A stretch of 64,000 nucleotides of DNA, taken from contig CAIIXF020000011.1 of NCBI GenBank assembly GCA_903813345.2, positions 26,158,166 through 26,222,165 on the forward strand, in the 5' to 3' direction. How positions within the stretch are numbered: the stretch's first letter is position 1; every line of letters starts with the position of its first letter. Positions 1 through 64,000 of the stretch are shown in pieces. Under the pieces are notes generated by a model. That model saw only the letters and a program-made list of their open reading frames with translations. It did no database searches and was not told where the DNA came from. The position numbers and the translations under genes were made by a program. The DNA is from Owenia fusiformis (lineage: Eukaryota; Annelida; Polychaeta; Sabellida; Oweniidae).

Positions 1-987
1 TTAAATGATGATGCAGAAGACCAGATGACAGATGGCATGAACGAAATCCAATATGGCGCCATTAATACGTCAAGAGCATTAAGCAATGTAGAGATGAAAA
101 CACTAGATGACAAGTCCATGATTAGGAATGGTGGAAATCTGATGAACCAGAATCCAAGAACTGTCAACCAGTCTGAAGTAGATTTTTCAACTTACTTTTC
201 AGAAGTTGAGATTCGACTGACCAGAATTATCCTTCTGGCTGGTGTCATGAAATGTGGAACAGGCCCGATGACAACGCTTCTCAGCAGACACCCGGATGTC
301 AGAGAAACTGTTGATCTGCAAGTGTACTTAACGTATAATTTTGGTGTTCAGTGGTACTTAAAGAGGCTCCCAACAACCGTGAAAGGAAAAAGCGATTGGT
401 TGTTTTCAAGATGCACGAATTGTTTTGCAATAAAGAAAGCACCTGCTTTGGTAAACGTAATCCGTGAGATCACAGGGAAACGTTTTAAGATGTTGTTCAT
501 CGTCAGAAACCCAATTGACAGAGTTATATCCCACTATACACAGCTCATAAGTGACAATGCTACTGTTGCAACATTCGGGAAGTGGGTTCAGGAAATTCTA
601 GTGAACCCATACAACAGTTCCCTTTTACAAAAAAGCCGTTACGTTGAACATTTTGAATCTTGGTACTCTTTATTTGAAGAAAATGACATGCTTATCATTG
701 ATCACAAAGAATTTGTTAAGACGCCATGGCTGGTTATGCAAAAAGTAGAAAACTATTTATCCTTAGTTTCATACTTCACAGAAGACAAATTCATGCTCAG
801 TCAAAATAGCCAATACTATTGTATAAAGACTAAAGGTGAAATGGATGCATGCTCTCAGAATCTAGATCATAAAGGAAGGACACACATCACTGTAAGTGAA
901 CAGGATAGAAAACTTCTTCGAGATTATTTTCATGTATATAATGAACGCTTGTTTAAATTGTTAAACAGACGATTCGATTGGGATTGA
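1..987 (+). CDS. 3-OST-like sulfotransferase, paralogue A (5' end outside window)
   Basis: Predicted Golgi sulfotransferase that would move sulfate from PAPS to a sugar acceptor. The frame is open from base 1, so the anchor and true start lie upstream; the first in-window ATG at 25 is probably internal. Seen: a stem with the sequon in T-V-N-Q-S, the 5'-phosphosulfate loop MKCGTG, the 3'-phosphate motif RNPIDRVISHYTQ, a Y-x-E-H-F-E-S-W-Y stretch, a Cys pair around Y-Y-C-I...C-S, then KGRTH, and the end F-K-L-L-N-R-R-F-D-W-D. The order and the KGRTH block match the heparan sulfate 3-O-sulfotransferase (HS3ST) family, PF00685. Where HS3ST enzymes have N-E-V-H-F-F-D this protein has D-L-Q-V-Y-L-T, so the known catalytic Glu is absent. 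The closest relative in the window is paralogue B at 4162-5370. A likely AATAAA poly(A) signal lies near 1029. The family call is firm; substrate is unknown. Confidence 0.88.
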   Translation, partial: LNDDAEDQMTDGMNEIQYGAINTSRALSNVEMKTLDDKSMIRNGGNLMNQNPRTVNQSEVDFSTYFSEVEIRLTRIILLAGVMKCGTGPMTTLLSRHPDVRETVDLQVYLTYNFGVQWYLKRLPTTVKGKSDWLFSRCTNCFAIKKAPALVNVIREITGKRFKMLFIVRNPIDRVISHYTQLISDNATVATFGKWVQEILVNPYNSSLLQKSRYVEHFESWYSLFEENDMLIIDHKEFVKTPWLVMQKVENYLSLVSYFTEDKFMLSQNSQYYCIKTKGEMDACSQNLDHKGRTHITVSEQDRKLLRDYFHVYNERLFKLLNRRFDWD

Positions 988-1061
988 AAGGACCTTTGAA
1001 GTAAAATTATCATGTATCATTTTATCAAAATAAAATGTAGTTAAGCCTGAACACCGAAAAA

Positions 1062-1460
1062 TATAGGGTGTCTCAAAAATGTACCCAAATGTATATCAAC
1101 AGCGAAGATGAACCAATCAATATTTTCAGATATTTTTGCATGGTCATTTAGGCAATGCATATAAGTTTCAGCCCCAACACAACATTCTTAGTCCAGTCTT
1201 GCCCTTTTAATGTTCTAACTCTTTTTATACCACATGTTCAATGCAACCTCATTATATTTCGATGACAGACTGCATCCTTACTGCCACATTGTCCATCACA
1301 TTAAATAATGTTTCTGGTGGAATGTTTTGAATTTCTCTTCGGAAGTTGTTCTACAAGACTTCCTTAATTTAAAGAGCCATGTTTTATCCCAAGCCAAGAG
1401 AACTACAAGTTCAAGTTCTCTTGGCTTGGGATAAGCATAAACATGGCTCTTTAAATTACC
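1062..1460 (-). mobile_element. Mariner-like transposon remnant
   Basis: The left edge TATAGGGTGTCTCAAAAATG has the wording of mariner/Tc1-type inverted termini that start at a TA. On the minus strand, about 1350 to 1252 reads N-F-R-R-E-I-Q-N-I-P-P-E-T-L-F-N-V-M-D-N followed by a stop after V-I-E-I. This resembles the C-terminal region of mariner-family transposases (I-P-x-E-x-L-x-x-V-M-x-N). No intact transposase and no clear right terminus were seen, so this is a decayed copy just downstream of paralogue A. Confidence 0.5.
1367..1457. repeat. Near-perfect hairpin, arms about 38 bp
   Basis: The left arm runs from AATTTAAAGAGCCATG to CAAGCCAAGAGAACT. The right arm is its reverse complement apart from a few extra bases (GCTTAT versus TTAT), with a loop of only about 8 bases. 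The arms contain GCCAAGAGAACT / AGTTCTCTTGGC. The hairpin sits inside the mariner-like remnant; it may be a palindrome made when that element decayed, or a separate foldback insertion. Confidence 0.8.
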
Positions 1461-1515
1461 CAAGAGAAAACGTCTGGGGTGTTAAATCTGCTGAATAGGG
1501 ATGCCCTCACAAAGT

Positions 1516-2310
1516 CCTATCACACTAAATTAGTTCTCACTACGTTCTCGAAAACGGGCTTCAACTGTGTACGAACGTACTGGACATACTTAGAACCGTT
1601 TGGGGTCTATTTACAAACTTCATCGAACGTACTCGAACGGGTAGGTCCTCTAGAACTTAACATGCTCCAAATGTTCTCTTGGTCGTCACGTTCTACAATT
1701 AGAACGAGTGACAACCTACTAACGACGAACTGGACGTACTACGAACGGAACCGTCGTACTTCAATCCTACTAGGGACGCTTTTACAACGGGTTGAACTGT
1801 CTAAGGACGTATTGAGAACGAGGTAGAACTAATTACAAACGGGTTGAAACTGATTAAGAACGTATTTATCAAGGAGTAAGCAAAAATATAGCTATCACAC
1901 CAAGCAAGCTGCCACTGCGTTCTTCATAACTGGATTTAAACTGTGTGCGAACGGAATGAACGTAGCTACAACGTTCTACGGTCTGCTTACGAGCTTCATG
2001 GACTATCCCGGAGGGGGAATGTGATTTAGAATTTTGAATCGATTCAAAATTCGATGGCCACCATACCATTCTGTAATCAGGTCATAATGACCTTCTAGAC
2101 TAAGGTACGCGTTATACGACGTTGCACACCTACGTGGTACGACCTGAACGAACTGCGAATGAGATTGACGTATTGAAGACTGTCTATGAACGAATTAGCT
2201 AATTATTTTAGACATATTTCCCGACCACAGCCAGATTGAGCCCGTTTTACGACGTTTTCGTAGGACTGGCAAGAACGGGTAAGAGCTAGTTTGGTGTGAT
2301 AGGGGGGTTA
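1516..2310 (-). mobile_element. About 790-bp inverted-terminus element, copy 1
   Basis: Member of a family with ends reading CTATCACACCAAACTAGTT. This copy lies in reverse relative to the copies at 9614 and 10618: its left end (CCTATCACACTAAATTAGTT) is the complement of their right end, and its right end (AACTAGTTTGGTGTGATAG-type, here GAGCTAGTTTGGTGTGATAG) is the complement of their left end. A third terminus-like CTATCACACC occurs inside near 1893. The interior is rich in short degenerate words with CGTTC/GAACG and ACGTAC. It holds a perfect 24-bp palindrome at 2029-2052 and an AGGTCA-N3-TGACCT site at 2079-2093. No transposase is encoded, so it is a non-autonomous DNA element of unassigned superfamily. 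Confidence 0.75.
2079..2093. promoter_or_regulatory. AGGTCA-N3-TGACCT palindrome in element copy 1
   Basis: Perfect inverted hexamers with spacer TAA. This matches the consensus estrogen-response element form (inverted repeat spaced by 3) of nuclear receptors. The same site occurs in copies 2 and 3 with a different spacer. Regulatory use is not shown. Confidence 0.5.
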
Positions 2311-2743
2311 TACAGAGATATCGGACATTGAAGAAACTGCTAAAATGGGTATTTCGTGTGGTCCCTTGCTATAGGTGGATGGGCATAATGAATAAAAAAC
2401 AAACAATTCTTTTGCTTTAAGGAAGACTTGACTTCCCCGCCCTCTTTATTAACGGTATAATCCCTATACTCTTTAATCTGTGTTACAATTCTTATGTATA
2501 AATCAACAATCACAAATATATACTACATGTAGGTCGGCATGCATTATCATTTTTTGGCCAACAAGAACAATGTAAAGCCTTGATATATAAGACAAAGAAG
2601 CATGGTTGATAAGGGAAACTCTAATAAGGGAAATATATTTTCGCAAAATATCGTTAACTTCACAGAGTCGAAGTGAATCGCTTCTGTTAGGTCACGTTTC
2701 CTTTGAACTGTCAATCTTGGATTGCACTTTTTTGATTATTTGA

Positions 2744-3554
2744 ATATATCGGGTGTCCCAAAAAGTGAGACACTGTTTGACAAGTATTTTCTCAGAAATT
2801 GATAAAAAAAATTCACAGAAAATGTGAACAAAGAAGCCTGAGAGTATCATTAGCAAGTTGTAAAAATATAAGAAAGATCAAATACATTGAGTACTAAGAA
2901 ATTCAAAATAACATGTCAAAAAATCCCATACCAGAGCTCTGCGATGAAACCTTCATAGTGTTTGTGCCAACTATCAGGTGATAGGATCTGTCAATCAGTC
3001 AAAATAGCTTGTCTGTTTGTTATAGCCAATTAATTTGTTTCATTGTTCGAAAATATTCAAAATCCATTCATTCTCAAACTTTATTGGAGGAGAAGAGAGA
3101 AGTATTTTTGCATGGAATGGATTAATACATGTGACTTTTACATTGTAATTGGTTATTTTTATATACTGTCTTATATTCATTAATACTCATATAATATGGA
3201 ACCAATTTTTTACATATTCGTAGCACTAGTTAAAAAAACCGAAAGTGTTTCAAGTAAAGTTTTCAAGACCTTTAGCTCATATATTGCTGAGAAATTACTT
3301 CTCAAATTGGTTCCCCTTTTGTGGTACAAACGCTATGAAGTTCTTATTTTGTTGCTCCGGTATGGGATCTTTTGATATGCTATCTTGAATTTCTTATTAC
3401 TCACATGCTATGAACTCGATCTTTCTTATATTTTTGTAACTTGCTAACGATATTCCTGGACTACTTTGTACTAAATTTTAAGTGAATTTCGCTTATTTAT
3501 TGCCGAAAAAATACTTGACAAAATGTATCTCACTTTTGTTGGACACCCGATATA
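2744..3554. mobile_element. Foldback MITE with TATCGGGTGTCC ends
   Basis: The left end TATATCGGGTGTCCCAAAAA is mirrored by the right end ...GGACACCCGATATA, flush with TA on both sides. Similarity between the arms runs inward well over 200 bp: left 2866-2970 (GCAAGTTGTAAAAATATAAG, then ATCCCATACC) is matched in reverse complement at 3340-3450. No intact ORF. The TA-flanked terminus suggests a mariner/Tc1-derived non-autonomous element with long inverted arms. Confidence 0.8.
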
Positions 3555-3822
3555 AAGAAAAACATACATATCATAATTTGATAGGTTTAATATGTTACAT
3601 ATTGAAACGTACTGTAACATGGAATTTTAGAATGTCTCCAGTATTTTCTGGAAATCAGAGATTTTTGTTATCGGACTTCATTCATAGAAGCGCGTTAATG
3701 TCACGTGATTACATCCTCTGAGATTACCCTTTCTCTTTCGATTTAGCCAGGTTTATATCCCAATTCATTTTACTACTGTCTCATGTAACAATGGCTACTG
3801 TCACACCTCTCTGTTATATTTC

Positions 3823-3955
3823 ACAGGTGAGACCACGGATCTCAGCCAGACTCCTGCCATTGGTCTCAAGGCTCAATGAATTTACTCATTATTTTATTGA
3901 GCCTACCGCCAATGGGGACTGGATCTGACTCGGTATCCGTCGGTGATGCCCTGTA
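3823..3955. repeat. Imperfect inverted repeat
   Basis: Arms of about 55 bp around 3835-3890 and 3893-3950 pair with roughly three quarters identity by eye, sharing ACGGAT, CCATTGG and GGCTCAAT / ATTGAGCC. They flank a short AT-rich loop. It could be a degenerate foldback element or fold as RNA; no family is recognised. Confidence 0.5.
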
Positions 3956-4161
3956 ATCGTTCAAGCTAGTGAATCTAGATGTTGCAAGCTAGTGTATCTC
4001 AATATTAATTGGTTGTTTTGTCAAACACAAGAGTAAATGCGCAGTATTTACATGGTTTTGTGAATGGTATCTCGGGGGTGACTATACATATGTACTATAA
4101 TTCAGTTCAGAACCCCTACAGATTCAATTAATTTATGTTGCAACTAAAGAAAACGTTACAT

Positions 4162-5370
4162 TCACACCCAGTCGAATCGTTTGTTGAGTAATTTAAACAA
4201 TCGTTCATTGTACGGACGGAAATAGTCTCGAAGCAATGCTTTATCTTGTTCACTCACACTGACATGTGTCCTTCCTTTATTCTCTGGATTCTGAGTGCAT
4301 TCACTCATATCTGGACCTCTGGTTTTAAAACAATAATATGGGCCTGTTTGTCTGAGTAAGAAAGAATCTTCTGTAAAGAATGATTGCAGAGACAAATACT
4401 TTTCTATCTTTTGCATAGCCAGCCATGGCGTCCTTACAAATTCACTATGGTCTATAATGAGTATATCGTTTTCTTCGAAGAAATGGTACCAAGTCTCAAA
4501 ATGCTCCACGTATCTACTTTTCCTCAAAGGAGGACTGTTATCGGGATCAGCAAGAAGTTCACGTACCCATTGGCCAAATTCCGGAACACTAGCGTTGCCA
4601 CTCACTAGTTGGGTATAGTGTGAAATTAGCCTGTCAATTGGGTTTCTTACCAGGAAAATTAGCTTTAAATGCCTAACTGTGACCTCACGGATCATATTTA
4701 TTAATGCCGGTGCTCTTTTTGTCGCAAAACAGTTGGTACATCTTGATAGAAGCACTTGACTTTCATTGCTCTTTGCGAGCCGTTTTAAATACCACTGGAC
4801 ACCAAAGTTATAAGTGAAGTACACTTGGAGACCGACTGTGTCTATTACAGAAGGGTGTCTCTTGAGAAATGAACTCATCGGTCCCGTACCACATTTCATT
4901 ATACCAGCAATAAGTGCAATCCGTGTAGATCGAATTTCAACTTTTGAGAAATAATCAGAAACGTCAATCTGTGTTTCATTGCTTTTGGACCTAATTTTTT
5001 TACCGGTCCCGTCATCCATAAATAAATATCCTTCTTCGCCAAAATGTCTATAGTTGTTACTTCTTTCTAAAGTTTTGAGTTCCTCTTTAGTAAGGTTTCT
5101 AGAGTTACTAGAGACGATTTCTTTGATACGTTCAAGAGCATAAACATGGTTATCTATCCGACCAAGGCCAGCGTTTTTGACATCATCTTCGTTCAAAGTC
5201 ATACGAGGCTCCATGTAATTCGAGTCATTTGATGTGAAAATTCGATCATCCGATCTTGCTAAGAACATTTGATCCGAGTGGGCATGTTCACATTTTTGCG
5301 TTAATATTCTATACAAAAAGACAATGATAATTGTTAATCCTGAAACTAAGATAACCTCTCGTCGGCGCAT
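4162..5370 (-). CDS. 3-OST-like sulfotransferase, paralogue B
   Basis: Intronless minus-strand gene of 402 residues. I take the ATG at 5370 (M-R-R-R-E-V-I-L-V-S-G); the open frame extends three codons further upstream, but only to a TTG. A type II anchor lies at about residues 6-22, then a charged stem and the sulfotransferase domain from about residue 135. Seen: MKCGTG loop, RNPIDRLISHYTQ, Y-V-E-H-F-E-T-W-Y, a Cys pair (Y-Y-C-F...S-E-C), KGRTH, and the end N-E-R-L-F-K-L-L-N-K-R-F-D-W-V. The family catalytic E-x-H-F-F-D is G-L-Q-V-Y-F-T here. The stem sequon is N-E-T rather than N-Q-S. It is closest to paralogue A, from which it is inverted, with about 3.2 kb of transposon-rich DNA between them. 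Probable Golgi enzyme; acceptor unknown. Confidence 0.9.
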   Translation of the reverse strand: MRRREVILVSGLTIIIVFLYRILTQKCEHAHSDQMFLARSDDRIFTSNDSNYMEPRMTLNEDDVKNAGLGRIDNHVYALERIKEIVSSNSRNLTKEELKTLERSNNYRHFGEEGYLFMDDGTGKKIRSKSNETQIDVSDYFSKVEIRSTRIALIAGIMKCGTGPMSSFLKRHPSVIDTVGLQVYFTYNFGVQWYLKRLAKSNESQVLLSRCTNCFATKRAPALINMIREVTVRHLKLIFLVRNPIDRLISHYTQLVSGNASVPEFGQWVRELLADPDNSPPLRKSRYVEHFETWYHFFEENDILIIDHSEFVRTPWLAMQKIEKYLSLQSFFTEDSFLLRQTGPYYCFKTRGPDMSECTQNPENKGRTHVSVSEQDKALLRDYFRPYNERLFKLLNKRFDWV

Positions 5371-5678
5371 ATTTATCAATCTATTGTAACTGTTGTATGA
5401 ACATCACGTTTGAACTTTAAACTAAGTCGAACATGTCCAATCTTTTGTGTTGAATATTTACAGACCCACTAGTATTGGCATTTGGTATTTATTTATGATG
5501 ATTAGAAATGCAGGAATTTACTTGTTTTCTGTACTTTCCATAAAAAACTAAGATACTAAATCATTGATTACGGCGTGCTAAGTGCATTTATCAGATCTCG
5601 GAAGTCTAGTTTCAAACATATTGCTTTTTATTAATCGATTTAATTTATTGATTTACTTCACGAGAGATTGGCCGAAAT

Positions 5679-5943
5679 ACAGGGTGACACGAACGATAAA
5701 AAGATAACCCATGAACATTGTGAAAACGACGCAAAAATAAACCGATTGTCAGTACATGAAAGTCAAAAGCTGAAAAAGTTGGTATTTTCGAATTATGAAG
5801 AATCGATACCTATAGTTAAGGGGCAAAATTATTAATGTCATTGATAATGATATTTTATGAAGAAATAATAATGTAAATAAATCTTAAAAACAAAAAACAA
5901 CGAAACCTAAAATAATGGGTTGCGTGTTTAGTGTCACCCTGTA
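5679..5943. mobile_element. 265-bp MITE, TACAGGGTGACAC ends
   Basis: The left end TACAGGGTGACACG and the right end ...GTGTCACCCTGTA are inverted and include TA at each side, as expected for mariner/Tc1 target duplications. Subterminal pairing continues (AACCCAT / ATGGGTT). Too short to encode a transposase. A lone similar terminus, TACAGGGTGACCCG, occurs near 8967. Confidence 0.8.
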
Positions 5944-6199
5944 AATTAGCGGTTTTTGAAACATTCGATGTTGATGTTGACCGCGCATTTCAATTTTTCT
6001 GAAATAACTGTTGTGTTTGATTAGAGGCGGGCAACATTAAAGCAACCATACTTGAAAAGAATAACAAATCAAATCAAATGGGAAAAACAAAAACTCGATT
6101 TATTTTTTGAAAACAATGCTTTATTTTGTGCATTGAGGGTAAAGGTTAATTCTCATTTGGTAATTATTTATTTTGATGCTATTAGCGCGATGTCCCGAA

Positions 6200-6381
6200 T
6201 ACAGTAAGACCTGTGTATAGTGAACACCTAAGGAGCCACAAAAATGTGTTCACTGCATGTGTTCACAACAGAGAGTTGATCTTTTACAGATGTTAGTGGT
6301 ATATGTGCCTTTAAGGGGTGTTCACTCGACACATGTGTTCATTAGAGAGATAGAGATGTTCACAAGACAGGTTAAACTGTA
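6200..6381. mobile_element. About 180-bp pogo/Tigger-like MITE
   Basis: The ends are TACAGTAAGACCTG and CAGGTTAAACTGTA. The interior repeats GTGTTCACTA-type words followed by GAGAG. This resembles short pogo/Tigger derivatives with CAGTARAACCTG-type ends. A second copy lies at 58748-58921. The superfamily call rests only on terminus wording. Confidence 0.6.
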
Positions 6382-6735
6382 TTTTCTGAATCGGAATCCC
6401 ACCAAACTATAGGCATTGGCAGGTCAAGGAATATAGCCGATCGTTTGGAAATGACCTTTGATGGGGACTATGTTTAAACAATATATTATAAGCGATTAAA
6501 TGAAATGATTAATTATGATAATTGCAATTCTAATGGTAATCGACATCTTCTGGGCGTACGAATAAATGAATTATATTGTTTTTCATAAATTAAAATACAA
6601 ATGCACACATGTGCTAGATTTAAAGTTCAGCCTTTATGCAATCGAAATGAATTATAATTTGTTAATCGGTGAATCTCGTACATCATATTCGTGCACTTGA
6701 TTTAGATATTGAACATAAATTTATTTTATGAGACA

Positions 6736-7845
6736 ATGAAAAGAAAGGACATATTATCGGGAGCTTTATTTGGATTCCTTTTCATGAGCTACGCTGTGTA
6801 CGAAATGTTGACAATATTAGGAGACCAAGAAGAAGAATACGAACAAGAATATTCCCAGAATTCACAAGAAAACCAACCGGATATATATCGCAATGTTGCA
6901 TGGGACAATGATTCCCCATCCGAGTCTCGTATTAATGTTGGGTTTGAAGACGTAGGACATAGAAAATACGGCCGACCCGGATATGTGTTCGTCGGAAAGA
7001 AACATATGAATATGTATCCAAAAACAGTAAACCAATCTGAAGTAGATTTCACTAATTATTTCTCAAATGCTAAGCCAATAGACACGAATATAGTATTACT
7101 TGCTGGTGTAATGAAATGTGGCACTGGTACAGTGAAGAGTTTTATAAAGGAACATCCAAGCATTAAAGAAGCAGTTGGCCTGCAAGTGTTTTTTGCATAT
7201 AATTTCGGTATTCAATGGTATCTTAGAAGATTACCAAAATGTAAGGAAAATGAATGGGCATTCTCGCGATGCACAAACTGTTTTATGATCTCGGGTGCAC
7301 AGGGATTGGTTGAAAACATCAGTCAAATGACAAAGCGGCTGAAATTGATGTTTATTATACGAAATCCAGTTGATAGATTAGTATCACATTATACACAGTT
7401 ATATCTCGAGCATAATGACATTCCTCCATTTTTACAATGGGTTAAACAGGAAATGCTACATTCTGATCGTTCTGGGTCCATTAAGAGAACTATATACGTG
7501 GATCTTTTGAAGAATTGGTATAGGCTATTGGGAGAAGAGAATATTCTTGTACTAGAACATAACGAATTTGTAAATTCTCCTTGGATTTCCATGCAAAAGA
7601 TTGAACGCTATTTAGGCCTCGATCCATTTTTTACTGAAAACTCATTTTTACTAAGAAAAACTGGTAAATATTATTGCTATAAAACAAAGGGTCCAAGAAT
7701 GACGGAGTGTGCTCAAAATCCCGACGCCAAGGGACGCACACACGTGAACGTCACTGAACAGGAAAAGATATTTTTGAGAGAATATTTTCGACCTCACAAC
7801 GAACGGTTATTCACATTTTTGAACAGACGATTCGACTGGAATTAA
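6736..7845 (+). CDS. 3-OST-like sulfotransferase, paralogue C
   Basis: Intronless, 369 residues from the ATG at 6736 (M-K-R-K-D-I-L-S-G); the frame runs upstream only to a TTG at 6709. A hydrophobic anchor at about residues 7-27 is followed by a Glu-rich stem. Before the domain is K-T-V-N-Q-S-E-V-D-F-T-N-Y-F. Domain motifs: MKCGTGTVKSF, S-R-C-T-N-C-F, RNPVDRLVSHYTQ, Y-Y-C-Y-K...T-E-C, KGRTH, and the end F-N-R-R-F-D-W-N after P-H-N-E-R-L-F. The catalytic position reads G-L-Q-V-F-F-A instead of E-x-H-F-F-D. It groups by eye with D and E rather than A and B. An AATAAA sits just after the TAA stop, near 7861. Predicted Golgi PAPS-dependent sulfotransferase. Confidence 0.9.
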   Translation: MKRKDILSGALFGFLFMSYAVYEMLTILGDQEEEYEQEYSQNSQENQPDIYRNVAWDNDSPSESRINVGFEDVGHRKYGRPGYVFVGKKHMNMYPKTVNQSEVDFTNYFSNAKPIDTNIVLLAGVMKCGTGTVKSFIKEHPSIKEAVGLQVFFAYNFGIQWYLRRLPKCKENEWAFSRCTNCFMISGAQGLVENISQMTKRLKLMFIIRNPVDRLVSHYTQLYLEHNDIPPFLQWVKQEMLHSDRSGSIKRTIYVDLLKNWYRLLGEENILVLEHNEFVNSPWISMQKIERYLGLDPFFTENSFLLRKTGKYYCYKTKGPRMTECAQNPDAKGRTHVNVTEQEKIFLREYFRPHNERLFTFLNRRFDWN

Positions 7846-7939
7846 GATGTATTTACCAATAAAATAATTGTTATGTCACGTTTTTTGTACAAACATTCCA
7901 TTGTATTTTCTGTTTATAAAAGTTCACAGCTGCCCGATA

Positions 7940-8912
7940 TGGAATGTTTTCTGCTTCATTATTCGTATCTTACTATATGTATTAGTAAATTGAACTTCTG
8001 TACTTGTTAAATGCACATTTATGTTTGTAACTTGAGTACTTTCATTCATTGTTTGCCTTTTCTGTTCCTTAATCTATTTTGTTTCGTTAAAACGTATATA
8101 TGTATGTGTTTTATACTGAAATACATTCAAATCCTTAAACGTATTTGTTAGTGACACATTGTTTATCCGTATACAAATAAAATTAGTTCATTTTGTACCT
8201 TTGTCATTGTTTCTGCAAATATATTAATTTGATATCTACAAACTAAATGTCGAATTTATCAATGAATCAGTACTAGCCTTGGCATTTTTATTTTTTAATT
8301 GTCGAATTTATTTTCGTAACAAGGTAATATATTTTCGTAAAAGTGCACATTTATTGTTCGTAAATATTGTCATTTGTATTCGTAAATTGCACTTTTATAT
8401 TCGTTTTTCATTGGTTTATTAAGATCACGTGATCATTCTCAACGAGACATGGTCAACCCATGGTCAAAATCATCACCCCCTCCCCCACACATGTCATGTC
8501 ACGTGACCTTTGCCTCGAGACTTGCAGTTTATATTCGTTAATTCACATTTGTATTCGTAAACTCACATTTATATTCGTAAAGTTTCATTTTATCATTCGC
8601 TAATGTACGAATATTCCTTTGCTTTCTGCAACAATTCATGGGTAATATGCACGATTATTATTGGTAAAAATACATCTCCTCGATAAAATAATAGGCAATT
8701 TTGTTGGAAATTACGAATTGTAAGCTGTAGTTGGCGAACAATAAATTGTTAGTTACAAATATGTCTAGTCCTTACAAACATGAAATGCACCCGAATCTAG
8801 TATATGTTTGTTTATTTGATACATCATATTTGTATTTGTAATTTGGGAATTTTATTTGTAAATGTTACATTAATATTCGTATAAGGGAATTTATTCCAAA
8901 CGAATAATGAAG
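7940..8912. repeat. Degenerate TATTCGTAA-rich repeat block
   Basis: Short words of the type ACATTTATATTCGTAA recur many times at irregular spacing of about 25 bp or more, most densely at 8310-8400 and 8525-8605. The edges share an inverted CTGCTTCATTATTCGT (about 7949) and ACGAATAATGAAGCAG (about 8901), which suggests one foldback or tandem-repeat-bearing element. No coding potential was seen. Confidence 0.55.
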
Positions 8913-9613
8913 CAGTTATGACGCTATAGCCCGAAGGTACAAAGAAATCATTTCCACAAACCATTTACAGGGTGACCCGAAAATGCAACCTAAGAAGATT
9001 CCATCAAAATTGTTATTCATAAAGTAGATGGTTGTATTTGTGGATCACATTGTTAAGTGGGTCGTGTTTCACAAAGTACACGAAATCCTAGTTCTATGAC
9101 TGAATCAACTGTGTCTTTACAGAATTCCTTCTTTTAATTCTTACTTTGATTCAAAGACAGACGGGTTTGCACCTGGATAGCTGATATGCATTTGTATTTG
9201 TAATATTGGATCATATTATAAATTCGCAATGAAGTCCATTTACTTAGGTAATAACAGATTATTAGGAAACCGATTCGATGTTGAGAAATATTGTTTTTAT
9301 ACATTTGTAACGGTATATATTTGCAAATTGTAATTCATGCCATATTTTAAAGGAAAATCACATTAAGTGACTTTGCTAGACAATGTTTTTATAACTTTAT
9401 TTACATTTTAAACAACTTTTAAGATTCCCACCAGTTTATCCTTTTCTGCGACCAGAGGCCCCAGATGTGTCTATATTCAATATAAAACTGGGCGTGGCAT
9501 TCCCCCATCGGATCCAATATGAATAATTTACTGTAAGAGATAACACAACTAAATGCCATAACATACAAACAATCTGTCTACCAGAGAAAGATTTGTGGAC
9601 GACATGTTTTGCT

Positions 9614-10424
9614 AACCCCCCTATCACACCAAACTAGTTCTTACCCGTTCTTGCCAGTCCTACGAAAACGTCGTAAAACGGGCTCAATCTGGCTGTGGTC
9701 GGGAAATATGTCTGAAATAATTAGCTTCTTCGTTCTTAAACAGTCTTCAATACGTCCATCTCGTTCGCAGTTCGTTCAGGTCGCACCTCGTCGGTGTGCA
9801 ACGTAGTAGAACGCGTCCCTTAATCTAGAAGGTCAACATGACCTGATTACAGAACGGCATGGTCGCCATCGAATTTTGAATCGATTCAAAATTCTAAAAT
9901 CACGTCCCGTCTGAGAACGTTCATAAAGTTCGTAAATAGACCTTAGAAAGTTGCAGCTACGTTCATTCCGTTCGCACACAGTTTAAAACCAGTTTTGGAG
10001 AACGCAGTTGCAACTTGTTCGGTGTGATAGCTATATTTTTGCTAACTCGTTCATAAGCAGTGTTAAATACGTTCTTAATCAGTTTAAACCCGTTTGCAAT
10101 TAGTTCTACCTCGTTCTAAACACGTCCTTAGACAGTTCAACTCGTTGTTAAAACGTCTCTAGTAGGATTGAAGTACGACGGTTTCGTTCGTAGTACGTCC
10201 AGCTCGTCGTTAGTACGTTTTCACTCGTTCTAATTGTAGAACGTGACGACCACGAGAACATTTTGAGCATTGTCTGAGTTCTAGAGGACCTACCCGTTCG
10301 AGTACGTTCGATGAAGTTTGTAAATAGATCCCAAACGGTTCTTAGTAGGTCCAGTCCGTTCGTACACAGTTGAAGCCCGTTTTCGAGAACGTAGTGAGAA
10401 CTAGTTTGGTGTGATAGTAGGGTT
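9614..10424 (+). mobile_element. About 800-bp inverted-terminus element, copy 2
   Basis: The left end is AACCCCCCTATCACACCAAA and the right end mirrors it (...TTTGGTGTGATAGTAGGGTT). An internal terminus-like GTGTGATAG at 10022-10030 splits the unit into about 410 and 390 bp, so it may be a dimer or a nested pair. The 24-bp palindrome is at 9871-9894 and AGGTCA-ACA-TGACCT at 9830-9844. The interior is a mosaic of CGTTC/ACGTCC words; the open frames across it are not genes. Confidence 0.78.
9830..9844. promoter_or_regulatory. AGGTCA-ACA-TGACCT palindrome in element copy 2
   Basis: Perfect nuclear-receptor-type inverted hexamers with a 3-base spacer, 27 bp before the 24-bp palindrome of the same element. 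Function is not shown. Confidence 0.5.
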
Positions 10425-10617
10425 ACATACCCCAGTATGTCATCCTGTCAGTCAAAAAAGTTTGAATCAAAACTCCCCACGAAAATCAAAATATCTCACC
10501 TGTTGAAGACGCCATCTATAGAAAATGTCAAAAAATGTCATTCTGATTTTGACAGATGGAGGCGGGTCAAAACGTGCCCGAACGTACCCGAACGGGTAGG
10601 TCCTACAGAAGTTACTG

Positions 10618-11410
10618 TATCACACCAAACTAGTTCTTACCCGTTCTTGCCAGTCCTACGAAAACGTCGTAAAACGGGCTCAATCTGGCTGTGGTCGGGA
10701 AATATGTATGAAATAATTAGCTTCTTCGTTCTTAAACAGTCTTCAATACGTTCATCTCGTTCGCAGTTCGTTCAGGTCGCACCACGTCGGTGTGCAACGT
10801 CGTATGACGCGTCCCTTAGTCTAGAAGGTCAACATGACCTGATTACAGAACGGTATGGTCGCCATCGAATTTTGAATCGATTCAAAATTCTAAAATCACA
10901 TTCCCGTCTAAGAACGTTCATAAAGTTCGTAGAAAGTTGCAGCTACGTTCATTTAGTTCGCACACAGTTTAAAACCAGTTTTGAAGAACGCAGTGGCAAC
11001 TTGTTTGGTGTGATAGCTATATTTTTGCTAACTCGTTCATAAGCAGTGTTAAATTCGTTCTTAATCAGTTTAAACCCGTTTGCAATTAGTTCTACCTCGT
11101 TCTCAACACGTCCTCAGACAGTTCAACTCGTTGTTAAAACGTCCCTAGTAGGATTGAAGTACGACGGTTCTGTTCGTAGTACGTCCAGCTCGTCGTTAGT
11201 ACGTTGTCACTCGTTCTAATTGTAGAACGTGACGACCACGAGAACATTTTGAGCATTGTCTGAGTTCTAGAGGACCTACCCGTTCGAGTACGTTCGAGTA
11301 AGTTTGTAAATAGATCCCAAGCGGTTCTAAGTACGTCCAGTCCGTTCGTACACAGCTGAAGCCCGTTTTCGAGAACGTAGTGAGAACTAGTTTGGTGTGA
11401 TAGTAGGGTT
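10618..11410 (+). mobile_element. About 790-bp inverted-terminus element, copy 3
   Basis: Direct-oriented neighbour of copy 2, separated by about 190 bp that itself contains a short family fragment (about 10567-10610). It starts TATCACACCAAACTAGTTC and ends AACTAGTTTGGTGTGATAGT. Most of its length is very similar to copy 2, with small deletions. Internal terminus at about 11004-11012, 24-bp palindrome at 10867-10890, and AGGTCA-ACA-TGACCT at 10826-10840. A 201-codon open frame crosses the region but follows the repeat, not a gene. Confidence 0.78.
10826..10840. promoter_or_regulatory. AGGTCA-ACA-TGACCT palindrome in element copy 3
   Basis: Same perfect inverted hexamers as in copy 2, at the same distance from the central palindrome. 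Function is not shown. Confidence 0.5.
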
Positions 11411-11429
11411 AGAGCATGGTCAAAATTTT

Positions 11430-11823
11430 CTGGTCGTCGTCATGTTCTGCATTCAGAACGAGTGACAACGTACTACAGACGAAATGGACGCACTGCGAAC
11501 CGAACTGTCGTATTTCAGTCTTACTAGGGACGTTTTTAGAACGAGTTGAACTGTCTTGCGACGTATTGAGAACGAGATAGAACTAATTGCAAACGGATTT
11601 AAACTGATTAATGACGTATTGAAGACTGTTTATGAACAAGCAAGCAAAGTATAGCTATCACACCAAACTAGTTGCCACTGCGTTCTTCAAAACGTTGCTG
11701 AGGTTTTAAATTGTGTGCGAACGGAATGAACGTAGTAGCTGCAACTTTCTACGGTTGATTTACGACCTTCATAGACGTGCTCGAACGGGGAGGTGATTCA
11801 AGATGGCGACCATACCGTTATGT
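11430..11823 (-). mobile_element. Inverted-terminus element, copy 4 (fragment)
   Basis: Reverse-oriented and truncated. It begins inside the unit (CATTCAGAACGAGTGACAAC), passes the internal terminus CTATCACACCAAACTAGTTG near 11657, and stops after GCGACCATACCGTTATG. Relative to copy 1 the 24-bp palindrome is missing: GTGATT joins directly to CAAGATGGC. The AGGTCA site is also absent. Confidence 0.65.
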
Positions 11824-12156
11824 AAATATCAACGTACTTCTGGTGTTTTTTACTTCGATTCTTAAAAACGTTTTTTTCGTTTCAATTTGGGCACTCTCTG
11901 TTGCTTGTTTATCCAACTCCTTTGGAGAAGGTAATCATTATTATTCTGATACCACAGTTTGCATAGAATTCATTAGTATGCATCAAGTAGTTTTTGGAAA
12001 TAAAACGTTTTCTCAAATTCGTGAAGAGAACGTGATTCGCGAATACTTGACGATTACCTGGTATTTCACATTTAAGAGTTGGAATAAGATCGTCAATAGT
12101 GGCTCGATTGTCAAGAAAGGAAGCAAGTTGTAAAATAAATTCAATGTGCTAAATAA

Positions 12157-12738
12157 TACAGGGTGGTCAAAAAATGGAAACCATGTCGCCATTTCCTCAT
12201 ATCTTTGTCATTTTAGAAAATTACTCCCTGATATTTAGCACATTTATACATCATTCAATTTCCTACCGGCCTACCATATTTCATGACCATCAAATTGATA
12301 GTCACAATGTTACAGCACTTTAAACAACATGCTCCAGTGGCCCATATTGCACTTTCGGCAAACTTGCACCTATCATCCAAAATGTCCCTACCTAACTTCA
12401 ACCTGTGGTGATACACCAAAAAAGTGTACGAGAATAACCCCAAGACAACTGCAGACCTCATAAAGCAGATCATCCATGTCACTCAGGCCACACATGCTGA
12501 AAAATGTAGTCAGATCATTGACAACCTGTTCAGATTTGCCAATAGCGCGATGGTGGCCACACCGGGGCATCTTGTTCAAAGTGCTGTACTGCACTGTAAC
12601 TATCAATCTGATGGTCATGAAATATGGTTAACTGGTAGGAAATTGAATGTTGTACATATGTGTCTTTCAGGGAATAATTACCCAAAATGACAAAGATATG
12701 AGGAAAAGGCAGGGTTTCCATTTTTTGACCACCCTGTA
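12157..12738 (+). mobile_element. Mariner-derived foldback element with transposase remnant
   Basis: The ends TACAGGGTGGTCAAAAAATG and its complement ...GACCACCCTGTA include a TA on each side. The inverted arms extend about 190 bp inward (CATATTTCATGACCATCA at about 12277 matches TGATGGTCATGAAATATG at about 12610). The plus strand from about 12424 reads V-Y-E-N-N-P-K-T-T-A-D-L-I-K-Q, then S-Q-I-I-D-N-L, resembling the C-terminal Y-x-x-x-P-x-T-x-x-x-L-K and D-N-F region of mariner transposases. The left arm looks like an inverted copy of the right end, so it is a rearranged non-autonomous derivative. Confidence 0.8.
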
Positions 12739-15700
12739 GAACAATAATGATCACTTTACCTTTTAGATTCTTACAAACAAGGTAACTGTACATAATATTT
12801 TATGAATTTCATTCTAATTGGCATCAACTTACGACTATCACCATTACCATCACCCACAATCACCCTAATTTTTACACCAAAGAGTGCCAGTGTAACAACC
12901 GGGGGTCACACTCGCCTAGCCGCGACGTAATATAAAATTACGAGATGTTAAATATACTTGACATTTCGGTGGTAGTGTATGGCCTGGACTAGGGAGCGTG
13001 TTGGTTGTTAAGAAATAATCTACTCTTTACTGACAACTTACTGTCACACTGATCTCAATAATAACAAAAAATATAATTTGAATTGAAATACATATATTGC
13101 GTAATCAACTATAAGTATGAAATATGTACAATGAGTTTTTTACAATGAAATTAAGGTCTTTCAGATGGCTTATCAAACAAGGTACTGTTAATAAAACAGT
13201 TTTTCAATCTTATTATCAATCTGACCTTTAATAGATAATACACACAACTACTACATGTACATGTAGATGCTCCACAACACCAGTGCCACCTTTTGGCAAA
13301 TATTCAAACTGATAAAAGTACACACATGGCTATGAATATCTATTTTTAACTAAAACCTTGCAAAATTAGTATGCTACCTGAAGCTGGTAATATTCACTGC
13401 ACAAAATGAGACATAATTATGAATATATATCTGATTGGAATCAACGATAGCAACTAAGAAATGATGTAGATTCTCAAAGTTTGCAAAATTGACTTAGCCG
13501 TCTATTTCTGTACAAAACTAACTTCCTTACCCTATTCAACTTGATTTATCTTATCTTAGGCCCTTTACTGCTAATAGAATCATATCCCATCCTATCTTAG
13601 GACCTTAAGTCCTACATTTGAGACGATTTTAATCCGCACGATATAAAATAAATGTCAACCTAAATTCTCCATGTGCGCCTCCTAAACGCTTTTCTAAGAC
13701 GTGCTCTGATTGGCTAATCTAAACTAGGCCTAAGTTTTTTGCACCAAATTCAAAAGTTATAAAAATCCTCGCCAACCTTACAATTAATTGAAATACCAAT
13801 AATTACATTAACAGATATATGAAATAATTTAACTGGGCATGAAATATGAAAAGTAACAACCCAGTGTTGTTACACCAGTTATAGATGGCTTAGGCTAGGA
13901 AAATTAACGGAGGCCAAAAAAGTAATGCAAAAAGTACTGTGAAAAACACAGAGAAGGGGGGGGGGCAAATTGACCTTTGGTACTGCAGACATAAGGGTTA
14001 AATGAATCTTTCAATAAAACTGTCGTTATTTTCTGACATTATGACTGACTACAAATTCATTGAACTAATATTGTCATCACTTCTTGTGTGTTTTGAATTT
14101 TTTTGACTCATGATTATGGAAGAGTATCGAAATGGAACCGTGTGAGCCAATCTTTCGTGGTGGCCAAACTGCCCTAATACGTCAGTTCCGCTGAAAAGAA
14201 AAAAGAAGTTTTAAAAGATTAATGTAGTCCCAACACAACTGACGAGTCAGTAAGCTAATATGTAGGTACAGTTGTCATCTTTTTGCAATGATTACATGCC
14301 ATTTCTTCTGAAAATGCGTTTATTTGGGTTATCTGAAGGAAAATTTCGAGTCAAGTGGCGTATTAATCTTGACGTCATTTTTGTGAATTTCAATTTCTGT
14401 CGGCAGAGAGAGGGGGTAGTGTCACGATTGACCAATTATTTCAAAAAGTAGATGTTTGACCCCTTTTGAGTTTAGTGTCAAAATGTAGCTTAGACATTGC
14501 TTTCGAACCTCAGATAGGCCAGTGGGACCACATAAATCCATATCTCGAGGTATGAAATCAGGCGTTTGCCTATTTGCTCATTGACTAGTATGGTGGCGAG
14601 TCTACTATCCTTACTCGGTTTGTTTATTTCGTGGTATGAGGAAAGTAGTTCTATTTAAAACCCTGTTTGGGGACTTCAATGGTATACTAGAACATCAACT
14701 TTGGATAGAATTCTCTAATTTGCAGGCATATAATGCTCAGAATAACTGGGAAACGTGAGGTTAACAGTGAACGGCAAATCTTTGGGATTATTTTCTGCGG
14801 ATGGATGACCTTGGTTGTGGTGAATTGGTCAATGTACATAAACATGATGACGTTTTGGTACTCCAATTATGTAAGAGAGCAGAACGTTTGATTTTCGTGA
14901 GATATTTTTGTTGAACTCTTTTAGACATGAAGGAGAGATGTGTTGCTGTATTTCTCTGAAATTCTTTAAAAACCGATGGGCTGCGATTTGAGAAATTCTG
15001 ATTTGAACTTTGTCAATTTAACATGCATCTCAATGGTACAAAAAGTAAGGAGAGTTCTACCGGCGTAAATTAGGGTCTTGCCGGTGTGACTGCTTGTAAA
15101 ACAAATATTTTGTCAATTTTGATTGGTTCCGTGAAGATCACCACGGACATGACACACCACAAAGAAATAGAAAAAGTATTTTGTACCCAACTTGGAAGCC
15201 GAAGATGCCAGACAACCCGAGTTTCTATTTACGATGCAAAGAACATTGAAAATGTTCTTGGACTTATCAAAGAGCTCGTTGTTCAGAATTGTTAAAATGT
15301 TTGCAGCATCACTTGTGAAATATGCACAAGCATTCACTAAATGAAATATTTGTACAATATCCCTCTGAAATTACTCACAAATGATTAAATCATGACTTGC
15401 TTGTTTGTTAATAATTTTCAAATACAGCTTTCTGAACTCGTTTTTGAACGATTTGCTCCGACAATGTGTCTAGACTGAAAAGTTGATTTCTCTAATTTAT
15501 ATGAACCCTGTTATCGCTTTTGCTATTTAGAGGGTTATCAACCTATATTAGTACGTATTCATTTCTTGTGTCAAATAACACTATCTGATTATCTGGATTT
15601 TGATTAATTACGCAGTGAATGATGTAAAAATACCAGCATAACAATATGTAAAATTGAAATTCCCAATAAGCCTGTTGCATTTGTTAGTTTAAAATAATTA

Positions 15701-16090
15701 CTATTATTTCGTTTGAAGATCAATGTTCATGTGTCTATACCAAATAAATCGGTTAAATATTTATGATTCGGAAAGTCTCCGATTGAGTCTGTTAAATTGA
15801 CGTTTCAAAAATGATTTCACATATTTCACAATAGCTATTCGATACTTATTTCTTATCTGCAAATTTATGTTCAGATCTAGATTGAGTGCTGTCATAATTT
15901 ATGTCTGTCTTCATCAATACGTCAGTACTGAAATTGTGATTTGTTTTAAGGACAGGTGTCGAGGTTTGACAAACTTTAAAAGCAGTTTATGAAATAAATC
16001 ATATTGTTTAATTAAATATTTCAAGCTTGGGACGTAACAAAAAAATAGAAGTGAACATTTTCAAGTTTACCTATACGTGATTCATTCCAG
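12739..16090. other. Intergenic, no gene seen
   Basis: AT-rich DNA without a supportable coding region. A short inverted pair (GTAACAACCGGGGGTCACAC near 12893 and GAGCGTGTTGGTTGTTA near 12997) suggests a small degraded element. About 25 bases at 15183-15210 (CCCAACTTGGAAGCCGAAGATGC) recur with one change at 23945 in an intron of the CHST15-like gene. Just before paralogue D, ATTCATTCCAG/AGGCAAGG at 16080-16098 looks like a splice acceptor, so D may have a 5'-UTR exon further upstream. Confidence 0.5.
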
Positions 16091-16098
16091 AGGCAAGG

Positions 16099-17223
16099 AT
16101 GAAGAGGAAATATATGTGCGCTATGGTGACAATGTTTGGACTAACTTTGATGAGTATTGTAGTACACTACATTACATTTGGTGTGTCAAAACGTAATGAT
16201 ATTGGATTAACATATTGCAATATCACATTGCACGACGAACATGCTTACGTCACTACACGAAGTGCTTCAGACGAAGAAACGTCTACAAGCACGTACGTTA
16301 ATTCCGAAAATGTAACAGAGGAAAAGAGACGCACAAAATACGGCGAATCGTGGTACGTGCATTCAGGAACCCGAAGTGTGAACATTTTTCCGAAAACAGT
16401 AAATAAATCAGAGGTGGATTTTTCTAACTATTTCTTCGACGCCGAAGTAAAGGAAATGAATTTAGTAATACTAGGTGGGGTAATGAAATGTGGAACTGGC
16501 ACATTGACAACCTTCTTGCAAGAACACCCATCCATCAGAGCAGCAATTGGACTGCAAGTGTTCTTCACGTATAATTTCGGTATCCAATGGTATTTAAAGC
16601 GATTACCGAAATGTGGAGACAACGAATGGGCCTTCTCACGATGCACAGGTTGTTTTACGAATACTTACTCTTTAAGTTTAATTAACTACATTAACGAATT
16701 ATCAGGAAAACGACTGAAACTTATTTTCATTATCCGGAGCCCAATTGAACGATTAATATCACATTATACACAATTGAGACTCGGTAGCAAAACAGAATTT
16801 TCATCGTTTGGACATTGGATGAAAGAACAACTTATAGATAGAACCTATAGTAGCGCACTTTCCAAAACAAAATACATTGATTTTTTTCCTTTGTGGTATA
16901 AAACATTTGGAGGAAAGAACATCCTTGTATTAGAACATGAAGAATTCGTTAATACGCCATGGATTGCAATGCAAAGGGTCGAACAACATTTAGGTCTCAA
17001 TCCATTTTTCAATGAAAGTTCTTTTTTACTTCAAAATTCAGGTAAATATTATTGCTATAAATCAAAGGGTCCACAAATGAAGGAGTGTACCCATAATCCC
17101 GATAACAAGGGCCGTACTCATTTTAACATCACCGAAGATGACCGGTCATTTCTGAGAGAGTTTGTTCGACCTTACAATGAGCGATTATTCAAATTCCTAA
17201 ACAGGCGTTACAACTGGGAATGA
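16099..17223 (+). CDS. 3-OST-like sulfotransferase, paralogue D
   Basis: Intronless coding sequence, 374 residues, ATG at 16099 (M-K-R-K-Y-M-C-A-M-V). Anchor at about residues 6-25, Thr/Ser/Glu-rich stem, then K-T-V-N-K-S-E-V-D-F-S-N-Y-F. Domain motifs: MKCGTGTLTTF, S-R-C-T-G-C-F, RSPIERLISHYTQ, Y-Y-C-Y-K...K-E-C, KGRTH, and the end F-L-N-R-R-Y-N-W-E. The usual catalytic E-x-H-F-F-D is replaced by G-L-Q-V-F-F-T. In the C-T-N-C motif the Asn is Gly here. It lies 544 bp upstream of E in the same direction and is E's closest relative, pointing to recent tandem duplication. A probable splice acceptor directly before the ATG suggests a noncoding first exon. Confidence 0.9.
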   Translation: MKRKYMCAMVTMFGLTLMSIVVHYITFGVSKRNDIGLTYCNITLHDEHAYVTTRSASDEETSTSTYVNSENVTEEKRRTKYGESWYVHSGTRSVNIFPKTVNKSEVDFSNYFFDAEVKEMNLVILGGVMKCGTGTLTTFLQEHPSIRAAIGLQVFFTYNFGIQWYLKRLPKCGDNEWAFSRCTGCFTNTYSLSLINYINELSGKRLKLIFIIRSPIERLISHYTQLRLGSKTEFSSFGHWMKEQLIDRTYSSALSKTKYIDFFPLWYKTFGGKNILVLEHEEFVNTPWIAMQRVEQHLGLNPFFNESSFLLQNSGKYYCYKSKGPQMKECTHNPDNKGRTHFNITEDDRSFLREFVRPYNERLFKFLNRRYNWE

Positions 17224-17767
17224 TAATATTTGGCCTATGATACACGGGTCACCTGAATGTTTTTGGTGTTGTGTGTACCACTATTAGCCTATATGTCTTC
17301 ATCGTTATTCCACTACACGTGCAAATGATCGAACAATATAAACATCCGTGTATTGGATAAAAGAGCATTCGAAAAGCCAAATTCCCAAAGAATCAACACC
17401 AAATTAAAAAAAGTTACAACACATCAAGGACACATTTTGAATATTTAAAGAATACTTTGGTTTATATAATTGTTATACCTAATTCAAATAATGCATGAGC
17501 TTAGCCTTGGAGTAATCTCATGTACAATCCAAAACTTCACACTGAACAAATCCCTACCATTATTCAGAAAGATAAAGCTTCCCATTTATAATTATTAATT
17601 AAAACATTTGTACGATCTGTGTATACTTCTGGAAAATCAGATAAACGATATATGCCTTTGATTAAATCGATTCAATTAAATATCTTTGACCGTTTCAAGA
17701 ACACGTGTGATAAGTTTACAAGTTTATTACTCACCTATTGAATGTACACAAAACAAAGCAGAAAATC

Positions 17768-18928
17768 ATGAGGAGACGGTACATTGTCGCAATTTGGCTT
17801 GTTCTGGGTTTGACTCTAATGACTATTTTAATGTATAATATATTTGGTGTGTCAAAACTTAGTAACATGAAAACAACATTTGGTGTGTCAAAACGTAATA
17901 ACACGAAAACGACAGATTGCAATTGTATTAAAATAAGGACTCCAGACGAACCTACCAACATAACCTCTCGTGATACAAAAGAAGAAAAAATGTCTACACA
18001 CAAAGAAAATACAGACACCAATAAAGCAGCGGAACAGAGACATTATGGTGAACCAGGTTATGTCTTTGTAGGAACCAAACGTATGAATATGTTTCCGAAA
18101 ACAGTAAATCAATCCGATTTAGATTTTTCAAATTATTTTTCTGACGCCGAAGTGAAGAAAAGAAATTTAGTATTACTAGGAGGTGTAATGAAATGTGGAA
18201 CTGGTACAATGAAAACTTTCTTGAAAGAACATCCATCCATCAGAGACGCAGTTGGATTACAAGTATTCTTCACGTATAATTTTGGTATACAATGGTATCT
18301 AAAGAGATTACCGAAATGTAAAGAGAACGAATGGGCATTCACACGATGCACAAACTGTTTTATGAATACTGATTCATTGAGTTTGATAAACAATATTAAC
18401 GAATTAATAGGTAAACGGCTGAAACTTCTATTTATCATTAGAAACCCAGTTGAGCGAATGATATCACATTACACACAGTTAAAAGCAGGTAACAAAACAC
18501 TACTCCCACCAATTGGACATTGGATCAAAGAACAGATAAGCAATCCAAATACAAGTGGGGCGCTTCAGAAGACAAGATATATAGATTACTTTCCCGTTTG
18601 GTATAGAATGGTCGGAGACAAAAACATATTGGTATTAGAACACGAAGAATTCGTCAATACGCCATGGATTGCAATGCAAAGGGTCGAAAAACATTTAGGT
18701 CTCAATCCATTTTTCAATGAAAATTCTTTTCTACTGAGAAAAGCTGGTAAATATTATTGCTACAAAACAAAAGGCCCACAGATGGAAGAATGTTCCCATA
18801 ATCCTAACAGCAAGGGGCGTATTCATGTTGACATTACCGAAAAAGAGCGCACAATTCTGAGAGATTATTTTCGACCTTTCAATGAACGATTATTCAAGTT
18901 TCTAAATGTGCGTTACAAATGGGAATGA
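17768..18928 (+). CDS. 3-OST-like sulfotransferase, paralogue E
   Basis: Intronless, 386 residues from the ATG at 17768 (M-R-R-R-Y-I-V-A-I-W); the frame extends upstream only to a TTG at 17738. Anchor at about 5-25. The stem contains a tandem 12-residue duplication (FGVSKLSNMKTT then FGVSKRNNTKTT, residues 26-49; bases 17843-17914). Sequon N-Q-S at 114-116; 5' loop MKCGTGTM at 141-148; G-L-Q-V-F-F-T at 163-169 where HS3ST enzymes carry the catalytic E-x-H-F-F-D; C-T-N-C at 194-197; RNPVERMISHYTQ at 225-237; Cys 331 and 342; KGR at 349-351. Predicted Golgi PAPS sulfotransferase of unknown acceptor. AATAAA-type signals occur about 370 bp downstream, near 19303. Confidence 0.9.
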   Translation: MRRRYIVAIWLVLGLTLMTILMYNIFGVSKLSNMKTTFGVSKRNNTKTTDCNCIKIRTPDEPTNITSRDTKEEKMSTHKENTDTNKAAEQRHYGEPGYVFVGTKRMNMFPKTVNQSDLDFSNYFSDAEVKKRNLVLLGGVMKCGTGTMKTFLKEHPSIRDAVGLQVFFTYNFGIQWYLKRLPKCKENEWAFTRCTNCFMNTDSLSLINNINELIGKRLKLLFIIRNPVERMISHYTQLKAGNKTLLPPIGHWIKEQISNPNTSGALQKTRYIDYFPVWYRMVGDKNILVLEHEEFVNTPWIAMQRVEKHLGLNPFFNENSFLLRKAGKYYCYKTKGPQMEECSHNPNSKGRIHVDITEKERTILRDYFRPFNERLFKFLNVRYKWE

Positions 18929-21659
18929 TAAAACTTTTGAAATACAGAGATTAGGCTGGAACAGAAATGAGGTGTAAAGGGCATCCAAATAAATCTAAGT
19001 TGTTCCAGTCAATATATATACTACGTGTACTCTAACAATTTCGAGAATACAACATCATAGTTAAGAGAAATGTGTCAAAAAAATTAAAAAATGAGTTTTT
19101 AAAGGCTATCAGTGTAATATTATTTTTGTAAACATTTCCGGATATTACATGCATGTTTTAGTACCACTAAATACTGTAACACTATAGATTGAAATGGAGT
19201 TTCTTAAATGTGTAATAATATGAGGAGTGGACCTGATATTAAGTGTTAGAGTGCCACTGTTATAAATTCTGTATCCAATCATTTAAATGAATAATACCAT
19301 AATGAATAAATAGATAAATAAATAAATTCCAATTCAAAAATATGTGTCACAATTCTTATTCTTTCAATTATAACATATTGAATCGGTGGTCTAATAAGAA
19401 AAAGGAACATCTCAAAAACTACTTTCGCTGGTACAGAGCCAATTTGTGATCACATCTCCCGAATGAGTGGATGATTTGCTCAATCTTGGTTCGATTGTTT
19501 GCAGTTCTGGCCGTTTGACACTCCTTGGACTTTGAAACTGAATTTAGACTATTCTAAACGTGCTGAAATAGAATGTGTAATTTTGGTAGGGTATTACGTC
19601 ATTGGTAATTTTGAAATCAGAGTAGTGGACATCATCTTCGACATTATTACAATGACGTCAGTATGAATGAAATGTTGAATTGTGATTGCTTCTGTGTAGC
19701 GAGGGAGGTGGGAAGAATCTCGGTATATAGAATTTTTGATGTTATGGATTTATTTTCCTTATGACCGGTTGTGTTCCCACAATTTTACTGTGTTTCAAAT
19801 AAACTTGAATATCCAAGCACAAGTGTCAAATGGAGAGGACCAAAAATTGTAAAGAAACCTAGCAAGAAAAACAAACTCTATATGTAAACCTGTCATAAGA
19901 AAAATAGACCCTATATATCCCAAAACCATGATCTAACGTGAAAAGAAATATCTATCCTCCCACTAGCCTCTAATCGAGATTGAAGAGCCAATATCGCAAT
20001 CTAGGACCAGAACACCAAGAGGCATTTCACTCATACTGATGAAGTCATTACAATTCATGTTGAAGAAATAATTGATAACCAATACTCATAACATCAAAAA
20101 TAGTTGTAGATACTAAATTTAATATAGTAATAAAAAAATTAACCGACTTAAAAGTGATAACATTTGGCTAGAAGTATTGAATACTCCTAAAACAAGTAAA
20201 TACCAATACAAAGCTTGAATTATTACTGGATCTATCTGGATTGACAAAATTCAAACGTCAATACGTCACTTAGGTCCTTGAAAAGCAAATACTATGATGA
20301 TTACTGGAACCAAACCCTGTGATAATGAGTAGACAATCAACCCAAATTCTGCATATGAAATTTAGAGAAGAGGTTTTGTTAATACGATGTGCCCAGATTG
20401 TAATTCAAACCATAAATGCCAAATGAGTCAACAGTCGCGAAAAAATATGAGCGATGGTGCATCATTTAGGTACAATAGCGTTTCTATATAGTTATGAAGT
20501 CTCGCTAATTCTCGTTTTCATAATATTTTAAGAATCTTCGTGAAAAAGGTTGGACCTAATCTCTAGTGTATTCTTTAAAACATCGGTTTCATGATTAATC
20601 ACAATATGTACAGTACATTAACAGGGTCATCTAATTGTACGCCATTTGAGTTTTAGACGGATTCAACCAACACATTTTTGAGAAATTATAAAATTAAATG
20701 ACTATTTTGACGACTATGACGTTTTTAACATTGAAGCCTATGCATGAGCCTATGGCAGTCTGGCCCAACCAAAAGAAATACTAAAGTGTACATTTATTCA
20801 GCTTTATTCAGCTACATGTATATTGCAACTCCATTATTAATTAAGGCTATATTATAGTTGTTCAAAAATTTCTCAGTTGAAGATATTTTACTCTGTTTAC
20901 ATGAAAAATAGTTCCACGAATTACACGCACACATAAATTATTGGTGCAATAAATTTAGTACCTCCATGCCATGTCAGTTTCATATAATGAAACATGTAGG
21001 AATAAGTTTAGTGCAACTGTCCACCAAATATGAACAGTGAACACGTTTTATTAATTATCCTCATAATTGGAGATTTTAGTGCAGTTTTTTTAAACGACTT
21101 TAATTTGACATCACATATCCTGAGTTCCCTGGATTTTGTTGAAATTAATTTAAGCAAAGCAAAACCCCGTTGTTCTTAACATCCCAGGCTAATATTTGTT
21201 TTCGTTTTTATTGTAATTTGATGTATTCGTATTTTTATTGACACTTAAAAAGAGCAATGCTATCGCTTACTTCAAAAACATGTCCAGATACTTGTATTGG
21301 CTAGTATACCAGTTATGTCGGTTTAGAATGAAGCAGTCAATCGGGACAGAAGGGACTACATACTCTGGGTTTTTGAGTTTCGAGGATTGTTCAAATCAGA
21401 CACGGTATTGAACAGTACAATTCAATCAATTTTCATAAAATCTGACCCCACTTGTTTATTTAACGAAGTGTCTAACCTTTTACATATCAGTGTGATGATC
21501 TTAACACATGGGCAGTAATTGGCAATGTAAAGGGCATATACGTCGTTTTGAAACATTATTGATTCATTAATTAAAAGTGTCTAAAAATGAATAAATTAAA
21601 ATGCCGCTTAACCTGTACTTACCAATGGACGTACTTGAAAGTATTCACTGAGTTATAAA
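18929..21659. other. Intergenic, no gene seen
   Basis: AT-rich spacer between paralogue E and the CHST15-like gene. It starts with the likely E 3' UTR (clustered AATAAA at about 19303-19328). No coding region, clear inverted repeat or tandem array was recognised in the rest. Confidence 0.5.
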
Positions 21660-24600
21660 ATGTATTTTAAGTTAAGAAAGTTTATCTATGACAAGCTAAA
21701 GCTCATCATCTTAATTGGATGTCTAACTTTTGGACTTATTCAGCTGACATCTTTTCACAGACATTCGAACTATAGGAGAATTAACGTTGATCCAAGACAC
21801 CTACCTCGAGAGTTACACATGGGCTTGTCTAAAGTAGGCGCCTCGTCCCAACACGAAACGGCCCATCATGCCGTTGCCATAGAAACTGAAGCGTACCATG
21901 ACAACGCCGATACGAAAGAAGATACGAGTGATGATTCTGTGAACACCGGAGATTTTGACACTGACGCCGATGGTGAATTTGAGGCACATGGCGAATTAGA
22001 AGGATACAATGCAGTTGACGATCTTTCAAGAAAATCTGACACAGTGCTCGATAATTCAATATCAGGCAATGAAAATGTAAGATCAGAGGAATCGCTTATT
22101 AGAGAGCACTTTGGAATAGATCCGCGACTTGATGATGCCTCACTCAAGGCTCTGATGAATATATGGAACACTATTGAGCTACAGATGCTGACAGAAACCA
22201 AGAACATCAGCAACATTGTAAGATGTTTCAATATTCCATCAATGTCTTCTTTAACTAATATATAGATTCAATGTTCTTTATGTGACATAATTTATGGAAG
22301 AATTTTTGCCTTCTTATTGATGTATTCATTTATTTGAGCTTACATGACTAACAATTCAGTTGTTTCTTTAGAGAAGGATTCCATTTCTCCCGAACTATAG
22401 AAACCCGTGTTGGATTTCTAGACTTGGTGCTGAAGACCCTTATCGATTCGACAGATTTATTGTTACGAGGGGAAAACTGGTGGATAACCTAAATGCCCTG
22501 TGGACGGCTCGTAGAGAGCAGGGTTTGCCATGGCGACTAAGATGTTTGCCATTTTTCTATATCATTGGTACTTCTAAATGCGCTACAACTGATCTATACC
22601 GCCGATTACTGGGCCATCCCGATATCGTCACAGAAGCGAAGGAATGGCATTGGTGGAGTGTAAGAAGACCACCAAAAGGTAAACGCTAGAGGCTAAAGGG
22701 CGATAGAAATAATGTTTACTTATAGAGGGCAGGTCAATCAATCGGTCTGTACATATTTAACTTCTTTTTATATAATTGTACCATTCTGCCATCTTTATAT
22801 CGGAACAACAACTAGGGTAAACACCATAAGGAGATGTTAGGTCATTAGAAAGAATGAATATTCTATCAGAAGTTTATAAACATTTGAATACCAGCGGAAG
22901 TCGTCACACTCTAGCTTTAGGACAATGTAGGAGGAAGACCATAATCATTAGAGTCAATTGTCAGTTTGAGATGAAAATTTTCTTTTTAGGAGGTCATCCA
23001 ATGAGCTCATATGTTGATGTATTTGACGGTGTGTCTGAGACAATACGGAAAGAGTATACAGAGAAAGATGGATTTCCATTTCATAATATGATAACAAGTA
23101 AGCCCAAACGACAGTTTGTTATTCTCAGAATTATTTTTTATAATTTACTAATATTCACTGATATAACCGTGAATGACTTCACATATTTCAGTGGATGGGA
23201 GTCCCAGCACCATCTATAATGTAACTGGAGAACCATGGGGAGATGATGGTCCACAATTTACAAATGCACATCACATCCATCATTTCTATCCAGAAGCTAA
23301 AATAGTTCTCATAGCCAGAGACCCCGTTGAGAGGTACGCATACATTCAAGAAACTACCATGTTTTTTCACAGATCCATTAGAAACAATTACCTCGGACAA
23401 TTTTGCGCTGACAGCATGTTCCATTTTGAAGAAGTTAATCCATCTGAATCTTCTGACCTCTTGTAAGGTCTCTATATTATTTATACCAAGAAGAGTTGTG
23501 TAGAATAAATTTCTGAAAGGTATATTTTGATTAAGTTTTTACATTCTTCTAGACAATAGTTACAATCATATAATGATAATGACATGTATGTAATATAGAA
23601 TCAAATCTATAATATTATGCTATAGTGATCAGAAAAGAATATGATCAGCTTTGTTTAATATCTTTCATTTTCCAGATTATACTCAGAATACTTATTTTTT
23701 AAAAAGGACCACCCAGAGTCGCTTGAGGATTTCCACATGAGATCTCAAGAAGCCATCAATGAGTACCTCAACTGTGTAAAAGACACAGGTTCAGAGAGAC
23801 ACTGTGCATATGAAGATATCAATGTTGGAACTAGAAAGGTTGGTAGACTTGGATATCAACAAATAAGTCAATATGCGATAAGGCAAAGAGGTTATAAAAC
23901 AATTGACACATCTTAATATTCAAGGTATCAGTTGCTCCAACTTGTTATACCCAACTTGGAAGTCGAAGATGCAATTGTAAGAAAAGAAATTAGAATGTGT
24001 TACGTATTCTTTCAGAGCAGATCTTAGAAAGTAATTATAATATAATAATACAGTATTTGGAAAATGACTTATTGTTTCAGTTCCGTTTACAAATTGGTCT
24101 GTATCATACGTTCCTACTAGACTGGTACAAGCTGTTTCCCAAAGAGAATATTCTAGTAATACGGACTGAAGATTTGGCTGACAACACCAACCAGACAATG
24201 AGAGATGTCTTTCATTTGACTGGTCTAAGTATGATGTGAATTTTAACACTTTACTAAATCAAGAAAAAAATATTCAGACAATTACTAATATCGGCTGTGA
24301 TAAATGATACAAGGCTCAATAGACATTTCCAATAAACCCTGCCACCTTTTGGTGGCTCTGATATATTGACTTGATTGATTATGTCATTGGTTGTAGGTAG
24401 CAATTTGTCCAATCAAAAACGGGAAAAAACGTAGCCGTATTGTATTAACGTATTGCTGATTTTTAAGAGTACAACCAATAGTATCACCAGTCTAGCTAAC
24501 TAATATATCATAGCTTCTTTGATTTACAAAAATGTGGTAGGGTTTATTGGAAAGGTCTATTCCCGAAAATGCCATAAATTAAGATTCATGAGCAACATCA

Positions 24601-24944
24601 AAATAATAATTTGAAGCTCATTAACTTCTACTTCGTAAAAGTACTTCAATCTCAAACTACAGTGACAGGTAGTTACGCAAGTGAAAGTATTCAATTGGAA
24701 CTCAACATGTTAGTATAGTATATATATATTTTAATAACAACATTCTTTCATTTTAGCGCGCCTGAATGACAAGCAGCTCGACAGCATGTATAGATCAAAG
24801 CATTATAATATAAGAAGGCCATATGGAAGAACTTTCGGTGATATGAAACCAGAAACTAGGACATTATTAAGAAACTTTTATACAACATATAACCACCGAT
24901 TAGCAGATTTATTAAAAAATGAAAATTTCACTTGGGGATATTGA
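21660..24944 (+). CDS. CHST15-like GalNAc4S-6-O-sulfotransferase (7 exons)
   Basis: Seven exons join in phase into 537 residues: 21660-22217, 22372-22678, 22990-23097, 23192-23333, 23676-23838, 24081-24228, 24757-24944. Boundaries are GT/AG; the exon 5 donor (AAG/GTTGGT) is weak but is the one that keeps frame. CHST15 enzymes put sulfate on C6 of GalNAc-4-sulfate in chondroitin/dermatan sulfate, giving CS-E, in the Golgi. Seen: type II anchor at about 13-30, long acidic stem, N-P-C-W near 197, PAPS loop G-T-S-K-C-A-T-T-D-L-Y near 252, catalytic-type K-E-W-H-W-W near 276, D-G-S-P-S-T, R-D-P-V-E-R-L-Y-S across the exon 4/5 junction, R-L-Q-I-G-L-Y and L-L-D-W-Y, and an R-N-F-Y-T-T-Y-N-H-R-L end. 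Human CHST15 is 561 residues, so the gene appears complete. Unlike its neighbours it keeps the catalytic Glu and has introns. Poly(A) signals lie near 25063. Confidence 0.88.
24320..24559. mobile_element. 240-bp MITE in the CHST15-like gene (intron 6)
   Basis: The inverted ends AGACATTTCCAATAAACCC and GGGTTTATTGGAAAGGTCT flank an AT-rich core with no ORF. A similar end-like string, AGACCTTTCCAATAAGCC, occurs near 35113. The superfamily is unknown. Confidence 0.65.
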
Positions 24945-25432
24945 CATTAGTAATTTTAAAATTACTAATTTATTTCAAAGTATATACGGTACAATACTCA
25001 TATTGAAAGAAAGCATGATATTCTTTATGACTGTAAAACAGTTTACTTGTAAAAAGATCTATTAATAAAAAATAAATAATTTACTTTATGTTATTTGTTT
25101 ATAAAATGAAAATAGACTGGTCTATTTATGCCCAAACGTTATATACGATCGACTATATGGCAGCTGAAATATTGACTCTTTGAAGACCCTTTTCAAATAT
25201 TTCAAATTTTCAAAGAATATTTTCAACATATCTTCAAATAATTATCAAAAGCAACAAATCACGTAGTTCAGTATTGTGCGAGCAAGTCAGACTAGAAATC
25301 GATATCAATAGCTGGAATTAATTAAATGATGCATCAAAAAACGAGGATTGATCCAAAGTTCTACACCGTTTGCTCTAAAAATCTTAGAATTTGATGAATA
25401 ATGTACATATTTGGCCTTAATCATCCTCTATA

Positions 25433-25935
25433 TTGTAGTTTCAGTTTGTGTAAAAATAAATCATGAATTCAAAAATTAACATCGGCATCTGGTTACCATA
25501 GCAACACAACAACAGGGTATGTGGAGCTGGAATGAATTAAACTTTATAAGCAATTTCAGCAACTGAAGCGCTAATTCAGATCATTTCATATTCGTGGAGT
25601 TTCACACCTTAATATCTCATACAGTAGCTAATTTTATATTTTCATTTGTCTTCAAACTGATAGGCAATTTCTTTCAAAGTAATTCTACGAACTTGTCAGA
25701 TAAAATCAAGTCACGGTTCCGCACCATTTCTGGCTTCATTGTTCTACATCACTAATGGAATCATCCCTGTAACACCCTTTAAGTGTCAACATTTCCCAGC
25801 TTTCGATGTGTCGTACTCTCGCTCCACATACCCTGTTGTTATTTTGCTATGGTAACCAGAAACCTCTGCTACTGCTACCGATCAAATTTATTGCTAATTT
25901 TTACACAAAACGAAACTACTGTATTGTACTTTGCC
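25433..25935. mobile_element. Foldback element with GGTTACCATAGCAAC arms
   Basis: The left arm 25433-25530 (TGTAGTTTCAGTTTGTGTAA, then GGTTACCATAGC, then AACAACAGGGTATGTGGAGC) is matched in reverse complement by 25825-25935. Arms are about 100 bp with an unrelated core of about 300 bp. No ORF. It lies downstream of the CHST15-like gene. Confidence 0.7.
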
Positions 25936-27400
25936 CTGTCTATTTAAATTACATTGTAATGTTTTGAGTATTTTATACATAATTTAGAAGTTTACTTGTT
26001 AATATAAGATATTCAATGCGAGGAAAATACAAAAATATATTGAGTATATGTCGATGCCACAACATTATTCGTATTTCAATATAAATTATTGAAAAACAAA
26101 ACTATATATCGATGATTAGAGGATTAGTATTCTAAAAGTTTTTAACCCAAAAAACGATGGCTAGGAAATGTCAGTTTGAATATAGATGGAAGCAGGGGAC
26201 TAGGTCTGCATCATACAACATGCAAATACTGATTGACCTTAGATGGGCCAATCTGCAAACTGCTGAAAATAACTTCATCGTGTACTACTATTCATAATGT
26301 TTTTTTCACCACCAGAAGAGGTGACATATTAATATTAATTAATAGTTTCCAACTTTTTCGTGGTCGGTGTTCAACTTTCGGAGTTCGGCGGTAAGCGTTT
26401 GGATTTCGGCGCCTGTGACAAATTACACTCGGCGTCTAATATGATACAATTTAGCATTAACTTACAAGGTGGTGAAATTTTGTAATGTTAATGCCTTGCT
26501 CTACTTGTGGTCCTTAGGTACTTTCTTATCGAATGAGAATTGTAATTGTCCAACAGCATCACAATTAGTGTACTACAATTACGGTAAAAAGATGGCACAA
26601 AGCTACTGTATACCATAGATTGATTTATGGAGCATTGGTTTAGGTGCTCCAGTTTGAATAAGTACAAAGTAATTCGCTCTAATGGCCAATGTTAAAGTAG
26701 GTCAGTACTCAGTATCATAAAAGTGAAAATTGATTTTGATTCATTTCTCATTCGGATTACATTTGTCTTATTTTTTCCGAAGTCTGGAGAAAGACGATGT
26801 GTAAAAGGATAGGTATCGATATGGTGAACTGAATTCAACAATGTTTTTCTCTTAAACCAATTATTGAAAACATTCTTTTTAAAAACACTGTCCTTGTAAT
26901 GTTGGCTGATTGGCAACAATTTAATGCAAAAGGTATTTATATATATTTTATATAACTGTTTTTGTTAATAGTTTTTTGTTTTTTAGTGCAATTGATTTTT
27001 GTTCCTTTCTACCAATTTCTGAGAATGAAATAAAATGTCTTTCCGAACCATGTTGGAACAAAGTAGCACATACAACATTTTCGTAGACCTCTCAATATTA
27101 TAGTTATACAAAGGGAAATTTGGTCGATTTTACAAAAAGTATGCAAAAATGTAAAACAAAACCCCCAAAATAGATAAAAATTAAGATAAGCCTTTTATTT
27201 CATTCACAAGATACTTTTTTAAAATCAACCAAACTTTACTTTGTACAGTTACAATATTGAGAGACCTAAACACGTTGTGTTTATGTCGTTTTGTTCCAAT
27301 GAGGTTCGAATAGATGTTTCATTTTATTTCGAACATATGATTCCAAATACGAATGAAGTGTCTGATTTGTTTTCTAAAACAATATAGAGAAAAGTATATC

Positions 27401-28499
27401 TACAGGGTGTTCCATATGTTTCAGGAATGATGTTGTATTTTAGCTGTTTTCTTTTCAATCTAGCTGAATTTTTGACAAAATGTATCCATGTTAGTTGTGA
27501 ATGAATTGAGAAAGTTTTATATCATGCAGGTCAGTAGACCTGATAATGTGGTTGCTATAGTAACCCAGGGGTAGAGTAGGTGGAGCAGGTGTAACAACCG
27601 GCAAAATATATGTCATATTTGTAAAAATAGTCGTTTTTTGTATGAAGTGTGGGTAAGTATTAGGTTGTCATAGTTGCATCAAAGTCAGAAATTAAGCAAA
27701 AATGAAAGTTATCATCATTGATGATATATCACAATTGAAAACTTGTCGTGTCATGGGTACCTAAGGAGAATAATCGCAGGTCATTTTGACTGAGTGGCCA
27801 TCTTGAAAAGTGAAAATGTCATCAGTAAAAGATGAATTTCAACTAAGGTAACGCACAAAAGTCCAAGACTGTGAAAAATAAGTTTTCTGCAGCAGTTAAA
27901 ATTAAACACCTTAGGAGTATATATTGGGACTTAATGACAACAACCTCAAGCAGTTAAAATTAAATACCTTGGGAGTATATATTGGGACTTAATGACAACA
28001 ACCTCAAGAGTGTATGAGTGGTATAAGGGATTCAAATCAAGGGAATCTGAGACAGATAATCCAAAACATCTGATATGGCTGCACGCTCAGCCAAAATGAC
28101 CAGTGACCATTCTCCTTTGTGACTCATGTCATATCATGCCATGGGTGTCAATTGTGATGCCATCAATAATGACAATTTTTTTTTATTTCAAAGAATCCAC
28201 CTTAATTTTTAATTTTTGACAATTTTGATGTAGCTATGACAACCTAATACTTTCAAACTCTTCATACAAAAAAACAACTGTTAATTTACATATATTTATG
28301 TTTTGCCACACCTGCTTCACCTATCTTATCCCTGGGTTACTTTAGCAACTGTATCATTAAGTCTATTGAGCTTCATGATATGACACTTTCCAACTTATTC
28401 ACAACATATTTGGACACATTTTGTTAAAAATTCAGCTTGATTTAAAAGAAACCCCACTAAAATACAGCTTCATTCCTGAAACATATGGAACACCCTGTA
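27401..28499 (+). mobile_element. 1.1-kb mariner-derived foldback element
   Basis: The ends TACAGGGTGTTCCATATGTT and its complement ...GGAACACCCTGTA are flanked by TA. Inverted similarity continues about 350 bp inward (AGCTGAATTTTTGACAAAATG; CCCAGG next to GTTACT; GGAGCAGGTGTAACAACCGG against its partner near 28305). Between the arms a 58-bp direct duplication lies at 27893-27950 and 27951-28008. The second copy runs into T-T-T-S-R-V-Y-E-W-Y-K-G-F-K-S, resembling the helix-turn-helix V-F-E-W-x-x-R-F-K region of mariner transposase. No intact transposase. Confidence 0.8.
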
Positions 28500-28573
28500 C
28501 ATATATATTTCAAATTATAATATTACCACCCAAAAGATGACCATTACATTGACGATGTGAAAATTTTCAGAAT

Positions 28574-28710
28574 GTTTCGATGTCTGATTTAAGAGAAACG
28601 CGTGTTCAAAAAGTTCACAATATCGACACCATTCCTTTTCAGAATATTTTGATGACTGCATTTAAGAGAAACGTGTGTTGGAAAAGTTCACCATATCGAT
28701 ACCCATCCTT
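28574..28710 (+). repeat. Two-copy short repeat with an inverted third copy
   Basis: Two adjacent copies of about 68 bp share GAGAAACGTGTGTT, AAAAGTTCAC and ATATCGATACC-type words. A related copy in the opposite direction lies near 26785-26855. The pair brackets the foldback element at 27401-28499 and may belong to an older insertion. Confidence 0.55.
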
Positions 28711-29930
28711 TGCTCAGGATTCCGAATCTGAAATCGAAATTGAGATCAGACTACTGGTTGACCTTTAAGGACACTTTGAAATTTCAAATGAAATCAATAT
28801 GATGATATCCAGATTCCAAGTCAAGTTTTTCAATTTTGTCATTAATACCAGAGAACGACGTTCTAGATTTTTGCATGATATAGAGTCTGGAATCTGGAGT
28901 TATGAATCGAACTTGTTCAATCTTAGTATAATCTAGTAACAAATTCAATTGACCAATCACATCCTGTTTATTTTGCAAAATAGCATGCAGCCTCTTGCAG
29001 GTACAGGTATGCGTATGGCAATTGAAGGTGATGCTCATTATGTGTAGTGTTTAGAGCGGTGATAGATAAGCTTCACACGTTAATAAAGTGTTAGTTCTTT
29101 TTCAAATACATTTCCTTGAATTCTAGAAAGAAGTCCTTGTAATTCTAATGTTTGTTTAGGGTATGTTTTAAAAACCATTCGCATAGTTCACCTTTTGACA
29201 AATGTTACATTACGTGAGACAAAAAATGACTGAATAACCAATAACGTTGTCATTATAGCCTCTAACACAATTTGATCATTTTTGACTTTTCTGCGTTCTC
29301 TATTACATGTGCGCAAGCTATTTTGACACCTTTGACATTTGTACATGCTAACTATTCTAAACGATATGCCCATTAACCTTTAATATGTGTGATGTTAATT
29401 TGTTCATCGTTGAAATGTGCTACCTGTAATATATACAATTGTCACTGCCTTTGTTTCAAATCAAATATCAAATCAGACACTAACACAATTTATCCAAATC
29501 TGTGATTTTGTCTAAATGTTATTAACAACCTGCATTTAATTCGTGTCAACAAAATTGAACGCGCACACTTTTAGTTTCTATAATAGAATGGATAATCTAA
29601 ACCGGATATCTTTTTCAGCATGTAGCGGAATAAAAACAAATGATTTAAAGTAATTTGAAATTAATATAAGATCAATGACATTTCCATTGATAAGCCAACG
29701 GTTAACGTGATGTCCATTTTTCATTTCAAGAAAATAAGGTAACGCTCATTGACATTAAAAAGTACGTCCATGAAACAGCTGTAAGTTCAATCAGATAAAA
29801 TAATTTAGTCTGAAAATGTCTTTCGCTGGTGGTAAACATCGACTAATTTAGTGGAATTGATGACATTACTGGGACCTTTAGGAGTGGCATGTGTTCATCC
29901 TTCGAGCAAGAAAGTGTATAAATAGACAAA
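28711..29930. other. Intergenic, no gene seen
   Basis: AT-rich spacer upstream of the GT77-like gene. The opposite-strand open frames here show no recognisable domain. TATAAATA at 29917-29924 is too close to the ATG at 29931 to be a normal TATA box. Confidence 0.45.
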
Positions 29931-31520
29931 ATGCGCCTTATAAAGAAACAGTTTATATTCTGCATTTGTATAGGTGTTCTAACATACTCTTTACCATATT
30001 ACATGTACTGGAGCGATGAAACTCTACGTTTTACGGAGGAAGTTGAACCAACATTAAGAAAAAAATACAGGACATTTGTGGAAGTCACCGACAAACTTCC
30101 AGCGAGAAATTTAAATTTAGTTCCCGACCTCCGTGCAGGAACAGTAAACTTTTATGAAGCGCTTGAGAGAATAAGTGACAGCAGTTATACAGTTGTATTA
30201 ACAGTTATAGATAGTGGATATATAGATACATTTATGAATTTCGTTCAAACTATTGTTCTTAATGCAGGTGTTACAAACATATTGCCGATATGTAATGATC
30301 GGGAATCCTTCGATCTTCTATTATCCTTGCATATGCCATGCTATTTCTGGTGGGAGGTCAAAGGAGCTGGAAAAGCTACAGTTTTTGGCGATTCGTTTGA
30401 ATTTAAACAGAAAGTAAATACTAAAATTGAGGTTACACTAGAAGCTATTCGATACGGTTTCAACGTCCTACTCTCTGACATCGATATATATTATAACAAG
30501 AACCCATTTGATCACTTTCCATGTTCCACTTGTGATTTGTTGATACAAAACAATTCGATGACACAGCGAAAGAATACTGGGTTTATTTACGTCAGACCAA
30601 CCGAGGCAAGCATAGACATTTATCAAACAGCCTGGGACAATATTGTTGAGAGTAACTGGACGTTGATGGACCAACCAGCCATAAACCGACTGTTAACTAA
30701 ATACGATCGTGCGGCAGAGAAAGGTCAGGTTCTCGAACCACATTTAAATTATCAAATTCTAGATCCTAAGAAATTCCCATGTGGCAAAGAATATTTCATG
30801 TATCGGCCATTCTCTCGCATTGAAGATTCGCCAGGTGTTGTTATAGTTCACAACAACCAAATTAAAACAAAAGAAGATAAGACATATAGATTCAAGGAAC
30901 ATTTCATGTGGCTGGTAGACACGGATGGTTATTATTCAGATCCATATAGAAAATATATTACATTTGATATTCCAGTGTATACTGCTTCATACGAGGGCCT
31001 AGACAATGACTTTAGCGCCTTGAAAAACGCACTTATGCTGGGTGAAATACTTAACCGAACTGTCATTTTACCCAAGTTCTTTTGTCAAGGTGTCAGATGC
31101 ATCATGGGAATATGCCCAACACAGGAGGATCGATGTCCCATGAATGCTCATATATTTTTAGAATTATTTGACGCACATTTTGCAAATAAATATAGAGAAA
31201 GTACTTTTCTAGAAAATAAACAGACGGCAGCTGCTGTTAAAGAGTCAATCTCTCCCTTACTCTATATAGAAAATAACAAAGACAAGACTGAAGCTGATTA
31301 TGACGAAACCATTACACCGCAAAATATTGATAAAGGGGCCTCGGAGACAGAGATAAAATCCCTACTCTCTAATTATAGGGACTATAGTGTCATTCAATTT
31401 CATTCTTTATATTACGGCTTTACTGGATTTGACAATCCAAATGTTCAAGCTAATTTTGATAAGAAAGTTTCAAACGAGGAGGCATTTACTAGGAAAATCC
31501 ACAAACCACGGTGTTGCTAA
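29931..31520 (+). CDS. GT77-like glycosyltransferase with extra C-terminal domain
   Basis: Intronless, 529 residues, ATG at 29931. Predicted type II Golgi glycosyltransferase. A membrane anchor at about residues 7-26 is followed by a short stem and a nucleotide-diphospho-sugar transferase domain at about 85-320. Seen: L-L-S-D-I-D-I-Y-Y at 180-188, the metal/nucleotide-sugar D-x-D motif in the S/D-D-x-D-x-x-x form of GT77 enzymes; N-T-G-F-I-Y at 215-220; D-Q-P-A-I-N at 247-252; and a possible metal-ligand His at 307 in I-V-H-N-N. A second part from about 345 has S-A-L-K-N-A-L-M-L-G-E-I-L-N-R-T and I-L-P-K-F-F-C, like the C-terminal part of plant GT77 arabinosyltransferases of the XEG113 type, and is Cys-rich at 385-402. 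Donor and acceptor sugars cannot be read from sequence. It follows the sulfotransferase run in the same direction. Confidence 0.8.
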   Translation: MRLIKKQFIFCICIGVLTYSLPYYMYWSDETLRFTEEVEPTLRKKYRTFVEVTDKLPARNLNLVPDLRAGTVNFYEALERISDSSYTVVLTVIDSGYIDTFMNFVQTIVLNAGVTNILPICNDRESFDLLLSLHMPCYFWWEVKGAGKATVFGDSFEFKQKVNTKIEVTLEAIRYGFNVLLSDIDIYYNKNPFDHFPCSTCDLLIQNNSMTQRKNTGFIYVRPTEASIDIYQTAWDNIVESNWTLMDQPAINRLLTKYDRAAEKGQVLEPHLNYQILDPKKFPCGKEYFMYRPFSRIEDSPGVVIVHNNQIKTKEDKTYRFKEHFMWLVDTDGYYSDPYRKYITFDIPVYTASYEGLDNDFSALKNALMLGEILNRTVILPKFFCQGVRCIMGICPTQEDRCPMNAHIFLELFDAHFANKYRESTFLENKQTAAAVKESISPLLYIENNKDKTEADYDETITPQNIDKGASETEIKSLLSNYRDYSVIQFHSLYYGFTGFDNPNVQANFDKKVSNEEAFTRKIHKPRCC

Positions 31521-32325
31521 TTGCTTTCATATCATGTTGTACATTATCTCCAGCAATTTGAAACAAATACATTTCAAATTAAGTTTACAATCCTAACATT
31601 AAAATACGAATTAATGAAACATATGTTTGAAAATGGATAATTGACATATTATAGATTAAAAAAATTATCATTAGTTGTCAGGTGTTATCTGTTCGTTTGA
31701 TAATAATCATATCGGGTATATCTATTACATTTATTACTTAAACAAAAAGCAGATCAAAAAAATATGTGCCCAGGTTAAATTTCATTTCATTTTTATTTAT
31801 AATCACTTAACTATGTTGAACAGTTAGAAATTGAGGAACTGGTCAACATGCACGACAAGATAGTCAACATGTATTTATAAACAATATTTTGCTAGACGAA
31901 TTAACAAATCTATTACATATTATTTACTAGGTAAGCAATTAATATTTGGGATATCGTCATGCATTCTTAGTAATGAATTTGACAATTTTAATATATTATT
32001 GAATATGGTACTAATCTATCTATATACATAAGATAAGCAATTATAAGGCAAAATGCGGTATTGAGAAAACATAAGGGATATTGTCGCTGCATCCTAAATA
32101 TATTGAAATATACTGTTTTGAATATTATTGAATATGTGTAAGAGTTGATATGATTATATTTGTTTTAGGTCAGCATATTGTCAGAGGCTATGTGATAATA
32201 AATATTTCATGGAAAGTTTTAAATCGAAATATCCAAGGAACATCGCATTCTTTGATAGATGAGGACACATCTCGACTGTTCCTTCAAAGAGTGCAAGTGG
32301 GACATATGCGGACATATACAAGGAC
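31521..32325. other. Intergenic, no gene seen
   Basis: Presumed 3' flank of the GT77-like gene, then AT-rich DNA. No coding region or clear repeat was recognised. Confidence 0.4.
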
Positions 32326-32626
32326 ATATATTTCAAAGTTATCCAACTGAAATAGGGTTTAACGCGTTGAATGACGCCAAACGATACAGATGTCGTCTAG
32401 ATATACAACGCAAATATGTCAATGTTATTCAACTGAAACAGGCTTTAACGCGTTGTATGACGCCATATGATACAGATGTCGTCTAGATATACAACGCCAA
32501 TATTTCAATTTTATCCAACTGAAATAGGGTTTAACACGTTGAATGACGCCAAACGATACAAATGTCGTCTAGATATGCAACGCCAATATTTCAGTGTTAT
32601 CAATCTGAACCAGGCTTTAATCTTGG
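32326..32626 (+). repeat. 86-bp tandem repeat, about 3.5 copies
   Basis: The marker GTCGTCTAGATAT falls at 32392, 32478 and 32564, exactly 86 bases apart. Each unit also contains TATCCAACTGAAATAGGGTT-type and GTTGAATGACGCC-type words. Since 86 is not a multiple of three and the frames change, it is not coding. Confidence 0.9.
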
Positions 32627-33829
32627 ATACACAGCGGAAAAGAATGCAAATATTCTGCAGGAGGTTTGGTGATATGAGGGTAGACCTGAGTTATGTTATT
32701 TCCAGTTTCTCTTCATATCACCAGACTGACTCAGTTTAACAGCTCAAAGCCACCAAATCGTTAAAAAGCCAGAAAGCAGGTTTCAAAGCAGCATTCATCG
32801 ACGCACGGCCTGATGACGTCGTTATACTATACGACATGAGAACTACATTGAAGATGCCAGTGGGGTACATACGAATACTCGCTGGGCAATCGGTGACACC
32901 CCATCTTTATTTGTTAATTAGATTAATTAATCACTAATATGTTATATAGCTTACCTATCTCATCTGACCATTCAAAGAGCATAATGTATTAAAAAAATTA
33001 AAAACTACTTTAAGAAAACCGACTTTCACAGTTTGAAAGAACTTCCATTTTACGGAATTCCCTTGATCACGTGACCATAACGCTAAAAACCAAACTATCA
33101 ATCAGATAACAAAGGGACTCCCCAGGTATATTCAAATTTCATACTTGATTAGTTTTGGTGAAAAGAATTCGATATTCGATCAGTCTGTACAATCGAAACA
33201 TTAACTCTGATGGTGGAGGATTTGGGGATTTTTTCTTTGGTATGTAGATAGATGAATATGCGAGACGACTCAACATACAAAAAGGTTCAGGGGTCTTAAT
33301 TGTGCCCTCCTATTTCTCAATGATCTTTATAAATAGTTTGAAACCATAATCATAAATCCTAAGTACATTTTGGTTACCAGTGAAACTAATTTGGAGACTA
33401 CTTTTGAAGTACAATATGTTTCTAAGCCGACCAACGCCTTTTCATTGGTGATGATATCAAATTAATTATCAATATATAGATGGCGTTGTATCTGATGGTG
33501 ATATTAGGGGTGACTTCGTGCATAACAGGAGTTTCCTTTTCTATCTCGTTAGATGCAACTATAGCAACATGTCCACAAATTAAATCCAAAACTACACCGT
33601 ACTGCGATAAGTTACATTTTGATATTGTTGGCAAATCTTCTACACATTCATGTGTGAACTGATGATTCCTTTGCAATCGTACTTCATACTGTACATTGTT
33701 CCTGAAGCCATACATCCGGCATATCAAAATTTTCCAATGATACTCCCTGTAGCTCGGAGAGTTTTGAATTGAGGACCAGGCGTACCCTATCATAATTCTC
33801 AAAAATACATGTGGCCGTAATCTGTTAGA

Positions 33830-34170
33830 TACGTGACCAACCCTTATGGGACTTTCACGCACATTATCGTATCTGTGACACGTTCCACAGAACTTTTAAT
33901 TGCCACGAATAATGTTTCAATATTACAATGGGGATTGCCCAAATCATTTCTTCCCCCAATTGGAAATAGACTATTTGAGGGTCAAATAGGCAACAAAACT
34001 TTGCTTCTTAAATCGAGACCACGATTTTTAGAGCACTCGAACGTCCCACCCCGGATTCTATAGAAAGTCAAATCAGAATGAGATGAATCCAGTCCAAGAT
34101 TGTTCTCACAACTCATTTGATACATATCAAACCAGTTTATTAAGGAGTGTCCGTGGATTAAAACAGACAT
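33830..34170 (-). pseudogene. Decayed SGNH-hydrolase-like ORF, probably transposon-borne
   Basis: From the minus ATG at 34170: S-V-L-I-H-G-H-S-L-I-N-W, then N-L-G-L-D-S-S-H, resembling block I (V-x-I-x-G-D/H-S) of SGNH/GDSL hydrolase-like ORFs. After a stop at 33982, near 33960 the strand reads P-I-G-G-R-N-D-L-G-N, like the block III G-x-N-D. It is followed by I-E-T-L-F-V-A-I-K-S-S-V-E-R-V and another stop. Such ORFs often accompany tyrosine-recombinase (DIRS-type) and other repeats in aquatic invertebrates; that link is from memory. It is broken by stops and has no partner genes. Confidence 0.4.
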
Positions 34171-34557
34171 GTTTGTAATCTATAATAGCTCAGGAATCAG
34201 CAGAATATACTTCACTCACCGATTAATTATCGGTACTTCTATTGAATGTAACTACACTTCCCAAAACGCATTTTAATTGCAGCTTCGATCCAATCTGTTA
34301 TATCATCGGTTTGCTCGATTATCTATAGTTTTTTTATTGTTTTAAACTTCACATATGTCACAATAACCTTAAAAAGTAATACTATTACTATAAGTTATTG
34401 TTATTTGAAGTCCATTGTTAAAATATAAATGACTTATCAAAAACGTATTCTGCTGTAATGTGTGTCTCTGCCGCTATTTGAACCATAGAATAGAATAATT
34501 TAACAACCAAAGCTCCACCCACGAAATGGAATCTTCAAAATGATTGACAGTACAAAT

Positions 34558-34990
34558 TACGCCTCTCTTTATTCCTGATAACTTTCAATTTTTATGAAAT
34601 TTTCACAGAGAAATTCTGCTAAGATATCAGTTTTGTGTATCTTTGTCGGAAAGTGATAAATCATCTCCATTTTTTCTGGAATAAAATTTGAATTCATTCC
34701 TAGCGAATGTTTTCATCATTTGACTTTTCACTATTATAATATCAATAAAGATAGTTTCAATTGTTAACATAGTTAACACAGTGTCTATGCATACATATTC
34801 TCCATTCTTACAAAATATAAAAATGGCCCTTTACAGAATGTGTCTTGTAGTTTGTCTTGTATCTTGTAACTCAAAAAGAAAATTATAATTAATTAAATGA
34901 AATAATTTGTATGTTAGGAATATACGTGAATTTATCATGAAAAATTATTTTGAATTGAAAAAGTACCTGTTCTGTCCGATGACCTAACTC
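34558..34990. repeat. Inverted pair of a dispersed repeat
   Basis: 34558-34650 (CGCCTCTCT, then ATGAAATTTTCACAGA) is complementary to a sequence like that at 34905-34990 (TGTATGTTAGGAAT, then TCATGAAAAA, then TTGAAAAAG). A third, fuller copy lies at about 39980-40090 in intron 2 of the prohormone gene. Probably the two arms of one old element. Confidence 0.5.
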
Positions 34991-36084
34991 TATATATAAC
35001 AAAATAGCCCATATTCTATAGAAAATGTAGGTAGTTTCATGTCAAATATTAGAAAGGTATAATATAATGGTTTGTAAAATATATGTTTTTACTTTGCACT
35101 GTATGCTTAGCAGACCTTTCCAATAAGCCTCAAATATATTGCAAACTTCATTTCCACCCTATGAAAACACTTCTGCCATTTGTCACTAAAGCAATACAAG
35201 GGAATAACATGACAGTTTGTTATGATCACCTTCGTTAGGTCATTGCAAATAGTTACAAATGTTCATTAATTTTTCATAGACCGACAACACCTTGTGAACT
35301 GCGGTTACAAAGACATTGACCATAACAATATGTCAACCATTCTTGTTTGTGATTTGAAAATTTAATGCAGCATTAGTAAATAACGTGATCAACAACTCTC
35401 CAAACAACGTGTATTAAAAATAGGAATGATCAAATTGCATCTAAGATGATAAGAACATTCTAATTATAATGATCACGAATGTAACGATAGAGCATACACT
35501 TTAAGTAAGTAAATGTCAAATATTAAGTCATCACATTGACAAAATAGCCCACGCAAACTGTTTAAATCATGATTTTCGCTCTCGTTAGATATAAGTTACA
35601 AATTGAAATTATATTCTAGATGTTGATATTTAATTTCTCATTGTGCTTTTAATAATTCAGTTTACCCCTTTATTAATTATACCTACACAGACAGAGACAA
35701 CATAAAAAAGATGAGCATATGATGTTCTATCCCAATGTAAAGCATACAATATCGATTTTTAGATATACCATTTCATTGAAGGTGGTATGTGAAGGAATTC
35801 CTTTTAACACGAGTTGTCAGGTTCCATGTTCACTTGTTCAGACTGCCGAATTTGAGAACCTTCAAGTTTAAACATTTCTACTGCTTTCGATGATTTCTTT
35901 TCTAATCATGTTATATGAGTGGATAATAGAGAGATCGGGTTTCTTTCATGATTAGTATCTTTAGTATTTGTAGGTAGCTAATAAGCGAGTAAAAGTATAT
36001 ACTAGAAATCTTATTAAAAATACATAAATTTATTATTTGCAAGGTAATTCATTATATTTACAACTTTAAAGTTAATTAATTTCA

Positions 36085-39000
36085 TCAATCTCGTCTGTAC
36101 ATTTGAGGATACTCCTACAAAGGGGAATAATTAATATTGAACAAAAAGAGCAATAAGTTCTCACAATATTGATCAATCAGCCATTATTGAACTTTATCTT
36201 TCAACAAACATAAAAGGTCATGAGTTTGAGTATACCAGGTACACAAAATGTTGAATGTCATTTCTGAGGTACAATATCGATATGCCCCGATTAATTGATG
36301 AAGCGTTTGATCCAAACCTGAATGTATATAATTAAGTAGTCCTCTTAAATTATGCGTGTAAGTCATTCTAAAATTGGAATGTTCATACTTTATAAGATCA
36401 AGCAATTCAATTAGGCGTCTCTTATGTTGCTGTAACTCTCCAGTTTTCTAGACATGGTTGACTGATGTCTTAGGCGTGTGACCCAATGGGTCAAATCAGT
36501 TTGATTGTACTGTCAAAGCTTCCTTTTATAAACGTCAAATTGGGATGGGTGTCTATTTCTTATTCTCTTGAGATTCCTGTAACATGAAAAAATGTCATAA
36601 ATAATCGTGAGTGAGTGAGTTTTAAAATGAGAAAAATGTTATTTTAGTATTTTTTATTGTCTGCGGTGGCTTTCCTTATGTGATATAAACAAAATTGTTT
36701 TTTTAAAATCATTATACGACCAGAATCAGTTAACAGTTAAGCTGAATTTCAGTAATTTATGTAGGTCTATAATGGTTTAGCTGTATTTATTTGCACTGTT
36801 GCTGTCATATGTGCCCATAGTGTCTATAATATAAACAACTTTATCTTGTCTACATGGTTATTGGCAAGTTTTGAATAATACTCCTCTAAGAGTATAACTT
36901 ATCCTGGACTTAAAAACCCAAAATCAAAAATATTCAAGACCAAGAATACTGAAACCTACCAATGATGGCAATCCTCTCTTTCTATCAAGCGCCTGTGCCA
37001 GCTCATAGACTCGATCATACGCACTTTTGTAAGCCCTTCTCGACTTGGGGCCTAACACCAAACCCTGCCATCGTGCCAATGGCTCTTCTTCTGCTGGATA
37101 GAAGCCACGTTTTCGGAATGGTATGCTACTAGAAAACACTGGGGAGCTTCTTTTGAGTGGAACGAAAATTCCTGGTTCACCATTGTAGATGATGTTTTCA
37201 TAGTCTGGCATTTCGTCTTCAACTGGTTCTTCAATCCAGCCATCATTTCCATAAGGCGTGTATTCATCTTCGTACTCATATGAATCTTCCTGTGGACTGT
37301 ATGCATTTGTTTTGTAACCATCTCCGTAAAGCCATTCAAGGACCTCAAGGCGGTCTTTAGCTTCCTCTGCTGCTTTCTCTACTTCACTCATATATCCAGG
37401 CTCCATCTCCCGACCAAACATAGGTGGCGCCTCTGGTCTCTCTGAGTTCATAAGTTCCTCGAGGGCTTCACGTGACCAGCCGGGATATACTGATTTTCCA
37501 CCATTGTTCAAATGATTTCCACGGATCGGCTTGTATTCGTCAGGAAAGAAGAGATCACGTTTAACTCGGCTTCGTTTACTTGAACTTTTTGTGTCCCTCC
37601 TTTTTCTTTTGTATGGGTAGTAAAAATAATCAGGATACTCGTATTGTGTTGGCTCGAACTCATCTGCAAATATATAAATTACTTTTTGAATTTCCAACGT
37701 CGTGTGATTATCGTTGCTGCAGCAAGATAAGACAGAACTGTGTAGATACATCAGTTAGATTAAATATGCATGGGTGGAACTTCGTCTCCAGGACTCTTCC
37801 CAGATTCCAGCGCAAAGTTGCTGTCTCAGTATGATAAACATCTTAATGTTGCAATAGTGAAATGTTATTTTGGAGATTAATATAATGTATACTGCAACAA
37901 CATAATAGCTAAAACAATGTTATATGAGCCTCGCAATTGACGTTTACAGTCAATATACTGCAAATACTGCATAGCGTGTCTCGTGAGAATCTGAGTGGGA
38001 ATCTGCCATATTACTTCCTACTTATATCTTTATGAGCATTCTTACAGTGATTGACCCTAGGGGATTGTCCTGTTGTTTAAGTAACGAGAGGAGTCAAACG
38101 GAAATTGAAGGGATAAATGAGCAGAATACGTGGTTGTTACAAATTCGAAGTATGACTCATCAAATATTAATAGAATGGTGGGCAGGTATTTAGTACGTAA
38201 CATATATGATCCATGTAAGGGCGTGTACATAAAACATAGGGTATAATATCATATCATATTCTATTGATGGTGTCGTATCACAACTAAGGTCACTTACCAA
38301 AGAAAAGTCTACTGACCTTCCAACCAAATTTACTTTGTTATTCAATGAACTTAGAAAGCATTGACGAGTGCTAAGGTTTTGAAAAATTTAACATTGCATC
38401 AATGAAGATTTGGCCCTATTGGTCTATTGTGATTGCTTTCCTTTATCATACAATGTCCACATTCAAGTGGGCGTATAGTAAACGTATATAGCTGCGTCTA
38501 TCCATTAAAAAACAAAAGAAGAACATTTAATTAAAGGGATACGATTAGAGGAAAGTCGTAAATTCTCATTTAGCGATTGCGTGTAAGCAAAATGGAGTTG
38601 AATCAGAGAGTAATTAGGTTCATGCAAGACTCGTAGATTTCGCCATCAGGGACTGGACTTGACCTGGCACTTGTTTGGTTTTTGTGGCTAGTATATTTTA
38701 AAATTCATGTTTTTTCCTTTTTGTCTCTTTGGTATCTCACTTTCAAGATTAACCATAAAAACATAAATCTAGAGGTTGTATTATTTCCCGTTTATGGTTT
38801 TGAAAAGATTACTATGAAAAAGTACTACAGAAATTGATATTATGCAGAAAATCCGGTAAATTGGTTTAATTTTTTAGCTACACTATGACTATATGTTTAA
38901 TATGTATTTGCAGCATGTCACCTATTTTAGGAACAACAGATACCGGATTCAGAATTGCCTGTAACTTGTTCCTTTTTTAATCCAGGATCTAACTAAATTG

Positions 39001-42000
39001 CTTGAATATCATGAGAAGCAAAACATATCTGGTCAGTATCCAGAAAATTTCAACAGAATACCAGAGGACCTTCAACAGAACACACTAACACAATTTCAAA
39101 TTGTCTCTTAAACACAGGTATATCGATTGTCTCCCTTTAAAGTGTGCGCCAAAGTTTAAAACTGCGCAGGCGCACCGCTCTCGCTAAACTATATAAAGAG
39201 AATACCAGGTACACGATTCAGAGGTAAGCCAGGAAGGCGAACGATCTTCGTCTCGTGATGATTTCCCATATAATCGTAACCAGGGAAGTTTCACCATTGA
39301 AATTGAAAATTACTATTAGATATACTTTGTAGATGTTATTTATGAAGCTATTTAGTGTTTGCATCAATCAAATGGCTCATTTTGAACATATAAAAAGTAT
39401 TTGTGTTTTGTTTCCCAGGGAATTGTATTGTATGTAGCACACACATAAATAGTACACATTATACAGTACTTGAATAGCCTGGTTTACATAATATTGAAGG
39501 GCATGCTGATTACATGCACACGAGTACATGAATGAAGGCCTAATATTGATATACGTAGCGTGCATACCTAAATAAAAAATAAACTCTTCTAATCCCCTAA
39601 TGTAAACACGGCGGTATACGTAGCCCGATTTATCGGGGACTTTAAACACCGGAATTCATGGATCATAAATGTGATCTTGATATATTCCGTAGGCATTAAT
39701 GATTGATCATCATAAAAACATGATCCTCATTGAACATGCAGAGATTTACAATGGCGCCGATATAGCTAATAGAAGTCAGTCCAATTAGAAAGTAAGTTGA
39801 TCATTTCGTAATCTAAGAGATCATAACATAGGTGATACATGAGCTGCGTAGTAATTAGGAACTAAGCAAGAATATCATAGTAATATCATATAATAGTGGG
39901 TCGACAAAAATGACCCATCAACAGAATATGACATTATTTTTTAAAAGGTTGTAATAATGAAATTAATGAGGCATTTACCATATAAAAAATTTGTATGTTA
40001 GGAATTCTTTAAAGTTTATTCTGTGAAAATTTCATGAAAAAATATTCAAAATTGAGAAAGTTATTGAGAAAATAGAGAGGCATGACTTGTTCTGGCCAGG
40101 CTACTATTTTATATTCGATCAACATATGATAATTATGATATCAGATATTTCTAGTTAGTTTGGAATTACAGGTAGCACTCAATAGATGTTGTCTACAACG
40201 AATTGCTGCAATATCCTTGCACTAATTATAATTAGCAACGAAATATCAAAGACTAATGATGGTGACCCTCATACTCAACTAAAAGTTATAAGAGCCTTTG
40301 AAAGATCATGGAATTGACATCCTTTCACACCTTAATTCAAAAGGCTTATTACATACAATATTATTCACTGTCAATGTCAAAATGTCAATACATTATCCCA
40401 CAGATGTCCTCAAGGAATAACACCCGTGAAAGATGTATAAAATTATCCCCATCAATAGAAAGAAAGATTTGTATAACACATTCCATTCTATAGAAATGGG
40501 ACATGATGCATTACATACACCGAATTCTTTAATTTATCCTTTATACATGTATCCGTTATTAGGAATAACGTACAAAACCTTTTACTAGTATTTAATCACC
40601 TAGCCTAGCAATTATAGATGGAGCTGCAGAGTAAGCAGGGAAGACATAAATTAAAAAGGGATAAGTACAAGTCTTAGTGCCTCTACATATGGTCGGTGGA
40701 TTGCTTTTATACAGGAAATGAATGCACTTAACGAGTGTAAATTCATGAGATATTAAATACGAAATTAAGGGATTGAATCGTGTGTATCCAATCAAGGATA
40801 GCATGCAATTATTGCGTCAGTCATTGATTTCATTGTGCTATTTCACATCATCAAATCAAAGTAATCCTTAATCGTAATAAGACAGTGATATAATGATCCA
40901 GAATCTCAGCACTGACGATAGCTTATTAAAGGCTTTAGAAACAAGACCCTATGAAGTATATGTGAGATAGTGCAAATTATTTTAGGCTAGGAGTGCATTA
41001 TTAGGCCTATAGGATCGTGTGCTTAAATTATTTTCACACATGACAATATATTTAGATAAATAGATGTCTAGCGAAGGGAGTCACCTCTTCCCTCCCAAAT
41101 CATCACTCTCGTGTTTCTATCACTGTTAGCAATAAGTGAAAACGATTTTTTCCCATCAAGTCAGTATTTGTAAGATACCTATCTTGTTAAATATGAATGA
41201 ATAAATTATAAACTTGTGATCATTGAAGACATACCTTACGGTGGGACCAACTTGAAACGAAGACATGACTTCCGGTTAATAATGCATTTTAACCTCCAAA
41301 TTTCAACTAAAATATGAGCCTGTATGTAGTGCGTTGGGTCGGTATTGAAATATGGTTACACCTAAGAAATATATACCGTAATTGTTTGGATAAATACAAA
41401 ACAAGGAAGAGAAACAAACACAGTACAAAGGTTTCAGAAGCATTAACGAATCTTGAAGACAGTACCCTGCGCGCAGAGTCTAGTTATAAACAAAACTCTC
41501 TTTATAGATGAAGCGAAGTCGAACGAATGCAAAAGATACGGAGACAGTACGTTTAAGTGATATCTGAAGTACTAAGTAAAGGTGTAAAGAATTTGTAAAA
41601 ACGAATTTTTTAGTCGCAAACAAAACATGTCTTCGTTTCATTGCTACAAAACTCCGTTTCCTAAGCGAGGGAACTAATTTGTAAATATCGATATACTTAT
41701 ATTTATTTCTGAGATGTAACCATATTTCGAAACCGGAACCTTCGCACCACAAACTAGCCAACTATTAAGAATAAATTTTGATGGATAAAGGTGACAAAAT
41801 CAAGAAAATAAAAATTCTAATTACCAAATTGTTCTACCGGAACTTCGGCCATGCTAAAATGCCTTGGTTTCCAATTGATCCATGAATGTCTTCGTTTCCA
41901 ATTGATCCCCAGTGCCTTGGAAACTTGTTGGATGTCAATCATAAAACATTGAATCAATTCATCTAGTTTGCTTTACCTACCAATAGATGACCAAAACAAC

Positions 42001-45000
42001 ATCTGGATAACTATTAAATCATACACACTAACCATAGAGTTTCTTCAAGTAAGCAAGATCGTTGTAGAAATAGTCTGGGTCTTTTTCAAATGAACTGTCA
42101 GCTTCATTTTCAGCGCTATCCACTTCACCGGATCCATCCTCGTCATCCTCCGCGAACTCACTGTCATCATTGCTGGACTCACCCTCCTTAGATAGCCCCA
42201 ATAATTGATCCTCGTCATTTAGTAGGCGTGCCAGACTTTGTTCTTCCGAGTCATAGTCTGATTCAGCTCTAGCGCTGGATTCATCTGTTTGGATGTATTC
42301 GTTATTGTCCTCAAGATTAGCCAGTTCTGACTCAGCAGTGTCTGTTTCCTGTCTTTCAGGCTGTGTTGTCATTAGGTCAATGACTTCTTTATTGAGTTGC
42401 TCTCCCTTTTCGTTAGGAGCGTCATTGTTTTCAACCTCATTCTCAGCTGAGTCCAAAAACGAATTTGATTGTTCTATGACATCTGATTGGTCAGATTTGT
42501 CCAAAGCTCCGGATGAAACTGTCATCTTAGCTTTTGAGTCAACCTGGCTAGGGTCCACTGGCGCTTGCTCGAATGGCTCATCCAGGTCCTCTTCAGATTG
42601 AACAGCCTGTTCAAGGACCTGCTCCTGTGGTCGTGTGTCTAGCACTGATTTCTTGAGACGTTCGCTATTTTGATGATTCCCGTACACAATTTCTTCCATG
42701 GCTCTCTTATCTAAAACAAAATCAGAAAAAACGTATACAGTAGGTACTTACTAATGAGCTTCATATTCAATTGAACGGCAATCATAAGAGCACGTTTTAT
42801 CGATATATAGAATGTTTACATTTTCGTTCATATAATTTCCAAAGAACCATTCATTAATTAGCAAACTAGGCAAGGTGGGTCAAAATACTTTAATACAATC
42901 ATGTTTCACGAACAGCGTAAATCAAGTCTCATATGTAAACACCGATTCTTTTGGTTCTTGACATGTACATATTCATGATGTACTTTGAGAGTATGATTAA
43001 CCTAATATGTGACCGTGACGATGTGACCTTATTCTTAATCCATTTCCTGAAATATTAAGTTTTTAATACTTTATTATCACCACGAGGTATCTAGCAAGAT
43101 CGATATAAATAAATCATATCCCTCTTTTCGTTCATTGGGGACAAGAAATGAAAAATAACAAGTTAAATATTTGATAGAATATTGATCAGATTTATTGGAA
43201 AAGGGATAGAAATGAAATCCAGATTAACCCTTTCTCCCCTGAGTTAATACCAATATCGGTAATCTAATTCAGATGGTATAATAAACAAATATGTAAAACG
43301 ACTCCCGGGATTCGAAACCATCTATTTAGGTTGGTTAATTCATTTAATCAAAATCGTTTACGCAATAACAAATCCAATCCAATGTCTTATCTTGGGAAAA
43401 TTTGCGGTGTTTTTATAGGAAATTACATACCACATGTCTCTTTTATCTATTATTGCAACCACCTACGCCAAAAGTTATTTATGGAATGGCGATTAATTTA
43501 CGAATATCAATAGATGGAATGCAGAGAAAATACGAACGGCGGGATTCGAAGAGTTATCGATTCTCAAGCAAAACTGAAGTCATAAGCACTGGAGCAACTG
43601 CTTCATTAGTCAGGCCATAGAAATCGTAGTGACAATGTCCTTGTTCACTGAAACGCTAAAAAATTCTATTAAGACACACGAGTGCTTAAGTGACTCGGTT
43701 TCGTATTAAGTTAAGTATAAATAATTGCTTTTTCTGAACACGATGTTTTGATCTGAAAGTAAATCCTTTACGGAAGCCTAAGACCCTGAAATATAACATA
43801 TAAGTGCAAATGTGAAACCATAAGCGAACATATTTGCATTCCAATAAATCCAATTTCTGTAAGAATGGGCATGCTTTCACTATAAGCAAATTTTGTGTCG
43901 CTGGACCTGTCTTTATTCTCCGGAAGCCTACTTCGCAATTCATTTATTGATTTGCTAATGTGAAAGCCGATAAGTATGTTGCTTGAATATGTTTTCGTTA
44001 ATTGTTATTTTTAATGCGATGATAACAACATCGTATTTTGGTCTTGTTAATAATCCAAATATTTTAATTACTTAAATCATCTTTTAGAAAAAGTCGACAT
44101 CGTATAAAACTCATCCTTCAAAATCAACATCACTGAACCAATGATAAAACGTTTTTGGTCTTTAGATTTTCAAATACTTAGATTTTAGACTTTACACGGG
44201 GCCTTTAAGGATAAAACAAAATTAAACAATCGATCAATCAATCAATAAAACATCAAACTGTCGTGATCTCACAAACAAACAAACAAACAAACAAACAAAC
44301 GAATGCTGAGTACCATGCTTGCTATGAGTACACTCCTCTCCATAAGTTTGGCAACAAGAAGTTTTCATGAGAGTTTGAAACTTGATTTAGTTTCTATGTG
44401 TACAATATATATACAAGGTGGGCAAAAAAACAATACCCCAATTTAAGGATGAATATTAAACGAATACTGGATGATCAGGAGCTGGATATGGCAGAATACC
44501 TATTCGAGAAAAAATATTGGGCGAGGCGGCAGCCGAGCCCAATATTTTTTCGAGGATAGGTATTCTGGCCATATCCAGCTCCTGATCATCCAGTATTTGT
44601 TTTATTATGCACCTCCCAATCAAAGTTAAGTGGAGTACTTACTGGATCGGAGTACAGGCTTAAACTGTCGTTTAGTTGACGTTATTTTGACATTTATTTA
44701 TTTTTTCTTTCAAAACTCAGACGACTTCCGGCCAGTTTATTCGCTACACTGGACGAAAATATTTGCCCCGGGAATTTAATTTCTATTTATTCGAGACGTT
44801 CTTGCAGAATTATATGTAACTTTTGAATGATAAGGGTAATTGTGATTGATTAAGTGCATTTTTTTCTTCTATTTTCCGCCAGTTTCAGATGTAAGCTTTA
44901 AGTAGTACTCCAGTTATTAAGAAATAAAACTCTGAAGTGGGAATGTTGCAATAACATTGAAAAAAAATATCCGACCCTTTTTCTCGAAAGGGTCAGATAT

Positions 45001-46443
45001 TAAAAAAAATATCCGGCAGTTTTCAGAAAAGAGCAGAGTATTGCCAAATTACAAGCAACTAAGAACCAATCAGATTTGAGTATTTTAATGAGGTGCATAA
45101 TAACATATGATATTACGTTAAACAGTGCCTTGTATTTTATGACGTTTAAAGATAAATCATTTCCTGACAATATGAAGCTACAGATTGAAAAACTGTTGTT
45201 TTCTTGTGGAGCTAGAGGCAAAAATTGACACCAGGGGTGTCATGAGCGACTAGTAAATTATTCACTACGGATTTCCAAATCGTGGAAATGGAGGGAGGTT
45301 TAAAAGTTGGCACCTCAAAAGGAGGTTCATTTATACAAGTATTGTGCAAAATTCAGCAATAATGCTTATATGTTTTTAATTAATTATCAATTTTTTATTA
45401 CTTTTATATTACTTGATGATGATTCAGTCAAGCATTTTGAGTGCAGCTGTGACTGCAATATGAAGGGAAATACGGGAATTTTCACTTTATGGTTGATCGC
45501 TCACTGGTGTCAATTTTAGTCACTAACTCCCAGAGAAAACAAAGGTTTTTCATTTGTATGGTGTCATTTTGTTAGGAAATAATTCATCTTTACAATGATC
45601 TTTAATACATGGCATGGTTTAACATATATCATATGAATCATTCATCTTTAAACTTGGGCATTGTTTTTTGGCCCATCCTGTACATATAATATACAATATT
45701 TTGTTTGACAATAAATGACAATTTTGATGATTTTTTATAATCGCACACAGGGAGTGTATGTACAATGTAATGACTTTTGACATTATATCGGATGTTTGTA
45801 TCCATTAACTTTCACAAATACCGAAATGACGACGTGAGCAGAAATCCAATCAGTTTCATTCCGATGGTTTGGTTGTCCATTCGGGAGACTTTTCCAATGA
45901 ACTTATGCTTTCTTCATGATATAACATAGCTTTAACATAAATTTTTCGATTTCCTTTTAGAATTCACAAGAGAATTATTAACCACTGAAATGGAGAGGAG
46001 GAGGGTCTTTGAACCATGAATTCTGTCTAAACGCTAACTCGACCACTGGACAGGTCAATAATTGTTAAACCATACTCTAATTAAACAAAAGGAAATTACA
46101 GAAGGAAGCAAAGACAATCCAGAAGACGAAGAAGCGAACCAATGCAATGACCTTCGTGCCCAATCAATTGATGGTTGGTTTAACCTTGCAGTTATATTGC
46201 TCAAGCAATACCGTGGATAAAAGCTCCTTTATTGAATACAAGTTATAAATATGCAATGTTCGTCCCAATTCAATTTGTGTTTGAAGAGTCCAATGTTTCA
46301 GACGATAACAATATCGAATTCGTTTCCACATTTGTAAATGTATCTCCTTCGTGCTTACCAACTTTCACTTGTTCCTGAAGTGCGGGGGCGGGAGCTGAAT
46401 AGGTGGCGCCACATATCATCAGGACTACGATTAATCGCTCCAT
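36085..46443 (-). CDS. Secreted granin/neuropeptide-prohormone-like precursor (4 exons)
   Basis: Exons on the minus strand: 46443-46359, 42710-42033, 37663-36960, and a proposed last exon 36114-36085. Phases 1, 1 and 0 join them into 498 residues. Exon 1 encodes the signal peptide M-E-R-L-I-V-V-L-M-I-C-G-A-T-Y-S. Exon 2 opens with D-KR-A-M-E-E and is very rich in Glu/Asp/Ser. Exon 3 carries K-R-K-R-R, V-K-R, P-L-K-R, R-K-R-G-F-Y-P, S-R-R and R-K-R-G-L-P-S-L. The last exon would give G-L-P-S-L-E-Y-P-Q-M-Y-RR-D and a stop. There is no Cys after the signal peptide. These traits fit a precursor cut by prohormone convertases in dense-core vesicles, with granin-like acidic spacers. I do not recognise the family. 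An acceptor (ATTGCAG/GTCGG) about 49 bp before the ATG suggests a 5'-UTR intron. Exons 1-3 are well supported; exon 4 is tentative (about 0.45). Confidence 0.7.
39163..39198 (+). promoter_or_regulatory. Candidate core promoter (NRF-1-like site plus TATA)
   Basis: TGCGCAGGCGCA at 39163-39174 is one base from the NRF-1 palindrome. It is followed by a CG-rich stretch and TATATAAAG at 39190-39198. It lies inside intron 2 of the prohormone gene and points the other way. No downstream ORF was found, so a noncoding transcript or chance match is possible. Confidence 0.3.
41314..41760. repeat. Inverted repeat (foldback) in the prohormone gene's intron 2
   Basis: The left arm near 41320-41370 (GAAATATGGTTACACCTAAG) pairs with 41680-41750 read in reverse (GAAATATGGTTACATCTCAG). 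An AAACGAAGACATG motif recurs at 41256 and, complemented, near 41630. A related short string (GCGCRNAGTCTA, then GCGAAGTCGAAYGAATGCA) at 41468-41530 recurs at 47510-47570. It is a transposon relic of unknown type; the open frames on both strands are by-products. Confidence 0.5.
44271..44301 (+). repeat. (AAAC)n microsatellite
   Basis: About seven and a half uninterrupted units of AAAC. Confidence 0.95.
44412..45682. mobile_element. 1.27-kb TA-flanked element with nested hairpin
   Basis: The ends TACAAGGTGGGCAAAAAAAC and ...GTTTTTTGGCCCATCCTGTA are inverted over about 45 bp. Inside, 44462-44598 is a large hairpin (see separate entry), and TTATTATGCACCTC near 44601 pairs with GAGGTGCATAATAA near 45090, suggesting a second element of about 0.6 kb nested in the first. 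No transposase ORF. It lies in intron 1 of the prohormone gene. Confidence 0.7.
44462..44598. repeat. 137-bp hairpin with about 60-bp arms
   Basis: The left arm GAATACTGGATGATCAGGAG ... ATATTGGGC and the right arm GCCCAATATTTTTTCGAGGA ... CTCCTGATCATCCAGTATTT are complementary with only a few mismatches, around a loop of about 12 bases (GAGGCGGCAGCC). The high arm identity suggests it is young or conserved. Confidence 0.9.
45683..46358. other. Rest of prohormone gene intron 1, 5' part
   Basis: Nothing recognised between the 44412-45682 element and exon 1 of the prohormone gene. Confidence 0.4.
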
Positions 46444-47245
46444 GGTGGTAAGTGGCAGGAGGACACAAGTGAGCCTGCACTGTCCAACCGACCTGCAATC
46501 ATGAAAATACGAAATTATGTATTGCCATACATACATGCAGAGTGGAATCCACAAATTAAATTCATCATTCTAACAAGTACTGTATATATTGTACATTAAC
46601 GAAGGATTCATAACTAGCTTTGGCTTTTTCTTCCAAACCCACCAGGAAGAATGAAGGTCAAAATTAAATCACCAGCGAAGATCACAACAAATCTAATTTC
46701 AAACTGAATCCAACCATAATCCAACATTATGCTTAACTAGCCGCCAAACATACACTCCAAATATTCTGTAGATTCAAACGAGACTTTTTCAGTACAGTAT
46801 CTTCCGTTCAAACGCATCTTCGCACACTCGGTCTTCACTGCGTTCGACCGACGGGACCCGAGCGAACGAAGATGGTGCAAACGTTCGTTTGCAAAAATGA
46901 GCACCGGGAATAATGACCATAACAGTCTTACAATAATCGATTTCGATTGACCCTGAACAATCATCGGTTTAGTAATATTTCTAACTGATAGTAGCCATAA
47001 TAACGATTGGGGTCAATGACGTCACATGGCAATATTGGCCCATTGTTGGCTTGCCAAGTATTTGCTATATGGGCAGAACCAAAACGAATTTCACACCGAA
47101 GCTCAAGAGGAGTGAGTAGCTCCCATAATTCTTTCATATTCTATCGTATTCGGGGATTCCCCATTACATCATCTCTTGCATCATCTCCAATCAAATTGCA
47201 GGATTAGATCACGTGAACAATCATGAGCACGTGCTCTCTAAGTGC

Positions 47246-47257
47246 TGCGCATGCGCA
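47246..47257. promoter_or_regulatory. NRF-1-type palindrome TGCGCATGCGCA
   Basis: Perfect NRF-1 consensus about 0.8 kb upstream of exon 1 of the prohormone-like gene, in a stretch slightly richer in CG than its surroundings. A second GCGCATGCGC is at 48441-48450. Likely promoter-type sites; which transcript they serve is unknown. Confidence 0.4.
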
Positions 47258-48129
47258 GAGTTAAATTTGAAATCGTGGGAATGGCGTTAACATCAGTTCA
47301 ACATCATCATTTCAAACCTACGGTAATACTATTGAAGTTACTCGATCCATACTTGCAGAGAATACTCATAAAACTACAGTGAACATTTGGAGATCCATTT
47401 CAACGGCAAATTGAGGCCTGTTTATAAAATTTGTTTTCGAACGTGCTAATATGATAGGGCATCTTTGGGAAATCTCCCCCCTGACCGAAGCTAGAATACA
47501 ACATCCTTGCGCGCAAAGTCTATCCCAAGACAGCTCTCTTTTAAGATGCGAAGTCGAATGAATGCAGAGGGTTGAATACAATTCGCTAAATACCATTTAA
47601 ACCATTTTAGTCCCACTGAAATAAAGATTCAATTTCTCGTTTGGGAAATAAGATGAAGCGATATATTGCTTTAGAAATGAGAACAACAAAACGTGACGTT
47701 GGTTATGAAGGTTTCGACAAGATGGCGGATGTACACGAGACAAGTAGAAGCATGCGAGAGCACAACCTTACTTAACGACAAAACATCACGTTTATCAGTA
47801 TAGGATACTGGCCGTTCCTTTTTACACCGTCCACTTTCCCTAATTGCAAGCTGACAAATTGCCTATTCGAAGTCAAAGCCTGTTGATAAATCGAGAGACT
47901 TGCGTCAAAGCGCAATTATAGCACATAGCAAAGCGGATTATTTCTACCTAGACGATTTGAATATATTACATCTTAGTGCTGAAGAGTCTTGAGTATTCTT
48001 GATAAAATGTTATGTTTGAAACCTTAGGTTAATCGATCGACTCGTCAGAGTTTGGCAACGAAAAATAAGATACTAGCTAGGGTTACCAATTCTGACACTC
48101 ATAGAGAATTTCATTATCGAAAATTAGAT

Positions 48130-48363
48130 ATGTCAAGGTCAAACAGTGCATCTCTGCTTTCTACTCTGACAGTTTTGATTTCAACATTAATATTCCTTGT
48201 CCAGGGAGTTCCATTAATGTTCAGAGGCTTCAGAGGGCTAAACATGAGCCATTTTAACCTATTTATTTTAACCTATTTATTTCAACCTACTAGTATTTAT
48301 TTCTCTTATTACCCATTGGGTTGTTGTAGAATTTACAAAAATGACAGTTGGACAGTTAACTAA
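48130..48363 (+). CDS. Possible small secreted protein (uncertain)
   Basis: ATG-started ORF of 77 codons: M-S-R-S-N-S-A-S-L-L then a hydrophobic stretch L-I-S-T-L-I-F-L-V-Q-G, resembling a signal peptide, and then V-P-L-M-F-R-G-F-R-G-L. It is flanked upstream by CAAGATGGCGG (47718-47728, YY1-like) and the NRF-1 site at 47246, and downstream by a donor-like ACG/GTAAGT near 48411 and a second NRF-1 site. No known family. It may be a first exon, or chance. Confidence 0.2.
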   Translation: MSRSNSASLLSTLTVLISTLIFLVQGVPLMFRGFRGLNMSHFNLFILTYLFQPTSIYFSYYPLGCCRIYKNDSWTVN

Positions 48364-48440
48364 TGTTCTTGGAATTTATTTCGACTAACATAAGCCATGT
48401 TTACGGAGTAACGGTAAGTTAATACGAAAATGTACTGACT

Positions 48441-48450
48441 GCGCATGCGC
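48441..48450. promoter_or_regulatory. Second NRF-1-type core GCGCATGCGC
   Basis: Perfect 10-bp palindrome 1.2 kb from the first one. No gene start is clear beside it. Confidence 0.3.
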
Positions 48451-50109
48451 TTTAATCAATCTATAATTCATCGTTTATGGCGTTGGTTGCAATTGATTAT
48501 TTTTCATTGATAATTTGATACGTACGTAGGAGCCCTTTATTGTCCTCAAAATATGCTCTATCACTGCAGTAGCCTTTGGAATTCTGCTAATCATTGGATT
48601 ATGCGTCTAGATCCTTTGAACAGAGTTCTCCATGTAGCTCCTGTTGTTAGGCGTGACATTTACATGAAATGATTACCTCGCTCTATTAGACAATTCTATG
48701 GCAAATTAAACCTCTTTTCTATAGATTATAAGGGCCTTTGATCGTATAGTATGGGTTGCATATCATGCATTGGTCTTCGATTAGCCATATTGTATCTAAA
48801 CAATCATATCGTCATTAACATGATCTCTCTCAAAGGACCGTTTAGTATATTTTAGCTTCTCATTGAAGTACAAAATGTGAAATTAGCACCAAATTAATAT
48901 AGGTGTATTGCAGGATGTCATTTGGTTTAGAATTGTGATAGCTGTAAGAATAGAGAAAAAAATAATTACAATTCATTTTTCTAAGAAGAAATAGTGGTCA
49001 AGAAGAAGAAAGGGAACTCTTTATCTTGATCGAGAGACATTACAATTAGCAATACAAGAAATAAAATATAGGGAGTTTGGAATGAGTGTTCGTTTGAATT
49101 TGAGATCGTCATCAGTAGACTACGGCTGTCAGGTTTGATTCGGACCTTTGCGATTGTTATTGATATCAGCTCTTAGAAGGGTTTGATTAATATGAATCCA
49201 GAATCAATTTGCTGACACGCCATGATGTGTATGACGTTTTTCTTGTGCTTTCTAATCAGCAATGGTCATTGACTCTTTGCAAAGAATGATAAGTCTGATT
49301 GCAGGGGCGTAGCTGTAGGAAGGTGTAAATTCAACACTACGCCAAAAATATGAAAAATTGTGTGAAATCTTTTAATATCAAAACGCCCATTTTATGCTCG
49401 TAATACGTAATTTTTACGGTAATACCTTTCTCATGTGCTCAAAATGTTCAAATGTTTTTCATCATAAAATCACCATGGAAAGCGGATATTTTAAATCTCG
49501 ACAATACAGATTAAAGAAACGAGTATGATCAATAAAAACATGTCCTTGATCAAGGATACAACTGATTTTAAATGTCTGCAACCTTTTTTGTAACACTCAG
49601 CTAATTCGCAAGACCAAATAAACCCCCCTTAACAAAGGTCAACATGACATTTTGTGATACATTGTTAATTTCCTTTCAAAATAATTATTGGTGTCTAAAT
49701 GCTTTATTTCCTTAAACAATAATCTATTATCTTTCAAATGAAATAAAAACTAGGGTAATTGCTTTCCTCGAACTGAAGTTATGTACTTTCAAAGATAGCA
49801 GGCATCACGAAAATTTATTGAAATCAATGGAACGCATAACTGAATACTAGTAATAAACAAAAACAAGTTCAACTTGTTTTTGTCATTAACATTCATATTT
49901 CAAGAAGTACTACAAATAACAATAACAATTGGTGATGTTATATTATAATAGATAAATGCTGACTTATTATCATTTCAACATAATTTCGGTCCATGATTTT
50001 CCCTAGCAACCACATAGCAACGGAATATAGATTGAATTAGTGAAATGGAAAAATCGGGGGTAGGTAGCACCACTTAGTTGCTCACAATATTATTAGTTCA
50101 ATCTTAAGT
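48451..50109. other. Intergenic, no gene seen
   Basis: AT-rich DNA. No coding region or clear repeat recognised. Confidence 0.4.
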
Positions 50110-50515
50110 CACATTTGAATTCCTGAGAACTTGTAGTCAAGTTGAAAAATACTGGAAAAGGTCAATTTGAAGCAAGTTGAAAAAGACCTTTTTGACCTCG
50201 AGAAGGTCATTGAAGGTCAAATATTTTTTGACCATGAGTATGTTATTGACTTTTCAGAACTTCTAGATGATTTTGAGAAAAATAGGTCAATTTGTAGCAA
50301 GTTGAAAAATACATTTTTGAACTTTTTTGACCTTGAGAAGGTTTGAACTTCTGATAACTTGGAGATGATTTTGAAAAAACAATTAGTCGATATGAAGCAA
50401 GTTGAAAAAAGACCTTTTCCCTTTTTTACCTTGAAAAGGTCACTGAAGGTCAAATCTTAAATATAAAGTCAGATTTGAACTTCTGAAAACTTGTAGATGA
50501 TTTTGAAAAAAACTG
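50110..50515 (+). repeat. Degenerate tandem repeat, unit about 100-130 bp
   Basis: Units contain AACTTCTGAAAACTTGTAGA, AGATGATTTTGAAAAAA, GAAGCAAGTTGAAAAA and GACCTTGAGAAGGTCATTGA-type words. AGATGATTTT falls at 50265, 50363 and 50495, so the unit length varies. The GACCTT...AAGGTC words are themselves inverted. Not coding. Confidence 0.75.
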
Positions 50516-51239
50516 AAAACAGTCTAAACAGTATTTGTTAAGCTATATCTAAAATCGAGAGAGGAATTGTAATTCTGGTACCACAGTTTACATAAGCATA
50601 ACGGAAGATGCACAAAAATTAACTAAAATCGATTTTCATGAAATAAAGCATGTTGGAATTGAATGCACAAAAAACTTGCAGAAAGTACTATTGAAAAAAT
50701 TGAACAAATTACATGCTGTCTAAAAACACTTCTTTAGGGTGCTAGAGATCAGTTAACAATTCATTAGCAATGAGGAAATATGACTAAAGAACATTAATAA
50801 GCTTTTTATTCTAGCTTTTAGCAACACTACTGTACGCATTGGTGTTTTGGCTTACATTGTTCCTACGCTACTGGATTGGTACCAAATGTAGCACAGAAAA
50901 ATAAATTATTGAATTGATTATCTAGTGTTAATTCTGTTTCACAATGTCCATTTATTGTGCCAATATCCAAAATAGCTTTCTCCGATAAACTAATGAATTA
51001 AGCAGTATGGATCCATCCAATTCTTACTTTGCATTATGCAATCAAATGTGAGATGATGATATATAGGATAGCGTGGGTGTTCCTTAATGTTATTAAGTAA
51101 CGATCGATTGAGAACATTGATTGAATACACCCGCTAGCGCTGCATGCTCTTTCATTAGAGCACCGATAATATTTACGGGGAAGGACATGTACACATAACA
51201 AGTGGTATCAATACTCTAAGGCAGCATGTGGGAACAAGA

Positions 51240-51775
51240 ATGACTTTAATTAGACTACGAACGTGATGCAGTAGTTACAAGGTGTACAAATGTATGTTGA
51301 AATTTGACCAACGTGAACATGACTTTAATTATACAAAGGACGCGATGCAGTAGTTACAAATTGCAAATGTATGTTGAAATTGGACCAACGTGAACATGAC
51401 TTTAATTAGACAAAGGACGTGATGAAGTAGTTACAAATTGCAAATGTATGTTGAATTTGACCAACGTGAACATGACTTTAATTAGACAAAGGACGTGATG
51501 AAGTAGTTACAAATTTCAAATGTATGTTGAATTTGACCAACGTGAACATGACTTTAATTTGACAAAGAACGTGATGCAGTAGTTACAAATTGCAACATGC
51601 ATGTTGAAATTTGACCGTGAATATGACTTTAATTAGACAAAGGACGTGATGAAGTAGTTACAAATTGCAAATGTATGTTGAATTTGACCAACGTGAACAT
51701 GACTTTAATTAGACAAAGAACGTGATGCAGTAGTTACAAGGTACAAAATGTACGTTGAAATTTGACCAACGTTAG
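51240..51775 (+). repeat. 76-bp minisatellite, 7 copies
   Basis: ATGACTTTAATT starts at 51240, 51319, 51396, 51472, 51548, 51623 and 51699, giving units of 75-79 bp. Shared words are GACAAAGGACGTGATG, AGTAGTTACAAATTGC, TGTATGTTGAA and TTGACCAACGTGAACATGAC. Outer copies are more diverged than inner ones. Confidence 0.95.
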
Positions 51776-54700
51776 CATTTGTTTGTGTGTTGAATGTTGC
51801 CTTTGTTTTTTCCCATTTCGAAAAGATTATATACCCTTAAAAAATATCAATTTTGAATTTGCTTTAAAGTCATCGTGAAATTTTTGAGACCCCAGTAACG
51901 GTATCTTGTTAAAGAAGAATGCTATACAAAGCAGCAATCAGAAAATAACGTTATCAGTGTATTTTATTTTGTATATATTTGTGGATCTTCACACTTGAAT
52001 TTATGTAGAATGAAAATGTCAAGATACTGATGAACAAAGAATTCAATGACCATGATAGAAATTTACTGTTCTCAAATGACACTCTAAGCAGGTAGATTAA
52101 TGCCCGTCGTTGATTGCAAAACTCAATTAACTTAAAGAAAATTGTCCTGGAATCGATGAAGCCACTGTCCTCAAATACCTTGGATATAATTATCCTCGCG
52201 GGGACATGAGTGTTGATGTGTACCATTACCACTGCAATGGAAGTATGGAAAAATAATATGTAGCTGTAGAAGGAGGATGTATTAAGGAGAAAAGTCTTTA
52301 ACCTTAAAACGCACAAGAATATATGAGAATATATTTCATACACAATCACTCTTGTAAAATTGTAGTATTACTATTTTTGTAAAAAAATTGTGAAACGAAG
52401 CGTATAAAGGATGGCCAGAGTTTCCCATGGCAGCAATCCATGGTAGCAATCCCTCTATATGCTCTATAGTTGGCCCTGCTTGAGTGTCAATCAATTAGGA
52501 AAACACAGTTGTTATAAAGTCACTGAATTAACCTTTGAAAGGGGGAACAATTTATAAGTACAGCTATCACTTTCACAATAGCATTTTTGTCATCGTCAAG
52601 AGTTCCATTTTGTAATCCTTATCTTTATATCCAAACAAGTACACATTTCTTCCTCGCGGGAAAAGTTTGATATATTATTCCTAAGTAAAAGGATACCATT
52701 TAGTCTTTATTTGAATTGCAGTGTAAGATAGGGGATTAGGGTTATACAATCCATTGAGCTATTTGTTATGATAATATCCCATCGGGACATTTTAGCATCA
52801 CAAAAGTTCCAATACATCAACATTAGTATCCCCAAAAGAAATAAGTATGTTATTGTATACTATAAGGTATGGAGACACTTATAGACATCCATGGGAATGC
52901 CAATAGTGATGGCGTGGTGGAACGTTGTAACCGAAAACGTAACACAAGGATCTTGGACACATGTGTAGATCACTTTAGCATATGGATAATCAAAATGAAT
53001 ACTTGGCATCATATCTCGTATCATCATATATCATATCATATTTTGCCATTCCAAAGTTAAGCCACATAGTGAACATATTTTCTCCTCACTCATGTTACCT
53101 CAGCAATTGCCTTATGTAAACAGTCATCCAATTCAAATTACGTAAATTGACTTCAAGAGGTCCGTGGGAGGCACAGTAGATTCACTTTGTCATTACGTAG
53201 GTTAAAGTGATAATTAATGTTTACGGAACAAAAAAATAATAGAAAGAACTAGAGCAAAGTATGTCCCCTTAAGAGCTATCTAAATGTAAAGGCATAATCC
53301 ATTTTTAATCTCCCGACTCTCATGTGCCTTCTTGACTCATCCATGAATATTGTTCTAAAGGTAGGCATAAAGGAGAGGAATAGTTTTATTGCGGTATTAG
53401 CAACGCATTAATGGAGAAGTCTTTGTCTTCAGAGAAATACCAAATAAAATAAAATTAATCTTAGTTTCAGGTGATGGTCGGAATGCAGTTATCAATCAGA
53501 TGCTGACGTAGAAAAGGGAAGTGCAATATGCTGAAGATTTTTACTCTCAAGTATCACATCCTCAATTAAGAGAGGACAAGACAATATCATAAGATGAAAA
53601 AGGCATTCTTAAACCTTTAGTAAAAAACTGCATTTATTTATTTATTAAGTGTTTGAACCTTCAAATGAATCTAAAATACAATCAATACATTGTAACGTTT
53701 GGTTGTTTGAGAGCCATATCCCAACAGCATGATTTATTCATTCTTCACTAATCTCATTTCACAGTAATCTACATTCGAAATGTAACCTTTGTGCAATCAA
53801 TCATTTTGTCCACGTTCTCTGTTCATTCACAGATCCATTGCACAATGTCGTCAAATAAAATTATAATGACATGCCAACATTAAGTCAAGATGGCCTTCCA
53901 CACTCAAATATCTCCTCTTATACGCAAATAAATCTGAGTGACAATGTGTCGCATGGCAAACAGAAATAAAATAAATTTAAACACATCGATCCGCAAGAGA
54001 TATCCGCTATTTAAAAATTTCCCTGAATAATACCTGGTAAAAACTAGATTTTCTTCCTACATAAACATATATTTTACTGTGTAATAGTATACATATCTGT
54101 CAAATGGTTTAATATAATATTCGTAATATAATATTTATCATAAGTATATAATATATACACATAACAATGATCGCCATACCTGATCTCTTGTGAAAGTGAT
54201 TGGAAATTGACGTATTATTCCTCTCCGAATAGTCTCTTATAATGTATTTTATTATCTATGTCAGTTGTTCCCTGGAAACTGCTATCAGGTGTGTTGCGAT
54301 GATTCGAATACAACACCTACGTGATTCCGACTTCTGAGAGTACAGCCCCTCTTCAGATCGACCACTGCACAATATTAGCGACTGCCGCTTGCCTCCGTGA
54401 GCTATTACACTGTATCGCTTGGTTAAGATAACTACATTATCAGGCTAGATTGCGTAGATGGCAATACTTCAGACATATTACAGTTCCAATATAGGAACTA
54501 GCTCTCTGACGTAGATCGCTTTGTGTTTTGGAATTAAATGTCTAGAGGGGAGCAAAACGAAATATTTGTGATTATTCTAAAAATGTGGTAACCCTATATC
54601 AGAATAATAAAAATTATATCTAGCGCGTTTACGTATGTTTGATTACGAAAGGATGCAGTATGTATGTAGGTCTATTTTACTTAAATTATTTTATATTTGG

Positions 54701-55987
54701 AATGTTTTCGGGGATATTGTTACTAGAGTATATGAAAACTGGAATCATTGGCATAACATTTTGTAAAAGTAAGATTTCTAAGTCAACAATTGTCCCTTTC
54801 AGAGACGCCCTTATATCGATGATTGCAAGCAACAATTTAGGAATTTTTAACTTTATTGATTACCCGAATAATTCCCCTTAATAGTACTGTTTGTGAATTT
54901 TGTTTTTAGAAAAATATTGTTTATTGGATGCTGTTTTGAACATACTATATTAAAACACAGAATGAAATGTTTCGCTAATGGCTGATGTGTAAAAGATCAG
55001 TCCACCGTAGTTCAGATCGAACCCATGACCCCTCGCCTTGGGTTTCGTAGCTAGCATTTTCTTGTTTCAAAAGGGAATATCTAGTTGGGGGTATGCATAT
55101 CTTGTGAACATAATCTCACGCATCGGTTTTTCGAAATAATACTCAATGTGCGTCATCAGTTGTTTATTTTTAATCGAGGCTAATATCATATCATTGTGTG
55201 CCAGAAATTGTGTTAATTAATACACTGGGGATACCGTTGTTTTTGCTTATGTTCAAGAAAATTAACTTTAAAAGTATACATATGTCTTCTAAGGACATTT
55301 AGCTAGTGTTTCAATTACGCCCATAGTTGGGATTTATACTCTTCCCAAAAGTGTCGCTACTGTTTATAGTTCACGTGTTTATCATTGTGAAAACGTGCTT
55401 TGTTAATTATCTATCATGTTGTCATGCACGTATTCATGTGCTAATACATAAAACCTCGCGGTCCTAAAGTGTAGGCCATAGTTATTTTTGACATCTGACA
55501 GCAAGAAATCAGATACATATATGCTATGTGAGTTCTGAATAAATGGAAATTACATGTAATATGTGATAATTGAGAGATATAATTGCCATTTGGAACAAAG
55601 TGCCAGATGTCTATCTTTCTAGTTAATATATAACATAAGAGTGAGATGCACTACTATGTGCAATCAATGTATATGTTAGTGATGATGATAAGGCATTTGA
55701 TTTAGCACGTGTTCTTCACCCCATCCACCAATGGATCACCTTTTTGAACACACATTTTCATAGGGATTGGAATAACCATTAAACTACGCCATTGAAACAT
55801 TTATTATTTATTAATATTCCAATAATGGTCTTAACAAGAACGTATCTTGTACAATAAATAATATATGTGTTAGTACAGTAGCTATTGATCAACCATTGTT
55901 GCTGAAAAGGTGGGTTAATATACTAGGTATACTGTCCCTAAAGATAATGATAGAAAAGTGCCAAATTATGTGTGTATATACATGTAC
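51776..55987. other. Intergenic, no gene seen
   Basis: AT-rich DNA with no supportable gene. Simple ATCAT/ATATC runs occur near 53010-53040. A B-box-like GGGTTCGATCT on the minus strand near 55015-55025 has no convincing A box or cloverleaf. Confidence 0.4.
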
Positions 55988-56298
55988 CGGTGTAAAAGGG
56001 TAGGAGGTCCTATTAATTCATGGTCCTACTCTCCATTGATTTATATGGTTGCCTCTTTCTCTTATTATCTTATACACAATCAAGGCCAGTAAGGGCCTTT
56101 AAAAAGGGGACCATGATTTCTTTCACACCGGTGTAAAAGGGTAGAAGGCCCTCTCAAATTATGGTCCTACTCTCCATTGATTTATATGGTGACCTCAATA
56201 CAACTCTTTCTCTCATTATCTTTTACGCAATCAGGGCCATTAAGGGCCGTTAAGAAAGGGTACCATAATCCCTGGGGGACCATCGTTTCTTTCACAAC
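55988..56298 (+). repeat. Tandem duplication, two units of about 140-170 bp
   Basis: CGGTGTAAAAGGGTAG begins units at 55988 and 56129. Both contain ATGGTCCTACTCTCCATTGA and end with GGGNACCATNAT and TTTCTTTCACA. The second unit has small insertions. Noncoding. Confidence 0.9.
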
Positions 56299-56935
56299 GG
56301 TACTAAATCTCTAAATATCGTCTCTTTGCTCGGCGGTTAAAAGGAGCTACGTTGAGCTGTATTAGGAAAATTAGGGATATGAGAAGGTCAATTGGAGTTT
56401 AAACCCCCATGCTATTTTAGAGCCTTGTAGGAACCGATGATGTAACTCTTTGAAGTAGAAATATGTTTTAACACAACATCCCAGATCGATAAGGGACAGT
56501 ACCTGTATGAGTAAATTACAGCATGAAATAATTAGATCATAAGAAGAACGTGGACAAACACTTTTTAAATGGAGGCAAGTGTTACAATCATAGATATTTT
56601 AACTTAAAAGTAAGTTTGTTCAAAAAGATGTCACTTCTGCAGCTAAAAATTATTTAAATTTCTAGTTTGCAGAATTAAGTTCATGATATTATAAAGATGG
56701 CGTATAAGCTCTATAGAGTTTGGTCGGTACTATACTTAAAATGTTTTTCTCTCAGTACAATAGATGTCACCGTAGATGTTTATACTTAATCACGGCGAGA
56801 GTTATAAACATGGTTGAAAGCGACTGAGGAAAATCCAAAACATGATCATTGTAATATTTCATCAAGGGCACAATTCTATATCGTATAATCAACCTCATCT
56901 ATCTTGCTATAAACATATCGACATGTATTTAAATT

Positions 56936-57660
56936 ATTGCACCGAACGAAGTTCGAGGAGGATATAGAGAAGCAGTCCGTTCGTCCGTCCGGTTGTCCGT
57001 TTGTTTGTTTGGGCGCGCGATAACTCAATACCAATCGACAGACTTCAAATTCAAATTTTATTATGAGCTTATGCCATTTGACTGAAGAACCTCTGTTCGA
57101 GAAGAAATTTTCAATATATCCACTCCATTCCATCAGTGGCTGGATTTAGTTCAAATTGTACATGCGGATGCCTAGAGACAAAGGAGCTCTGCTCAAAATT
57201 CATTTTCAAGATGGCCATTGAAATTTCAAAATGGGTGCATTTTTCGTAGAAAACGTAATCTTCTATAACTCAAATGCCAATGGGCGGATTTGGTTCAAAA
57301 TTTTATATACTGATGCCTAGGGACAAACGAGCTCTGGCTGAGAAAAAAATTAAAGATGATAGCTTGTCACCATTTTTTAATAAAATGTCCTACGTCTTTC
57401 GTACAATAACATAATCTTTGATAACTCAATAACAGTGGACGGATTTGGTTCAAATGGTAAATGCTGAACACTTGGGACAAAGTAGCTCTGTTCAAGGAGT
57501 TTTAAAGGTAGCCGATTTGTTTTGTGGGATTTGCTACTCCGTGGAGTTGCTGTTTTCTAGTGTGCATAATAACGAGGTATTTAAGGAAATATGTTTTGTT
57601 CGATGGGATTTGTTATACCTTGGAGTTGCTGTTTTCGAATTATATTTTAGATTAAATGGA
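56936..57660 (+). repeat. Dispersed repeat with internal units, mollusc-type wording
   Basis: It begins GCACCGAACGAAGTTCGAGG, then a GTCCGTTCGTCCGTCCGGTT stretch and CGCGCGATAACTCAATACCA. The block ATAACTCAA-N-GGATTTGGTTCAAA-N-GATGCCTAGGGACAAA-N-GAGCTCTG recurs near 57128, 57258 and 57422. This pattern is common in mollusc genomes as far as I know. The ORFs crossing it are by-products. Confidence 0.65.
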
Positions 57661-58747
57661 TGAGAAGGAACTGAGAGCGAAAATTGTTTGACGTAATCTT
57701 TTCAAAATACCATATTTACCACGATTTTCCTTTACCCTAATCTAGTTTGCTGAAAAAATGAGATAATGAGTTATTGAAGGCTGAGATACAGAAATGTCAA
57801 ATTCAGAAAATTGAAAACAGGATGTCTCTATTTTCAGTAGTTTGTCAAGGAAACCTCAGAAATCAGAAATGTGGTACTTTTTAGAAAAAAGCCATGGTAT
57901 AGACTATGGAATATTGAAAACAAAAAATACGAGACTTGTATCTTTATCCCTTGTAGTCCATTTCCGCCAAGCAGAACACTAGGCTGGCCTAGAATGAATG
58001 GAACCGATCTATCGAATTAAATACTTGGTTGATCTCCAGATAAATTGTCTTATTCAAAAATGAATCATGGTGATGAAAACGGTCGGTCAAAATGACAACA
58101 TTATTACATAACAGAATTCAACAACCGTTATGAGTCTTATGGTCTAATAATCAAAGCTTCTTTTGTCTTAATTTGCCTATGTCACTTTTCCTGTCGAGAA
58201 ATTAGCTTCTAAGTTCTCTCATATTGATGATATTACTTCTCAATAATTGCCCGAGGACTAGATGATGTATTAGGGGAAATATTTCACCTGCGCATTGCGT
58301 GAACTGACAACATAGAACTGAAGTAATGTCTTAATCAATTTCGTTATTTTAATTATTCATAACAGTGGGAGATGATACTCGATTTGTCTTATTCGAAGCA
58401 GAATAAATTTTAAATTGCATTTTTATTTTTTCTGTAGCTCTTCATCTAATTGTTCCAGGGAGTATTGACTTTGAATTAAAACACATCATTAAAAACAAAA
58501 CGTCAAATAATCCCATGAACACGTCAAAAACAATATAAATCTAATAGTTATTTAAATGATATTTATTTTAAATATATACACGTTTTACATATTAACAAAT
58601 ACATAATTAACAAACTATTCATTTATATACACTAACAAAATAAAATAACAGAGTACGTATCGTATAAACCCCTTTATAAAATTAGGATGACGTTAAGGCC
58701 TGTTTATGTTTGATTTTTAGTTTTGGGGAATTCAGTAACATTATAAA
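57661..58747. other. Intergenic, no gene seen
   Basis: AT-rich DNA. Nothing recognised. Confidence 0.4.
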
Positions 58748-58921
58748 TACAGTAAAACCTGTGTATATTGAATATATGCCAAGAAAAAAACGTCCAGTAT
58801 TGTGTTCACTACAGAGAGGGTAATTTATACAGAAGTCAGTACAGTATGTGCAGAGGATGTATGTCCACTAGAGACACGTGTTCAATAGAGAGAGGTGTTC
58901 ACTGAGACATGTTTTACTGTA
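58748..58921. mobile_element. 174-bp pogo/Tigger-like MITE, second copy
   Basis: The ends TACAGTAAAACCTGTGTATA and GACATGTTTTACTGTA, with internal GTGTTCACTACAGAGAGG and GTGTTCACTGAGACATG words, match the element at 6200-6381. TA flanks on both sides. Confidence 0.7.
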
Positions 58922-59394
58922 GTCTATACTTCAACGTAGAACGTATTACTCAAAACGTTCATTGTTTAAGCTCAGAATTGGGTAAATAAACGCTGAATTA
59001 CAGACTGTACCCATATGACATAAAACAAACTATCCAGATAAAATAAGCATGAATCTTACTAAAATAATTATTCATCTATTGTGTTTTTTGCATTCGAAAT
59101 ATATTTTATTAAGAATATATAAAACATATACTATAGACCTTATTTATTCACGTTTTTTCGTAATCGAATCATAATATATTCAAAATAATAAAATATATAT
59201 AAACCTCTTTGTTCACCAAATTTTATACTGAATTTAGGATAAATAAATATAAAACATATACATGCTATGAATGTTCAATATTGGCAAGGCGCGGCAGACA
59301 TATCTTTACATATGATACACGTATATGCATCCTAACATTTCCCCTATTTTTGTTTGGTCGGGTAGTCTTGTCGTCACTTTCATGCTTTTGCACT

Positions 59395-59690
59395 TTTGTC
59401 ATAAGGCATATTGTAGCTAAAACACGCTCCTCTCATCCTGGTTCAGTTACCGGCGGTTGTCTTGGTGTAGTTGCTTCAATGGTTTCACGATATTGTTTGT
59501 AGTGATGGCGGATAAATCGCATATCGTAGCTATGATACTCTGGCCTCGTCCAGATTGTGTTACCGGTGGTTGTCTTGGTGATATAGCATGTCGTCGCTTT
59601 GATTGGTTCGCTCTAGCTATTGGTGGTAGTGATGGTGATATGGCATGTCGTAACTATAATACTCACCCTGGTTAGCAACCTGCTGGGGCT
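59395..59690 (-). repeat. Degenerate tandem repeat, unit about 110-120 bp
   Basis: Words such as CATATCGTAGCTATGATACT, CCTNGTCCAG and TTACCGGYGGTTGTCTTGGT recur about three times. Read on the minus strand the last unit gives Y-Y-S-Y-D-M-P-Y-H-H-H-Y-H and another S-Y-N-M-P-Y-D, with stops between. A donor-like CCAGG/GTGAGT lies at about 59670 and an acceptor-like TTTCCAG near 59691. It may be a decayed Tyr/His-rich repeat exon or plain satellite DNA. Confidence 0.5.
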
Positions 59691-60145
59691 GGAAACAAAA
59701 AGTAAACTATTATAAAAAGAGTACAGTTTGAGCACAAGTTAGACACTTGTCATTCGACTGTATGCAATTAATAAAGGACCAACGGTCCTGTGCTCACACA
59801 GTGTTTTGTGCAACCAATGATGATTGAATTTGATACATGAAGTTCCCTGAAAATGACAAAGTCCTACTTTTTGTCAAATTTTATAGAGTAAACAACAAAA
59901 ACTGTTATTTCAAGAGCTTTGAAATCTTCAGAGAACATAAGTTGCATATACAGCAACTACTACAAGTTATTTCAAAGTTCTACTTCAACAAAGTGTTTAG
60001 TATTTACATCATTTTGACGTAAAAATCAGCAATTTCTCGGAAACCGGGCGAACTTGGAAAATGGCGATAAAAGGTCAAATAGGCATTATGGATATGCATA
60101 AAATGAATGTGGATATGACTAAATCCGAATAGTAGTTTTAATTTG

Positions 60146-60205
60146 TGCGGCCAATGTTGACGGACGGACGCCTGGTCGATCCCATAGGCTCACTGTGTGA
60201 GCCAA
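60146..60205 (+). repeat. Dispersed repeat end (GACGGACGGACGCCTGG type)
   Basis: TTGACGGACGGACGCCTGG, then CGATCCCATAGGCTCAC and TGTGAGCC. I recall this as a repeat motif in bivalve and gastropod genomes. Only one end is recognisable. Confidence 0.45.
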
Positions 60206-63200
60206 AAAGTAAGACAACACCAATAACATAGTATGTAGGAATTTTCAAATAAACCTATAAGAAGCATTCCAATGGAGAAACTACGGTTTAAAATCTCGTC
60301 ATATGTCATAATTATAAAGCTCCGAACCTTGCAGATATTGTGAAATTCAAGAACAATGAAGCGATTGCGGAAAACAATGGGATCCTGTTTAGAACGTTTT
60401 TCTTCACTAAGCCAGGGTGCTAGAGGGACATTACTATATATATTATTTAACGTTAAACAATAATATTGACAAGGGATTCTATTGGTTTAATAACTGAGTA
60501 GATTCTGAAGAGTTTATCCGACCATCTCAGTGGAGACAGATGTCTTTTAACAAATTAAACTCCAATGGTCTCTATTATCATAAACGTATGTTCAGGTGCA
60601 TAGGTCAAATGAGCAAGCTTAAAACAGTTTCTGAACATTTAACTACAAATTAAAAAGAAATGAACACATTAACATACTGACAATCAGGGACAGTGGCAAA
60701 TACTGTAGCTATGTGCAATGCCCTTGCAACATTGCACATCTGTTATTTCAGATTAATGCAAACGGAATACACATTTTGCTTACTGGAAAGTATTACAATT
60801 AAAAATAGAAAAAGATCTCACATCATCTAGAATACATGATGTGTAAAATGACTGAATTTCCTCTAAAATTTTGTTTTGATTTTCGCCTTTTGGCAACCAC
60901 CTGTCTTTAACTGTTTTACGTTATAACGGGACCTGTGTAGAAACCCATCATTGTCCTAAACACATTCCCCCAAACTACATATTATCTTCTTAAAGTGTTA
61001 TTATGATGTCAACCCCGGGCAGTCTCTGTAAAGTTTTTTCTATTTCTAAGTATACGTTCCTAGAAATTAGATGGTAAATAGCAGACCATAATCTAAGAAA
61101 ACTGACAAATAAAATATGTTTCTTTTTCTGTCATACATCAAGTTTTATGTAAAATTAATGACACAGGTAAGTGCAGGTTTTAAAATAACTCGATGTCTGC
61201 GTATCTATAACCAGCCTCCATATATAATAACTTAAATTATCAGTTCTACAGCTTGATTCTATCACATTTAGACATATTTTTAAAAGCTAAATTTGCGAAA
61301 AAATAGTGACGAATCTAAGAATAAAACATGCGCAACGCTAGGCGTATGGTTAATTCTCTAAATCGCATGCCACGAAAAAGCTAGTTAATCAGAAGTTTAT
61401 AAATCATAGAGTTCTGGGCTAGGACGGACTTCCACTTTAATACCGAGTTATTATCTATCCTAGTATATAGTCGCAAACGTTTTATAGCTATATATTTTAA
61501 ACATAATTGGAAGAGATCGAAATCAATGACATTATCTTGTGGTCTATTTTTCTAATAGATTAAACAGGCTGTGGGTCCTTTGGTACCTTAATGACCCGTG
61601 CGTGTCCACTAGTCTTTAAAAGTCAGATAACTAATTTTAATATCATCTTTTTAATGGTCTTGCCTTGGTCACGAAACCCTACAGCAATGCCAAAAAATCT
61701 CTCTTGATCATAATCTTTCTTATTTTCCTAAAGTTAAAAAATATTTTAAGAAAACCCATCTTTATTGAGGCTAGTTCAGTGCTCATATAATAAAAAGGCA
61801 GATGCTGCATTATAATTCATCTATTTTGGCAGAGTAAATATAGTATTGAATTTATTTAGTTTCATTTCAAATTCGGATATAAAAGTGTCATTACCTCATC
61901 TTTTTTAAAAATGAAAAAAGACAAACAATTACGAGATTAAGTACTTAATTAAAAAATGTGTCAAACCTCCCCTAAACCTAACATTGTATATTTCATGTAT
62001 GACTTCACACTTTTAACATCTCCCCAAGTCTTATCAGTAATAATCTACATCAGGTTAAAATTATATCAAGAAGTCCGAGAAAGGTGCATTATATAAAAGC
62101 AAATATCTGTGTCAGAAATGGCCTGGTACGACCAATGGAATAACAATAGAAATCGTGTCAGTTGTATCTTGACAAAATCAAATTGAAGAATTAGTAACTC
62201 TAAGAGTTGAATTCAAAGAAATTCTACAATCACATTGTTATCGACAAAATGATTAATCACTTTGTTTTACATGAAATACTTTTATAAATCAGTGTGTCGT
62301 CTGTGACAAAAGCATGTCGTTATCTTCGTTATAGTGCACATAAATTCATCAAATGAAGTGTTGGACATAACGTAGAAGACAATAAAATGTCATAAATTAA
62401 CTTTTGGCATACTCAAGAGGATTTTGATAGAGGTACCAGCATGAACTATAAGCTATCAACAAGTACACTTAGTTTTTTATATATTGATCCTTTATCTGTT
62501 TACTTTTAACTTTGATAGCTTCAATTCGTGCTTAGACAACAACACTTAAAACAACTTTTAGAAACGTGTGCAACCAAGGATAAATCATTTCTTAGGGATG
62601 AGCCATGCGATCGTGTGTCTGATATTTCAGTTTTCACACTGTCCACCCTAATATTCAATGATCGGTCCCCTATTAAGAGAAAAATTCCAAATATGACACT
62701 TGAAAAATGTCCCAATAGGAACACAATAATATATTTTATTCCACGTGAAGTAATTAATGATATCATTATTTTACTATAATCACATTTCAGTTATCAGATA
62801 AAGACCAGCGTTTTCTCAATCAAAATAAAACCTCCCGCCAAGAACTTGTAAAATGCCATTGTTGTTGAACGATTAATAAGTGACATTTTACATCTTTTAC
62901 CAAGTAATCAACCAAACGATTTTTATATTAATCAAACGGGCAAAAACTATAACAATAGCGGTCAGCAAATTGACTCTCTTAAAGTCCCACTTAATTTAAG
63001 TTCTTCAAAATGAAGACTTCATTAAATTTAATGTAGCACAAGAAGTAGATTCCTCAAAAATTATATTTTGCATTTTTCCAAAAGAATCCTTAAATGTTCC
63101 CCCGAGGATCAAAGATACCGATTTTAAGATATATGTTTTTTGGAAAAAAAGTTGTTGAAGTTGGATATAAATCAGTCGTCGGTAATTATAACATGTGTAC

Positions 63201-64000
63201 TCGGAGGGGCGATCACTGTGAATGTTTCGTGTGAATCGCACTTCTGACACGCGCTTTCAAAACGTTGAAAATTATGACGTTTTAAATACCGCGAGCATCT
63301 TCTTGTGACGAATTCTAATTTCATTTTGGAATACATCAAAGCATCAAAAAGCAATATTTTTAATAGAGTTGTGATTACTTAAATTGGCTCAGTGCCTATT
63401 TCTGACCCTAAATACCCCAATATTTTATAAATTCATAGCAGACTTGAATTTGCATTTTCAAATATTCATGTAAGCGCGTGTGTGTAATACATGCATTTTG
63501 TACGTTTTAAAACTTTTATCACCTAGGTGATTTATTTACGTTCTATGTGATAGTTAAAGGCTGCAATAGTTATATAAACAAACGTTTGCATCATAATCTA
63601 CTTTGGGGTGTTATATAGACTTACAGATAGACACTGTGTGAACCCCGACATTTTTATCCTCCAGGGCAGGCATAAAATTTGAAGCTCCAAGATAACTATA
63701 AGCAACTTATTGTTATGTTTGCTCTCCAAATTGGAGGAAATAAAGGATCATATCATATCATACATAAGATCGCTTCCCAAAGATGATGATCGCTTCTTGT
63801 AATATTTATATAATTATATGAATATCATTCAATTATATTTCATTTCTGCGCAGGTCAGTATATCCAATTATCAATTATACCACAGCATATACAGTTGATA
63901 AACATAATATAATATAACCCGTATACATCAACAGTTTAATAAAGTTAAACAGTCATATTATTGAAATATGAACATTATATAGATAGTGAATCTCAAGTTG
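60206..64000. other. Intergenic, no gene seen
   Basis: AT-rich DNA. The small ORFs near 62.5 kb (both strands) and 63.0-63.35 kb (minus) have no recognisable domain. Near 63720-63762, CCAAATTGGAGGAAATAAAG followed by ATCATATCATATCATA resembles the tail of a short retroposon, but no body was identified. Confidence 0.4.

Follow-up and report, generated by a model that had tools for sequence, protein, structure and literature searches.

A tandem array of 3-OST-like genes

The window, a stretch of 64,000 nucleotides from the annelid Owenia fusiformis, harbours five intact single-exon 3-OST-like genes (W1-W5, Table 1), none of them with an internal stop. W1 is complete once upstream sequence is added; counted from the first Met, it then has 373 aa. 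The products are predicted to be Golgi-type (type II membrane) 3-OST-like sulfotransferases. All five proteins matched the Pfam family Sulfotransfer_1 (PF00685) with 32.6-48.7 bits (curated cut-off 22), and sulfotransferase families were the only ones to exceed a curated cut-off in the profile search. NCBIfam gave no match for W5, and among the 22 members of the clade described below, four of its families matched one protein each. Further copies of the five were not detected by tblastn (E <= 1e-3) in the window and 8 kb upstream. A dispersed repeat sits between copies of the tandem array, and two odd ORFs (1455-1826 and 10148-11439) lie within or overlap this repeat.

Table 1. Sulfotransferase-like genes of the window and active-site motifs of W5 (residues in 3-OST-3 numbering)
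Feature	Position	Strand	Remarks
W1, 3-OST-like	1-987	+	5' end cut by window edge; open frame 382 aa
W2, 3-OST-like	4162-5403 stop to stop; 4162..5370 from first Met at 5370	-	402 aa
W3, 3-OST-like	6706-7845 stop to stop; 6736..7845 from first Met	+	369 aa
W4, 3-OST-like	16081-17223 stop to stop; 16099..17223 from first Met	+	374 aa
W5, 3-OST-like	17714-18928 stop to stop; 17768..18928 from first Met	+	386 aa
W5 5'-phosphosulfate loop MKCGTG	18188..18205	+	Lys162 kept, Arg166 to Gly
W5 LQVFF replacing catalytic E-x-H-F-F	18257..18271	+	
W5 RCTNCF (CxxC) replacing K-T-P-x-Y-F	18344..18361	+	Lys215 to Arg and Tyr219 to Cys, each in 22/22 clade members
W5 3'-phosphate motif RNPVERMISHYTQ	18440..18478	+	Arg243, Ser251, Gln255 kept; Asp252 to His
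W5 KGR	18812..18820	+	acceptor-side Lys368 and Arg370 kept

Retained motifs and lost catalytic residues

The motifs MKCGTG, R[NS]Px[DE]R...SHY and KGR are kept in all five genes, as an earlier note on this DNA had stated. In the MAFFT columns the PAPS-site residues Lys162, Arg243 and Ser251 are present in 5/5 window genes and in all 22 clade members, in which the acceptor-side residues Gln255, Lys368 and Arg370 are likewise invariant. The C-terminal Cys pair (Cys351, Cys363), a putative disulfide bond, occurs in 22/22 sequences of the clade.

At the position of the 3-OST catalytic loop all five genes read [GD]LQV[FY][FL][TA], and the note's claim that Glu, His and Asp are all replaced held, as no alignment puts Glu or His at either position in the window genes. 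Compared with 3-OST the loop lacks 3-4 residues, and the gap can be put in two places. HMMER aligned Leu and Val of W3 with Glu90 and His92 of 3-OST-1, while Gln and Phe/Tyr fell on the Glu and His positions when W3 and W2 were aligned with 3-OST-3 by HMMER and all five by MAFFT (the HMMER loop alignments cover W2 and W3). The same MAFFT alignment recovered Glu and His in 4/4 canonical rows and in 28/28 rows of a second 3-OST-like group. A nearby intact Glu misaligned by eye was the objection that the note itself had raised; in the segment from the PAPS loop to the 3'-phosphate motif, however, no Asp or Glu is conserved in all five, and the sole invariant His between the PAPS motifs stands after the first helix and is shared by canonical 3-OSTs. 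A scan for the spacing [ED]-x-x-[FYW][FYW] found it in none of the five and in none of the 22.

The note had described the active-site change as one of Glu, His and Asp, which is right and incomplete, because four further positions have changed as well. Acceptor-binding Arg166 is Gly in all five, acceptor-binding Lys215 is conservatively replaced by Arg (5/5), Tyr219 is Cys, and Asp252 is His in the window genes. Position 252 varies across the clade (n=22: H 6, G 6, E 6, D 2, I 1, A 1), and an Arg-x(2-3)-Cys is invariant in it (CxxC in 16/22, the last Cys in 22/22). In 3-OST-3, the mutants E184Q, H186F and D189N each have <1% activity, and Arg166 contacts the carboxylate of the neighbouring uronate (PMC8341778).

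A clade of 22 genes

Seventeen further genes elsewhere in the same genome (24-28% identity to W5) form, together with the array, a clade of 22. The loss of Glu, His and Asp is real in the five and is not a property of the array, as the 17 share it. The pattern [ED]-x-x-[FYW][FYW] is absent from all 22 but present in 34 of the 36 remaining 3-OST-like loci in the genome (L001-L055 minus the 17 clade members and minus L032 and L039, in which the segment is unreadable) and in 20/21 bacterial relatives. L014 fails the pattern yet retains its Glu (NEVNIF), the fragment L055 passes by a chance DSYYW although its loop reads GPTSFF, and the total of 34/36 holds whichever way these two are scored. L042, outside the clade, likewise lacks Glu. 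By eye, L101 and L103 have E-x-H-F-F and L102 ends short of the loop; these three, like L056-L078 and L104-L107, stand outside the counts.

The clade was supported by UFBoot 100 / SH-aLRT 99 with the motif columns removed (L014, L025, L032, L039, L049 and L055 were excluded from the first two trees). In a tree rooted on bacterial sequences its nearest neighbours were the canonical 3-OSTs and L026 (92/86). This nesting beside canonical 3-OSTs indicates that the clade lost its Glu a single time and earlier than the array arose, which bears out the note's view that the change predates the array. The note had further proposed that the change has been kept. Here dN/dS, estimated across the five genes as it had suggested, was 0.17, 0.19, 0.25 and 0.26 in the four measurable pairs of ten, the others being saturated; these values indicate purifying selection, and no Glu or Asp with the right spacing takes the place of the lost one. 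Among copies, synonymous differences occur in the codons of LQV, RCTxC and SHYTQ.

A second group and bacterial relatives

The second group resembles the clade in its single-exon open frames, its 3-OST-like sequence and its expansion in this genome, but shows the opposite pattern, with Glu and His kept in 28/28 and Cys in place of the 3'-phosphate residue Arg243 in 28/28 (28 rows among L019-L054; L014, L025, L026, L032, L039, L042, L049 and L055 excluded). Retention of the donor site is therefore not the default in this genome. Arg166 is lost in 27 of these 28. The bacteria-rooted tree took 17 of 30 rows grouped with the second group, L026 among them, and the other 16 were not part of the branch that unites canonical 3-OSTs with the clade.

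A scan of genome contigs found 21 bacterial relatives (L080-L100) with 21-30% identity. They share the PAPS motifs with the clade but differ from it in keeping [ED]-x-x-[FYW][FYW] (20/21). A scan of viral contigs with the five proteins gave 19 pattern stretches, among which no relative was confirmed. A bacterial or viral origin was considered and rejected, as the 17 bacterial relatives in the tree (of 21; L088, L095, L097 and L099 omitted) group together on a single branch, separate from the animal genes, and the one viral scan confirmed no relative.

Closest known sulfotransferases

By sequence, the closest solved relatives are the 3-OSTs (searches with W3, W2 and a 22-row profile). A predicted model of the W5 luminal domain had 3-OST-3 as its best Foldseek match (E 1.5e-12, TM 0.79 by target length), followed by 3-OST-1, 3-OST-5 and then NDST1. 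The best sequence and fold matches are the heparan sulfate glucosamine 3-O-sulfotransferases 1, 3A1 and 5 (PDB 3uan/1zrh, 1t8t/6xl8 and 3bd9), with which the window genes share the PAPS-site Lys/Arg/Ser, Gln255, Lys368/Arg370 and the Cys pair. They depart from these enzymes in the lost Glu184, His186, Asp189 and Arg166, the substitutions at 215, 219 and 252 and the shorter loop. The animal sequences compared were those of this genome and the PDB.

The NDST N-sulfotransferase domain (PDB 1nst, 8ccy) has the same fold (Foldseek E 3.4e-10 for 8ccy), is a weaker match than 3-OST and is fused to a deacetylase domain, which the single-exon window ORFs lack. The proposed base His of NDST1 lies on the 3'-phosphate helix at Ser+4, whereas in W1-W5 Ser+4 is Gln and the His stands at Ser+1. 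A study of NDST1 proposes a His as base and the PAPS-loop Lys as catalytic acid (PMC3733922). A review names Glu, and elsewhere His, as the catalytic base of 3-OST-1 and of the sulfotransferase domain of NDST1, where it deprotonates the acceptor, and states that the PAPS-loop Lys of polysaccharide sulfotransferases stabilises the transition state (PMC11625862).

Numerous sulfotransferases are reported for the tube-building annelid Alvinella, in passages that list CHST15 and other carbohydrate sulfotransferases as over-represented families and mention sulfated glycosaminoglycans in connection with tube formation; neither 3-OST nor catalytic residues are mentioned in these passages (PMC12403961). 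Among titles and abstract openings, with few subscription journals represented, we found no 3-OST-like family lacking its Glu.

Active enzymes or pseudoenzymes

Across the clade the aligned sequences keep the donor site, Gln255, Lys368, Arg370 and the Cys pair invariant, while Glu, His, Asp and Arg166 are gone. We consider it somewhat probable that these proteins are active Golgi sulfotransferases with a changed base and a changed acceptor, and favour this over PAPS-binding pseudoenzymes, the other of the two readings that the note had set side by side. On the favoured reading they would retain both PAPS binding and sulfate transfer and would act on another glycan, probably an anionic one, that might perhaps, as a conjecture, come from a secreted or tube matrix. 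The invariant PAPS-site Lys/Arg/Ser (22/22) leans towards active enzymes and is no proof. Loss of Arg166, the uronate-carboxylate binder of 3-OST-3, fits a changed acceptor but is not specific evidence, since the second group has lost it too and keeps Glu; the expansion to 22 genes would fit acceptor diversification. The acceptor group may be activated by another residue or need little activation. Judging by the side-chain positions that the alignments imply, the most plausible substitute base in the window genes would be His252, which precedes Gln255 by one turn of the 3'-phosphate helix. His252 is scarce outside the five, so there would be no clade-wide substitute base; it would differ within the clade, given the range of residues that the other members have at position 252.

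The <1% activity of 3-OST-3 with a single change at Glu184, His186 or Asp189 argues against active enzymes (PMC8341778), and the main alternative is that catalysis was lost once and the proteins were kept as PAPS/PAP-binding pseudoenzymes with a glycan-binding or regulatory role in the Golgi, e.g. as partners of active sulfotransferases or as PAP/PAPS sensors. We regard this as a serious possibility, though the less probable one. Besides these mutants, it would account for a Glu motif that disappeared just once, at the root of the clade, and for selection on the fold, the donor site and the Lys/Arg pair; purifying selection is equally compatible with a pseudoenzyme. It sits less well with the invariance of Lys162 in 22/22, a transition-state residue that serves chemistry more than binding, along with Arg243 and Ser251, and 22 diverged copies are, in our judgement, many for a structural role.

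A variant of the active-enzyme reading that we hold improbable has the clade transferring the sulfuryl group without the 3-OST Glu, with the Arg-x(2-3)-Cys that replaces Lys-Thr-Pro-x-Tyr lying at the active site and acting as base, redox switch or nucleophile (the last through an S-sulfocysteine intermediate). That the genes are relaxed duplicates on their way to pseudogenes might be suspected from the tandem array, the dispersed repeat between copies and the missing key residues, but is very unlikely given five intact frames of 369-402 aa from the first Met, dN/dS of 0.17-0.26 in the four measurable pairs of ten, and identical losses in 22/22 clade members in which other residues are invariant. 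Equally unlikely is an alignment artefact hiding an intact Glu or Glu-His nearby: the shorter loop with its competing gap placements invites it, and in the MAFFT columns Glu184 is matched by an acid in 3/22 clade members (Glu in L007 and L027, Asp in L016) and His186 by a Glu in 2/22 (L004, L012), none of them window genes, yet the alignment-independent scan found 0/22 and no Asp, Glu or additional His is invariant between the PAPS motifs of the five.

Significance

The clade is a variant of the known 3-OST-like family that dropped Glu and holds its donor site invariant. With 22 such genes in one genome, it amounts to a natural experiment on whether the fold in general depends on the base or whether the base matters just for the usual acceptor. 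The opposite case is provided by the second group of this animal, which kept Glu and has its 3'-phosphate Arg turned to Cys. For genes like these, naming by sequence match as heparan sulfate 3-O-sulfotransferases may mislead.

The array genes and their active site

The five 3-OST-like genes of the array, W1-W5, encode proteins of 369-402 aa counted from the first Met (for W1 with sequence upstream of the window included), each opening with a short run of basic residues and a hydrophobic segment for which the best 19-residue Kyte-Doolittle mean is 1.7-2.8 across the five, the layout of type II Golgi proteins. All five exceed the Pfam cut-off for Sulfotransfer_1, and for W2, for W3 and for a profile built from the 22-gene clade described below, the closest solved relatives are 3-OST-1, 3-OST-3A1 and 3-OST-5, then NDST1. 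An AlphaFold2 model of the W5 luminal domain (built on an 18-row alignment that combined all five window proteins with 13 of the 21 bacterial relatives; pLDDT 76.8, pTM 0.77) was matched best by 3-OST-3 in Foldseek (E 1.5e-12, TM 0.69 by query and 0.79 by target), followed by 3-OST-1 (3.0e-11), 3-OST-5 (1.8e-10) and NDST1 (3.4e-10); the model served for fold matching, while side-chain positions were inferred from alignments.

In the 3-OST-3 numbering of PMC8341778 (excerpt), all five genes retain Lys162, Arg243, Ser251, Gln255, Cys351, Cys363, Lys368, Arg370 and His372, lack Glu184, His186 and Asp189, and carry Gly for Arg166, Arg for Lys215, Cys for Tyr219 and His for Asp252. The earlier note had claimed that the catalytic Glu and His are replaced in every copy, and this holds: the loop reads LQV[FY][FL], 3-4 residues shorter than that of 3-OSTs, and neither possible gap placement (Glu to Leu or Glu to Gln) brings a Glu or His to the catalytic positions. 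A nearby misaligned Glu, the refutation it had proposed, was not borne out, as no invariant acid was found between the two PAPS motifs. The 3-OST-3 mutants K162A, R166E, E184Q, H186F and D189N, as well as K215A, K368A, R370E, K161A and Q255A, each have <1% activity in the excerpted data of PMC8341778, and of these ten sites the window genes deviate at K161, R166, E184, H186, D189 and K215.

Extent and age of the loss

A protein search of the 498-Mb genome (~478 Mb in twelve contigs of 32-62 Mb) gave at least 65 matches including the five window genes, and the stretches examined covered all 60 others. The further members that the earlier note proposed to look for number 17, which share the catalytic-residue loss and have a clade-specific Arg-x(2-3)-Cys-[FY] instead of Lys-Thr-Pro-x-Tyr-Phe; one (L016) lies ~10.6 Mb away on the same contig and 16 on other contigs. 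In a spacing scan, [ED]-x-x-[FYW][FYW] occurred in 0/22 clade members, 34/36 other 3-OST-like loci (two more had no readable segment) and 20/21 bacterial relatives; two of the scan's entries are borderline.

That the change is older than the array, as previously claimed, is supported by a 56-row tree built without the three motif regions, where the 22 genes fall on one side of a branch (support 100/99; 200/200 bootstrap trees); an earlier quick tree from all columns gave the same clade (SH-aLRT 99). With 17 bacterial proteins as root, the 22 (98/97) nest within animal genes and adjoin a branch of four canonical 3-OSTs plus locus L026 (92/86). The Glu was thus lost a single time on the branch leading to the clade, earlier than the five-gene array. 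The root is less secure than the clade because some bacterial branches are long and the tree program issued a warning. Outside the clade counts, two loci of the same genome also miss the catalytic Glu: L042 (TVCYF), placed with L026 outside the clade in the 56-row tree, and L055 (GPTSFF), a fragment included in no tree. Loss of the Glu may therefore have happened repeatedly in this animal's gene set.

The claim that the change was kept agrees with Nei-Gojobori dN/dS values of 0.17-0.26 in four of the ten window pairs (W1-W2 0.19, W3-W4 0.26, W3-W5 0.17, W4-W5 0.25), the other six being saturated and only W4-W5 (dS 0.87) comfortable. Synonymous codon differences occur among array copies at LQV, RCTxC and SHYTQ.

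Active enzymes or pseudoenzymes

A second, expanded 3-OST-like group, located elsewhere in this genome, has the opposite pattern to the window genes, with the catalytic-loop Glu and His retained and the 3'-phosphate Arg243 changed to Cys (both 28/28); in 19/28 of its rows, Gln255 is replaced by His. This change indicates that donor-site retention is not the default here, and yet Lys162, Arg243 and Ser251 are unvarying across the 22-member clade, which argues for ongoing PAPS use. On these sequence patterns we favour active enzymes with an altered base and acceptor, to which a PAPS-binding pseudoenzyme is a strong rival. Candidate substitutes for the base are His252 in W1-W5, on the helix where NDST1 has His716 at Ser+4, and the invariant Cys215 (W5 numbering); position 252 is variable in the other clade members. 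His716 is the proposed base of NDST1 (PMC3733922, excerpt).

Genomic neighbourhood

Features of the window in and around the array
Feature	Position	Strand	Remarks
Five single-exon ORFs, W1-W5	1-18928		No internal stops
Dispersed repeat, ~800 bp, three copies	1517-2310, 9622-10425, 10618-11411		Within array
Probable second sulfotransferase, apparent exons	22372-24239	+	Adjoins array
Exon candidate	22372-22686		KEWHWW stretch; no Pfam match
Exon candidate	23173-23463		Sulfotransfer_3 match, under cut-off
Exon candidate	23994-24236		Over Sulfotransfer_1 cut-off; one of four scanned
Single-exon 532-aa protein	29922-31520	+	PF03407 nucleotide-diphospho-sugar transferase domain, E 4.5e-25
ORFs resembling exons for a secreted protein, acidic and dibasic-rich	36924-46569	-	No Pfam match over cut-off in two scanned

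The three array copies of the repeat share 89.6-95.0% identity, and among the 40 candidates scored out of 2,251, at least 39 near-full-length copies (95-96% identity, query copy excluded) lie elsewhere in the genome; it is probably a mobile element. The minus-strand ORFs look like a neuropeptide or granin precursor type. With the probable second sulfotransferase, which may resemble CHST15, and the PF03407 glycosyltransferase, the array stands among genes that look glycan-modifying. Carbohydrate sulfotransferases are over-represented in the tube-dwelling annelid Alvinella, whose authors, in the excerpt of PMC12403961, point to sulfated glycosaminoglycans in tubes; that the array genes of Owenia might likewise be linked to tubes is our conjecture.
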